NCBI RefSeq assembly: GCF_042477335.2
Contig: NC_091262.1
Span: 38,103,001 to 38,167,000, forward strand
Reading direction: 5' to 3'
From: Ovis canadensis
Lineage: Eukaryota; Chordata; Mammalia; Artiodactyla; Bovidae
DNA length: 64,000 nucleotides
The position numbers were made by a program, and so were the translations under genes. Numbering within the stretch: the first letter of the stretch is position 1; each line of letters opens with the position of its first letter. The notes beneath the pieces were generated by a model. The model did no database searches and was not told the DNA's origin. It saw only the letters and a program-made list of their open reading frames with translations. This document shows positions 1 to 64,000 of the stretch, piece by piece.

Positions 1-62
1 CAAAAATCAACAAAGCCAAAAGCTGGTTCTTTGAAAGGATAAATAAAATTGACAAACCATGA

Positions 63-1100
63 GCCAGACTCATCAAGAAGCAAAGAGAGAAAAATCAAAT
101 CAATAAAATTAGAAATGAAAATGGAGAGATCACAACAGACAACACAGCAATACAAAGGATCATAAGAGACTACTATCAGCAGTTGTATGCCAATAAAATG
201 GACAACGTGGAAGAAATGGACAAATTCTTAGAAAAGTACAATTTTCCAAAACTGAACCAGGAAGAAATAGACAATCTTAACAGACCCATCACAAGCACGG
301 AAATTGATACTGTAATCAGAAATCTTCCAGCAAACAAAAGCCCAGGTCCAGACGGCTTCACAGCTGAATTCTACCAAAAATTTCGAGAAGAGCTAACACC
401 TATCCTCCTCAAATTCTTCCAGAAAATTGCAGAGGAAGGTAAACTTCCAAACTCATTCTATGAGGCCACCATCACCCTAATACCAAAACCTGACAAAGAT
501 GTCACAAAAAAAGAAAACTACAGGCCAATATCTCTGATGAACATAGATGCAAAAATCCTCAACAAAATTCTAGCAATCAGAATCCAACAACACATTAAAA
601 AGATCATACACCATGACCAAGTGGGCTTTATCCCAGGGATGCAAGGATTCTTCAATATCCACAAATCAATCAATGTAATTCACCACATTAACAAATTGAA
701 AAATAAAAACCATATGATTATCTCAATAGATGCAGAGAAGGCCTTTGACAAAATTCAACATCCATTTATGATAAAAACTCTCCAGAAAGCAGGAATAGAA
801 GGAACATACCTCAACATAATAAAAGCTATCTATGACAAACCCACAGCAAACATTATCCTCAATGGTGAAAAATTGAAAGCATTTCCCCTAAAGTCAGGAA
901 CAAGACAAGGGTGTCCACTTTCACCGCTACTATTCAACATAGTTCTGGAAGTTTTGGCCACAGCAATCAGAGCAGAAAAAGGAATAAAAGGAATCCAAAT
1001 TGGAAAAGAAGAAGTAAAACTCTCACTGTTTGCAGATGACATGATCCTCTACATGGAAAACCCTAAAGACCACCAGAAAATTACTAGAGCTAATCAATGA
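63..1100 (+). pseudogene. L1 ORF2 reverse-transcriptase segment (broken)
   Basis: Frame-3 segment of L1 ORF2 covering the RT fingers and palm. Visible motifs are the NYRPISL region near 515-535, [13 protein letters not shown] near 724-765, [13 protein letters not shown] near 898-935 and the catalytic FADD at 1029-1040. The same frame upstream of 60 is ORF2 too, but a TGA at 60-62 replaces the expected leucine codon. At the 3' end the frame shifts in an A-rich stretch near 1070-1090 and runs into a stop. The open stretch can be read from an internal ATG at 183, but that is not the native start. Confidence 0.93.
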
Positions 1101-2442
1101 ATATAGTAAAGTTGCAGGATATAAAATCAACACACAGAAATCCCTTGCATTCCTATACACGAATAATGAGAAAGTAGAAAAAGAAGTTAAGGAAACAATT
1201 CCATTCACCATTGCAACGAAAAGAATAAAATACTTAGGAATATATCTACCTAAAGAAACTAAAGACCTATATATAGAAAACTATAAAACACTGATGAAAG
1301 AAATCAAAGAGGACACTAATAGATGGAGAAATATACCATGTTCATGGATTGGAAGAATCAATATAGTGAAAATGAGTATACTACCCAAAGCAATTTACAA
1401 ATTCAATGCAATCCCTATCAAGCTACCAGCCACATTTTTCACAGAACTAGAACAAATAATTTCAAGATTTGTATGCAAATACAAAAAACCTCGAATAGCC
1501 AAAGCAATCTTGAGAAAGAAGAATGGAACTGGAGGAATCAACTTGCCTGACTTCAGGCTCTACTACAAAGCCACAGTCATCAAGACAGTATGGTACTGGC
1601 ACAAAGACAGACTTATAGATCAATGGAACAAAATAGAAAGCCCAGAGATAAATCCACACACATATGGACACCTTATCTTTGACAAAGGAGGCAAGAATAT
1701 ACAATGGAGTAAAGACAATCTCTTTAACAAGTGGTGCTGGGAAAACTGGTCAACCACTTGCAAAAGAATGAAACTAGATCACTTTCTAACACCGCACACA
1801 AAAATAAACTCAAAATGGATTAAAGATCTAAATGTAAGATCAGAAACTATAAAACTCCTAGAGGAGAACATAGGCAAAACACTCTCAGACATAAATCACA
1901 GCAGGATCCTCTATGATCCACCTCCCAGAATTCTGGAAATAAAAGCAAAAATAAACAAATGGGATCTAATTAAAAGTAAAAGCTTCTGCACAACAAAGGA
2001 AAATATAAGCAAGGTGAAAAGACAGCCTTCTGAATGGGAGAAAATAATAGCAAATGAAGCAACTGACAAACAACTAATCTCAAAAATATACAAGCGACTT
2101 ATGCAGCTCAACTCCAGAAAAATAAACGACCCAATCAAAAAATGGGCCAAAGAACTAAATAGACATTTCTCCAAAGAAGACATACGGATGGCTAACAAAC
2201 ACATGAAAAGATGCTCAACATCACTCATTATCAGAGAAATGCAAATCAAAACCACAATGAGGTACCACTTCACACCAGTCAGAATGGCTGCGATCCAAAA
2301 ATCTGCAAGCAATAAATGCTGGAGAGGGTGTGGAGAAAAGGGAACCCTCCTACACTGTTGGTGGGAATGCAAACTAGTAGAGCCACTATGGAGAACAGTG
2401 TGGAGATTCCTTAAAAAAATTGCAAATAGAACTACCTTATGA
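1081..2442 (+). pseudogene. L1 ORF2 C-terminal segment (broken)
   Basis: Continuation of L1 ORF2 in frame 1 after the frameshift. It holds the conserved region [14 protein letters not shown] near 1591-1635, the RHFSKEDI region near 2161-2185 and the cysteine motif around [18 protein letters not shown] at about 2318-2370, which is typical of the L1 ORF2 C terminus. A slip in the run of A near 2412-2418 ends this frame at a stop at 2440-2442, and the rest of ORF2 continues in another frame. Confidence 0.93.
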
Positions 2443-2752
2443 CCCAGCAATCCCACTGCTGGGCATACACACCGAGGAAACCAGAATTGAAAGAGACACA
2501 TGTACCCCAATGTTCGTCGCAGCACTGTTTATAATAGCCAGGACATGGAAACAACCTAGATGTCCATCAGCAGATGAATGGATAAGAAAGCTGTGGTACA
2601 TATACACAATGGAGTATTACTCAGCCATTAAAAAGAATTCATTTGAATCAGTTCTGATGAGATGGATGAAACTGGAGCCGATTATACAGAGTGAAGTAAG
2701 CCAGAAAGAAAAACACCAATACAGTATACTAACACATATATATGGAATTTAG
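2420..2752 (+). pseudogene. L1 ORF2 extreme C-terminal segment
   Basis: Last part of L1 ORF2 in frame 2, with the family signature [14 protein letters not shown] at 2423-2465 and MEYYSAIKKN near 2610-2640. It ends at the natural TAG around 2750. It is separated from the preceding segment by the A-run frameshift. Confidence 0.9.
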
Positions 2753-3085
2753 GAAGATGGAAATGACGACCCTGTATGCAAGACAGGGAAAGAGACACAG
2801 ATGTGTATAACAGACTTTTGGACTCAGAGGGAGAGGGAGAGGGTGGGATGATTTGGGAGAATGACATTCTAACATGTATACTATCATGTGAATTGAATCG
2901 CCAGTGTATGTCTGACGCAGGATGCAGCATGCTTGGGGCTGGTGCATGGGGATGACCCAGAAAGATGTTATGGGGAGGGAGGTGGGAGGGGGGTTCATGT
3001 TTGGGAACGCATGTAAGAATTAAAGATTTTAAAATTTAAAAAATAAAAAACTAAAAAATAAAAAATAAAAAAAAATAAAATAAAA

Positions 3086-6000
3086 TGAACCCGAGGATGC
3101 TGCCAGAGGTTGGGGAAAGACCTCAGGAGCATCCTTGGCCAGCACACAGTAGGAACTCAGCAGGACTTTCCCCCCGGCCCCATGGATCACTCAGCAAATA
3201 TCCTCAACCAAGGCTCCTGTGAGATGACATGTTCAGGTGACCCAGAAAGGGCCCCTGTCTTCCAACTCCGGGAGCTGGGAGGAGGGTGGTCCTGGCGCTG
3301 ATCAGGAGGGGATGAGGCCCACCCCATGCCAGATGCTCTCCCTCCCAGGGGGCACGTCTGTCACCTAAGCAGAGAGACTCAGCCTGGAACCATTCTTTCA
3401 GCTCACATCCATGCGGGACCCCGGTGCCAACAGGAAGAGCAGGCAGGACCCAGGGCTGCCAAGAATGCACCCGGTCATTAGGGACTGACCAGCCATCACG
3501 TGCCTTGAACACATTCGAGGAGAACACGACCTCTCCCACAGAGTGGCCCTGGCATCAGAGGCCCTCCGAGTGGTGGTATTATCCTTAGAGCTGAGGAAGC
3601 TGAAGGCACAGCGGGGAAGTTGACCAGTCCCCTGTGGTGGTCAGAAGTCCGACCCAGTCTTCCCACCGGGGCCCTTCGGCTTCCTGGCCCAGTGGTGCTT
3701 GGAACCCGTCCTGTGTGTCCCTGCCATGTACACACGCTCCCCAAAGCTCCTGTTGGACCATGAGCCAGTTGGGGTGCACACACAAGATGGCGTGGAGGCG
3801 TGCCCACCACCCTCAGGCCTGAGACGTGGCACCCCTAATTCCCTGATGGCAGTGACGGGGCCCTCTGGGGTAGGCGGCAGCTGTGGGGTCAGGGTGGGTT
3901 GGGGAGGTCTGCTGCCTGGGAGCCCTCTGGGGGGAGCTAAGGACCCCAGGCTTGGCCTCATTGAGGCCAACCTTCCAACAACCTAGGAGGCTGCTCTTCA
4001 GCAGAGATGGGTGTGACTGTGACGTCCAACACGCTGGCTCAGGCAGCCGTGGGGACGAAGAGGGGCCCTTGGCATCCTCGACCACCAGGAATCCCTCATG
4101 GGGACGTTTTTGCTTGTTCTGTGATTCCCTTCTTCCTTCTAAAAGGTAAGTGCCAGGAACAACTGTGGTGAGGTCGCTGTTCTGTGAGTTGAGCCAGGAG
4201 TGGAGGTTTAAACCAGTCCAGTCTGTGCTGGGCGAGCCTCCCCCTCCCCTCCCCCACCTCGGACGGCACAGACCTGGTCACTCTTCTGGGCCTTCTTGGC
4301 TCTTTAGGAACTTTAAGGTATGACATTTGTTATTTCTTGTCTTTGTCCAGCATTTGGCAGTGGTCCACTGCAAGGGCCCTGACCCTGTCCTCTCCCCAAG
4401 CCCCTTGGCCCTTCCCATGCCCACGCCAAGGCTCGAGGCCCCTGCGGTTCTGTGGCCTCCAGACTCCCCACCCGAGGGGCCAGTCCAGACAGAAGCCACC
4501 GCTCTGGGGTATCCTGGTAGGGGAGGGGACCAGCATCTTATGGTTTCTTCCTGCCAGGAGCAGACTGCTCTCAGGCCAGGCACCAGGGTTTAAAACATCC
4601 TATATGTGTAAGAACAAGGACATCCCACACATCCACTGAGTCCCACGACCCTTTCCCAATCCTGCCAGATGTTTTTCTTGGAGGGACCCTGTCGCTCACG
4701 TAAACAGCAGAGGGTGTTTTCCCAGGGATGTGGCCCAGGCACTGCTTCTTGACCAGCATCAAGAGAAATCTCCACGGACTCAGAGGAATATATTTTGGGT
4801 CTTTGCATGTGGCTGAACAGTGCATAGAAATAAACGGGAGCTGTAACACGAAAGACGGGGTTGGCCGTATGGGGCCATCCATGGTCATTCCCAGTACCCA
4901 TGTGGTCAACCCTGCGCCTGGGAGCTCCCAAGCTAGAGGCGTTGCTGCCTCTTGGGTCTCGGTGCCTCAGGGCTTCCTACGGTAGGGAAAGGGGCTTCCA
5001 GCTTCTTTGCAAAGAGAGTCTGTGCAGGGGTGGTCTTAGCGGCCTCAAGGTTGTGGAGAGGTGGCATAGCCCCAGCCACGGGGTTGGGCGGGGGTGCTGA
5101 GAGCACCAAGATCTCCCCCCAACTCTGAAGCAAGTCACGTATGGCAAAGTTTTACAGAGGAGCAATAGATGGTCTCAGAGAGGCTGAGTCAATCGCCAGA
5201 CACAACACAGCAGCAGACCAGAACTCCGACCTCGGTCGTTTAAACCACGGCTCCCTCCAGTGTCCATCTGACCTGCCCCTTGAGGGCAGCAGGAAAATCT
5301 GGGCTCCCCTGGCCTGAGCTCCCATGCCTGCCTCCCCTTGTCCTTGCTAAGACGTGTCCATTCCCAAACCCATGCGTTATTTCCCCCGGCCCTGGGCCGT
5401 CATGCCAGGCTCCAGGCTCCCTGCAGGTGAGCCCCACGCCCACCAGCACACCTTGGAGCTCTGCTCATCTGTTCTCTGTGTCCGAGTGTCCTGATTGTAA
5501 CTGTCTTCTTGAGGCAGCCTTAGGACTGAAGTCCTAGAGCCCTGCTTCTTCGAAGCTCCCTGCACCAAGCCCAGGGAGGCTCTGCCCGGTGGCTTCATGA
5601 CCAGTACGGTGGGCTGAGTGGTCGCCCCAAAAGCCATCCATCCTTCCACAGCCTGCAAAGGTGACCTTATTCCTATGAAAGGTCTCAGCAGATGGAAATA
5701 AGTTACTGACCTCTGCACCAAATCACCTGGGACGCATGTGGACCCTAAATCCAATGGCAGGTGTGCTTGGAAGAGAAGAGGGAGTGATCTGAAGCACAGA
5801 GCCACCCAGGGGAGAAGGTTTGTGCAGATGGACACAGAGGTCGCGGTGATGTGGCCACAAGCCTAGGGAAGCCTGGGGTCCCCCAAGAGCTGGACCAGGC
5901 AAGAGGGACCCTCCCCTGGAGCCTCTGGAGGGAGCTGAGCCCTGCCCGCACCTTGATCACAGGTTTCTGACTCCAGAACTGGGGGCGAATGAGTTTGTGT

Positions 6001-7379
6001 TAAAGCTGTCCAGTCTGTGGCCAGTGGCTGCAGCCACCCCTGGACACTGAGAGTGAACTTGCCGGCTCCAAGGTGAGAACAGTGGCAGGACCGGCCCCTG
6101 CACCACACACACAGACACACAACCTTGTCATGAGGTTAAATGAGTTAATACGCACAGATGCCTGAATCAGGGACTGACACTTGGACCTCAGCCCCCTTCA
6201 CCTCTTCCTCCCCGTCGTCATCACTGTCATTGTTAGGGGCCCTCATCCACTCATTCGGTGCACACACAGTGCTCCTACATGGCCCTGATGTGGGCAACGA
6301 GGCCAACGAGCTGGGAGGCTCCGCACAGGACTCACCCTGCCTCCTGGGGCCACATGGACAAGGCCTGTGCCGTGACCCGGAGGCCCCAGGAGAGGCTGGA
6401 TACTCTGGTCGTGGGAGTCACGGGGGCCTCAGCATCAGAAGCGGAAGGGTGAGCCGGGTTCATCCACGGGGGTGCAGCCCTTCATTCAAAGTGGGGGAAG
6501 AATGCCATGTGTCACCCTGTGTCTGGGAGGCTCCCCTTGCCCTGGTGGGCTGGGGGCACAGCCTTGGATGACCAGGAGTCTGCATCTCAGGAGGGGCTGA
6601 GGCTGGCGCTAAGTGAATCTTCAGTGAGGTTTTTTCCTTAAAAACCATCCTAAGTGACTTTGGCTCCATTGCTTTTTGCCAGAAACCTACAATGATCCCA
6701 AGATCTTTGTACACTCCAAGGGTGGTGACTGGGTGTGGAGCCCAGCACAGACCCGAGTCAGTCCTGCCCTAAGTCCCACACCATCCCCCTTCCATGGCTG
6801 GCTTTCTTCTGCCAGGACCTTCAGAATGGTGGAAAGGCAAGTGTGGCCTCAAGCTGGGGGCCCCAGCGAGGGCTCCTAGTCCCTGGGGGGGTCCCCTTGG
6901 GAAACCTGGGGGACCATAGTCCCCACTGCCGTCGGGCAGCTCTGTCTCAGGAATGTCGAGTTTCTTTGCTTTTCTGTGTGATGCAGCACCCAGGGGCGAT
7001 TGGGAAGTCTACTGGTGTTCCACGCTCCTGCCTTAATGGGGAAACATTATTGGTGCATTGACGCTGCTCACTCGATGCTGGGAATCTGTTAAACACAACT
7101 GGCAAGGGGAACAGAGGAAAACAGAAAAAGAAAAATGGAGAGTTGCCTGGTTGCTTCAGGTCTCACCTGTGATTAAGAGTGTGTACAGCCTGCACATGAA
7201 CCCAAGTTCCCACACCTGCCAGCTATACGGTGCCAGGCCCTGATTTTAGAAGCCTAGCTTCACTAAGCAGTCATTGACAGAGACAGCTTTTGTGTATTTC
7301 AGGTCTACACTGTGATGACTTGATGCCCACAGACATCATGGAATGATTGCTCAACATACGCATCACCTCACAGAGTGAG

Positions 7380-7380
<1 letters not shown>
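3086..7380. other. GC-rich unique sequence, no gene recognised
   Basis: Mostly single-copy, GC-rich sequence. Many short overlapping open frames occur on both strands, as expected by chance at this composition, and none shows a known family or a convincing exon border. Short stretches near 3565-3655 and 5145-5245 resemble ancient MIR SINEs, with words such as gaggctgagtcaatcgcc and an ending on coding-like trinucleotides. I see no promoter-like CpG cluster. Confidence 0.6.

Positions 7381-7383
<3 letters not shown>

Positions 7384-7421
<38 letters not shown>
7384..7421. repeat. (TG)n microsatellite
   Basis: About 19 uninterrupted TG dinucleotides directly upstream of a BOV-A2 SINE. Confidence 0.97.
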
Positions 7422-7423
<2 letters not shown>

Positions 7424-7441
7424 CTTAATGTTCCTATAATC

Positions 7442-7727
7442 CATGGAGAAGGCAATGGCAACCCACTCCAGTACTCTTGCCTGGAAACTCCCATGGACGG
7501 AGGAGCCTGGTGGGCTGAACTCCATGGAATGGCTAAGAGTGTGACAGGACTGATCGACTTCCCTTTTACTTTTCACTTTCATGCATTGGAGATGGAAATG
7601 GCATCCCACTCCAGTGTTCTTGCCTGGAGAATCCCAGGGACAGGGGAGCCTGGTGGGCTGCCGTCTGTGGGGTCACACAGAGTCGGACACGACTGAAGTG
7701 ACTTAGCAGCAGTAGCAGTATGCTAGT
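7442..7727 (+). mobile_element. BOV-A2 SINE (dimeric)
   Basis: Two similar halves, each starting with a form of gagaaggcaatggcaaccca and ending near an agtcggacacgactga word, with an AGC trinucleotide tail (agcagcagtagcagta). This is the classic dimeric BOV-A2 layout, restricted to ruminants. Its own short open frame is a repeat artefact. Confidence 0.95.
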
Positions 7728-7779
7728 CTTAGAAAACAAGGTGGAGAGTGTTCCTTGTTTACCCTGAGAGTTCCTGTGA

Positions 7780-10320
7780 GATTGCTGTTTTCTTCCCTAG
7801 ATTTTTGGAAGAATTGATTGACAAAACCAGTTGGTTTCATTGTGGGGAGGCTTTTAATTTCAGATTTAGTTTTTTTCATGCAAATAACATTTTCTGATTT
7901 TGTATGTCTTCTTGGGTATATTTAGGTAAAGCATTTCCCCTTTGCTAGGCCCGTAGACTCTCCTATTAGTAAGTGAACTGTGGTTCATACTATCTTTCTT
8001 TTCTGTAAGATGTGTTTTCCCCCCTTTTAAAGATCCTTGATACTGGTGATTTGTGCTCTGTCTCTTTTTCTTAACCAGTCTCCCTAGGGGTTTATCAGGT
8101 TTATCGGTCCTTTCAAAGAGCCGACGTCTGGCTTGTTTAAACAATTCCCTGTTTGCCCTGTGTTCCCTCATTTCCTGCTCCTTTCCTCCATCCACCTTGT
8201 GCTCCACACGCTGAGCTTTCTGTCTGGTTTCTTGGGTGGAGGCTCAACTGATTTTGGCCTTCCTTCTTTTCCAGTATATGTGTTTAAGGCTTTAGGTTAC
8301 CATCTAAACACAGTTGGCTGGGTCCCACAAGTTTGAATAAGCCAAATTTTCATTATCTTTTATGTAAAAGTATTTTCTAATTTACATTGTGCTTTTTAAA
8401 ATTATTATTCATGAAATTCTACAAGAAGTATGTGATTTATCTTCCCAATGTTTGGGGAGGTTTTTCTGGTGACCCTTTTATGATCTCTGTGAATTCCATG
8501 AAGAGCCCCATTTCGGTCTTTTGGGGCTACTGTTATAAATACCATAGACCAGCAGATAAACAAGAGAAAGGTGTTTCTTACAGTACTGGAGCCTGGGAAG
8601 TCCCAAGATCACCAGCAGGTGCCACGTCTGGTGAGGCCTGTTTCCTGGTTCCTAGACTGCCTGCTTCTTCTCCCTGTCCTGGCAGAATGGCAGCCCATTC
8701 CCTCCTGACCTGAGCCCTCCCAGAGTCCCTGCCTCCTGGTATCATCACCACGTGCACGGTGAATTTGAGGGCACATAAGCCATCAGCCCATTGCAATCCA
8801 TAAGTATACCCTGCATTATCTCAGTCCTCTGAAATAATTTGAGCGTTCCTAAGAACCCAATATATATTCATTTTGTTATATGTTCCTTGGGCTCTTGAAA
8901 ATAATATCTGTCAGTGGGAATGCAGTGTTCTGTGCGTATCAGTTAGATCAGATTTGTCAATCATAATTCAGGTTTCGGTAGCCACGTTGAGTAAAGCAGA
9001 AGTAGGTGAAGTTACCCGTAATATATTTTATTTTAACATTCCCAGAATATTGTCATTTCAGTGTGTAATCAACCTGATAAAACCTCATGAAATATTTTAC
9101 GTTCCTTTTCTCATGCTAAGTCTTTAAAATCCAGTGTGTGTTTCAGGCTTGCAGCACATCTCATTGTAGAGCCAGCCGCATTTCAGGTACTTCGTGGCTG
9201 CAGGTGACGACGTCCCAGGGAGCCCAGTTCCCCGAGAGATGTGTCTTTAACGTCTCCCACTGCAATTGTGAAATTGGCTGTGACTGCTTTTCTATTTCTG
9301 ATATTTTGTATGTATTGATGTTTTGAGGTTATGTTATTAGGGACATTCAGATTTAGAATCCTCATCGTCTTGGCAGACTGAACTTGTGTGAGCATGAGAT
9401 GCTCCTCTTTATCGCTAGTGATGCTTCTTACCTTAGACTCTCTTTGACAGTGATGTTGCCGCATCAGGTTTCTGCCCTTGTTCACCTGGGCATCTTTTAC
9501 TCTCCCCTGTCTGTGGTCTTCCATCTTAACATGTGCCTCTGGGAACAGTGTGTGGCTCTAATCTTAATCAGGGTGACGCTTTCATCTTTTAATGAGGACA
9601 TTTGCTCTGTTGATAACTTTGATGTTTCCGTCTGTAGATACCGTGTTGCTGTGTGTTTTCTGTTTGTCCCACCTGTTCCGTGTTCTTTTCTCTTGCCTGC
9701 TTTTAGAAGGATGAGGTGTTTCTCTAGTTCTGTGCTCCTCTGCCAGGTTGGTGGGTGCACATTCGCAGACACAGCCTGTGTTTTACATTGAAGTCTAACT
9801 TAGTATTTTACTGCCTCCCTGACACAACTGTTTCCTCCTTGTCACTGTTATCCTTTAAAATTTTAGATATATTTTGGGTGTTATCATCATTGTAGCATTA
9901 ATATTTACCCTGACAGTTACTTCATTGTTGGTGTTTACTTGTTTTTTATACTTCAGTCAGAGACGACTTTTCTTTCTTCCAAAGCACTGCCTTAATATTT
10001 TTTTAGTTCATGTCCGTGGGTGATGAATTGTCTCATTTCCATTTGCCCTACAAGTCTTTATTTTGCTTGCACTTTCGAAGAGTGTTTTTGTTGGGTATCG
10101 AATTCCAGGTTGGTGGTTATTTGTTTTTCAGCATTTTACAGATGCCAGTCCATTATCTTCTGACTTCCTTTTTCTTGAAAAGTCAGCTCTCAGTGTTGCT
10201 GTGCCATTAAAAGCCACACCTTTTTTCCTCTGAGAGCTTGAACATTTTCTTCTTGCCTTAGGTACCTGCAGAGCTGCTGAAACCAATGTGTGGTTTTCAT
10301 TTTTGAGTCAATGCTCTGAT
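7780..10320 (-). mobile_element. ancient L1 (L1M-type), antisense, degraded
   Basis: T-rich plus strand with words typical of reverse-complement L1 ORF2, such as the stretch near 8100-8150 (tttcaaagagccgacgtctggc) and the 10,000-10,190 stretch. Reading frames are destroyed. A different old interspersed repeat appears to be inserted at about 8525-8800, beginning near tataaataccatagacc. Subfamily cannot be fixed by eye. Confidence 0.65.
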
Positions 10321-10340
10321 TCTTGAACCAACTCTTGCCA

Positions 10341-11085
10341 CTGTCCCTGTCAGTCAGTTCAGTTGCTCAGTGTCTGACCCACTGCGACCCCATGGACTGC
10401 AGCCCGCCAGGCTTCTCTGTCCATCACCGATTCCCGGAGCTTGCTCAAACTCATGTCCATCGAGTCGGTGATGCCATCCAAGCATCTCATCCTCTGTCTT
10501 CCCCTTCTCCTCCTGCCTTCAGTCTTCCCCAGCATCAGGTTCTTTTCCAAAGAGGCAGTTCTTCACGTCAGGTGGCCAAAGTATTGGAGCTTCAGCATCA
10601 GTCTTTCCAATGAATATTCAGGCCTGATTTGCTTTAGGATTGACTGGTTGGATCTCCTTGCAGTCCACGGGGCTCTCAAGAGTCTTTTCCAACACCACAG
10701 TTAAGAAGCATCGATTCTTTGGCATTCAGCCTTCTTCATGTGCCAACTCTCACATCCATACATGACTACTGGAAAAACCATAGCTTTGACTGAATGAACC
10801 TTTGTCAGCAAAGTAATGTCTCTGCTTTGTAATGTGCTGTCTAGGTTTGTCATAGCTTTCCTTCCAAGGAGCACGCGTCTTTTCATTTCACCGTCTGCAG
10901 TAATTTTGGAGCCCAAGAAAATAAAGACTGTCACTGTTTCCGTTGTTTCCCCATTTATTTGCCATGAAGTGATGGGGCCGGATGCCATGATCTTCATTGT
11001 TTGAATGCTGAGTTTTATGCCAGCCTTTTCACTCTCCTCTTTCACTTTCATTAAGAGGCTCTTTCGTTTCAGCCCCTGGAGGCAT
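10341..11085 (-). mobile_element. BovB (RTE) LINE 3' fragment, antisense
   Basis: Reverse complement encodes the C-terminal part of the BovB reverse transcriptase in pieces, with words such as ITSWQINGETTET, VFPVVMYGCESW and [16 protein letters not shown]. It ends in the BovB 3' sequence that is shared with ruminant ART2/Bov-tA SINEs. It is 5'-truncated, as most BovB copies are, and inserted into the antisense L1. Confidence 0.93.
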
Positions 11086-11089
11086 TTCT

Positions 11090-11600
11090 TATTCCCCTGA
11101 CTGTCTTTTCTCCACCATGAGGGGCCCCATTTATAGTTTTTAACAATGTAGTTTAACAACGGGTTCCTTCGATATATTCTATACTTTTTTCCCTCATATA
11201 TATATTTTTAACCGATCCATTCCTCAGTTCACTGATCCTCTCTTCACTTACATCCAACTTGATGTTAAGCCCAGAGCTTGAGTTCTTAAATTCAGTCACT
11301 GTTATTTGAAAGTTCTAGAATCGGTTTTGAGTCTCAGAAAGTTTTCCTTTTGTCAAGTATCTTTTTGAACTGGTGAAGTTTGCATCTGATTCCTCTAGCA
11401 TCCCTCTGATATGCTGATATACATCTGATACCTCTGGATCTGGTTCCGTTCTTTTTCTCTTGGTCTTGTTTGTTGTTACACCCTTATTTGCTTTTTTGGT
11501 TGCATGGTGGACATTATCTATGGAAACCCCTAGAGTTTCTGGTGATGCTGTCTTCTCCAGAGGTTCCTCTGATGCAGACCTCTAGTGAGGACAGAGCTAT
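11090..11600 (-). mobile_element. ancient antisense L1, continuation after BovB
   Basis: T-rich sequence that continues the antisense L1 on the far side of the BovB insertion. Stretches such as that near 11,215-11,300 look like the L1 ORF1/5' region read backwards. No open frame is preserved. Confidence 0.5.
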
Positions 11601-13670
11601 CTGTTCACTCAGGGTCTGAGTGACTTGAGGCTGGGGTGTCTTTGTAAGCTGAGTCTCAGCAGCCTTCACCCACCTTCCCCCCTGACCCCAGAGAGGAGCC
11701 CTCCAGCATTTCCATCTGGAAGCCTGGGGTGCCTCCCATGGCCCCCTCCCTTCTCAGCAGGTCCTGAAGCCCAAGGTCTGTCTCCCAAGCACCACAAGGT
11801 GATTGATACTCAGCGCTCAGCCGTTTTGGGCAGAGTGCTGGGTATGTTTTCTGTGCCTCCCTTTTCTTGGGGAGCTTAGTCTCCACCATCCAGACTGACT
11901 AGTCAGGCCTGCGGTTGAATTTTTGTCTTCCCAGCCCAAGGAACTGTCCAGAGCTGTTAGCCAGTCCCCTCTGCTTGACTTTTTCCCTGCCTTTTCTCCC
12001 CAGAGTCAGCTTTGTTCTGATGCCCCGAGGGAAGGAGCGGCCCTCTCAGTCTCCAGCTCCCTCACTGGGCTTTGTTTGAAATCTTGGATTGTAGCTGCCT
12101 AAGGACCTCTTTTGAAAAGTATTTAGCTTCTCTAGCTCTTGGTAGGCTGACCCACAAGCTGCTTGCATCTATAACTGGAAGTGGGGAAGCCCCGGGTGTC
12201 TTCTCTCATCTGAAGCCACATGTAAAATTCCCAGTAATTATATTGATCATCTTTGGTACTGGAGTAAACAAGAACCAGGGGCCCTTGCTTATTACCCACG
12301 GTTGTGTTTCTGATCAGAATCCCCCGCTTGCCTGGGCTGTTTCAATGCCACTTGAACTTGGGAAGAAGGAGGGGCAAGCGGCCCATGCGGCCTGGGGACA
12401 GAGGAGCCAGTCTGCCCTCTTCCCTTGCCCCTGCCGGCCCAGGGCAGGCCTTGTGATGACAGGCGGCTGGTAGTGGAGGAGAAGGCTGAGGAGGAAGGGG
12501 TTGCGTGAACTGTATTCTGTGATGTGGTCACGTGCGGGTTTTCTTTTTCAGTGTAAAAAAATGACTGCTTTGACTCTTCTCTCCAGTTTCACTTTAAGGT
12601 TGAAAATGAAGATTTTATTCTTAAAGTTGAGCACAGTGATTTTACAGTCTTTTTGAAAGCAACAGTTGAGGTTTTCAAAAGACATCTCAGAGAACTCTAG
12701 CAGATAAAGCGAAAAAAAGAGAATGTGTTCAGGGTGAACTGCGGGCAGGACCCCAAACCTTACTGTGTCTCTCCCAGAGTCTGTAACTGCTGAGATGGGT
12801 GGATATAGGGCCCCAAGCACCCGGGGGACCGAGGTCCTCAAGTGACAGCAGAGGCCCCGGCTGAGCCAGGAGCAGTATGGCCTGTGCCCTGGCGAGTGGA
12901 GAGCCTCGAGGCTGGGAGTGGGGCCAGGAGAGGGGGTGGGAGACTCGGGCGTGGAGGGAGGGGCAGCACCTGGCGGGGTCTGGGAGGCACTGGCTGTCGC
13001 GGCTCAAGGCAGGGACACCCCTGAACCTCCACCGTGCAGCCCCCACGGGGCAGAGTTGTCTGGCAGCCCAGGGTCAAAGTGAAGAGGGCGAGTTCGCAGC
13101 AGATTGACGAAAGCCCTGTACCCACTGTGAATTCATTTTAAGTGCCTGGAGCGAGGTTGGTCAAGCCCTTGCTGAGCTCAAGTGAGGGAGTCAGTCAGGG
13201 AGGACGGAGCTCAAGGTGAGTGAGGGGCAGCTAGTGCGGTGAGTCCTTGTCACCCGGGTGGGCCTGGGGACACACTTGAGTTCAGTGGTGCCCTTTCAGT
13301 AGCCTCACTGGAGGCTTGTTTGGGGGCTAGAGGAGGCAGAAGCCCACTTAGAAGACGTGCTCATTCCCTGTGGTGGTGGTTTCTGAAGCAGTTTCTATTT
13401 GGTTCGACTGTGAACCAGTATCCTTGCAGGGTCAAGTCTGATGGTGGGCCTGAGCTGTGGGCACAGCCTTCCTTCTCCTGCACCCCACACTCATCTGTCG
13501 TCTTTTTGGCAGCCCCTCCCCCCTGTCTGCACCCTTGATGGTGGGCCTGAGCCCAGCCCCCCTGTTACCACGGAGCCCCTTGTGACTGAGTGGGTTCCAG
13601 GTGCCAGGCTCCCGGGAGACGTGCTGGAGGCAGAGCCTTAGTGCCATTTCTTCTAGAGACAGCAGTGCTG
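11601..13670. other. unique sequence, no gene recognised
   Basis: Single-copy sequence of moderate to high GC. Short open frames occur on both strands, without recognisable domains. I see no supported exon here. It lies directly upstream of the VNTR and the candidate first exon of the PPFIA1-like locus, so an undetected promoter or 5' UTR could be present. Confidence 0.5.
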
Positions 13671-13671
13671 A

Positions 13672-13840
13672 TGGTCGTGGTGTGAGAGTGGTGGTCCTAG
13701 TGTGAGAGCAGTGTATCTGAGAGTGGTGTGTGAGAGCGTCGTGTGTGAGTAGTGTGTGAGAGTGGTGTGTGAGAGTGGTGTGTGTGAGAGCGGTGGTCGT
13801 AGTGTGAATAGTGGTGGTCGTAGTGTGAGATCGGTGGTGA
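13672..13840. repeat. small minisatellite, GTGTGAGAGTGGT-like units
   Basis: Around ten imperfect units of about 13-18 bases built from gtgtgagagtggt variants, some with an inserted cgtagt. It ends about 75 bases before the candidate initiator exon at 13,915. Confidence 0.85.
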
Positions 13841-13914
13841 CAGCTCGGGTGCTGAGGTATCTAACCGTGAAACAGCAGTTGCCCCTGAGTGGGGGGCTGC
13901 CCCCATCCACGAGG

Positions 13915-14031
13915 ATGGGTCGCAGGAGGGCCCGCCTATGGGCGCTTTTCCAGTGCTGCATCCCCAAGGCAAAGGCCAAGACAAGGAAGAACTTGGCCTC
14001 GGCCCAAGTCCTAGAAGCAGAGCGGCCTGAG
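13915..14031 (+). CDS. candidate initiator exon of the PPFIA1-like locus
   Basis: ATG with A at -3 and G at +4 opens 39 codons starting MGRRRARLWALFQCC and ending EAERPE, then a gtgaga donor at 14,032 in phase 0. The next recognised exon at 15,127 also starts in phase 0, so the two would join in frame. The N terminus is basic with a paired cysteine, which could be a lipidation site (inference). It does not match the liprin-alpha-1 N terminus, and I do not recognise it. The frame is also open upstream to about 13,756. Splicing to the liprin exons is a hypothesis resting on phase and position only. Confidence 0.35.
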
Positions 14032-14274
14032 GTGAGAGCAGCCGGGGGCTGGGCCCGTCGGATTGGCCTTTACCCGGCAAAGCGTTGGAGTTGTGTTTCA
14101 TTTTGTTAGCATGGTTGTGGGCCCTGCCGGCCAGGGCGTTTTGGCCTTCTGGGCAAGATGGACCCCAGCAGGTTGACCTTGTAAGTGGTTGTGCAGGGGC
14201 TGAGTGGAGGACGGGCGGGGGCCCCACAAGAAGGGAAACACTGTCTGGAGGAGTCACTGGGGTACGTGGATTGA

Positions 14275-14480
14275 GCTCTAGAGTCAGTCCTTGAAGCAGA
14301 AAGGCTAAGCCCCTTAACCTCTCCCATCTTACAAAGCACAGAACAGTGTGTCCAGTATCTTAATGACGGGTACCTGCTGCTTATGTGTATAACATACACC
14401 CTCATAGCTTCACATGTCTACTACATGCCTCTTAACAAGTGTTGGGCAGTGTTCTAGGTGCTGAATACTCAGTATGCAGT
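14275..14480 (+). repeat. MIR-like ancient SINE
   Basis: The stretch with gccccttaacctctcccatcttacaaa, followed by a tail around tactacatgcctcttaacaagtgttgggcag, resembles MIR in order and wording. It is diverged, so family assignment is approximate. Confidence 0.45.
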
Positions 14481-15126
14481 AGGGGATATGTAGCCCAGGA
14501 TTTTTTTATTTGTGTAAAGAAAACTAGAAGAATGAAAGACTCCATGTGGTTCAGTTTGAGCAAGTTCACCACGTGGACGGCACCGCGTGCATGAAAATTG
14601 TGATAAAATGCATAAAACATGAATTTAACATTTTCTCCAGTTTATTGACTGACTGGGTGACTTCAATGGAGTCAGGCTAACAGATGGCCTTGGGGGTGCC
14701 ATCAGCCTTTTTCCCAGAGGAACACTCCAAAGCCTGATGGCCTTGTAGATGTTACCTTTCTTCCTCACTCTTCCCAGCGGTTCTAGGTCACTTGTCTGTG
14801 TGTCGTTTAAGAATCTCTTTATCCACTTTGTTGTTAGGTTTATGTTTAGGGAAGTTTCTCCGACTTCCCTGGGTCTTGAGAAGGCAGGCTTGGATTCCGG
14901 GTTCTCCCCAGCCGCGTGCCTGCCAGGTCGAGGTGGAGGCTGAAGGCCGGTCTGAGTTGTGGTGGTCTGTGTGGTCTTGGGGTCAGTGGACCCCCTCTTC
15001 TCTGGAGGGGCAGGGAGACCCTTTGTGTGGAGCCTGGAGAGACTTGACAGGGTCAGTCTTCAGAGTCTCGCTCTCTTTTTAATTTGTGTTTGCATTTAGT
15101 TACTTACTCATTTCACTGTTTTCTAG
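14481..15126 (+). other. putative intron, nothing recognised
   Basis: Unique sequence between the candidate first exon and the first liprin exon. It ends in a good polypyrimidine tract and acceptor (cactgttttctag). Confidence 0.5.
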
Positions 15127-15231
15127 GAGTTGGCAACATCTACGGAAGAGGAACTCAATGTATGCCGGGAACAGCTTTTTGCAAGAGAAGAAGAAATAGC
15201 TCTGCTGAACACAGAGCGGAATAACACCAGG
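15127..15231 (+). CDS. PPFIA1-like exon A (coiled coil)
   Basis: Exactly 35 codons between an AG at 15,125-15,126 and a gtcagt donor at 15,232, phase 0 on both sides. The translation carries ELNVCREQL, AREEEI and ERNNTR, which match the liprin-alpha motifs ELNLCREQL, EREEEI and ERNNTR. It has one extra codon near the start relative to the remembered human protein (STEEELN against LTKELN), a three-base indel that keeps frame. Substitutions are spread along the exon. Confidence 0.85.
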
Positions 15232-15462
15232 GTCAGTAGGGGAATTCTCACGTGTTGACATTTGCCCCGCGGGGGCCACCGCTGGGCTCCGTGTTGCAGT
15301 CTTTAAACTCTGTCTGGTTTTCAAGTCATTTTTCACATCTTCCCACTGAGCAGACCAGGGTAGATCAGTTTGGAGTTCTCATACTTTGCTTCAAATTTAT
15401 GATGAGAGCTACTATAATTTTAGTACATTTGAGGGGGGAGTTCTCTTAACTTACAATTTTGT

Positions 15463-15566
15463 CCATGCTACAGTTTGTGTGGGGTCTTAGTTCCCTGACC
15501 AGGGATTAAAACCCATGACCCCTGCAGAAGTGTGGAGTCTTAGCTACTGGGCCACTGGGGAAGTCC
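15463..15566 (-). mobile_element. tRNA-derived ruminant SINE (CHR type), antisense
   Basis: Plus strand reads ggggtcttagttccctgacc and ends in gggccactggggaagtcc, the reverse of the common gacttccctggtggtccagtgg consensus start. It lies in the intron between exons A and B. Confidence 0.85.
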
Positions 15567-15701
15567 ACTCTAACTTTAGACTGAACTGGCAGGATTCCGA
15601 CTTGCCTTAGCATGTTTCCGCTGTAGCATGAGGCTGAGAGGGGTTATCGGCCGTGAATTCAAGCATGAGGTTGACGGTGCTCCTTTGGCCCTGCCCTGCA
15701 G

Positions 15702-15866
15702 CTGCTGGTGGAGCACCTGGAGTTCCTGGTTTCCCGGTATACACCATCCCTCCAGACGACGGTGGGCAAGTGGCAGGCGCAGTCCCCAGCCGGCATGACC
15801 AGCGAGCTGGAGGTGCTCAAGTCTCTGAAAATACTCTTTGAGCACCACAAGGCCCTGGACAAGAAG
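15702..15866 (+). CDS. PPFIA1-like exon B (coiled coil)
   Basis: Fifty-five codons from acceptor ctgccctgcag to donor gtacca, phase 0 on both sides. Contains [21 protein letters not shown] and [11 protein letters not shown], matching liprin-alpha LLEHLECLVSR, KRQAQSPAGV and [11 protein letters not shown]. About 40 of 55 residues agree with the remembered human protein. No stop and no indel. Together with exon A this is the strongest evidence for liprin-alpha identity, because this block is a hallmark of the family. Confidence 0.92.
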
Positions 15867-16021
15867 GTACCAGCCACCCGGCCATCCTGGATTTGTACAC
15901 TTGCAGCCTTGTTAGGTGGATGATGCATGTATTTATGTAACTAGTTGACTTTTGAGCTTCTTGAATTCTTGTAAATACTTTTTTTCTGTAAGAAGTCAGA
16001 GTTTTATATGGTTAAAAAGTG

Positions 16022-16232
16022 CTGCCTGCATACATGCTCAGTCATGTCCCAGTCTTTGTGACCCTGCGGACTGTGGCCCACCATGCTCCTCTTTTCCTGG
16101 GACTTCCCAGGCAAGAATACTGGAGTGGGTGGCCATCATCTACTCCAGGGTATTGTCCTGACCCAAGAATTGAACCTGCCCTCTTGTACTGCCAGGTGGA
16201 TTCTTTACCATTGGTCCACCTGGGAAGCCGCC
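16022..16232 (-). mobile_element. Bov-tA SINE, antisense
   Basis: Reverse-orientation Bov-tA: starts catgctcagtcatgtccca, has ggcaagaatactggagtggg, and ends at tccacctgggaagcc, the complement of the tRNA-derived head. Confidence 0.93.
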
Positions 16233-16446
16233 AGTTAAAAAGTATTAGTTGGTATAAATGTCTCAGGATTTATTACATTCTGTATATCAATTTGCAATTA
16301 AAAACTAAGTCACAGAATTATTTTAGGATAACATTTTTTCCCCTCTCAAACTTAGAATTTAAAGCTGTTAATAAGCAGATTTTTTGATGTTAAGATCAAT
16401 GAGATACATTAAATGTATTCTGTTATAGTAGCCGCGTGTGAGGGTG

Positions 16447-16731
16447 AGTATACAATGGCACCCCACTCCAGTACTCCTGCCTGGAAAATCCCATGGGTGG
16501 AGGGGCCTGGTAGGCTTCCATCCGTGGGGTCACGAAGAGTCGGACGCTGCTGAGCGACTTCACTTTCACTTTTCCCTTTCATGCACTGGAGAAGGAAATG
16601 GCAACCCACTCCAGTGTTCTTGCCTGGAGAATCCCAGGGACAGGGAAGCCTGGTGGGCTGCCATCTATGGGGTCCCACAGAGTCGGACATGACTGGAGCG
16701 ACTTAGCAGCAGCAGCAGCAGCAGCAGCTTA
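16447..16731 (+). mobile_element. BOV-A2 SINE (dimeric)
   Basis: Two halves (aatggcaccccactccagta and ggaaatggcaacccactcca) and an AGC tail of about seven units ending at 16,730. The element ends only about 10 bases before the possible start of exon C, so it may have replaced the native acceptor region. Confidence 0.95.
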
Positions 16732-16738
16732 CACTAAG

Positions 16739-16828
16739 AAGTGCACTCACGTATATACACACATCAACACACGAGGAGCACTTGAAAGCTGTAGTTTGTT
16801 AGAAGAATTAGGTGCCACGCATAACAAG
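16739..16828 (+). pseudogene. PPFIA1-like exon C, 5' half degraded
   Basis: The 3' half encodes ALESCSLLEELGATHNK, matching liprin-alpha-1 ALERCSLLEEELGATHKE with one glutamate codon missing, followed by a good gtaagt donor at 16,829. The 5' half no longer resembles the expected VRERLRV. The only available acceptor, ttacactaag at 16,738, is weak and lies beside the AGC tail of a BOV-A2. If used, the exon would be 30 codons and phase 0 on both sides. If not, skipping exon C also keeps frame. Confidence 0.7.
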
Positions 16829-16857
16829 GTAAGTTGGATCATTCATCGTGTAATTTC

Positions 16858-17208
16858 AGTTAGTTCAGTTCAGTTCAGTTCAGTCACTCAGTCGTGTCCG
16901 CCTCTTTGTGACCCCATAAATCGCAGCACGCCAGGCCTCCCTGTGCATCACCATCTCCCGGAGTTCACTCAAACTCACGTCCGTCGAGTCGGTGATGCCA
17001 TCCAGCCATCTCATCCTCGGTCGTCCCCTTCTCTTCCTGCCCCCAATCCCTCCCAGCATCAGTCTTTTCCAATAGTCAAGTCTTCTCATGAGGTGGCCAG
17101 AGTACTGGAGTTTCAGCTTTAGCATCATTCCTTCCATTCCTTCCAAAGAAATCCCAGGGCTGATCTTCAGAATGGACTGGTTGGATCTCCTTGCAGTCCA
17201 AGAGTTTG
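16858..17208 (-). mobile_element. BovB/ART2 3' fragment, antisense
   Basis: Starts in tandem ttcagttcagttcag and reads in reverse through the BovB C-terminal words [16 protein letters not shown] and LKLQYSGHLM. It lies 30 bases downstream of the exon C donor. Confidence 0.92.
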
Positions 17209-17539
17209 TCATTTGTATCCTTTCATTTTAAAAAAGTATGAAGGCTGTCGTGGTGGACATCAGATGTTCTTTATCTTTCTGGTTGAGGACCAGCCCACCT
17301 GGGTTATTTTAATGACTAGTAAACTAGACTTGTGGCTCAGAGCTGCAGGATCTCTTAAGCACCCCTTTGTCCAGGAGGAGACAAATTCTGACTCGAATCA
17401 CCTGGTTCTATTCGGGATGGATAGCATCACCATGTATTTTCTTTTTATGCTGTATTTTCAGTTTTGAGTTGAGTTTTTCCAAATGGAGTTTTGCTGTCTT
17501 TACTTATTTCTTTATTCTGATGCAATTTTTTGGTTTTCG

Positions 17540-17641
17540 CTGATGATTCTTAAAGAGAAGAATAACCTGAAAAAGATACTAATGGACAGGGTGCTTGATG
17601 TAAACCACAAGCAAGAAAACATGCCAAGCGCCAATGGAAAG
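17540..17641 (+). pseudogene. PPFIA1-like exon D, acceptor lost, GC donor
   Basis: Encodes LMILKEKNNLKKIL, RVLDVNHKQEN and PSANGK, matching liprin-alpha-1 LMILKEQNNQKKTL, GVLDINHEQEN and PSTSGK. The sequence ggttttcgctgatg lacks the AG expected before the first codons, as if a few bases around the acceptor were deleted. The donor reads AAG|GCATGT, a GC donor or a mutated GT. Skipping D would leave exon C or B joined to E in phase 0. Confidence 0.75.
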
Positions 17642-17861
17642 GCATGTCCTCGGTCTCACTCTCTGTCTGGTTCTCGTCTTACTATGCAGTCTGTGCAGGG
17701 CTGTTGAGACCTTTCACCAATGCACCATGTAGGTCTGAGTGGCCGTGAGGGTCGTGTGAGCCCAGAGCGCAGAAGGCAGTTTTGACTTCACCGATTTCCC
17801 GGAAGTGCTGCGTTCCCTCCCTCCCAAAACAAGGCTGTCTAAGGTTTCCTTTCCCCCTTAG

Positions 17862-18065
17862 AGAACCCGCGACGAAGACCTGGCTCAGGTGGTCGAGCTC
17901 AAGGAAATCATCAAGAAGAAGTCTCGGGAGCAGAGAGAGATGAAGGACCGCCTGGCAGCCCTCTCTGCCCACGTAACAGAGCTGGAGAAGGACCTGGACA
18001 TGGCCAGGAAGGACCTCCTCAAGTCCAAGGAAGTGAAAGTGAAATTACAGCAGGACGTCCGTGAC
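17862..18065 (+). CDS. PPFIA1-like exon E (coiled coil)
   Basis: Sixty-eight codons from acceptor tttcccccttag to donor gtgagt, phase 0 on both sides. Matches liprin-alpha-1 through DEDLAQVVELKEII, KSREQREMKDRLAALS, HVTELEKDLD and KLQQDVRD. About a third of positions differ, mostly like-for-like changes (E/D, I/V, K/Q, K/R) that keep the heptad character of a coiled coil. The SSDGSLSHE stretch near its start is shortened, in frame. No stop. Confidence 0.9.
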
Positions 18066-19979
18066 GTGAGTGACAGTGGACGTGTCTGTTGTCCTGAGGC
18101 GGAATGTGGGTCCCTTGTTCTCCCCGTGATCTCAGCCTTGGCATGGCTGCGTGAGCAAGAGCAGAGCACTGGCGAGACCGCCACTGGCTGCCTTCCCGCC
18201 TCTGCGTCGAGGTCTCTGGGGTAGAAGAGGCCTGGTCCAGGCGCCCCATTGGCAGTGGACCAACATGAGGGCAGTCCTAGCGCTGTGCTGCACCCTGGGT
18301 GTGGACTCCTCATTTCCACAAGTTCTAGGGGGCCTAGTGTGTTCCTTTTTTAAAAATTCATTCATCCACTCATTCATTTATTGGAGTATAGTGCTTACAC
18401 TGCTGTGTCAATTTCTGCTGTACAGTAATGTGAACCAATCACATATATATATATATACACACACACACAAATATCCCTGTCTTTTAGATTTCCTACCCAT
18501 TAACTTCACCACAGAGCACTGAGTAAGGTTCCCTGTGCTTTTCAGTAGGTCCTTACTCATTGTTGACTTGATGCATAGTATCAGTAGTGTATATATGTCA
18601 ACCCCAGTCTCCCAGTTCATCCCCCTACCTGCCTGCTGAATATATTCCCGATGATGCTGAAATTTCCTTCTGATTCACTCAGATGAGTCTGAACATCTGT
18701 GGAGCCCTCTCTCCCGGAGAGATGGGAACATGCTGTGTGGGCTCTGCTGAGGCAGCTTGCCTGAACATCTTCTCTAGTTTTCTGAGGTTCCACTCCTTGA
18801 AAGGATGTGTGACAGTGATACCAGCGGTCAGACAAGTCGAGTGGCGTTTGCTCACCCTCAGATCCTCAGGCCCGTGCTGTGTAACCATGCAGAATCAGGA
18901 TGTTTCTGGCGGTCGTGTCTGCGGGTGTCATGATTTATGAGAAGCTCCCTAACGGTCACTGTGAAAACAGAAGAGAGCTGGGGGCTCAGGCCTCCTCCTG
19001 TGAGCCTCGCCTCTCCTCTCTGCGCAGAGAGACAGTGCCCACCCTGCCCCACCCCTCCCCCGTGAGACCGTCTCAGAGTGCACCCCTCCAACATGTGGTA
19101 CAGCAGGTGTACTTGTTTAGTAGCTCGGTGTGACTAATCTGTCTGAGAACTCAATACAGAAATATTTGCACATGTTTGTATAACGTGTTCACACTACTCT
19201 TTGGCAACAGGAGGAGATTAGGTGGCAGAGATTAATACACAGAGAATTCTGGAAAAAGCGTTTTTAAGACCTTTCACTTTTAATGTTAGGACAACATTGG
19301 TTACTTAGTGAGCACGGAGGGACCTGAAATGGATTTTGAGCCGGCGGACAGGAGTCGCATCGGCAGCAAGCTCTGCTCCTGGTTTGAGCGTTTCCTACAT
19401 GCGGTGTAACTGCTTGAGAAGAACTAGGCTTGAGAAGGCTGCTCCAAGTTGTGTAACACTTTGACTTCTGTTTCTACTCATTAATATTCTTATTTAATTT
19501 TGAGGAAATTGCATGAGATTTTTCCAACTTTTACCTGAGGAATGAGCCTCAGAGCTCCCTGTAGGATCTGTTGAAGGTCCCTCCCTGTTCTGGGTCAAGC
19601 CCGCCTGTATGGTGTAGGAGACAGAGATCCTCATTTCATGCCAGATACCTTCCCTCCTGGAATTCTTGCAATGACAGAGTAGTTAAGTGTACTTTTTGTT
19701 TGCTGGTTGGGTTTATGATGTAGAAAAGAAGCTTGGTAAATCGAGTGGCCAGACAGACGTTAAGACAAATGGGTGCCATCGTGGCAAATGTGACATTTGA
19801 GGTAGGCGTGTTTTTGCTCACATCTCAGAAAACTGCCATGTCTAGGACTTTAATTTTGAGGACACTAATTATATCTTTGATTTGAAACTTAGGATTTAGT
19901 CTCGCTTTTTTACTCTTAAGTGTATCGGAGTATTCTATGATAATGACTTACCTTTTCTCCTCTGCAATGCCTGGTGTAG
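18066..19979 (+). other. intron E-F, mostly unique
   Basis: Contains an antisense L1 3' UTR remnant (18,345-18,645) and otherwise unique sequence with no second gene seen. It ends in a clear acceptor tcctctgcaatgcctggtgtag. Confidence 0.6.
18345..18645 (-). mobile_element. artiodactyl L1 3' UTR fragment, antisense
   Basis: Plus strand reads atttattggagtatagtgct, then tttctgctgtacagtaatgtg, a (TA)n(CA)n run at 18,441-18,469, and ccagtctcccagttcatccc. This is the reverse of the L1 3' UTR found widely in cetartiodactyls. Confidence 0.75.
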
Positions 19980-20126
19980 GCTATGGCCCAGAAGGAGGAC
20001 ATGGAGAAGAGAATCACTACACTTGAGAAACGCTACCTCGCTGCACAGCGCAAAGCCATCTCTGTGCACAACCTCCATGATAAACTTGAAAATGAAATCG
20101 CAAATAAGGATTCTATGCATCGACAG
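19980..20126 (+). CDS. PPFIA1-like exon F (coiled coil)
   Basis: Forty-nine codons, acceptor ggtgtag, donor gtaata, phase 0 on both sides. It encodes [20 protein letters not shown], then [17 protein letters not shown] and [12 protein letters not shown]. Only about five residues differ from the remembered human liprin-alpha-1, making this the best conserved exon of the locus. No indel, no stop. Confidence 0.92.
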
Positions 20127-21516
20127 GTAATAGCTTTTCCTGAACTGTGTCTGACTTCTGTAGAAGTGAATACAGAGGAAGGAAGGTAAAGACCTTTTCA
20201 TGTGACTCCCATGTTAGAAATCAAGTCCCAGTGTAAAGTTCTTATGACCCTAAAACACTGCGTTCAAAAGTGTGGATGTACATCATGATAAATCAGCTGT
20301 ACTGAAAGGAAATACGTTTTTTAAAATTGAAGGTGACTGCAACTTCGAGGTTTGAATTATTTGGGATTTGGGTTGACCATTTTGTGGAATTCCACTCCTG
20401 ACTCTTGTTTTACTTGACTTGAATCTGTTGGCTTGTTAGCATTTTTACTGAAAGAGCAGAGAGCAGCAGGGAACTTCACAGCAGCTGGCTGCCTGTTGGG
20501 AACTGGGGTCACTGTGACAACAGGCAGGGTTAGAGCTCCAGTCTGATTAGGGTTTGTACTTCCTGTGGTTTGGTGAGCTTTACTTGCTCCTGTTCCTGTG
20601 TGGCCTCACAGAATCAGGACTTAATCAGGAAAACCAAATCTGGCTTCTCCAAAACAAAGTGAGTCAGTCTGGTGTGTGACAAAGTGTATCATTGGCCCCA
20701 CTACAAAAATAAAATACTAGAAAGCCATTGAAATGTATGATGTGGAATGCTAATTAAGAGCATTCCGATATACAAAATAATGGCTGTAAAAGGCAGATCA
20801 GAAAATACTACGTACCATATGCTGTTGTTTTCTGAGGGTTTTAAAGCACATCTTATTGTTTATGTATGTACATAGAGTAATACACACACAGAAAAAATAA
20901 GAAAGCTGCTTAGAAATAAATGCTAACCTCTCAGGAAACCCAGCGTATAGATCATTTCATTTTTTTTTGTTTTTCAAAAACGAATCTGTCTAAATGTTAT
21001 ACACTGCAAGTTTTCTGAGTAAGAAGATCTGTTAAAAGAATAATCATGCATTTACAAATATTAGTTGACTGGCATTTCCCCAGGCACACTCTGATCAGGT
21101 CTGTATTTCAGAGGAGATGAAAGCCATATTTTGGCTTACAAGCTGATGGCCGTCTGCGGTCAGTAGGGTTCCCTTCAAATGATGATTCAGGTGATGTTTT
21201 AAGAAGGGTCAGTACTGACCCTTAACTTGTCAATAGGAATGAATAAGCTTCTACAGAAACCTGATCTTCTTTAATATATAAGAACTTTTTTTTTTTAAGA
21301 CTTCTTTGGAGACGTTTGGAAAAGCAAATACTCTGGCAGGAGGTGTTCTGTCCACTGAGACCAAGCCCAGGAACACTGAGAGAAAAATTACCCTGACGCG
21401 GCTTCCGAAACAGAACTAATCCTGTAGACTCATGCATTTAGGTTTTGTCTCAGCTTACTAACAATGGCAGAGGCTACACCACTTGGCCCGTTTTGATGTT
21501 CTGCTCTCCTTTGTAG
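20127..21516 (+). other. intron F-G, unique sequence
   Basis: AT-richer unique sequence. No exon of the liprin series and no recognised young repeat was seen. It ends in acceptor tgctctcctttgtag. Confidence 0.55.
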
Positions 21517-21633
21517 AAGGAGGATAAAGACCGACAGCTGCAGGAGTGCCTGGAGCTGGCAGAGCAGAAGCTGCAGCAGATGCTGACAGAAGTGGTGGCT
21601 GAGCTGGCTCAGCCGGTGGCTGCGCTCTCCAAG
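21517..21633 (+). CDS. PPFIA1-like exon G (coiled coil)
   Basis: Thirty-nine codons, phase 0 on both sides, donor gtgctg (weak). Encodes KEDKDRQLQECLELAEQKLQ and then AELAQPVAALSK, matching liprin-alpha EDKNRQLQERLELAEQKLQQ and AELAQRVAALSK. The KAETLPEVE segment is reduced to a few residues, an apparent 18-base in-frame deletion. The next liprin exons, beginning AEERHGNIEERL, are not recognisable as intact exons downstream. Confidence 0.88.
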
Positions 21634-24600
21634 GTGCTGCTCTTGGTCCCCGGGGGGCGGGCGCGGGGAGGGCCTGTTCCCTTGCTCTCCCACTGTGCCC
21701 CTCCCCGTGCTGCTCAGTCCACAAAGGAGCGCAGACGCGGGGGTCGTGCTGCCCGTCTGCGATGGGAGCGCTCCCTGAGTGTCAGACAGTCCCCGCTCCC
21801 ATGTCATCCCTGTGTTAACTTCCCTGCAGTTTTGTCCTGTGCTCTGTGTGTCCCCAGGATGCTTCAGCTCCAAGTCACTGCTGCTCAGAGTTCAGTCAGC
21901 AACTCAAAGCCTAGCAGGATAAAGAACGAGAAAGATCCCATTCTCGTTAAGAGATGGCCAAAATAGCTCTGTCATGAACACAGTTTTAACTCTTTATTTA
22001 TATATTGTTGAATAAGTCACAGCAGGGCACGGTGCAGACCCAGGGCCCCACTCCCAGCTTGCAGTCCCCAGGAGCCTGAGGGTGAGAGGCCACGTCCAGG
22101 AGACGTGGCGCTGCTGGGGATATGGTGCCCACAGCCAGCCAGCCACCCCATCCTTCTGGTGGGATAGGTGTTGCCTTGCACTGCTGGTGGGCACTGGCTG
22201 GGCATGGAGAGGTGGGCCGGGCCTGTGCTGGCCTGGCTGTTGGAGAGTTGCCTGGAGCTCAGGGAGCACCTGAGGGGCCGGCCAGTTTCCAGAGGAGGGT
22301 GGTATCCTGTGCTCGCAAACCCTCCCCGAGCAGGGTCACTAACAGCCGCCAGGGGGCGCCCTCCTGCCTGTGAGCTTCCCCTCAAGGGTTGGTTTCCTCT
22401 CTCCCCTGGCATCTTTGCTGTCTGTCCCAGGTCGGCCTTGCAGTCTGAACTTTTGTCTTCCGGAAGCTCTGCCACTAAGGAGGCGAAACTTTTGGAACTT
22501 ACCTCCCAGCTTAGGAAGGAAGAACGTGTGCCCTCGTGTGTCCCGTGCTTGCCACTGCCTGCTGCCTGCGCTGGCTCGCCCCAGGCAGTCTGAGGAGGGG
22601 GCCTGGGGCCAGGGGAGCACCTCTCCTCTCACGAGCCTGTCACCAGCACCCTCTGTCACCCACGTGTCACACATGAAGCTGCGCTGGCTGCGTGAGCAGG
22701 CGTGCGGGTGTGCCCCCCGCGAGCCCGGGGCCAGTGGTCCACACAGAGCATGGCCCCCTTGCCGCCCCTGCGGTCACAGCCCGCGTACCATCAGGACAGG
22801 GTCGCTGCGAGCGGAGCTGACGCTGTTCTTGGCCGACAGGCGGGAGAGAGACCCAGCGGCATGGAGGAGAGGGGCCTGTGGGCCAGAGACGTGGCTGGGC
22901 GGGGCCGGCGCTGCCTTTCTCCGCTGCTCCTGTCTCTGCCGTCCAGTGTGCGTGTGTGGCCCTGTCTGCTGCTCCAGGGACCCAACCTCGGGAGCAGGGC
23001 CAGATGTGGTCTCTCGTAGGTGGTGGGCAGGGGCCAGGGGGTCCCCACGTTCAAGGAGGACGCTTGTTGCTCTGACCAGCCAGGCTGGGGAGCTGCTCAG
23101 CATACAGTTGGACCTTACGAGTGGCCCTCAAACCTAAGGGAGCCAGCCCGAGGCCCGTGAAACGGAAGGCATGGTGCCCAGGTGTGGAGGTGCTTGCCTC
23201 GGACGTGGCGCTGGAGTCCCACATGCCAAACTGCTGGTCCAGACGTGGGGTATGTGTGTAGGATGGCTGCTCCTAGGCAGGAGGAGAACCGTAGTTGCGC
23301 TGCAACAGAAGGCCCACCAGGAAAGGGCGATGGTGGAGGCTCGCATTAGAGAGCCCTGAGAGAGGTTTCCCGGAAAGGTTGGCCACACAGTGGTACTGAC
23401 CATCCAGGAACTGGAGTGGGGATCCCAGGTCCAGCCTCAGGTGTCAGTACTGTCCCCACCATAGCTGTGTTCTTGGGCCTGGACTGCAGAGCCTCATATG
23501 TGGGCTCCAAGGGGCTGTGGTTCTGACTCCCATCATGAGACCTCGGTGAGGCTCCCTCTCTGCAGCAGAGAGGGCTCAGTGTCTCCTGATCAGGGGTGCA
23601 CTTCCTTACTTTCAGAACTGCTGCTCAGAGCTGTTGAGATTGGGATTCTGTTTATGACTAAGCCAATTCAAAGTAAACTTTTGTTTTGCTTTAAAAAGAT
23701 TTGAATGCTGATGCCTTATGCCTTCATGCTAGTCAATAAGCGTGACAGCATCCACAGGCAGTGTGTAAAGGAACAGACATAGATGTGTGCCCACAACCCT
23801 TCCAGAAAGCATCAGTGAAGCGGAATCACCAGTGGCCCCGATGTTACCAGCCTCTGTGCTAGAACATTCTTCTAGGTCCACCCTCACCCCTTCGTTTCTT
23901 TCTTAGAAGTTTATTTCTGGGGCTTTGCTGGCAGTCCAGTGGCTGGGAGCCTGCCTTGCAAGGTCAGGGACGCAGGTTCGATCCCTGGTTGGTGAGCTAC
24001 GATTCCACATGCCACGCGGCAATCACATCAAAGGAATCGCGCATGATGCAGCTAAGGCCCGATGCAGCCAAATCAATAAGTTTAGTTCAGGATCTTTTAT
24101 ATAATGTGCTAGAAAAGATTGAAGCAAGTAAAAGCAAGCATTCTCATGTTCCAACTCCAGCCATCTCTCTTTTTATTTGCTTTGGAAAATGTCTGAGAAC
24201 TTCTATCAGAGCAGCTCAGTGGGCAACAGTCTGGTGGAGGTTCAGGGAAAACCTGTCCCAGCTGCACCGGTGCCCTAAAGACGAGGCCCAGAACCTTCGC
24301 CGAGGTCGGCGCTTGGGCGACGCTTGTCTGAGAGAGACCCATGGTCACTACAAGTTCTGCGGCACATTTTTCCCCCACAAAACCCAAGATGACACCCATA
24401 CCTCACTAGAGAGCTCTCTTCACCCTGACCTGTGGGCTGGCCCTGAGGTGGGGATAGTTTTGTCTCCGGTTTGAATTTTACATGTGAAACCTGCACCAGT
24501 TTCCTGAGTGACCACTGAACTGCAAAAGCTGAAAGCAAGTATAAAGCAGTTTCACTTACCCCAGGGACCTGGCCTCCTTGGATCTAGAAGATCAGTCGGG

Positions 24601-24795
24601 GAAGGAGGAGTTTTTCTGTGTACAAGTTAGTGTTAACAGTTGTCATCCCGCTTCGTGCCGACACTTCACTCTGGGCGGGAGGTCCTCCTTTCATCCCGAG
24701 GTGCTTTATGCTTTCAGACAGGAGAGTAGCCATCCCGCAGTCCACGAAACGTCTGTTAAGAATTGACTCTAAAGCACTGTATGTATCTTTTTCAG
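21634..24795 (+). other. intron G-H region with missing liprin exons
   Basis: Here liprin-alpha should have exons for AEERHGNIEERLRQ to ERMAALEDK. I find no intact copy. One degenerate candidate lies at 22,840-22,905 after acceptor ttcttggccgacag: gcgggagagag, then ggcatgga and ggagagg, with insertions and deletions relative to the expected exon. The stretch 22,000-23,150 is GC-rich and has an open plus-strand frame from 22,370 to 23,137 that shows no family resemblance. A SINE lies at 23,920-24,085. Confidence 0.45.
23920..24085 (+). mobile_element. tRNA-derived ruminant SINE (CHR type)
   Basis: Sense copy: ggctttgctggcagtccagtgg, then caggttcgatccctggttgg with a recognisable tRNA B-box, then a tail with gatgcagccaaatcaataag. 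Confidence 0.85.
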
Positions 24796-24858
24796 AATTC
24801 TCTGCTATGGGAAGTTGAAAATGCAAAAAAGCATTTAGAAGAAATGCAAAACGACAAG
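24796..24858 (+). CDS. PPFIA1-like exon H (coiled coil)
   Basis: Twenty-one codons from acceptor tttttcag to donor gtcctt, phase 0 on both sides. Encodes NSLLWEVENAKKHLEEMQND plus K, matching liprin-alpha-1 NSLLREVESAKKQLEETQHDK at about three quarters of positions. In the functional gene it follows the MAALEDK exon, which is missing here. The frame would still pass directly from exon G. Confidence 0.85.
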
Positions 24859-26676
24859 GTCCTTAAATCTCTAAATCCTTTAGAAATGTGTTACGAGCTG
24901 AACTGAGCTGGGTTCATTGTCACAGTTACTGCAGATGCTTAGCGGAAGTGGAGTTACATTTTCCTTATGGCTAGTCCACTGCAGTAATGTGTATAGCATT
25001 TCTGGTTTTGAACATTGAATGTGATTTGCATTATAGGCAGATTTAGAGTGTGTGGCCGTTGTGTGTGGTTCAGAATTCTAAGTAGTCCTTTCTGGGTTCA
25101 CCCGAAAGCTGAGACAAAGCATGAGCCTTTCACGTGGAAAGTGCTGTCCATCAGAAAGATAATAGGAGCCACACACACAATCTAAAATTTCCTAAAAATG
25201 AGCGGGCTGCTTTACATGCTTTTTTCACTGCGAGTCTTGAAATCTGTGTGATTTCCACATCGAGCTTTGCACCGGCCTGCGTCACATCCTCAGGGTGCTG
25301 CACAAGGCGAGTGACTGCCATGGCTGACAGCACAGAGCTGCCAGTTTGAGTCGAGTGACTCGGAAACTTGGCCGTTTGACCTGTTTTACCCCGTGAGGAA
25401 GTGAAGTGGGGTGTAGAGGAATGAATGTGAGGAATGCCCAGGAATGCATGTGAGGTCCATGGAAACAGTCTAAAGCAATGAGAGGAGCGAGGGCAATAGA
25501 GTGAGTCCTGTCCCCCACCACCCGAACCCCGAGCCCAAGTCCAGCTTCTCTCCATAGGCTTCGTTGTCGTCAATGGCTTGCCATGTTTCCTCCAGAAGCT
25601 TTTCTACACCTGAGATGTAACTTCTTATTCATTATGGTTTAGAAGGGTTAGTATTGTTCTGAGTGTTTCTATTTGCTATGGAACACCTAGAGTACAATTT
25701 CTCAGAATGAAAATGTTCAAAAATGTGCTATTTTAAGGCGAGAGAGTGGAGAGGATGTGCTGATCGGGCTGATGAGGGTGAACCCATAGGCAGCTAGTTC
25801 ACTGGAGCGGAGCAGGAATGATGGCAGGTGGTCCTGGAGCCAGGAAAAGGGGTGGCCCAGCCCTGGGGAGGGGTCGTGACGAAGACAGAAAGTGAAGGTA
25901 CTGGCCGCGGGGGACAGGGAGCCGGCAAGCCAGCAGCTCGAGGCTGCCCCTCCATTGCTTTGAGGTCATGTCTGGGAAAACAAGGCAGGACCTGGGTGAG
26001 AGTGGGGCAGAGGGGAGATTTGCGGAGAGAAGGGTGTGAGGTGTGAGAGCGGGAGGGCGGCACGGGGCCCAGCAGGCACTCTTGCATGCGTCTCAGATGA
26101 CAGAGGCGCCCTTGCGGTGTGAGGGGCCATCCCCAGAACAGCCCGAGGGCCTGTGCCCTGAGAGGAGAGCCACGGGAGGCTGGCCCTCCCATCCACTGGC
26201 TGCCCCTGCTCACTCCTGTCTGTGCGTGTTCAGACCAGCCTGGAAAACGGAGGGCTGGGAACCCGCGAGGACGGCACTCCTCGGCGAACTAGTACCAGTG
26301 ATGACCGGTGGGGTGGACCCAGCGGCTGCGGAGCTGAAGGGTTTTATTTTCTAATTTTCCTTCACCCTGGCTGATGGAAGCAAGGATATATTTTGTAATT
26401 TTCGGTTTTTGTCTCTGACTCCATCAGGGCACCCTTGTGAATAACCTCATAGGATTGCCTTCCGTCCACGTGAGACCTGAATGTCACCAGGCCATCTAGG
26501 AACTGGATTCTCCTCCTGCCCGTTTCTTCAGTACTGCTCGCTTAAGAGATGGCAGTGTCTCATAAGCAGGGCCCATTTGTCCAAAGTCAGGGCTTCCATG
26601 TAAAATTGTGTTCAGTTCCTGATAGACTTGAGGTGCCCAGAATGTTGCTGACGAGACGTGGTCCTCTCGTGCCCAG
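24859..26676 (+). other. intron H-I region, unique
   Basis: The expected exons for the DQLVLNIEALRAEL to RPQKGRLAALRDE part of liprin-alpha were not found. Otherwise unique sequence without a recognised repeat or second gene. Acceptor cctctcgtgcccag at the end. Confidence 0.5.
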
Positions 26677-26900
26677 GTGCAGCCCCTGAAAGATCAGGAC
26701 CGGGAGCGCGAGCAGCAAGCCAGCGTGCTGGCCAACGTTGGCCAGCTGTTCGAGACTGACAAGGGCGTGTCAGACGGCGAGGGTGACCGGGTCACCCTCT
26801 TCAGCATGCCCGCTCTGCTGTCGCCCCGCGGTGAGGCCGATGCCAAGACTCCGGCCAGGAAGATTCAGAAGCAGCTGGACAGGATCAACGAAGAAAGCTG
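26677..26900 (+). CDS. PPFIA1-like exon I (linker)
   Basis: 224 bases opening in phase 0 and closing in phase 2 at donor gtgggt. Encodes DREREQQASVLANVGQLFE, VSDGEGDR, ALLSPRGEADA and QKQLDRINEE, matching liprin-alpha-1 WERAQQASVLANVAQAFE, VSDGEDDR, DLLSPSGQADA and QEQLDAINKE in the same order. CpG-rich compared with its surroundings. No stop and no frame-breaking indel. Confidence 0.9.
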
Positions 26901-28699
26901 GTGGGTGCGCCTGAGCCCAGCTCCCCGGAGGCTCGGCTTCTCTGAGCAGCTGTCTCCTGCTTAGAGAAGTCTGAGTGTTCCATAGTGAGAAAACTGACTT
27001 CAGGTCTGCTTCGAGAATTTTCAGTTCTGAGATTGCCCTTGATTATAGAGCTCAGTCAGCCAGGGCATTCTGTCCACAGTGTGGTGTCAGCACTCTGTTG
27101 GGGGGGCGTTGTGGGGTGTCACCCCCTCAGCTCTGGGCCCCAAGGTGGGTGAGGTGCCGAAGCAGTATCCCCTGTGGCCTGTGCACCCTCCAGCACTGAG
27201 GGTTCGCCCTCGTGTGTCCCTCGGAGCCTTCTACCTTCTGGTGAAAAGCCACCTGGAACAGAAAAGCTGGGGTTCTGGGCTTGGCAAATTCCCACTCAGA
27301 TCTGCATTTTCCTTTTTAACTTAATACACTGTGAAGATTGGCTTGTTGTAAGACAGTGACCCAAGGACATGTGTTTGAGTTTTTCTCATCTCATCAGTAT
27401 ATTTAAAATGTTTTCTTTAGACCCAGTCTTGGCAGTTAGAACAGTTTACAAAACAGGATAGAACCCAAAGGCCCGCCTCGTGGTGAGCAGGGGACCCTGG
27501 GTCTGGGTGCAGCCGGGTGGCTGGGGCCCCGAGGCCTGCCTGGTGCCACACCCACACAGCTGTGCCTCCTGTCCCGAGTCCACGTTCAGAGTGGCCGCAG
27601 GCCGGTGACCCTGCACAGGACCTGGCAGAGCTGCTGCTCAGATTGTTCTCATCCCGTCACCCCTGGCAAGGTGCCCGTTCCTGCCAGTTGAGTGCGGGGG
27701 CTCAGGGAAATGGCAGGTGTGAATGGCACAACCAGCAAACGCAGATGGTGCCGCCTGTACTTTTGACACTGAGACAGACTGCTTTGTGGGCCGTGTTTGA
27801 GCACAGACAAGCTCAGAAAGATTGTCTTTCCTCATCCCTGTAGGAAATTTGGAACACTTCTGTATTAATATTTTTATTTTTAGAGCAAGTTGTCAGGTAA
27901 AAATGATTTTTCCTTATGCAACAAGTTGACTTGATGTAAATGGTAAATTCTGTCCATCAACTTGTCAACAGTGAAAAACTTTCAAGATGTATAAGTAGAA
28001 GTGAAACTGGAGAGTTTACTACCTGTAAGGATCTTGTATTTTAATTTGAAAATCATTTTATTTGCATAATCATGCATTGAATCTGTATATAAAATCATCC
28101 ATGACACATTAGGGGAGAAGAGCAGTAACTGTGAATTCTAGGTCAATGCAGCACATTGACCTGAATCCAGAAACTCACACAAAGCTGGTGGAGAACTTCA
28201 TCAAGTGATGCGTTTGCACATACACAAGCTGAAAACAGAATGAAAAGTGCAACTCAGCACTTCATCTGGTCTGGAGACGTGTGTAGAAACTCCAGCTTGC
28301 TCGTGAATGGCTGTTTTGGTTATACGGAGTTCCGGATTCCCAGTGGAAAAGCTCTGAGGCACTCACGTGCATCTCTGCCCTGAGAGCAGGGAAGGTAAAG
28401 GTGGTCAGCTTCAGGTATCTCCTCACAGGGAGAGTCACCACCCAGGCCCCATCAGAATGTTAGAGTAAATAAGTCAAATGAAACGTGAATGATGAGGGGC
28501 CACTTTGTAAGACTCAATGATAAGTGATTCTAAGTTTGAGAATATTCCAAAGAGGGAAAGCTGAACCTTTTTGCTGAGATGTTAATTGAGTAACTCTTCC
28601 TGGAATTTGCTAATCGTGACACAGAATGCAAGCCCACATTTGCTGTCCAGACCTGTTCCTCTGCTGACAAAGGCAGGTGATGATTTTATTCTGTTTTAG
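26901..28699 (+). other. intron I-J, unique
   Basis: GC-rich in the first 900 bases and AT-rich afterwards. No exon, repeat family or second gene recognised. It ends in acceptor ttctgttttag. Confidence 0.55.
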
Positions 28700-28931
28700 G
28701 TTCATCCACAGAGACAAGGAGAACACGGATCAGCGGGCAGAGGGGATTGAGAGCAGGGTGGGCAGTGGGAGCTTCAGCAACCTTCGGCGCTTTAATTCCT
28801 CGAGCTCCCTCAACCTGGATCCCGCCTCCTCGCATGCCGGCTCCTTCCCGCCCAGCAGAGGGCGCTCCATGCCCGAAAGGAGGCAGCAAAGCCCTGAGCC
28901 AGAAGAAGACAAGCTGGGCTTCATGACTCTG
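28700..28931 (+). CDS. PPFIA1-like exon J (linker)
   Basis: 232 bases, phase 2 in and phase 0 out, donor gtatgt. Encodes DKENTDQRAEGIESRVGSGS, NLRRFNSSSSL, PPSRGRSMPERR and DKLGFMTL, matching liprin-alpha-1 EKENTEQRAEEIESRVGSGS, NLGRFRSMSSI, PPGSGRSTPRRI and DRLGVMTL. Open throughout. The upstream junction with exon I gives W at the split codon where liprin-alpha has R. Confidence 0.9.
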
Positions 28932-29082
28932 GTATGTGTCTGCCTCCTCTCTGCCGCGTCCCTCCTGGAGCACACTGGTTTTCTTTTGTTTGTTTGTTTT
29001 TTCTCTTTTTACCCAGAAGAAAATCAGGTACATTTGCTCGCTCAGAGGTCTAAGATTTTTAAAACTGCCTAGTCTTGAATCG

Positions 29083-29282
29083 GGCTTCCCTAGTGCCTCA
29101 GACGGTAAAGCGTCTGTGTGCAATGCAGGAGACCCGGGTTCGATCCCTGGGTTGGGAAGATCCCCTGGAGAAGGAAATGGCAGCCCACTCCAGTATTCTT
29201 GCCTGGAAAATCCCATGGACCGCGAAGCCTGGTAGGCCACTGTCCATGGGGCCGCAAAGAGTCGGACACGGTCTAGCTTCCT
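29083..29282 (+). mobile_element. Bov-tA SINE
   Basis: Starts gggcttccctagtgcctcag, has ggttcgatccctgggttggg and ends near aagagtcggacacg. Typical sense-orientation Bov-tA. Confidence 0.95.
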
Positions 29283-31114
29283 CACTCTTCCGAGTCTGAA
29301 AACGGGATGACGACCTAGGGCTTTTGGTGAGAGAGTGTGCGGCTATAAAGCACATGTTCCAGCTTTCTTCCATGTTTAGCTTAGGTTTTGCGAGTGCATT
29401 GCTGTTTACCCCATGAACTCATGTTTACAACACTCTGCTTTGTAACTGCACTTGTATTTTCACTTTTTTTTGGTTACCACCCGTTTCATGTTAGCTGCAT
29501 TGTTAGTCGGCATATAATTAAATTAACTGTGAATCATTTAGCGGCATGCGAAGTGGTAACTAGTCCATTTTGTGGTCTTTGGAGACACTTTTTATAATTT
29601 GCTTCGTTGGCTAATTAGTTGATATTTAAAATTCTGTGACGATTTCTCTGTAGTTTCACGATTGATTTCTTTCCAAGTATTTGTAGAAGAGCAGTTCTGT
29701 ATATTTTGTCCTGCTGTTGTAGTTCTCTGACGGTGTGTCTGGTTTCCTCATTGGTTTTGATTTCCTGGCTCATCCTGTTGTCTGCTCAGTGGTTGTCAAT
29801 CCAGACCCCAGCTTCCCACCACTGCCCCGCCTCGCCCCCGAGGCTGCAGCTGACCCATCCGTCTCCCCTTCCCCGTCCTCCCACCTGCTCTGGTCATGGC
29901 AGTGCTGTGGTCCACAGCAGGCGTCCCCTTAGTCGGGTTTGTGCTTTGTCTTCATGTCTCATCAAATGGTGTTTTCCCCCATAGCAGTAAGTTTGAATTA
30001 GCATAGCACTATGCAGTTACAAGCGTAATGCAGATGGATCCTAAACTGCATATCATGTGTCATTCATAAAAGAGATTATCCTTACCTAAAGAAATGATCT
30101 TCTTCAGTGTAGAATTAATGGACTTTTGACACAATATCCTTTCTGTGTTGGTGCTTGTTTTTAAGACTATAAATCTCATCACCTTTTGCACAGTTAATGT
30201 CTCTGCTAGACTCTTTAAAAAGCATCTTCTATGGTTAATAAAATGTAAAGACTGCACCTGCTATTATGCTAGCTTTCTTTCTTACATATTTTCACAGGGA
30301 ACCTGCTTTAATACATTTATTTTGAGAACTTTTAAATCAAATTCTAGGTAAGAATTTTGTGTTAATGTCCAATAGATGGTTCGATTTGTTCAGTGTTCAA
30401 ATAGGTATTATGGTAACTTCCTCATCAGTTAAATTACTATTTTAAAGTATAACATGTTTTCTATGAAGAGAAACTAACTTATAGAGAAGTTTGGCTGAGA
30501 ATAGACAACTGTTAAGGGCCTTTATTGTACAGAATGCTGTGCTTTAATAGATCATGATGTTGTAATAGAATTGTATCTTCCTGAGTAATAATTTATAGTG
30601 TTTCTCTAGTAAATCTTGAATAGCTTATTTAATTTCTGTGGTCCTAAGAAATGTTTTGTTTCCAGTTACATGTTCTCTAAATGTTCATCTCAGTTATATG
30701 TTTGCCATCATTTTTGGTATACTGTGTTTGTCTGTACTGATTCTTGAATTTTTAGCTTCAAAGTCACAAGAAATCTGGTTTCTCTTCATTTCTTTGCATG
30801 CATCTATCAGCCTAGTGATTTAAGGAAGCATTGTCGAAAGGTAAACTATTTAGTAGTTTAGCATGCCTCTGTTTCTCTGTGAAGTATTAGAGAGTCCTTC
30901 TCATTTTACATGAATGAACACTGTGTGGTTATGTACTGGTGAATAATTGACATTTTAATGGAAGTAATGAAACTCACCCACCACTGGGTGCTGATGGTTC
31001 TGTTGGAAATAGGTCATTTGTTGGGGCAATTGTAACAGTTTGCCAGTCTCCCAATTGTTTGCCTTCTAATCATCTCATGCTTATTTATAATAGACACAGT
31101 ATTATTTACTATTT

Positions 31115-31255
31115 TAAAATTTTTCTTTACTTATTTTTTTGGCCATGGTGCACAGCTTATGGGATCTTAATTCCCCAACCAGGGATCAGACCAGTGTCCT
31201 GGCAGTGAAAGTGCCAAGTCCTAATGTCTTGACCACCGTGGAATTTCCGCTTAGA
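31115..31255 (-). mobile_element. tRNA-derived ruminant SINE (CHR type), antisense
   Basis: Plus strand has tttttggccatggtgcacagc, ccccaaccagggatcagacc and a terminal ccaccgtggaatttcc, the reverse of the CHR-type consensus. Confidence 0.85.
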
Positions 31256-31329
31256 GTTTTTTTTTAAACAAATGACTGAATCAGAGCCATAGAAGTTAGA
31301 TTTGGGGGAAGCCAATTTAATGACGGTGG

Positions 31330-31535
31330 GTAGCAGTGTGCAGGAGACTCTGTGTGCCAGGCACCGTGTCGAGTGCTTTCCGAGTCTGTCATCTAATCCC
31401 GCAGACGCCAGGTGAGGTCCAGGCTGCTGTTATCCCCATTCAGCAGACAGGGACACTGAGGCTTAGAGAGGTGGCTCCCACACCCAGCAGTGTGGTTCGG
31501 ACTGGTCAGATCAGAGCCTGTGGTGCCATCCAGCC
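31330..31535 (+). repeat. MIR SINE
   Basis: Core words gtgccaggcaccgtgtcgag, ttatccccattcagcagaca and gaggcttagagaggt are diagnostic of MIR. Confidence 0.8.
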
Positions 31536-32574
31536 CGCTTTGCTCCAGAGGTTCTCGTGTCCATCACGGCATCCCTGATGGAGGGAGCATCAGGAGGGAG
31601 CTCGCTGCTTCTCCCCTTTGGTCACTTGGTTGAGCCCCTGTTGTTGGAGTCCAGTGCCCCGAGGGCTGGCCTTCCTTGTCCCTCTCCCACTCCCAGCCCG
31701 CTGATCGAGCACTCCTGGGGCCTTCCTGCAGGACTCGGGCAGCCGTGCTCCAGTTCAGGCAGCTCAGTGCCCGGGAGCCCTTCTGCTGGGCACAGCAGAG
31801 CAGCGCCATCACCCTGGGGTTGGTGCCCTGGGTGTGCCGCTCGCCCGCTCTGTGGCCCGCTTTGCCCTCCTGGTAAGTGAGGACACGGCACTGCCCATCC
31901 TAGTCATGTGGGCACCAGTGGGGCGGCTCCCATCCTGGGGGAGGGTGGCCAGGCTGTGGACCCAGAGCCTTCCTTGGGAGGAGGCCCGGGGGAAGGGGCT
32001 GGCCGTGGCCCCTGACTCTGAGGCGGGTGTTTGTCTCCACTGAGTCCACAGTCACCCCGGGTGTGTCCCTTCCCTGCTCTGTTCTGTGTTGTTTTCTGAT
32101 TTTTATAAGTGCTTATTTTCACTTGAATTTGAGGTTGATCCCCGTTCAGTTCCATGAGGATAATTTCTAGCCTTTGTAGCCTTCTGTTGTCTGAGGTTTC
32201 TTGGTAGAGGTCAGGGAAGGGTGCCCAGTTTATCCAGCTGCTGTTAAATGAGTTCAGCTGTATTTTGCACTAAGTCACTTTGTTGTCACCAAGCTCCTGT
32301 GCGGCTGCACGGGACCAGTGTTCTTTACAGAATCCCATTAAAAAAGGACTGGTTAGTTGGTTAAAACAACACACTCATTGTTTATAAAAATACTTGCCAT
32401 GCATGTTTCCTCAAACCTCCCCTGCTTAACCACACACCCAAATGTATAAGTGAGACCTGTCTGGACCCTGAGGGGTTCATCTGTTCCCCACACTGTTGCC
32501 ACCAGTGTCTTTCCTATCTTCAGACCCAGGACTAGCGGAAGAGCTGGGAGTCCAGGCGAGATCATCTTTTTCTT

Positions 32575-32748
32575 TTCTTTAGTTTATTTTTTAATGGAAG
32601 GAAAATTGCTTTACAGAATTTTGTTCTTTTCTGTCAAACCTCAACATGAACCATCCATAGGTACACGTACATCCCTTCCCTTTCGAACCTCCCTCCCATG
32701 TCCCTCCCCATCCCACCCCTCTAGGTTGATACAAGATTATTTCTTAGT
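32575..32748 (-). mobile_element. artiodactyl L1 3' UTR fragment, antisense
   Basis: Reads aattgctttacagaattttg, then gaaccatccataggtacacg and catcccacccctctaggttg. It is the same family as the fragments at 37,530 and, in sense, at 60,405. Confidence 0.8.
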
Positions 32749-33388
32749 GAAGACCTAGGAGAGCTTTATGTAAACCCCAGGGAGCAAATGACACTCAGAC
32801 TGGGTGTAAGCACTTCAGTGTGTAGCCCCCGGTCTGTGTATTACTGAGAAATACAAGCCAGACACATGGTGTTCGCATGGAGGGCTTAGGTACCTTTTCT
32901 GTGTTTGACTTGTTGTCATGGGTTCAGTAACCTGCGTCATCACTACAAATGATCTTGGGTGGTGGTACAAGCTGTTTCCTTTTCTCCTTCAGATAGAAAG
33001 GTCTGGACGGCTTTGCTGAGAGGTTTCTTACTCTTGCTAGTGGTGCCTCCGAGCAGCATCTGACGATGAGCACAGTCCTTTCATCAGGGCAGTTCATGCC
33101 ATGCAGGGTTCTCGGTGCTGGCGTGGCTCTGCTGTCCTGCCTGGCAGGACCATCTGGTTGCTGGATTTCAGGGAGTGCAGAGCCCGGCTGCAGGGAGGCT
33201 CCCGTCCGGGGTCTCTGCACTCAGTGGGGTGCTCTCGCTGCTCCACGGCCTGGCTTCTCTTGGACAAACAGTCCTTTAAGATGGCATTAAGTTGGAACAA
33301 GGCTTTTTTTTGTATTTGGCGGATAGCATAGCTAATATATTTTCAAGTAAGTTTCTGGTTATAATGTAAAGCCTGTGTGATAGCCTTT

Positions 33389-33694
33389 TTCGACACAGTC
33401 TATTGTTAGCCAATTTTACACTTACCTCACTCCCTCAGCTGCCAGCTATACAGGAAGAGGTAGAAGATGACACCATCAAATGTGAAACCTCGACCTCCGC
33501 CTCGCTGCGGTCCTTTCGGCTGGACTGGCTCACGGGCTCACTGCGCACAGCCAGCGATGAGGACATCAGGGACGCCCACAAGTAAGGGGCCTGCTCGCCT
33601 CATCGTCAGTTTCAGGAGCCCTGTGCCTCTTGTCTTGAAAGAGTTGCAAGGATGGTTGTAAAGGAATCCCACTGGATTCGGTGCCTATGTTTAG
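33389..33694 (+). repeat. duplicated exon unit, copy 1 (contains exon K)
   Basis: About 306 bases that recur in direct orientation at 40,447-40,760. Homology starts at tcgacacagtctattgt upstream of the exon, covers the whole exon and about 110 bases of the following intron, and ends at gattcggtgcctatgtttag. Flanks differ outside these points. Confidence 0.93.
33439..33581 (+). CDS. PPFIA1-like exon K (linker), copy 1
   Basis: 143 bases, phase 0 in, phase 2 out, donor gtaagg. Encodes LPAIQEEVEDDTIKCETS, LRSFRLDWL and ASDEDIRDAHK, matching liprin-alpha-1 LPPSREEVRDDKTTIKCETS, LRLDRL and VSHEDIRDIRN. Two codons (K-T) and one further codon are missing, all in frame. This copy is the one placed correctly before exon L, with matching phase. 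Confidence 0.88.
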
Positions 33695-34431
33695 TGGTGA
33701 ACTTCAGGTGCTGGGGTAGAAGAGCTCAGTGACCTCAGTGATTTTAGAAAACATCTGTCTCTACGTGTCGACTCCTGTGGGAGGTCTCTTCCTGCTCTTG
33801 CTAGAGGTCTGCCAGGCCTGGGGCACGTTCCTGATGGTTACGGGTCCATGCCTCTCGGCTTTGCTCTTGAGGGTCCCTCCCTTTTCCTCAGGGGCCTCCT
33901 CTCAGGACATGTCTGTCCCCTCCTGTGACTGACACTGTTCTCATTCAGACCCCCACCTGCTGAGCTCCCGTCGTGAGCCAGGCAGCACTCGATAGAGGGT
34001 ACATGCGGTCACCTGACCAGCAGCCCTGCACAGTGAACGTAGCTCTCCTGCCACGGCCGAGGACGGTCACCCTGCAGGAGGCGGGGGGAACTGCCCAGAA
34101 CTGGGGAGCTCGCCTTCTCTGGGAGCGTCATCACCTGCCGAGCAGTGACCCTGAGGGAGGGTCGGGGCGCCCTCTGCACCAGCTCGTCTGGAGTGAAGAC
34201 CTCCCTCCTTGGGGGAGGGCTCCAGTCAGAGAATCTCAGCTTCCTGGGCCATTGGTTGTGGCCGGAAGCCTGCATCGCTCGTGTGGAGTGTGGGTGGTGA
34301 AGGAGACTCCACTGTCTGCTGCGAGGTTGAGGCGTGGGTGTTGCTGGGTGGCTGGTTCTATCAGTAGGTCTTATGGAGGGGTGTGTGTTTGCACAAGGGT
34401 GCCAGTTAAAGGGCATTTTCTCTCCCCGAAG
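33582..34431 (+). other. intron K-L
   Basis: Unique sequence. The part near 33,940-34,050 resembles a decayed MIR. Ends at acceptor ttttctctccccgaag. Confidence 0.5.
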
Positions 34432-34604
34432 CGCGACAGGCTCTCAGGACGGTCCCGGGGGCAACCCCAGCAACAGCAACAGCAGCCAGGACTCGCTGCA
34501 GAAAGCCCCGAAGAAGAAGGGCATCAAGTCCTCCATCGGTCGTTGGTTTGGCAAGAAGGAAAAGGGCCGGCCTGGACACACTAGCAAGGAGGCGTTAGGA
34601 CCAG
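34432..34604 (+). CDS. PPFIA1-like exon L (linker, basic KKK region)
   Basis: 173 bases, phase 2 in, phase 1 out, donor gtgggt. Encodes [20 protein letters not shown], then [20 protein letters not shown] and [15 protein letters not shown], matching liprin-alpha-1 almost residue for residue. The IKSSIGRLFGKKEK segment has a single L to W change. Last exon of the locus with an intact frame. The next liprin exon (about VSETDNSSQDALG to RKLQKK) was not found. Confidence 0.92.
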
Positions 34605-34764
34605 GTGGGTGCTTCACCATTCAGAGGGAGGAGGGTCTGCGTGTATGTCCCTTCTGTGTCTCCCCCGCTGTCCCCATGAGGCTCCTGTCACTCACCCTAG
34701 GTGTCCTTCTGGGAGGAGTGGAGGAGGCGTCTGTCTTCTCTAGGGTCCCAGATGATCAGATCAG

Positions 34765-35050
34765 TTGATGAGTGGATGGGTGGACAGGTGGATGAACAGA
34801 TGGCTGGCTGGATGGGTGGGTGAACGGAGCATGGAATGAGTAAAGCAGATGCTTATACTCCGATGAGAAACATATTCTACGAAATGGGTTGAGTAGGAGC
34901 CGGGCAATAACTGTTTCCTCCAGAACAGTGACAAGTGTTTGGAAACGGCCTAAGTGCTCATCAGAGAGGAGTGAGGTACAATCTGTGGGCACCCCACAAG
35001 GAACAGCATCCCCTCCTTCCTGCCACTTTCCCCATTCCCAGGAGCTCATG
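34765..35050. repeat. inverted repeat arm 1 (partner 44,830-45,200)
   Basis: Starts with a (TGGA)n-like tract at 34,765-34,825, then unique sequence whose reverse complement is found at 44,880-45,110. Shared words include ggaaacggcctaagtgctcat here and gatgagcacttaggccgttt there. Both arms have the simple repeat on the same side of the unique part. Confidence 0.88.
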
Positions 35051-35524
35051 AGGGGTTCTGCCCATGCCCCCCGCCCAGCCCACAGCCATGCAGGTCATCC
35101 TAGGGTCTCCTCATCACACAGTGTTATCATCAGGGCCCCGTCTCACTCAGCTTCATCGCCTTAAGGACAGGGTATGTTCCTGCCTCTTCAGCCAGACATT
35201 TGTTGAGTGTCTTCTTTTTGCTGGGTGTGGGACTTACAGGGTGAGTAAAACAGATGTGGTCTGGAGCACAGTGAAGGGAGAAGAGAGAAAAAGGAGCAGA
35301 TTATTCAGTGCTATCCCTCTTATTAGTGAATACAACACTGAGCTGGATGGTGCATTGTATGCCAGATGCTGTGTGTGCCCCTTACCAAGCAGTTGCTGCC
35401 ACCTTCAGATTTGCAGGGGAGGAGACAGTGATGGTCACGCGGCGAGGCAGTGGTGAGGGCAGGTTCACATCCACGCAGTGGGACCATGCACTTTGCCGAG
35501 CCCCAGCCACCTCTCTGGTGGATG

Positions 35525-35675
35525 CCGCAGGAATGAGATGGTTCTATGGCATCACTGATTCGATGGACATGAGTTTGAGCAAACTCCAGGAGACAGTGAC
35601 TTACAGCAAAGCCTGGAGTGCTGCAGTCCACGGAGCGGCAAAGAGCTGGACACAACTGAGTGACTGAACTAAAAC
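35525..35675 (+). mobile_element. BovB 3' tip
   Basis: Short sense fragment encoding [18 protein letters not shown] and ending at aactgagtgactgaact, the common BovB 3' end. Confidence 0.9.
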
Positions 35676-35677
35676 CT

Positions 35678-35905
35678 GCGTGTGTGCTAAACTGCTTCAG
35701 TCGTGTCTGACTCTTTGTGACCCCAGGGACTGTAGCCCAGGAGCTCCTCTGTCCGTGGGATTCTCCAGGCAAGAATACTAGAGTGGGTTGCCATGCCCTT
35801 CTCCAAGGCATCTTCTCAACCCAGGATCGAACCCACATCTCTGGTTATCTCTTGCAGTGGCAGGCAGGATGTTTACCGCTAGCGCCACCTGGAAAGCCCC
35901 AGGGA
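35678..35905 (-). mobile_element. Bov-tA SINE, antisense
   Basis: Reads cttcagtcgtgtctgactct, ggcaagaatactagagtggg and ends at gccacctggaaagccc. Confidence 0.93.
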
Positions 35906-36729
35906 ACGCTGACAACTAGGAAATGCAGAAAATAAGGGGGCTGCTCCTAAGTTAAACTGGAAGAGCAGCAAGCACAGGTTGAAAAGTGGAAAACACACGA
36001 AGAGCGACAACAGTGCCAACAGAAACAAGCTGGGATGTGTTCACTCACAAAGAAAATATCTGTGCCATTCGGAGGAGGAGCCCGCCAGCCCTTGGAGGGA
36101 CAGTTGGAACCGGAACAAAAACCGAGGCCATGGTCAGCAGTGCCCACCCACACGGCCCGAGTGGCGTGGTGTCACTCACCGGCTTCCTGTGTCCCCAGAG
36201 CTGCTGGGGGTGACATCTGAGTGCTGAGGCCAGGCAACGTCCCCAAGTGAGCTAAGGCATCCCTGCTCTCCTTCCAGTGCTGCTGTGGGGCTCTCTGTGG
36301 GCGGCCACCCTCATCGCCTGCTCTGCCACCTGCTGGGGCCCGGCTGTCCCCCTGGGATCCTTTCAGCCCTTGAGCTTGGGTGTTCCCAGCCCTCTGCCAC
36401 GCCGGACTGGGACGCAACTCAGGACTTGGGCTTGAGATATCAAGGAGACTGTGAATCTGGAAGGACACAGCCCTGGGGCCCTGGAGTGAGCATGTGAGAA
36501 GAGCAGGAGAGCAAAGCCCCCTCGAGGAGGCAGCAGAGCTGGGGAACGTGCCCACACCCACCGCTGCCTCCGGCACAAGTGCCTCTTCTTTGCCTCTCCT
36601 TGGCCTGAAACAGACCCCAGCTGCTGCTGCTCGGCAGGTGATTCCTAAAGATGCACATCCTGCAAGAGCTATTGTCCTGCTGCTCTGGGGCTGCCTAAGT
36701 GTGCTCAGGAGCGTCAGACAAGTGGGGCT

Positions 36730-37440
36730 GCCACGCCTGATACTGGGGGAGGGCCTGATGCTGGACTAGGGCCTGATGCTGGGGGAGGTTCTGATGCTGG
36801 ATGAGGGCCTGATGCTGGGGGAGAGCATGATGCTGGACTAGGGTCTGATGGTGGGGGAGGGCCTGATGCTGGACTAGGGTCTGATGCTGGACTAAGGCCT
36901 GATGCTGAACTAGGGCCTGATGCTGGGGGAGGGCCTGATGCTGGGGGAGGGCCTGATGCTGGAGGAGGGCCCTGATGCTGGGGGAGGGCATGATGCTGGG
37001 GGAGGTTCTGGTGCTGGATGAGGGCCTGATGCTGGATGAGGGCCTGATGCTGGACTAGGGTCTGATGGTGGGGGAGGGCCTGATGGCTGTGGGAGGGCCT
37101 GATGCTGGGGGAGGGCTTAGTGCTGGGGGAGGGCCTTATGCTGGGGGAGGGCCTGTTGCTGGGGAGGGCCTGATGCAGGAGGAGGGCCTTATGCTGGGGG
37201 AGGCCCTGATGCTGGGGGCAGAACATCTGATGCTGGACTAGGGCATGGTGCTGGGGGAGGTCCTGATGCTGGACTAAGGCCTGATGCTGGAGGAGGGCCT
37301 CATGCTGGGGGAGGGCCCTGATGCTGGGGTGGGAACATCTGATGCTGGACTAGGGTCTGATGCTGGGGGAGGTCCTGATGCTCGACTAAGGCCTGATGCT
37401 GGGGGTTAAATGTCTGATGCTGGTGGGAAGGTCTGATGGT
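36730..37440. repeat. minisatellite, about 18-20 bp units (ggcctgatgctgggggagg type)
   Basis: About 700 bases of imperfect tandem units. Two main unit types alternate: one ends in gggggag, the other in ggactag or ggatgag. Higher-order blocks of several units recur, for example gaacatctgatgctgg at about 37,208 and 37,330. Open frames through it on the minus strand (QHQALPQ or PASGPPP patterns) are artefacts of the repeat. Confidence 0.95.
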
Positions 37441-38085
37441 GGTGGGCAGCCTGCTCCCAGATGTACACAGAGTTGTGATTATAAATCTCTATGAGAAATC
37501 TTTGTTTCATACTTCCTGACCACCTTGCTATGTTCTTTTTTTCTGAAGCATAATTGCTGTGCAATATCGGTTTGATTTCTGCCGGACAGCAACATGAATT
37601 AGCCATAGGTGTACGTGTGTCCCCTCCCTCTTGAATCTCCCTCCCACCTCACCCTGCTACATTCTTGTTTCTATGGATATATGAATAATAAAGACTGTTG
37701 ACTAAAATAACATGAAAAGCTCCCACACACAAGTGTGCACACGTACACTCCCTAGTGCATCTTTCGGGTCCACGTCAGGGTTGCCCTCGGCCTCCCCACC
37801 CTGGGATCCACGGTGAGCCTCGACACCTGCACTTTGTTCCCACCCTCGGCCTGCTGCCCACGCCTCAGCAGCAGAGGGGCCCTGTCCCCGCAGGTGCTGA
37901 AGTGATGGAGTCCCTTGTCTCCGGAGCCAAGGACATGAATACCAGGTCGGTCGTCCTTTGAGGACACCTATACTTCCACCTTCTAGCCTTGCCATTGTAT
38001 CCATCTGTTTCTCTTAACAGAATGTCCGTGTGATGACACGGGCTCCCATTACCAGCTCTGGTCTGTTCTCATTGAGAGTACAGCT
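37441..38085. other. L1 fragment and unique sequence
   Basis: An antisense L1 3' UTR piece lies at 37,530-37,695 (gcaacatgaattagccatag, ccctccctcttgaatctccc). The remainder is unique. No exon recognised. Confidence 0.6.
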
Positions 38086-38094
38086 TACCCTCGG

Positions 38095-39338
38095 CACTCT
38101 TTATTGGCAGTGGGAAATTTTGCTTCAGTACTTTATTGAAAGAAAGCAATAAATAATACTGTGATAAGAAATAGTTCAAAAGTAGACTGTACATACTTTG
38201 TCACATATTCAGGAAGTTCACAAAACATTAATAGAAAATCAGAATGTTAACAATGAATTGTACAAGGAAAGGCAGAACACACATGTAAAGAGACGTGTCG
38301 TCTGTGTCTGCTGAGAGATCAGCTGCATAATAAGGCACCATGATCTGAACGCATCTCTTGCTGGCTGCTTTATGTGCTGCTGAAAAAGTAAGTTACATTT
38401 GCTACTTATACTATCCAAAATGGCTATGTCATCAAAATCTAAAAATGTATGCCTAGGTCCATTCTTTAAACAGGTTTGCAAACAGATGTAAAAAGATGAT
38501 TTACATCAGAAAAATAAGGCCTTTGTCAGAGCTGCACTGTGCTGTCTGTCTGTCGGGGATGTGGCGCCCTCACTGTCCAGCTCGATGGCTCCTCCGCGGG
38601 TGCAGGGCATCGCGATTGGTCCTCGAAGAGTCTCAGCGGAGAGGAGGGATCTGGGTCCACAGAGACTGGGTTACAGGAGAGATTTTCATAGTCGTCTTCT
38701 AGTTATCCTTTCAGCCCAAATTTCATTAGAAGCTCACATTTAACACCCAGTGCTTTTAAATCGCTTCACGCTGCAGACAAAAAGCATTTCTTCCCAGAAA
38801 CAAGGTACAGTTTAGGTCAGTCGTTAAAATACAACAATTGGTTGAAATTAAGTTCGCTCATTTCAGAGTGATTGTTGGAGAGCTTGGTTACATTCTGGAA
38901 GGATAATGCTCACCGTGTCGTCATGAATTTACAATCGCAGTAAAACCCCTTCTCTCATGGTTTAACATTTAAAAATTAAACAAGAATAATGACAATAAAT
39001 GCATCATTTGCAAAAGCCCTGTATTTGTTCATAGGATTTATACAGACAAGTATTACAGTACAACCATTTGAAAGACTAAAATCAGGTATCAGAACATGAA
39101 CTGATCTGAAAGGATATTCATAGCCTGGATATACAAGAAAAAGGAAGTATATAAATGAAGTCATAAGTTTACATAAATATAAGGAACATTTTTTTTCCCC
39201 TCTGGTTCATGAATTTTTCGCTAATTAAAAACTCTGTAATAAAATATCTTATGGTCCATATAACAAGTATCGACAGATTAAAGATTGCATCAAGTTCAAA
39301 ATGTAGCCTTTGTCGTATTCTGGACGCTGTATAATCAC
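38095..39338 (-). other. possible minus-strand terminal exon and 3' UTR
   Basis: On the minus strand a good acceptor (cgcactacttctgtag) ends at 39,339, followed by 29 codons starting VIIQRPEYDKGYIL and ending RYLLYGP, then TAA at 39,249-39,251. Downstream is AT-rich sequence, free of young repeats, with AATAAA signals on the minus strand at 38,132-38,137 and 38,100-38,105. This layout resembles a last coding exon plus 3' UTR. An alternative last exon could start near 38,669 (ctcctgtaacccag), encoding words like GPIAMPCTRGGAIELDSEGA before TGA. I recognise neither peptide. Upstream exons are not identified. Confidence 0.22.
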
Positions 39339-39339
39339 C

Positions 39340-40446
39340 TACAGAAGTAGTGCGGGTAAACTGGAAACAAACACATAGACGAGTCAGTCCTGGGACGGCA
39401 GCTGGTGCCCGAGCCCCTCCTCTCCAGACACCCCGCCCCACCCCATTCTGGGCTTCAGCTGCTTTGAGAATTCAGAGAAACGTGAAGGGCCAAGCAGATC
39501 AAGGAGAGAACTCTGTGGCTGGCTTTATTCTGACATATAGCTAAAAGCTGCTGGTAAAAAAACTTAAAACCCAATCCAGCTTTCTAGCTGAGACGTGAAC
39601 AGGACAGAGCAGACAGCCTCCTGCTCTCAGAGTGGCTCGAGCAGGGCTGGGCTCCCGGGCTGGACCCACCAGAGGACCGCCCAGAGCAGCCCCTGCAAGG
39701 GAGGGTGGCACCTCAGCGGTGGCTGACCCCCAGATGCCGGGGCACTTCTGTGTTAAACACTGGCCTCTGGATGAAGAGGCCCAGGGCAGGGCAGCCCTGT
39801 GACCCCTGATGCTCTGGGCCCTGTTCCCTCCGAGAACGTGCACGCAGGGCATGGCCAGCAGCACTGCTGCTGTGGGAGGGACACCCGTGTGCACGGACGC
39901 GAGGGAGACTCGGGCCGTGTTCTGACCACTCAGGTGGCAGGCGGGCACCAAGGTCACCTTCTCTGCCGCTGAGGGCTCCTCTCTTGGGCGTGACCTCTGG
40001 AGACCTGCTGAGCCTCCACTCCTAGGGAGTGGCGTCCGTGCCCCCACGGGACCAGGCCGGCCTGTACTCACCGCAAAGCTCAGCAGGAGTAAGTCCTGAC
40101 TGTAGCACAATCCAGCCTCTGCGTTCCCGCCACGCTGCTTGGTCCCAAGAGCACGGGAGGAAGCGTGCAGACACAGACTGTGGTTAGTCGTGCAATGCCA
40201 CACAGGGCACTAGGACACACACACACCTGCAGCGCCCACTCCTACTGAGGGTGGGGAAACTTCTAGAGGGTGGATGAGCTGGAGAGAGCAAGCCTGGGGG
40301 CTACCACGTGGGGGTCCCTGCCACCCGGATGGGGGGGGCGGGACGGTCACACTAGAGCATCAACGGCACATTTAATGACAGAAACGCTGACATGGGGACA
40401 GCTACTCCACAGCTTCTCAGCTATTCACAGAGCTCCAGATCACACA
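39340..40446. other. unique sequence, no gene recognised
   Basis: GC-rich. A minus-strand donor-like gctttgcg|gtgagt lies near 40,073, but no supporting exon body is recognised. Confidence 0.4.
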
Positions 40447-40760
40447 TTCGACACAGTCTATTGTCACCCAGTTTTACACTTACCTCATTCCCTCAGCTGC
40501 CAGCTTTACGGGAAGAGGTACGAGATGACAAGACCACCATCAAAAGTGAAACCTCGAGTCCCACCTCTCTGCGGTCCCTTTGGCTGGACCTGCTGCAGAT
40601 GGGGCGCTGCGCATGGCCAGCCACGAGGACATGAGGGACACCCGCAAGTGAGGAGCCTGCGCGCCTTGTCGTCACTTTCAGGACCCCTGTGCCTCTTGTC
40701 TTGAAAGTGAAGGAAGGATAATTTTAAAGGAATCCCAGTGGATTCGGTGCCTGTGTTTAG
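40447..40760 (+). repeat. duplicated exon unit, copy 2
   Basis: Direct repeat of 33,389-33,694 including flanking intron on both sides. It abuts a (TG)n microsatellite at its 3' end. Confidence 0.93.
40497..40647 (+). pseudogene. PPFIA1-like exon K', second copy, frameshifted
   Basis: 151 bases with acceptor cattccctcag and donor gtgagg. Encodes LPALREEVRDDKTTIKSETS and LRSLWLDLLQMG, then one base is missing (17 instead of 18 bases between CTGGAC and CTGCGC relative to liprin-alpha). The frame is lost before the ASHEDMRDTRK part. Unlike copy 1 it keeps the K-T codons and is closer to liprin-alpha-1 at several positions. The two copies have therefore diverged independently from a common exon. 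Confidence 0.88.
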
Positions 40761-40762
40761 GG

Positions 40763-40795
<33 letters not shown>
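40763..40795. repeat. (TG)n microsatellite
   Basis: About 16 TG units directly after the second exon copy. Confidence 0.95.
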
Positions 40796-40800
<5 letters not shown>

Positions 40801-42295
40801 GTAGGCAGGTTTCTCTAGATCTGGCGTTAAGGGAGACGTCTTACTCTGTGTGTGTGTGTTCATGTGTGGGTGTGCACAAGTGGGTTTTTCTTTGCTCTGT
40901 TGCTACACCATGGCAAATTCTAGGATGTTCTGGTGGCTTCCCAGAGAACAATTCAAAGTACGAGGATTTTCCGACCACAGTGGGTAATCTCAGCTCTGTC
41001 AGTCAACCAGAGACAACATTGAATACAGGGAAAATGCCTTATCTATAAAACGTGAAAAAATATTTTAGTATTCCAGAAAAAAATCACTCGAATATAGTTT
41101 ATATTTATGGCATTATAGATGTGAGAATCACTTTGTTTCTCAAAACTATTTTCTTTCTATTAAGCCCCAATTTGTCTCAAAGGTATTCTTTTAATTGCTA
41201 AATTTACACAGCCAATGCATCCACTTTCAGAGAATTTTTGAGGGTTGGTGAATCTCAGATTTTCACGTTCTGTCGAAACTCCCAGGGAGAGCACTGCGGG
41301 CTCACCAGGTGCTGGACGTGCTCCATGAGGAGTGGAGGCCAAGGCTGCTGCGTCCCTGTTGGTCATCGCAGTGTCCTGGGCGTGCGGGGACTCCCCTCGG
41401 GCATCATGTACCTCCTGCTCTAAATGCTGTCTTTCCTCTTCCCCTTGGTGGACACTGTCATGCACCAGCTCGCGGGGGAAGCCGAGTCAGCAGGTCTGCT
41501 GAGCTGTGTGCGTCCTGAAGCCTCCCCGTGGGGCTCGTCCCCAGCTCCAGGCTCTGAGCTGAGCAGTGCTGCAGGAGTAGGGCACGGTGTTGGTGAAGGG
41601 GAGCCCAGCGACCCCTCGTAGGAGGTGCTGGGCTGTGCGGACGGTCAGTCTCAGAAAACAAGGCCACACCTGTTGTCTGGGTGGTACCACGTGTGGAGCA
41701 TTTGATGGGAAGAAGCTCACACAGCCATCTTGTTAGGAAGGACAGCTTGACCGTGGTGTTCATGTCCTGCTTTAAAGTGCCCGTTGTCAGCCACAGAGGG
41801 TGTGGCTTTCTCTTGGGCGTACCTGTTCCCCATAGAATTCACTGTATTTCCGAATGTCTTTCTCCTGTGACTCTAATTTTAACGCGAGGAAGCATGCCTC
41901 ATCAGTTTACTGCTAAGCAAGTGTGTTAAAGAATTGCACTTGGGGACTCCAATTTCATCCTCGAGGGGGCACAGGTGGTCCTAGCTAAGTAGCCCCGCAG
42001 GGCGGGCTGAGCAGCGTCATTGCAGCAGAACAGGCAGCCCCCCAGGCTCGTCTCTGAAGCTGTCTCTGTAGAGAGGTTTCAGCTGAGAGTGAGCCGCTGA
42101 CAGCAGAGTGATGCGATATCTTAGAGCCGAGGAAGGAAACACACCCAGCAGAAGCCAGGCGAGCCTTCCATCTGCTTCTGGATGGTGGCTGCGGTTGGGA
42201 CGCAAACTCCAGGCACGTGGTACATGCTCGCTCCCCTGGGATACGGGAATTTTAGAAGTTTGCCTTTTTTAAAACTCTCTTTGAGCGATTAAGGG

Positions 42296-42520
42296 GCTTC
42301 CCTGGTAGCTCAGATGGTAAAGCATCTGCCTGCAATGTGGGAAATCTGGGTTTGATCCCTAGGAGATCCAAGATCCCCTGGAGAAGGAAATGGTAACCCA
42401 CTCTGGTACTCTTGCCTGGAAAATTCCACGGACGGAGGAGCCTGCTAGGCTACAGTCCATGGGGTCGCCAAAAGCTGGACATGACTGAGCGAAAACACTT
42501 CCACTTTCACTTTTTGAGCT
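42296..42520 (+). mobile_element. Bov-tA SINE
   Basis: Starts gcttccctggtagctcagat and ends near gctggacatgactgagcg. Confidence 0.95.
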
Positions 42521-42721
42521 ATTAAGATACATGTTGTGTTTTCTGGTATAATTATTCCTAGAAAATAGAGTATTTACTATTCTAGGAAACCTAAGGTTGA
42601 AGTAAGGAACAGTTACTTAAAATTTGATGTGAAGCATTTCGAGCTTTAACCATACATAGACTTCACAGTCTTAAGTGAAGTCTGATGCTATTTGAGTGTA
42701 TTGAAAAGCCACTGTGTATCT

Positions 42722-42848
42722 TCAGGGAATCCCCTAGCAGTCCAGTAGCTAGAACTCCACACTTCCACTGCAGGAGGCCTGGGGTTTGATTCCTGGTTGG
42801 AGAACTAGGGTCCTGCAAGCCACACAGTGGCCTAGTCAAAAAGAATAA
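42722..42848 (+). mobile_element. tRNA-derived ruminant SINE (CHR type)
   Basis: Reads ggaatcccctagcagtccag, then ggggtttgattcctggttgg. Confidence 0.85.
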
Positions 42849-43416
42849 CCAGTATCTTAATTTACCACGTAGCTAGTTAGCTGAACAGCAGTGCAGGAGA
42901 GAAACAGCCCCCATCCAGCCCTCTCCTTGCTTGCTGTGTTGTAGTGTTCTGTGCTGAAAGTCTGTGTTGCTCTTTGTGCGTCTGTTGTGAAATGGTGTGC
43001 ATTTCTGAAGCTCTCTCTGGGACAGATTCCTCTGCTCAGATCTCGGTGTGGTTTCCTCTTCTATGTATCTGTCCTCACTGTTTAGAAAGGGAAGAGTGGA
43101 TGTTTTTCCTTGACTACCCCCCTCCCTTGGATGTGCAGACTTCTGAATCCTTTAAGGTTGGCAATAATTCTTTCATTGGGAAGAAGGTGATTCTGTAAGG
43201 AATTGCGAGGACTCATTCAGCATTTCATGGCTCAGGGGTTCTTTGTAATATGTCTGAACTCTCATTAAGTAGACGGTTTAGAAGATTAAAGGAAAATGGT
43301 GAGATACATACTATTTCACTTTTCAAATTTATGAAGAAAATAAATACTTAGGTTAACTTGTTTTATACCCGTGTGTAGTAGTGATTCTTGAATTTTGAAT
43401 GTTTTGTTACTTGCAG

Positions 43417-43497
43417 GCATGAGTTGCTGGAGGAAGCCAGGCGACAAGGCGGGCCTTGGCACAGTGGGACGGGCCAACTGTTGTGGTCTGGCTGGAG
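43417..43497 (+). pseudogene. PPFIA1-like exon M (before SAM1), frameshifted
   Basis: Acceptor gttacttgcag and donor gtgtgt are present. Encodes HELLEEARRQG, then one base is missing in the codons for PFAQW. The expected WDGPTVVVWLE is readable only in the next frame (gtgggacgggccaactgttg). The length of 81 bases is one short. This exon leads into the first SAM domain, which binds LAR-type phosphatases in liprins. Confidence 0.9.
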
Positions 43498-43606
43498 GTG
43501 TGTAGGCGCCCCACCCCCACCCGCACCCGCACCCCTGTCCTGGGCTGGGTGTGTCAGTCCCTCCACAGGCACGCATAACCTCCTGCCTCCTGTCTCCTGT
43601 CCCCAA

Positions 43607-43808
43607 CTCTGGGTCGGGATCCCAGCCTGGTAGGTGGCTGCTTGCCAGCCGACTTGAAGAGCGGTGCCATCATGTCCACCCTGTCGCCCTGTTGGACACG
43701 GAGATCCAGCGTGAGATCGGCATCAGCAACCCGCTGCACCAGCTGAAGCTGCGGCTGGCGATCCAGGAGAGCATGTCCCTGACCGGCCACTCCGCCCCGT
43801 CCAGAACG
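43607..43808 (+). pseudogene. PPFIA1-like exon N (SAM1), multiply broken
   Basis: Encodes LWVGIPAW, then TAG at 43,631-43,633 where liprin-alpha has the Y of AWYVAACR. A one-base deletion follows in the CRAN codons near 43,645. An 8-base tandem duplication (ccctgtcg at 43,679-43,686, ccctgttg at 43,687-43,694) shifts frame again, after which [20 protein letters not shown] and [11 protein letters not shown] read openly to a gtatgc donor. The acceptor position reads ccccaa instead of ccccag. This exon cannot be spliced or translated normally. Confidence 0.92.
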
Positions 43809-44829
43809 GTATGCCTCCCTCCTTCCCTAGGGAGAGTTCGTGCTGGGTTTGTGTCGCTTCCAGGGTTCTCTAGACAGACACCCACTGTTCCAGCTTAAAG
43901 TCCTAGCATTCAAAACCATGACAGCTTTTCATTTGCAGCAGTAGTGTTGTTAAAAGATAGATGATTGAATACTTCAGACTGATTATTTTTGTGACAGAAG
44001 GGCTGCAGTGGCATTGTTAATAGAGAAATGGGGGTTTTTGAAAACATAAAAAAGGGACTTTTGAAAATGTGAAAATTGTAAACAAAAAAAAGAGGAAGTT
44101 TTTGAAAATGTATTAAAAGAAATGTAAATATAAATGTCAAGAAAGTGAAAGAGAAAAGGCTTAGCCCCCAGGCTGCATTGTTTTTCCCTTATTTGCCTTG
44201 TCCGGCCTGTCCTCTTGGGCAGTTCCCTTTTCGGGAGCTGTAGACCCTGGGCTCTCAGGGTTTTAAGAGTCCGAACATCTGCCAGGTCCCACCAAGTCGT
44301 ATCGTGCTCATCCAAGTTTCTTCCACATGGGAAGGCCTTGAAAGTCCTATAAAAGGGTCTTCCTAGTTGGAAAAATTAAAACGCATCTGGTCGAAATGTG
44401 GATTGTTGCCAGGAGATCAGGGCCGGCCAGCTCCTCATTTCTCGAGTGCAGACTTAGGACACAGCTCAGTCCCCATGCTCGGTGTGTCCACTCTGGAGAG
44501 GAACCCTGGTGAGGAGACGTGACCTCCCAGATGTAGCTGCCCTGAGGAGCAGGTGGAGCCTGACTCAGGCTCATGGTTATTTTACACAAAAAGCGTGAAG
44601 GCTTTCTCGTCCGTTTGTCCTCCTTGTTTCTAAGGGTGAGCGTGAGGGTGGATAACTCACCCCGCACTGATGCACTTGTTCTCAGCGTATCTGCTCTGCT
44701 CTCTGTGCCCCAGAGGGTTCACTAGAGCCACCTTTTTAGAAATGAAGATGCTGAGGGTTCCCCAGAGGTTTTACTAAAGTATCTCAGTAAAGGGAGCGTC
44801 TTAGGAATTGAGTTTAACAGGTGGTGAAC
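43809..44829. other. unique sequence downstream of exon N
   Basis: Includes a degenerate short repeat of tttttgaaaa(n) units at about 44,030-44,125. SAM2 and SAM3 exons of liprin-alpha were looked for here and downstream and not found. Confidence 0.5.
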
Positions 44830-45110
44830 TCAAGCAGCATCCCCCCTCCGACCGTGAGGATGGGCTTGGGGGCGGGACATCGGCAGAACCCCTGATGAAC
44901 TCCTGGAGATGGAGAAAGTGGCAGGAAGGAGGGGGAGGTCTCTTCCTTGTGGGGTGTCCACAGATTGTACCTCACCCCTCACTGATGAGCACTTAGGCCG
45001 TTTCCAACCACTTGCCAGTGTTCTGGAGAAAACAATCATTGCCCAGCTCCTACTCAGTTTCGTAGAGTATGTTTCTAGAATTGGAGTGTAAACATCTCCT
45101 TTATTCATTC
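44830..45110. repeat. inverted repeat arm 2 (partner 34,765-35,050)
   Basis: Reverse complement of arm 1 over about 230 bases, with shared words cagattgtacctcac and gatgagcacttaggccgttt, continuing into a CCAT tract at the same relative side. Similarity by eye is in the range of 80-90 percent. Confidence 0.88.
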
Positions 45111-45450
45111 CATCCTCTGTTCATCCACCCAGCCAGCCAGCCAGCCATCTGTTCATCCATCCATCCACTCACTAATTCATCCATCCATCCATCCACCCAC
45201 CCATCCACTCACTAATTCATCCAGCCATCCATCCACCCATCCACCCATCCACCTGTCCACCCAGTCAGCCAGTCATCTGTACATCCATCTATCTACTCAC
45301 TAATCCATTTATCCACCCATCCATCCATCCTCCATCTATCAATCCATCCATCTATCCAACCACACATCTGTCCATGCATCTATCCAACCACCCGTCCATC
45401 CATCCACCCATCCGCTCATTTATCCATCCATCCATCCATCCATCTATACA
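45111..45450. repeat. long (CCAT)n-type microsatellite
   Basis: About 340 bases of imperfect ccat/catc units with interspersed cacc, tcac and agcc variants. It continues into C/T-rich sequence to about 45,500. Confidence 0.97.
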
Positions 45451-46009
45451 AACTTCCTTCCTCCCTCCCCCAATCCCTTCCTTCCATCCTTCGTTCCTCA
45501 ATAGAATTTTACATTTTTGTGCAGATTGGTATTTTATTCCTCTTAAGTTTAATCACAGGGTATTTCTATTCCCCCACCACCTTGCTCTTTTGGATTGCAT
45601 CCTTTCTCCACTGCAATTTCCAGCAGTTACATGATTCTTTTGCCAACAGTAACTCTGGAGAGTTGTTAGCATCTGACTCCCTGACGGAGCTGTTCTGTTA
45701 TCCCCATGTTTCAGCTGATACTTTTGGGTTTTCCAGGTAGGCCATCATATCATCTTTCATCAGTGGCTATTTTATTTCCCTCTTTCAGTAACCACAATTA
45801 TTATTGACTTTTCTTGCCTGATAGCACATTCTAGAACTTACAGAGCATTGATAATTAACAGAGGTGATCACAGCATCCTTGACTCGTCCCTGACTTTGAT
45901 GAGACCACTTGTAACACATCACTATTCAGTGTGATTTTGGCCCTTGGCTTGAAATAGATGTTTTTAAAGAGTTTTTAGCAGGAAGATGTTCAGTTCTATC
46001 CAATGAAGT
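45451..46009. other. unique sequence
   Basis: T-rich sequence. No exon or recognised repeat. Confidence 0.5.
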
Positions 46010-46128
46010 GGGCGACAGAGGATGAGATGGTCAGGTGGCATCACAGACTCAATGGACGTGAGTTTGAGCAAACTCCAGGAGATAGTGAAGGACAGGGAAG
46101 CCTGGGGTGCTGTAGTTCATGGTGGAGT
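46010..46128 (+). mobile_element. BovB 3' tip
   Basis: Encodes [19 protein letters not shown] in the common BovB C-terminal frame. Truncated at both ends. Confidence 0.88.
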
Positions 46129-46129
46129 A

Positions 46130-46615
46130 GATTGTAGGAGCCACGATTCTCCTGCCCTGGCCTGTAACTGCCCCGTTTGCCACACTACATTGCAACATTT
46201 CCCATTAAGAGGCACAGCGTATTTCTGCAGCTTCTGGGCTGGCCTTGTGACCTGGCTTGGCCAACAGAAAGAGGCAAAGTGACAAGCTTCACAGGGCCTT
46301 GAGAGCTTTGCTCTCTGGCCACTTCCCTGTGAACAAGCCCAGGCCATCCTGCTAGAGGACAAGACTCGCATCATCACCCCTGCCAACAGCCAGCTTGTCC
46401 ATCGGGAACCATGGCTACCCTTGAGCAGCCAAGCTCAGCTGACCCACCAGCTGACTGTAGATGCAGGAGTGTCCCCACTGGAGATCGAGCACACATCTGG
46501 CCCCGATCAGCTCCCCGACCCGCAGCCTGATGAGAGATAATGGGTGGCTGTTTGCAGCCACTAAGTTCTGGGTGGTTCACTGTGCAACAGTAGATAATCA
46601 CACAATGGCTGTCCT
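46130..46615 (+). repeat. ancient LTR-like element (MLT1/MST type), degraded
   Basis: Contains ggccttgtgacctggcttgg and gctgtttgcagccactaagt, followed by a tail with gtgcaacagtagataatcac. Wording and order resemble mammalian MaLR LTRs. No coding remains. Confidence 0.55.
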
Positions 46616-46827
46616 CTTCTGGCCTGCTGAACATGAACTGATGTTTACTGTTGTGTCTTGGAAATCACAGAATGAGCCTGTATGTGCCATTGGGCCCAAT
46701 TTTTTGACATGCTGCCGAGTTGCCAAAAACTCAGCAAATGTGACCAGGCACTCTTTATCAGAATTGGCTGAGACTTTATAAAATCGAAGGCTCATTTTGT
46801 CTTATTGCTTCAAAAAATGCTGCTACT

Positions 46828-47006
46828 GGGATTTCCCTGATGCTCCAGTGGCTAAGACCCCACGCGCCCAATGCAGAGGGCCTGGGTTTGACCCCTGCTC
46901 AGGGAATTAGATCCCATGGGCCACGACTAAAGATCCCATGTGCTGTGACTAAAAGATCCAGCAAAATGCAGCTAAGACCCAGCATGGCCCAATAAATAAG
47001 TGTTTA
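46828..47006 (+). mobile_element. tRNA-derived ruminant SINE (CHR type)
   Basis: Reads gggatttccctgatgctcca, then gggcctgggtttgacccctg, with a tail near cccaataaataag. Confidence 0.88.
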
Positions 47007-47284
47007 AACACTGGTGCTGGAGTCAACTTGTGGGAGAGGATGGGGTGTGGTCCCTGGGTTGCCCAGGATGCTGGGTTCTGGGTGTGCAATGCTTAGAGGA
47101 GAATGAGTGTGATCTCCAGAGTGAGGATACGGTGGCCGACACCCAGAGGTCTTAGGCCCCGTAGACCCAGCCAGCTGAGGCCACTTTCTGACTGGGGAGG
47201 TGGGAGGGGGGCTAGCGACAGTTGATACCATCCCGTAGTTGGTCACAAAGTCTAAGCTGAAAGAAGCTCCCCGAATACTGCTGT

Positions 47285-47832
47285 CCCTGGGGTTTTGCTG
47301 TGGTGGTTTTAAATTGTGTCCTCAAGTTTGGGGGTATTCCTGTGCTCAGAAAGGAACCCAATCTCCCTCCCCTTAAGTATGGACCGAGCCTAGTGACTCA
47401 CTTCTAATGAATAGCATAAGGTAGAAATGACAGCATGGAACTACTGAAAAGAGGGCCATCAGAGGCATGTCAGACTCTTCCTCACTCTCTTGGACTTCCT
47501 GCCCTGGGTGAAGCCAGCCTCCATGTTGTGAGGACACTCAAGCAGCCTGAGGAGAGGTCCACGTGGTGAGGAGCTGAGGCTCCACCAACAGCCCTGTGAG
47601 TGTGCCGTCTTGCAGGCTGACCTTCCAGCCCCAGAACCACCTTCAGATACCTGCAGCCCTACCTACATGACATCTTGACGATAACCCCATGAGGGACTCC
47701 CAAGCCAGAATCGCACAGCTAAGCCATTTCTGAATTTCTGACGCCACCGAAAGAACCTGAAATAATAAATACACAGTATTTTAAGCCACTAGGTTCTGAG
47801 GTTGTTTGTTACACAGTGCAAGCTAACTAATA
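47285..47832 (+). repeat. ancient LTR (MST/MLT1-like MaLR), degraded
   Basis: Clear MaLR wording: ttcctcactctcttggactt, ctccatgttgtgaggacact, an aataataaat signal near 47,760, and the end ttttaagccactaggttctg followed by tgttacacagtgcaagctaactaata. Only the LTR is visible. Confidence 0.75.
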
Positions 47833-48429
47833 TACTTCTTATGGTGGCTCTGGGTGGTGAGTTCATCCATGTCAACTTGTTCTCTTTCATGGACTTAAGG
47901 TTCTGGCACAGTTGTCTCTGCTCTAAGATCCCACTAGCATAGACCTCTTAGTTTACTGGATACCCTCCTTAAAATGTATGCCAACTCTTTGCTTGTTAAA
48001 GAGTGAGTTTGGGTTTCTGAGACTGGTGTTGTTCCTGAGAAGCAGGTCTCTGACCAAGGCTTTTCTACGGACCTCTGCAGGAGAAGACCCCAGAAGCTGC
48101 CTGACATCTATCCTATAGGGTTTGGTGGCAAGCTCAACACAGGATACCCTGTGTAGACAGAAGCCATGTCAGGGATAATTCCATGGTGGGATTATGTGGT
48201 TGGCGAGAATGCCGAGGTAGCTTGAAGCAGGGGTGGGTTCCAGTACTGCCCTCTCCTGAGGTCTTAAAACCATCTTGTGGGAGCTTCACACACATGCCAG
48301 AGACAGGCACACATGATACCTTTTTGATAATGAAGCACTTGCATGTGGCCAGCACCCAGGAGCCCCCTTCCTGACCCCCAAGGGGAAACCACTAGCCCAA
48401 TTCTTGTCTGCTCACAATGCTTCACTCAC
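47833..48429. other. unique sequence
   Basis: No exon or recognised repeat. It directly precedes the antisense cortactin exon and may be former CTTN intron. Confidence 0.4.
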
Positions 48430-48540
48430 CTGGTCCACTCTGTCCCCCTGGACACCAAACTTGCCTCCAAACCCCCAGACAGAGTCAACCTGCAAGCAGT
48501 GCTTGGAGAGCTTTGACTGATACTCGTGGCCGACAGCTGA
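48430..48540 (-). pseudogene. CTTN: cortactin (CTTN) repeat exon, isolated, diverged
   Basis: On the minus strand a 111-base block between acceptor ctgttccag and donor gtgagt encodes exactly one 37-residue cortactin actin-binding repeat. It begins [15 protein letters not shown] and continues [20 protein letters not shown]. It differs from the remembered human repeat at three places (S to L, R to W, M to G). The first two are consistent with single C-to-T changes, R to W probably at a CpG. Cortactin binds F-actin and Arp2/3, and several consecutive repeats are needed. No neighbouring CTTN exon was found on either side, so this is a fragment. Confidence 0.9.
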
Positions 48541-50654
48541 CTGGAACAGGGGCAAAAGTGAAGCATCAGACACCCGCCAGCATTGCCACACTGGACGCCC
48601 CCCAACCCCGCCCGACCCTGAGGCAGCCTGCACTTCTGCTCAGTGTGGGTGATGTAAACAAAGTCACTCAATGTGGAAGCCGGCCCAGAGGGAGGTAACT
48701 CCAGGGGGCATCACAATACCAGGGCCCCCCAGTCAGGTGTTCCTGAACCCTCTCCACACCAGGCTCCCCGGAAGTTTCCCAAGGACCCCAGCCATAGGGG
48801 GCCTTCTGAGGTGCCTGGGCTTGAAGAAACAGGAGGCCAGCCCCCAACCAGAACCACAGAGTTAGCAGCCTGCCAGCGACTCCTAAGCCCACTTCCAGGA
48901 AGACTGCTGGCAGTGATCACCCTCTTCAGGTGGGACACTGTCAAAGCACGTGACCCAGGAATCAGGGCACACACTGGAACACAGACAGCAGGCTTCAGGC
49001 ACACGGCACGGTCAGTGTCAACACCGGCCACACATCCAGCCCGCCCAGCTGTGCAGTGGGGCCTGCCAGCGCCTCGTCACCCCCCAGTCAGGGAAGGGGG
49101 TCTGGTGACCTCTCAAGGCCACACGCTGACCAAGCAGTCCACCAGAGCTTTCCGCTGTGTGGTCAGGAAGCCATGGCCCGTGGCCCACATCCAGCACCGA
49201 GCTTCTTTGTAAATAAAGCTTTCTGGACCATGCAGATGTTTCAGGACATCTGTTCATTTACAGAAAATCTATGCCTAACTTTGTGTCAAGACAATACATC
49301 TAGTTCAGGAGCCGCTCGGGACCCTGTGGCGGCCAGGAAGCTAAAAATACTCACACCCTGAACTCTGAGCGGCCCCGTGCTGCCCTAGTCGCCCAGGCCC
49401 GACCCTGAGAGGAAGGCACCAGGCTCCCTCGGCAGAATGGAGAGTGGTCGTGGACCTCTTTGTGGACACTGAGGACACAGGACAGATGACTGACGCATGA
49501 CCCAATGCCGGGCAAGGAGGCGGCTCGTCCAAAGCCTAGTTCCTACTCAGGGAGTCACCCCCGCCTTGGCTCCCTCCTACAATAAAGCGAGGGGCCTGCC
49601 TGCGCACTACCAACTCCTCTCCCACTTGTTTATCTGGAACTTCAGCGGCAGCTTAGGGTCCAACCCCCACCGGGTCACCACCACCTCTGACAACCCTGCA
49701 GGCAGCTCAGGGCGCGTGTTCTTCTACAGCCGAGGAGCAAAGCGGGTTTTACTTTCCGCTCTGGAGCTGTTCCTTTCTCTCCCTCCCAGGCTGGATCCGA
49801 TGCCCACAGTTAATAGCCGATCCAGAGCACCATGGCCTCCAAAAACCTGTGACAGAGACCACCCATCTGCAGCTTCAGGGGTCGCACCCAGAAAACATCA
49901 ACAAGGGAACACGGAGGCAGCAGCATGCCCAAAGGATCCCCCAGCGTGACTCTTCATCACTAAGAAGTCAGCGAGAACTGTTCCAAACTGTGGCCAGAGT
50001 GAAAGCTCAGCGATTCTCCCAACTTTCTGATCAAAACAGCTTTCTCCCCTAGACTGGCCTTGGTCCTGCACTGACGAGACTCTGTTTCTTCTTAGACAGT
50101 CAGCACCAGGCAGAGCACTGCAGGAAGCAGGGAGGACACTCTGGTCGTGGGGCGCCCCTCTCTCAAGCAGCTGCTGGCCTACGAATGTGACAAGCCCTGC
50201 CATTCCCGGCTGAGTCCGATCTGGGCACAAGGGGGACGGGGCGGAATTACAGAGGAAGCCGACCCCAGCTGATACCTCAAAAGAGTAAAGGCAGACATCT
50301 CAAGTTACCCAGCCTGGGAAACGCGCACCCGCTTCACTGCAGACGCGGCACACCTGCTCCGGTTTACTGTCCTCTCTGCAGGGCAGACACAGCCCCCAGC
50401 TGCCTCAGCCCGGGAAGCCCAGTAATAGCCACATGGGAAGCTTAAATAGACCCAGGAAATGAAAAATGTCTCCATAAAATAAAGATCCATGACCACTGAA
50501 CAAACTCTGTGTTAGACAACATATGTAAGACGCAGTATGGAGAAGAAAAAGACTTCTGAAGTGAAAAATGGCAAGGGAGAATAAGAAAGCTGTTATATTA
50601 ACAGAATCGTCTGGTCAGAATACAAGCAGTCTACACAACGAAAATGAAATAGAA
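48541..50654. other. GC-rich unique sequence, no gene recognised
   Basis: A plus-strand open frame at 48,673-49,212 and several minus-strand frames show no family resemblance or convincing exon borders. A polyadenylation-like tgtaaataaagctttctgg lies at 49,208-49,226. Other CTTN exons were sought here and not seen. Confidence 0.45.
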
Positions 50655-50812
50655 GGTAATGCACGGTTGGATGACATCATCGACTCAGTAGGCATGAGTC
50701 TGAGGAAACTCCAGGAGATACCGAAGGACAGAGAAGCCTGGTGTGCTGCAGGACGTGGGGTCACAAAGAGTTGCCCACGGCTGAGCAACTGAACAACAGC
50801 AACAACAATACA
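50655..50812 (+). mobile_element. BovB 3' tip
   Basis: Encodes IIDSVGMSLRKLQEIPKDRE and ends in ggctgagcaactgaacaaca. Confidence 0.9.
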
Positions 50813-50869
50813 TGCTTTTGTCAAGTGAGTAGGGGAGATAACAGCTGTTGTGTGTGTGTATGTTGTGTG

Positions 50870-50992
50870 TGCGCATATGTGTGTGTGTTAGTTGCTCAGT
50901 CGTGTCCAACTCTTTGTGACCCCATGGACTGTAGCCCACCAAGCTCCTCTGCCCATGAGACTTCCTAGACAAGAATACTGGAGTGGGTAGCA
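50870..50992 (-). mobile_element. Bov-tA SINE fragment, antisense, after a TG-rich tract
   Basis: A TG-rich run at 50,846-50,890 leads into gttgctcagtcgtgtccaac and ends at gacaagaatactggagtggg. Confidence 0.9.
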
Positions 50993-51144
50993 TATACTTG
51001 TATGAGTCATACAGGTATGTGTATTGTCTATTGGGTAAATTCTTAGAAGTGAAATTGTTGTGTCAGTGGGTTAGAGAATTGTATACGTTTGCTCAGATAA
51101 TGACAAAGCCCTCAAAAAAAAGGCTGGACCATTTTAACTCACAC

Positions 51145-51835
51145 TAAGAGTAAACATTCAGAAAACTAAGATCATGGCATCCAATCCCATCACTTCATGG
51201 CAAATAGATGGGGAAACAGTGAAAGATTTATTTTTTTGGACTCCAAAATCACTGCAGATGGTGATGCAGCCATGAAAATTAAAAGACACTTACTCCTTGG
51301 AAGGAAAGTTATGACCAAACTAGACAGCATATTAAAAAGCAGAGACAGTACTTTGTCCACAAAGGTCCATCTAGTTAAGGCTATGGTTTTTCCAGTAGTC
51401 ATGTATGGATGTGAGAGTTGGACTATAAAGAAAGCTGAGCACTGAAGAATTGATGCTTTTAAACTGTGGTGTTGGAGAAGACTCTTGAGAGTCCCTTGGA
51501 CTGCAAGGAGATCCAACCAGTCCAACCTAAAGGAGATCAGTCCTGAGTGTTCATTGGAAGGACTGATCCTGAAGCTGAAACTCCAATACTACGGCCACCT
51601 GATGCAAAGAGCGGACTCATTTGAAAAGACCTTGATGCTGGGAAAGACCGAAGGCAGGAGGAGAAGGGATGACAGAGGACGAGATGGTTGGATGGCATCA
51701 CTGACTCAATGGACATGAGTTCGAGTAAACTCTGGGAGTTGGTGATGGACAGAGAAGCCTGGCGTGCTGCAGTTCATCGGGTCGCAAAGAGTTGGATACG
51801 AGTGAGCAACTGAACTGAACTGAAGAGTAAACGAG
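51145..51835 (+). mobile_element. BovB LINE 3' fragment
   Basis: Starts near acattcagaaaactaagatc and encodes in shifted pieces FLDSKITADGD, LLLGRKVMTKLDSILKSRDS, VFPVVMYGCESWTIKKAEH and RRSNQSNLKEISPEC. These are the RTE reverse-transcriptase C terminus. It ends in the repeated ctgaactgaactga 3' tip. Confidence 0.95.
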
Positions 51836-52014
51836 TCTCCTTGTTCCCCGATACCCTCGCCACATTGAACTGAAATTCTTTGCTACTCTAAGAAGTAAAA
51901 ATGGGGCCCCACATTATTGTGGTTTTAATTTCCATTCACATCACAGGAAAGGTTCTTGTGTCTTTCCTTTTCATGTACAATGTGGGCTTGCCAAGGTGTC
52001 TGGATATGAAGAGC
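51836..52014. other. unique spacer
   Basis: Short spacer without recognised features. Confidence 0.4.
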
Positions 52015-52207
52015 TTGTTGTTTTAGTCACTAACTCATGTCCAACTCTTTGTGACCCCGTGGACTGTAGCCCACCAGGCTCCTCTGTCCATGGGATTTCC
52101 CAGTCATGAATACTGGAATGGGTTGCCATTTCCTCCTCCAGGGGATCTTCCCTACCCAGGGATCAAACCCAGGTTCCCCTGCATCTGAGCCACCAGGGAC
52201 GCTCAAT
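52015..52207 (-). mobile_element. Bov-tA SINE, antisense
   Basis: Reads cactaactcatgtccaactc, gtcatgaatactggaatggg and ends at gagccaccagggacgc. Confidence 0.93.
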
Positions 52208-53320
52208 TCCATCCATAACTCCACCTTAGTTTGCCTTCAGTGGTGTTGTCCACACCAAGGGAGATATCTGAGAGCTTCCACATCTCTCATTCCTTCCGTT
52301 TTCACCACAGTCCATATGGGACTCACAGCATGCTTAAGAAGAAATATAAATGTTGCACAGACAGGGCCAAGAAGTCAGAGGCCATATCTATAAATCTGTC
52401 CAATTAAAGGCTAGATCTTGGGTCTAAAAAAAATTAAGTGCTATTGTGTCCACATAACTGGAGGGAGAAGATTAGACTTTCACATAACCTGTCAAAAACC
52501 TGTGGGTCTCCAATGGAAAACCCCAGGTATTATAAAGATTATTTTTGCTATGCGTCTACCACTTCTAAGTTGATCCAAAAAAGCAGGTATGATGGGTATT
52601 GTAATTTTTTTCACTGATCTATATCCTTGCACAAACAATTCTTTTCAACTTGTCCCTTTAACCAAAGCAAAAGTTCTTGGGCTTTTCCCTCCTTATGTGC
52701 ATCTCCACTCTGCCACAGGGAATTAATTCCAGCTGTCTCTTTAAAACATTGATCGAGTTTTTCCTTTGTGAACAAGTCTGTTCATATTATCACCTTCCCA
52801 AGAAAGAAAAAGATAATTGGTTGCTTTGTATGATACATATGCTTATATTGCCCCTGAAAGAATTTTCCAGTGACTAAACATACTTTTCCATTACTTTACA
52901 ATCTTGACCGGGCTATTGGTTTTCACACTAGAATAAAAGGGAAGCCAGGAAATCAGTTTTGTAATATTGACAAGTCATTCCTACTCATTATAAGACTTCT
53001 CGAAGCCGATCTCAAAGTTTTGGTAAGTTATTCCAAGAAAACTTATCTGCTTTTGAAACTTCTAGGCTTCTCCAATACGGCTCTGCTTGAAGTGGCAAAC
53101 TAAGCTGTGGTCCAAATTCTTTGTTCTGTAAATCCTCTGAGGGACCAAATATATCTTCATATTCTTAAAACACTGAGCCATGTTTCTCTGAGTCTTGGCC
53201 TCTTCATTTTGCTTAATATTGTTCCTGGGTTTTAGAAAGACAAGGTAATCATCATTAAAAAAAAAAAAAATCAAAGGGCTTTTTCAAAGAGTTTATCCAG
53301 TAGCGAGACAAAAAGCTTTT
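52208..53320. other. AT-rich sequence, origin unclear
   Basis: AT-rich sequence with short chance frames. The style suggests an old antisense retroelement, but no diagnostic words allowed a family call. A poly-A-like run lies at 53,256-53,270. Confidence 0.35.
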
Positions 53321-53405
53321 CCTGTAAAATCGAGAATAAGACCAGGATGCCCTGTTTTACTGCTTCTATTCAATATCTTATTGGCAATTCTATGCACTTT
53401 ATTTT
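53321..53405 (+). mobile_element. L1 ORF2 fragment (RT region), tiny
   Basis: Reads cgagaataagaccaggatgc and ctgcttctattcaatatctt, matching the L1 words around the [11 protein letters not shown] motif. About 85 bases, sense. Confidence 0.7.
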
Positions 53406-53417
53406 GGCTATTATTAC

Positions 53418-53480
53418 ATCAGCTCCACCTCAGATCATCAGGCATTAGATCCTGGAGGTTGGGGACCCCTGCTCTAGGGG
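53418..53480. mobile_element. MER1-type hAT DNA transposon end
   Basis: ctcagatcatcaggcattag followed by ggaggttggggacccctgct. These are the fused termini of a MER1-like (hAT-Charlie) element with the interior missing. Confidence 0.75.
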
Positions 53481-54211
53481 GTGTTCCCTCTGTTGTTGGG
53501 GGTGGACTATGTAGGCGGTGTCATAGGCCTGGTTGCTAGGGCCTACCTTGTGTGGAGGCTGCCAGCTCTTCATTAATGGTACCTGGTCACAAGGAAGCTG
53601 GCTGCAGAACCCCATGGGACCTGGAGCTAGGGCTGGCTCACTGGTGGGCATGGCCAGGGTCCAGAAAACTCCAGGGCTGTTGCCCACCCACTGGTGGGTG
53701 AAGCTAGGACCTGGGGTTAGTGCCAGATGACTGGCAGGCAGAGCCATGCCCTGGAGTCTGGCCACAGGGCCCAGGTATCCCGAGTTGGTGTCAGATCACT
53801 GGTGCAGGGTAGGGGTAGTGGGGTAGTTCCTGACACGGTTGGGGATCGAATCTGGCATGTCCTGAAGCTTGTATTGGCCTGCTAATAGGCAGGGTTGGGG
53901 CCTAGTTGGTCCTAGGACAGGGTGTCACCTGCTGTGTACAGGTTGTGTCCACAGTCTGCAGGACTGTGGTTTTCTTGCATTCTGCCCCCTGGTGGGTGAG
54001 GCTGTCCAGAGGCTAGTGAAGGTTTCCTGGAGGGCAGGGCCCTTACCTGCCCACTGGTGGGAGAAGCTGGGTCTTGGCCCACTGGTGGGCAGTGCCATGT
54101 CTAGAGGCATGCCTAGAGGTGGCTGTGGGCTCAGCACGTCTTTACTCAGCTCTCAAATGATGGGTGGGGCTGTTACTTGTTTGGGCTGAAGCATCCCAGC
54201 ACTGTGTACAA
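53481..54211. repeat. degenerate interspersed repeat with recurring actggtggg motif
   Basis: About ten scattered copies of cactggtgggc/tgaagctggg-type words in 700 bases. Similar material continues after a BovB insertion (54,771-55,330). Possibly the 5' region of an ancient L1 read antisense. The family is not certain. Confidence 0.5.
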
Positions 54212-54770
54212 TGACTGCGATCATGAAATTAAAAGACACTTGCTTTTTGGAAGAAAAGCTGTGACAAACCTAGACAGTGTGTTAAAAAGCAGAGACATTA
54301 CTTTCCGACAAAGGTCTGTATAGTCAAAGCTATAATTTTTCCAGTAGTCATGAACAGATGTGAGAGTTGGACCAAAAAGGCTGAGAATTGATGCTTTTGA
54401 ACTGTGGTGCTGGAGAAGACTCTTGAGAGTCCCTTGGACAGCAAGATCAAACCAGTCAATCCTAAAGTAAATCAATCCTGAATATTCATTGGAAGGACTG
54501 ATGCTGAAGCTGAAGCTCCAATACTTTGGCCACCTATGCAAAGAGCTGAGTTATTGGAAAAGACCCTGATGCTAGGAAAGATTGAGTGCAGAAGGAGAAC
54601 GGGGCAACAAAGAGTGAAATGGTTGGGTGGCATCACTGACTCAATGGACATGCGTTTGAACAAATTCTGGGAGATAGTGAAGGACAGGGAAGCCTGGCAC
54701 GCTGCAGTCCATTTGCATGCTGCCAAGCGTTAGACATGACTTGGCGACTGAACAACAATAACAACATCCC
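54212..54770 (+). mobile_element. BovB LINE 3' fragment
   Basis: Starts at gcgatcatgaaattaaaaga and follows the same RT C-terminal order as the 51.1 kb copy, ending near gactgaacaacaataacaac. Frames are broken by several indels. Confidence 0.93.
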
Positions 54771-55790
54771 AGCACTGGTGCCTACAGGCTGTTGGGTGGG
54801 GCTGATGAACCCCACCCAACTCATTAGCTACTGGGGCTAATGAACTAGAGGGCAGATCCCACTGCAGTGCCTGTCAGCACCCCTGTCCACCAGTAGAAGA
54901 AGCTTTCAAGTATCGCTGTTACTGTTCAGTCGCTAAGTTGTGTCCAACTCTTTGTGACCCCATAGACTAGCCTGCCAGGCCCCTCTGTCAATCCCCGTTA
55001 TGGATCACAGTCTTGTCGTGGCAAAGGGGTTTGCATAATTCAGTGAAGCTGTGAGCTATGCTGCGCAGTGCCTCCCAAGATGGGTGGGTCATGGTGAAGA
55101 GTTCTGACAAAACATGGTCCACGGGAAAAGGAATGGCAACCCACTCCAGTATTCTTGCCATGAGAATCCCACGGACAGTGTGAAAAGTATAGCTGTTACC
55201 AGTGTCTGTACCCACAGCCTGAGCCGCACCCACCCACTGCCTCTCTGGGACACTCTTTAAGACCAGCAGGCAGCTCTAACCCAGGTTTCCATCAAGTGAC
55301 CACTTTTGCCCTAGCTCCCAGTGCATGTGTGTGCTCTTTAAGACTGAAGTCTCTGTTTGCTCCAGTCTTGTGGGACACGCAAAATTAGGACCCTGCTTGC
55401 CTTCAAAGCCAAATGCTCTGGGGGTTCATCTTGCTGATGCGGGATCCCTGGGCTGGAAAGCCCAACTCGGGGGCCAGAACTCTCCTGTGGAAAAACCCTG
55501 CAACATGATTCTCTACTCTGTGGGTTGTCCACCCAGGAGTATGGTACTTGATGAGACTGTGAGTCTGCCCGCTCCAGCCATCTCAGTGTGGTTCCTGCTT
55601 TCTGTCTGTAGTTGTAGAAGACCTATGCTGGCGGGCTCCTGTCTTTTTTATCAGTGCTTGTTCTGCAGATAGTTGTGACTTGGGCTGCCCGTGAGAGGAC
55701 CCAAGCTCAGGGTCTTTCTGCTCTGCCGTCTTGCCCAGTCTGTATTGTGATCTTGTTTTCAGAATAAAGACATGCAAGGGGGCCTCTCCT
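54771..55790. other. old repeat continuation with SINE pieces
   Basis: A Bov-tA antisense fragment lies at 54,915-55,000 (cagtcgctaagttgtgtcca), and a sense-looking SINE piece at 55,120-55,180 (ggaatggcaacccactccag). The part 55,560-55,745 (ending tctttctgctctgccgtctt) has the wording of an old antisense L1 5' region. Confidence 0.5.
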
Positions 55791-58700
55791 GGTGTCTCCT
55801 CCCCTTCTCTGGCTCCTCCTCCATCTGCCCTTCCCAGTTCTTAGTGGGAGGTTTCCTTGCTTGACTACTCTTAGTGTGGAAGATGCACCGCAGCACCCTC
55901 AGTCCAGGGAGGGCAGATCACTTCCTCTTACTCTAAAAAACACTTTGGTGGCCCTTCGGCCCTCATTCCACCACACCTGCCTCTGCAGTATTCCAGTCAT
56001 GGCAGGAGGGTGTTATGAAAGTAGTACTCCTCAGTGTATCTTTTCCATCTCAAAACTTTGTGTGCCCAAGACTGCCATGGCTGGACCCAAACTAGACTTG
56101 GCTGAGTATTTAGGGACATTCAGGGTATGGTGCTCCAGTGGAGTTTGGTAGGGGTCCTACCTCGGTGGCCTTGGTGCAATAGCCCTTTCCTCTTCCCTTT
56201 CAGAGGTCCTGCCCTACTGCCCCTCTGTTCCCCTAAGTCACATGTTTCTTGCTTTTGCTGTTCCTTTTGTGGAGGACACTCTGCCTCCATCTTCAGAGGA
56301 AGATAGAAATGAAATCTTGTCAGTCAAGTGTCAGGTCACTTATCCCTTTCTCAGAGGACTTCCTTAGTGCCCACCTAAAGTATTAGCCTTGTCAGTGCTC
56401 ATCATGTTTATTTAAGGTAAGCTTGATGAGAGCATGAAGTTGCCCTGTTTTATATCCAATCCAGTGAGCACCTGACCCACGATAGGCACTTAATTAAGTG
56501 TTTCACTAGTGGCTGTTTATCTTTTCACTCTTCTCTCCATTAGAAGTTCTCACCTTAGAAGAGTTTGTTGGAAATATCAAAGAGTACAAGAAAGGCCATT
56601 AGGTATAAGATACTCATGTTTATGAATTCATGACCAAATTAAATATGCAGTTTTACATAAACAGAGGCGTGTGTGTGTGCTTCTCCCCCATCCTCCCCTT
56701 CTCCCCTTAGAGTAGCTCTGAGTGGCTCGGGTGCAGGAGTGTGTGTTCTTGCTGTGCGACCCGCTCCTTCCTTCTCGCTTTTACGCCTCAGGCTCAAGCT
56801 TGCCCTCATGAATGTGTCTCCTGCTCTGACTCAGGACTTCTGGGCACCAGGTTCCTGGGGACTGGAATTCAGCCCCTCCCCCATCCCTCTCCTCCCTGCC
56901 CTTCCCTGACTGGGATGGCCCAGGTCCCCCACAGCCTCCCCAGGTGGTATCTAAGTCCCACCTGGGCTTGCTGGGCTCCCTGGAGGTATGGACTGGCTCT
57001 GACAGAGCTATTGGGAAGGGGTGGTGAGACCCTGCTTGCTGGGATCCTTCTGTGGCCTCTCAAATGTGAGCCTCCTGCCACTTCTGAGCCACCTTCCCTT
57101 TCTGTCCCTGCTGGCCTTTCTGCATCCTCATCAGTGGGCCAGATGACTCAGGCCTGCAACCTCATGGAGACCTGATTCCCCTGCCGTTGGATTTCAGGTC
57201 CTGGCTCTCCCATCCCCCTAGAGTTCTTGAGAGGCCCCCATGGCCCCTCCTGCACCCTTCCCAGAGTGAAGGTGCTGGTGCAGAGCAGCACACCCCACCT
57301 CGGAGGCTCCCCTTCACCTCAACCTTAGCCTGAGCTCAGCAGAAGCGAGCTGACCAGCCAGCAGAGGGCAGCACCTGTCTGGTTTCCAAGCCTGCCATCC
57401 GGAGGCCTTGGAGGGGAGGCAGCCAGGGCCTTGAAGTCTAGGGCTCAGACACCATGGCTCACAGCCACTCAAGATGCCCTTGACCTGCCACCTCCTGCTC
57501 CTTCTCTTGACAAGGCCTTGACCTCATATCTCTAGGTCTTGGCACCACAAAATGGATGCAGAGGTTCCATTTTTGCGGGGTTTGCTCTATGCCAGATTAT
57601 TTGGGGTGGAGCCCCCCACACTGGGCCCTGGGACCAAAACCCAGTTCCTCTCCCTAAAGCATCTTTCTTCGATGAGATGAGTCCTGAGTGCTGAGGACGG
57701 GAGCTCAGTCTCTCTGGCTCCACCTTCATCAGAGGGACCCTGTGTTCTGAATCTAACAAGGGTGTGTGGAGTGAGATACAAATCAGAATTAGAAAAGGAG
57801 GAGAGGGTCAGTTGTGGCCCAGCTTTCCCCCACGGGGCTACAAGATACTGTCTTAATCCTCCACCATCCTCCAGTCTCCTCCCTCTTCTTCTCTGGACTG
57901 ACCTTGGTTTTGCTCCCGTTCAATTCCCCCATTCTTCCCTGTTATCACCAACCAACACTGAGTGAGGTCACGTGCTTCATTACAATCCTTTACAAGGACT
58001 CCTATTCTCCATGTCAGTGCCCTTTTCCCTGACCTTTGACCCCTACCACATCCCACCCCTTCAACACAGTCATATCCTATGGAGTTACCTGCTGAAGATG
58101 AGAACAGTCTGATTCTCGTGACGGGTCCATCACCATGGTGATTCCCGAGCCCAGCCTCCCCACCCCTGCAGCCTCATCCCCAGCATGCTGAAGGCACGCA
58201 CCGTGCCCTCCAGAGTCAGTCAGTGGGGCCAGGATGTCCTCGGTCACAGTCGGTGACACTGCTTTCCTGAAAAGCATCGGAGTCATTTCTACCACCTCGA
58301 CCATTGCCTCATCCACATGGGGACCCCTGCTTGGCTTTATAAAAATGAGAGCCATCCAGGGTCTTTTTCTGCTTTTCTTCCTTTGAGGGGATAGAGGCCA
58401 CAATGTTTTTGTCGGTGGTGATTTTGTTCATTATTGTCTGCATTTTTTTGCAAAATTTACCCTCTCTCCATAAGAAGCTGTGCTGCCAGCAGTGGGGGAG
58501 GAGCCCAAAGGAGCATGGGATTGCTGTACTCTGGTCCCATCCCCCTCTACTTTCTCTCCCCCTGTTCCAGTGTTTCCTTGGGTTTCCATCTCCAAACCTG
58601 AGTGGTAAAGGATGGGGGGAAGGAGAAGTTTCTCACTGCACCAAGAAGCACTGCTTCCAGGGCTGCAGCTCTGAAAATCCTCTGCCACCTTCTCAGGCCT

Positions 58701-59326
58701 GGTTGCCCACAGCCCCGGAGGCAATGTCGGCAGAGGGCAAGCCTTCCACTTGCGGCTTCTGGCAGCTGCAGCACAGGGGTGGAGGCCTGGAGTTGGGCTC
58801 TGAAGGCTCAATTTCTACCCTGACTTTTCCAGTGAGGATTTGAGCAGGCTCCACAGGGAAAGGCCCACAAAGCCTCTGTAACCCTTCAAGTCCATAGATG
58901 GAGACGTGGGGCCAACAGAGGTAGGACCCTGCCTGCCCACTGCTGCTCCCAGGGAGGGGGCTGCCTGCACAGACCAGGACACACAGCTTCCCAGCAGGAG
59001 AGTTTCCCCTTTGATGCTAGGGTTCTCCGACCCACAGACAAGATGCCACAGTCCTCAGCTCTCTCCCCGATGCCCGCCTCTCAGGAGCTGTCTCCCGGCC
59101 GCCCGTGGAATCAGGACCTCTGCACAGGGCCACTGCTCTGGTCCACGAGGCCAGGCTCCCTCCTCTCTGTGCTGAGCTATGTTGGCTGCTGAGGGCAGCT
59201 CCACCCAAAGGGTCCTGGTTATGCGGGTCCTCTGTCCCTGGGAGGTGGAGGGGGCGATGCGGAGGAGCAGAGGGGCAAAGACAAGTGGGGACAACAGCAG
59301 CAGGGTCAGAAGAGGGTGGCAGCATC
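55791..59326. other. unique sequence, no supported gene
   Basis: C/T-rich plus strand with several medium open frames on both strands, for example minus 58,077-58,403 and plus 58,403-58,843. None has a recognisable domain. The minus frame ends at a donor-like cag|gtaact near 58,084, which could be an exon end, but nothing else supports it. Confidence 0.4.
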
Positions 59327-59566
59327 TCAGACCACAGCCGAGGAGGAGGATGGGGACGCCGAGGAGGCAGCCGAAGGGGACGCCGAGGACGGACTATTCC
59401 AGAACAGCCAGCGCCGCTTGGGCTGCCGCTTCAGGTGCAGATAGTCCTCCTTCTCACGCTCCTTCCGGGCCCACTGGTAGTGGTCTTCCTCCTTCAGGTA
59501 CCAGACGGGCGGCCACCAGTGTTTCTCGAAACACTGCTGGTTTTCTGGGGCAGAACGGCAGTAGGG
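59327..59566 (-). CDS. exon-like block of unrecognised minus-strand gene (C-terminal)
   Basis: After acceptor catcttcctcacacag (minus strand, ending at 59,567) 79 codons run to TGA/TAG at 59,327. The start is [20 protein letters not shown], the centre [18 protein letters not shown] and [17 protein letters not shown], the tail serine/alanine-rich. Composition (many W, Y, K, E and few simple repeats) is unlike chance frames nearby. No membrane segment is visible. I do not recognise the family. Its start phase (0) does not fit the phase-1 end of the exon at 60,886, so an exon is missing between them or the gene is broken. Confidence 0.5.
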
Positions 59567-60404
59567 CTGTGTGAGGAAGATGCAGGAGGAGGGGCAGAGG
59601 GACTCCCACCCCTGCCCTGCTGCCATGGAACATGCCTCTGGTCCTCCTGGGCCCACATGCCAACCCCTGGGGACCAGAAGCGGAAGCCCTGCCTTCACTG
59701 AGCCCCCAGAGAGAGTCAGCTGCCCAGGGAGTGGAGCCGACGGTCCCCACTGGGGAAAGGCATTTCCACTTGCATTTTTCTTCCAGGCAGAGGGAAGATC
59801 CTATCAAGGCTCAGAGAATAAAGCAGGCTGCGACTAGGGATGAGGGAGAAATGGCGAGAACTGTGGGCAAGAAGATGCTCGGCCTGGCTGGGGGGACAGC
59901 AGATGCAGCTGGCAGAGCTGAGGTTCTGAGAGGAAACGTGCAGGGGATGGGGGTGTGCAGGAGGTCAGATGGGAGGGAAGGCTAGGCTGAGGGGTTTGGA
60001 CTTATTCTAGAAGGTGTGGGGGCTCCACGGAAGTTTGGGACCAGGGGAGTGAGGCAGTTGGAGCTGTCCTTTAGAAAGAAAATGCTAGAAGGGTGATGAG
60101 GAGAGAGCAGGAGTGGGAGAACTGGTAGAGCACTGGTGGGGAGGAGGGTCACAGCAACACAGACGGTGCTCAGTGAGGACCAAGTGGGGGGGGCAGCCAC
60201 ACCTCTCCCTGGATCCCATGAATCCTGGACCCCTGGACTCCTGTCAGGCCCCAGGACCTGAGACACCAATTAAGCGGAGACCAAACAGCAGGGACCCCAG
60301 AGGATACCCAGATCTGTGTTGTCCAAGCTGTGACTTGTGCCCATTCCTAGGTTATGAACTTAATATCATGAGTCATGAACAGTATTAATAACAACTGATA
60401 AATT

Positions 60405-60625
60405 TTTCAATCTGTGTACTAGGTCACAAGATAAAATGTAATTCTTGATAACCTAGAGGGGTGGGATGTGGGGATGGGAGGGAGGATCAAGGGGGAGGGG
60501 ATATATGTATAATTATGGCTGATTTGCATTGTTGTTTGGCAGAAACCAACCAACATTGTAAAAATTAACAACCAAACAAAAATGTATTTCTTATTGTGGA
60601 GTTTGGTCCACAAACATCTAAAAAA
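60405..60625 (+). mobile_element. artiodactyl L1 3' UTR fragment
   Basis: Reads acctagaggggtgggatgtg, ttatggctgatttgcattgt and accaaccaacattgtaaaaa. Sense copy of the family seen antisense at 32.6 and 37.5 kb. It sits in the intron of the minus-strand candidate gene. Confidence 0.85.
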
Positions 60626-60885
60626 ATACCACTTCTAGTCTGTACCTGTGAAAAGCAGAAGCTCAGAGGGGCAGAATGAATTGCCCAAGGTCTCCGGCGG
60701 GCCGGGGCGGGGGGGCCACCCTCCACATCCGCGCTTTTTCCAGGACCCCCTCCGCTGGGCCGGGTGCATGTTTGCAGGCTACTCCCTACCCACAGGGGTC
60801 TTTGGCAGCCTCTGGGCGCCTGGGGTCAGGTCAGAGGCTTGGACCCAAGGAGAGGGAGGCGACAAATGCCGCTGGGGATGCTCAC

Positions 60886-60991
60886 CTGGGGACATGGCCT
60901 TCATGTCTCGGGGGAACTTGCGACACACATTGCTGTAGTTGGTGCAGAAGTGGTGAAGACACCGGTCAGCCAACTGGAACGCACAGTGGAA
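60886..60991 (-). CDS. exon-like block of unrecognised minus-strand gene (middle)
   Basis: 106 bases between acceptor ctgtccgttcccag and donor gtgagc on the minus strand. In phase 0 it encodes [20 protein letters not shown] and then [15 protein letters not shown]. Four cysteines are spaced C-x8-C-x4-C-x6-C, suggesting a disulphide-bonded or metal-binding small domain (inference). Both splice sites are canonical. Confidence 0.55.
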
Positions 60992-61412
60992 CTGGGAACG
61001 GACAGGAACATGTCTGTGCTGGGACCCCTGGGCCAAGGTCTGCACACAGATGTCTCCTTTTGCCTTCAGAGCCAGAGCTTTGGCGCAGGTGGGCAAAGAC
61101 CCTGAGTCACAAAGAACCCACCTCGAGAGGCAAGGCCACACAAAACCATGACGGAATGACATGGATTTGTCCCACCTCACCCGTGACCTGCCCCCAGCAG
61201 CCCCAGAAACCCACAGTCCTAGGAGGTCTGCCCTCCTCAGATCTGACCCCTCGTCCTCCATGCTGGACCAGAGCAGCCTACACTAAGGTGCTGACAAGCG
61301 GGCTTAGAGAGCTGACCTCCCAGGCGTATCTGGCATATTTTAACTTCATAAACTAATCTTTAGAATTTTTGACACCCTGAGGGCTGGTAGGGGAGATTTT
61401 GCTTGCCTGTTT

Positions 61413-61612
61413 TGGGTGGCTCAGACAGTAAAGAATCTGCCCGCAATGCAGGACACCTGGGTTCAATCCCTGGGTCAGCAGGATCCCCTTGAGGAGGAAA
61501 TGGCAACCCACTTCAGTATTCTTGCCTGGAGAATCCCAGAGACAGAGGAGCCCGGCAGGCTAAAGTGCATGGGGTCGCTGAGAGCCAGACATGACTGAGC
61601 AGCTAACACTAT
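61413..61612 (+). mobile_element. Bov-tA SINE
   Basis: Sense copy with ggtggctcagacagtaaaga, ggttcaatccctgggtcagc and an end near agccagacatgactgagc. Confidence 0.94.
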
Positions 61613-61958
61613 CACTTGGGAAAATGCAGGCAGGAAGTTCATCTTAGATGGAGAGTCCCCAGTGTGCCTTAAATGACCTCAGCAGGCAGCAACCGCGTCT
61701 ATGCAGGGCTCTGGGCTTCCCTCCCCTGCCCAACGGTTGCCTGAAGTCTCCGTCCCTTCCTGCCACAGCCAGCCTCTCCTCTCGGCATGTTGAGGTGCAT
61801 CCTCTGGCTGGAGGATAAGACGGGTCTGCACACTGGGGGAACCAAGTCTGTCAATGGGTTTCCTTCCTACCCACCACCTCCCGAACCCTCCCATTTGCTG
61901 CCAACAGGCAGAGCCCAGAGCTGAGAATGTTGGAGAGATGCAGTCCCTGTCATCCTAC

Positions 61959-62046
61959 CTGAGCCAGCTCCAGGAACACAAGGACGTCCCATCGGTGTCC
62001 ACCATCATCTGAGTTGCTTCCATCAGCCCAGTCTCTGTGTACTGCT
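61959..62046 (-). CDS. exon-like block of unrecognised minus-strand gene (upstream)
   Basis: 88 bases between acceptor tgtgtgtgtcacag and donor gtagga on the minus strand. Read so that it ends in phase 0, it encodes AVHRDWADGSNSDDGGHRWD and then VLVFLELAQ, which joins the FHCAFQ exon in frame. The start would be in phase 2. No initiator exon was identified further upstream. The minus frame continues open beyond the acceptor, so the border is inferred from the splice signal alone. Confidence 0.4.
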
Positions 62047-62914
62047 CTGTGACACACACACAGCCAGGAATGGGCTGAAGAACCACAGGAGTGGACAGGC
62101 TCTCGTTCCTCCCCTCCCCGACCCCAGCAGGGGCCCACAGCACGGCAAAGAGAGCCCCGGGGCCAGTCCCAACAGACCAGGAAAGGCCACAGGAGATTTA
62201 AGTCTGCTCCCACTAGTGAGGAAACCAGGATTAGAGCAAGACTTTCCCACTGGAGTGGAGGCGGGAAGTGAAGGAGACTGGAATAACCTATGAAGTTTTT
62301 TAAGCTACATATGTTGCAGTAAGGAGTTAAACAGGTGGAGTGAAAGCCCCCACCCCTGAGAATCAGCCACTGATACTGATGGGAGAGGATATTAAATCTC
62401 ACACTTGCTGAGAACTATTTATTAGAACTAAGGATTAAATCAAGTTGTTCATATTAACTTAAATTTTGTAATAAATTGTGTACTAACCTTGCATTTCATG
62501 TTAAGACCTTTCTAGGGAAGAAGTAAACACTTTTAGTTCTGAATTTTAAGTGTATCAGTATAAACTGATAAAGTATTTTATCTTTAAAAGTAATATGTCT
62601 CAGCTGAGTCCATGGAAAAAGACCTAGAAACAACAGCCATCCCAACAGCAAAAGCATTGCTAATGCAAATACTGTGGCCTTGAAATCCCATTTCCAACTA
62701 CAGGAAGCCAAGACTTCTCAGAGAAATGGCTGACTCCAGGTATGGGGCAGGAATGTACACGATGAACCGGGCACATCTTGTCATTCCAGAGCATCAGAAA
62801 GCTCCTCTAGAGACTCCACAGCCAACTTGAAGAGACTTCTACAGGTTAAAGGAACAGTAGAGTATCTGAGTTTCCATAAAGCTAATTGCAATTATTGAAA
62901 ACCGACAGCTGGAA
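62047..62914. other. unique sequence
   Basis: No exon recognised. AT-rich from about 62,400. Confidence 0.45.
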
Positions 62915-63725
62915 TCAAGATTGCCGGGAGAAACATGAATAACCTCAGATATGCAGATGGCGCCACCCTTATGGCAGAAAGCGAAGAAGAACTAAAGAAC
63001 CTCTTGATGAAAGTGAAAGAGGAGAGTGAAAAAGTTGGCTTAAAACTCAACATTCAGAAAACTAAGATTGTGGCATCTGGTCCCATCACTTCATGGCAAA
63101 CAGACGTGGAAACGATGGAAATACTGAGAGACTTTATTTGGGGGGGCTCCAAAATCACTACAGATGGTGATTGATGCTGTGAAATTAAAAGATGCTTGCT
63201 CCTTGGAAGAAAAACTATGACCAACCTAGACAGCATATTAAAAAGCAGAGACATTACTTTACCAACAAAGGTCCATCTAGTCAAAGCTATGGTTTTTCCA
63301 GTAGTCATGTATGGATGTGAGAGTTGGACTATAAAGAAGGCTGAGTGCTAAAGAATTGATGCTTTTGAACTGTGGTGTTGGAGAAGACTCTTGAGAGTCC
63401 CTTGAACTGCAGGAGATCAAACCATTCAATCTTAAAGGAAATTAGTCTTGAATATTCATTGGAAGGACGGATGGTGAACCTGAGACTCCAATACTTTGGC
63501 CACTTGATGTGAAGAACCAACTCATTTGAAAAGATCCTGATGCTGGGAAAGATTGAAGGCAGGAGGAGAAGGGGACGACAGAGGATGAGATGGCTGGATG
63601 GCATCACTGACGTGGACATAAGTTTGAGTAGGCTCCAGGAGTTGGTGATGGACAGGGATGCCTGGCATGCTGCAGTCCATGGGGTCGCAAAGAGTCGAAC
63701 ACGACTGCGTAACTGAACTGAACTA
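62915..63725 (+). mobile_element. BovB LINE 3' fragment
   Basis: Longest BovB piece here. It starts near gccgggagaaacatgaataa, with NNLRYADGATLMAESEEELK (the RT YADD-like region, here YADG), then LLMKVKEESEKVGLKLNIQK and SGPITSWQ. It continues through shifted frames to the tip aactgaactgaacta. Retrotransposition-incompetent because it is truncated and frameshifted. Confidence 0.96.
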
Positions 63726-63849
63726 AAAACCAATAGAGTATGTTCAAGTCAAAAATTCATAATCGCATGTAATATTAATAACAAAAACTCAACTGGTCAC
63801 TCTCAAAGGATGATAGGAAACAAATGTGTATCTTGAAAACTGGTAAACT

Positions 63850-64000
63850 GGGACTTCCCTGGTGGTCCAGTGGCTAAAACTCTACACTTCCAATGCAGGG
63901 GACCCAGGTTCAACCCCTGGGAAGGGAGCTAGATCCCACATGCTGCAACTAAAGATCCTTCATGCCACCACTAAGACTCCACTGCAGCCAAATAAGTACC
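63850..64000 (+). mobile_element. tRNA-derived ruminant SINE (CHR type), runs to window edge
   Basis: Starts gggacttccctggtggtcca, has caggttcaacccctgggaag and a tail with ctgcagccaaataagtacc. Confidence 0.9.

Follow-up and report, generated by a model that had tools for sequence, protein, structure and literature searches.

The chain of open exons in the window (the whole stretch of 64,000 nucleotides analyzed here; positions are those of the window, and all features lie on the forward strand) belongs, as judged from sequence comparison, to a gene that branched from PPFIA1, the scaffold gene encoding liprin-alpha-1, and that is present in about fifty copies. We consider it probable that this chain represents the 5' portion of a member of a PPFIA1-derived coiled-coil family, which lacks intact SAM domains and is under mixed selection. 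Through the family history, the reading frame has been kept while amino acids changed fast.

Exon Structure in the Window

A start exon (E1) and ten PPFIA1-like exons (A, B, and E to L) compose 563 stop-free codons with consistent phases and GT/AG borders. This is the chain that had been proposed in a preliminary description of the stretch at a length of about 590 codons; when exon C is added, it reaches about 597 codons. E1 (13915..14031, 39 codons) has an ATG and the donor GTGAGA, and is contained in a block (13493..14586) for which no long match was found in the parent PPFIA1 region. The chain continues with exons A (15127..15231), B (15702..15866), E (17862..18065), F (19980..20126), which is the slowest-changing exon, G (21517..21633), H (24796..24858), the fast-changing exon I (26677..26900), J (28700..28931), K (33439..33581), and L (34432..34604), the final open exon. 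Exon C (17540..17641) is also open, and at its acceptor, previously noted as weak, the exon is preceded by CG rather than AG.

Other parts of PPFIA1 are lost or damaged in the window. Exon R is a remnant (about 16772..16831) whose 5' end is gone and which has a 3-base deletion, and exon S is a remnant cut by a deletion (about 22838..22872); no stop was seen in either of them in the window, and both were omitted from the 563-codon chain. No match to exons T, U, and V was found within the 64-kb window. The 3' part (40847..44817) is decayed, and the SAM exons at 43.4–43.8 kb contain a stop and a frame change, as had been stated for the downstream exons.

Descent from PPFIA1 and Predicted Product

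The parent gene PPFIA1 is located at about 63.67–63.71 Mb of contig C21, and has the same exon order, exon borders, and coiled-coil sequence as the chain. Comparison of this region with the window gave 12 long matches, which together cover 18.0 kb of the 20-kb region spanning exons A to L, introns included, while the pieces of PPFIA2–4 that were compared gave no match over 600 bases. An origin from PPFIA2 was ruled out, since the introns match PPFIA1 on C21 and none of the PPFIA2–4 pieces. Descent from PPFIA1 rather than from another liprin-alpha gene was thus found, and in the exon tree, where PPFIA2 was represented by exon I only, the split of the parent and the family from PPFIA2–4 is weak (31.9/50).

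The predicted protein has a liprin-alpha coiled-coil domain (Pfam LIP-1, PF25526; E-value 9.7e-44; residues 137–312 against profile positions 3–185 of 250), and matches the solved liprin-alpha-2 chains 8z22, 7d2h, 7d2g, and 7d2e. The intact C-terminal SAM domains of a liprin-alpha proper are absent, being broken in the window. When a 95-residue SAM query was used, stop-free partial matches were obtained in three places of C18, the contig carrying the window, and in five places of C2, and longer matches with stops in five places of C2; none was obtained on C24, C26, C6, C9, or C23. The window copy differs from PPFIA1 in lacking its first exons, in having a different start exon, in the loss or cutting of exons R, S, T, U, and V, in its SAM exons, which are not intact, and in being present in many copies. 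The putative product would be a PPFIA1-like coiled-coil protein of at least 563 residues, with the potential to pair with the coiled coils of liprin-alpha or with their partners, without the ligands bound by SAM domains.

Copy Number and Distribution in the Genome

The preliminary description had taken the chain for one lineage-specific duplicate. Its derivation from PPFIA1 stands; a single duplicate is ruled out by the 48 copies of exon B matched in the genome (15 on C18, 20 on C24, 9 on C2, 2 on C26, and 1 each on C9 and C6), and the chain belongs to a large dispersed family. Family copies with PPFIA1 exons from A onward are distributed on at least seven contigs (C18, C2, C24, C26, C23, C9, and C6). 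The window is located inside a cluster of 11 C18 copies, and four further C18 copies are found about 2 Mb off.

The E1 block was found on C18, C2, C24, C26, C6, and C9, and not on C21 among the matches listed (40 of the 124 candidates scored, in both cases); comparison with 60 kb of the parent region gave one 60-base match besides chance-level ones. In a count made without C18 copies 37928 and 35946, E1 was open in 18 of the 19 copies that were fully covered, the C6 copy having a stop, and three more copies were partly covered. The founder of the family would have gained E1 (alternatively, the parent would have lost it), and its SAM exons would have been lost or have decayed.

Retention of the Reading Frame

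Exons A, B, E, F, and G are stop-free in all 15 C18 copies, A also in the copy at C2:21.7, and exons I and J are open in all 10 C18 copies read. Exon H, read among C18 copies in the window only, is open there and in the C2:21.7, C23, C6, and C9 copies. Across contigs, 46 of the 48 exon B copies are stop-free, one C2 copy having a stop, while the protein encoded by exon B of C24 is only 63–73% identical to that of the window. Decayed members also exist: the sister copies C6 and C9 have stops or frame breaks, the former in B, F, R, and E1, and the latter in F and G. Independent stops in the same exons had been named as evidence against a coding gene; among the copies, they amounted to none in the C18 copies read and to two of 48 for exon B.

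Parsimony over the family tree assigned 266 replacement, 124 synonymous, and no stop changes (window, 14 C18 copies, C2:21.7, C23, and the parent, whose branch was not split off; for exons H, I, and J, the window, C2:21.7, C23, and the parent only). Under neutral ratios, 10.9–14.6 stops are expected over this tree (P = 2e-5 to 4e-7). For the C18 lineage alone, the expectation is only 2.7 (15 copies, P = 0.067) or 3.4 (10 copies, P = 0.033), and for this reason the absence of stops is weak evidence on that lineage; frame keeping beyond the neutral expectation is found across the family. When neutral mutation of the parent exons was simulated (1500 runs per number of changes), 3.7, 1.5, 0.7, and 0.3% of runs remained stop-free at 120, 150, 180, and 200 changes, respectively. 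The window has 136 replaced codons, higher than the simulated mean of 114.5 at 200 changes.

Of 11 indels in exons, 10 are in frame, and the corresponding number among 53 intron indels is 3 (Fisher's exact test, P = 2e-8); the proportion in exons is 9 of 10 without exon R (P = 9e-8) and 7 of 8 without R and K (P = 2e-6). Among in-frame indels are an 18-base deletion of exon E relative to the parent, which is common to the C18 copies, an 18-base deletion of exon G common to the window, C2:21.7, and C23 copies, and, within the C18 group, indels in A and L, a 12-base deletion of L being present in each of the two other C18 copies read. Exon K has gaps of 6 and 3 bases in comparison with the parent.

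These counts of replacements without stops, of in-frame indels, and of stop-free exon B copies argue against the view that the family consists of non-coding segmental duplicates, with exons that stayed open by chance and with any transcription as a by-product. This view would account for the ratios of about 1 among copies described below, for the lost or broken exons R, C, S, T, U, V, and SAM of the window, and for the differing exon sets of the retrocopies, and we regard it as very unlikely.

Splice Flanks and Retrocopies

Of 113 splice-flank sites at exons A, B, F, and G, 4 are variable, as compared with 212 of 1978 sites within introns (P = 0.01). Conservation of flanks over all exons read except C was not significant (P = 0.11), and among the 28 flank sites of exon I, 4 are variable.

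Intronless retrocopies join the exons at the predicted borders, and the sets of skipped exons differ between them; the C13 retrocopy consists of A-B-I-J, and exons I and J are present also in that of C9. In a tree constructed without the C3a retrocopy, the family including retrocopies (99.7/86) and a group of C6, C9, and retrocopies (92.5/90) were supported. The retrocopies are thus placed on the C6/C9 side, an older subfamily; none came from the C18 side, and E1 was found in none of the four retrocopies. Their sequences indicate that spliced family transcripts existed, derived from this older subfamily, and transcription of the C18 copies is putative.

The presence of I and J in two retrocopies, together with their openness and GT/AG borders in all 10 C18 copies read, makes it unlikely that selection acts on the 5' coding part only, with exons I to L as passengers and a shorter protein as product. 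This alternative, which is compatible with the main reading, would fit the fact that K was read in one copy (the window) and L in three, its end falling outside the stretch compared in two other C18 copies, and the 2-base deletion that breaks the frame at the end of exon J in the C2:21.7 copy.

Substitution Rates and Selection

In the codon model, omega was 1.16 among the C18 copies and 0.83 when the C2:21.7 copy was added, neither of which is distinct from 1. An omega below 1 was therefore not found among copies, and the preliminary description had named a value near 1 beforehand as contradicting a coding gene. An omega of about 1 is also what decaying copies would give. Exon B alone gave 0.33, and exon F gave 2.47, which is not distinct from 1. 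A simpler pairwise count gave 0.46 (interval 0.30–0.72) between the window and the C2:21.7 copy, and the value of 0.47 between the window and the parent is close to the 0.5 expected if the copy alone decays.

When calibrated with introns, the 10 C18 copies have 29 synonymous changes against 28.1 expected, and 87 replacements against 65.2 expected (P = 0.006, or 0.019 once the error of the rate is allowed for). Exon J accumulated 18 replacements and one synonymous change on the C18 lineage. Exon F has 3 changes against 12.5 expected; because it is slow at synonymous sites as well (none seen, 3.0 expected), and because its omega of 2.47 is not distinct from 1, this slowness may be local rather than a result of selection on the protein. 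Despite its omega of 0.33, exon B has more replacements than the intron calibration predicts, because synonymous changes are likewise numerous in it (9, with 4.6 expected). Mixed selection would mean here that the frame is kept and replacements are favored in some exons, most clearly in J.

It is also conceivable, though in our judgment rather unlikely, that the family once was coding and that the C18 cluster was amplified from a just-inactivated copy, so that openness reflects youth and gene conversion. Introns of C18 copies differ by only 2.4%, and this history would also suit an omega of about 1, the few stops expected on that lineage, the window's exon C without acceptor and exon S without end, and the slow synonymous sites of exon F. 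It is opposed by the in-frame indels of A and L and shared deletion of E, by the conserved flanks of A, B, F, and G, and by replacements that exceed, rather than equal, the neutral number. The window copy itself may have lost its function recently. The proposal of a PPFIA1-derived coding gene thus drew support from the few stops, in-frame indels, conserved flanks, and retrocopies, and none from omega.

Comparable Families and Named Relatives

In primates, core-duplicon families, NPIP and GOLGA8 among them, consist of segmental duplications that are dispersed in the genome and surround a fast-changing gene, and duplicated genes of this kind, which keep the frame with above-neutral replacement, are best known from primates. 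The present family resembles them in this arrangement; it differs in founder gene and lineage, and the replacement excess is moderate. As a tentative possibility, it would be a ruminant counterpart of a core duplicon, in which a PPFIA1 fragment with E1, positively selected and transcribed in the germline, forms about 50 copies that seed duplications and encodes a SAM-less protein in competition with the normal liprins at adhesion sites or synapses. Provided that members are expressed, sheep would have a large, little-studied repertoire of liprins without SAM domains, as other ruminants probably would, and the copy number of the clusters could vary between breeds, hidden from short-read studies.

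A literature search found no paper about a PPFIA1-derived family. Two genes that automatic annotation has named liprin-alpha-1-like are likened to it by name and place: LOC114112008 on sheep chromosome 24 (a C24 cluster is present here), and cattle LOC112443149 on NC_037348.1, which is cattle chromosome 21, the counterpart of sheep chromosome 18. The former belongs to a co-expression module of lamb perirenal fat (PMC9663842), and the latter lies at about 33.0 Mb and adjoins an S-antigen-like gene (PMC11882585); a pig study mentions a liprin-alpha-1-like transcript on SSC2. An 18-base repeat is present at 36.7–37.4 kb of the window, and it could yield an S-antigen-like prediction as in cattle. 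An Rfam scan gave one tRNA-like match.

Exon chain in the window

An open, phase-consistent chain of liprin-alpha exons had been described at window positions 13915..34604, and this has been confirmed: the start exon (E1) and ten PPFIA1-like exons (A, B, E, F, G, H, I, J, K, and L) are stop-free over 563 codons, with GT/AG borders and matching phases. Exon C, to which a weak acceptor had been assigned, has an open frame and no AG acceptor. Damage to downstream exons was also found as described, SAM exons at 43.4-43.8 kb of the window being broken. Among further PPFIA1 exons, R lacks its 5' portion, S is truncated, and T, U, and V have no match within the window. At a gap at 23718-23723, about 2.2 kb with exon T is missing from the window; this stretch is retained in a copy on contig C2 (C2:21.7), and matches to it are listed at eight places on C18, the contig of the window.

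We consider it fairly probable that the chain is the 5' part of one member of a PPFIA1-derived coding family under mixed selection. That the exons code for protein is likely when the family's whole history is considered, and less certain for the copy in the window. Judging from the domain match and the solved coiled coils of liprin-alpha-2, the product may function by forming pairs with liprins or with liprin partners.

Descent and size of the family

The genome searched comprises 42 contigs and 2.97 Gb, with the window at C18:38103001-38167000. Liprin-alpha genes were placed on C21, C3, C14, and C12, and the PPFIA1 exons were located at approximately C21:63.67-63.71 Mb. The A-to-L stretch gave 12 matches of at least 600 bases (18.0 kb in total) to the PPFIA1 region on C21 and no match of this length to the compared pieces of PPFIA2, PPFIA3, and PPFIA4.

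Among the 40 of 124 candidates scored for the E1 block, 15 matches are listed on C18, further ones on C2, C24, C26, C6, and C9, and none on C21. Exon B was counted from matches spanning query residues 34/35 to 90/91 together with a partial C6 match (35-79), and is stop-free in 46 of 48 family copies (15/15, 8/9, 20/20, 2/2, and 1/1 on C18, C2, C24, C26, and C9, respectively), the C6 copy having a stop; this count omits liprin-alpha genes, intronless places, the incomplete C5 and C9:40820874 matches, and three partial C24 matches (14126642, 14501160, and 15211844). A copy on C23 is retained from exon F onward in the stretch examined. On C18, 11 plus-strand copies are spaced 58-114 kb apart and four minus-strand copies lie about 2 Mb off. 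Intron divergence is 2.4% among C18 copies, 5.5% to the C2:21.7 copy, and 14.6% to the parent PPFIA1. A sixteenth C18 exon J (C18:38315498-38315828, 99% identity to the window), beyond the 15 copies counted, is perhaps a partial unit.

Retention of reading frames

The 14 other C18 copies were sampled at A+B, C+E, and F+G, and nine of them at I and J; neither a stop nor a frame break was found in A, B, E, F, and G of the 14 or in I and J of the nine. Exon L of two of the 14 carries a 12-base in-frame deletion each, its end lying beyond the stretch examined. Of 19 copies in which E1 was covered in full, 18 have it open with an ATG (13 of these on C18), the exception being C6; three further copies were covered in part.

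In-frame exon indels are A 3, E 18, G 18, I 9, J 3, J 9, K 6, K 3, L 12, and R 3 bases, and one, J 2, is out of frame. For K, the gaps may reflect bases inserted in the parent. When these and R, which is not in the chain, are set aside, seven of eight exon indels are in frame (P 2e-6), in a tally that omits whole-exon deletions and the C6 and C9 copies, where both kinds occur. Of 53 intron indels between the window and the C2:21.7 and C23 copies, 3 are multiples of three.

Neutral simulation gave 3.4 to 5.7 stops for the window chain at 120 to 200 changes. Over the whole tree, with H, I, and J taken from the window, C2:21.7, C23, and the parent and with parent-branch changes not split off, 266 replacement, 124 synonymous, and no stop changes were counted, where 10.9-14.6 stops are expected. 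When just the C18 lineage is considered, the expectation falls to 2.7 or 3.4 stops (P 0.067 and 0.033).

Substitution rates and selection

The proposed dN/dS check did not favor the coding interpretation: codon-model omega was 1.16 among C18 copies and 0.83 with C2:21.7 added, neither distinct from 1. Among 11 codon-model sets, omega was distinct from 1 only for the set of window, C2:21.7, and parent (0.475) and for exon B alone (0.33). Pairwise omega is 0.46 (interval 0.30-0.72) for window-C2:21.7, 0.87 (0.50-1.72) for window-C23, and 0.47 for window-parent, about 0.5 being the value under neutral decay of the copy alone.

Against an intron-calibrated, CpG-aware neutral expectation, ten C18 copies showed 29 synonymous (28.1 expected), 87 replacement (65.2), and zero stop changes (3.4). 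The replacement excess has P 0.006, or 0.019 allowing for rate error; with exon F dropped post hoc, it is 84 versus 55.7 (P 0.0002 or 0.0017). When 15 copies were compared at A, B, E, F, and G, no replacement excess was found (51 versus 48.1; synonymous, 19 versus 18.4), and the excess therefore rests on I (22 versus 12.6) and J (18 versus 11.3). Exon B is high in both classes. Diversifying selection has moderate support. Exon F has 3 changes where 12.5 are expected (P 0.0016), synonymous changes also being absent. Its slowness at synonymous sites too and the 15-copy result slightly weaken the coding reading and slightly strengthen two alternatives: amplification of the C18 cluster from a copy that had just lost function, which we regard as rather unlikely, and a set of non-coding duplicates, which appears improbable.

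Splice flanks and retrocopies

Flanks of A, B, F, and G vary at 4 of 113 sites versus 212 of 1978 intron sites (P 0.01); applied to every exon examined other than C, the test gave P 0.11. Variable flank sites number 4 of 26 for C and 2 of 28 for E.

Four intronless places, each itself decayed, were examined, and E1 was not found in any of them. Their exon orders are A-B-I-J (C13), A-B-C-E-S-U-V-I-J (C9), A-B-G-S-U-V-I with a stretch retained between V and I (C3b), and E-G-T-H-U-V-K-L (C3a). In a tree without C3a, the other three group within the family next to the C6 and C9 copies. From their sequences, splicing at the predicted borders is indicated for this older subfamily and not for C18 copies. 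In locus L114 (C3:45205201-45206500), the stretch at 150-330, 5' of the retrocopy exon A, has a translation that by eye we take to be Frizzled-receptor-like, as if two transcripts had been joined. In locus L112 (C9:38323601-38326100, reversed), 250-430, 5' of exon A, is by eye an apparent reverse complement of the post-J intron, an arrangement resembling the 5' inversion of LINE-driven retroposition.

Literature and neighboring repeats

No publication about the family was found in the open-licence literature. Genes or transcripts of the liprin-alpha-1-like name occur in three papers: sheep LOC114112008 (liprin-alpha-1-like, chromosome 24), a member of a lamb perirenal fat co-expression module (PMC9663842); a pig liprin-alpha-1-like transcript on SSC2 (PMC4633681); and cattle LOC112443149 (liprin-alpha-1-like), between 5S rRNA genes and adjoining an S-antigen-like gene (PMC11882585). 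The window has an 18-base repeat array (36683-37447) with long open frames on the minus strand; in cattle, the S-antigen-like gene is annotated beside the liprin-alpha-1-like gene. Opposite-strand open frames at 34889-35164 and 44830-45108 have translations similar by eye, apparently reflecting an inverted repetition of one stretch. A minus-strand piece of the last PPFIA1 exon, its end resembling the liprin C terminus, lies at 40083-40136, and a second, frame-broken copy of exon K is found out of gene order at 40447-40645, between L and the decayed 3' PPFIA1 stretch.
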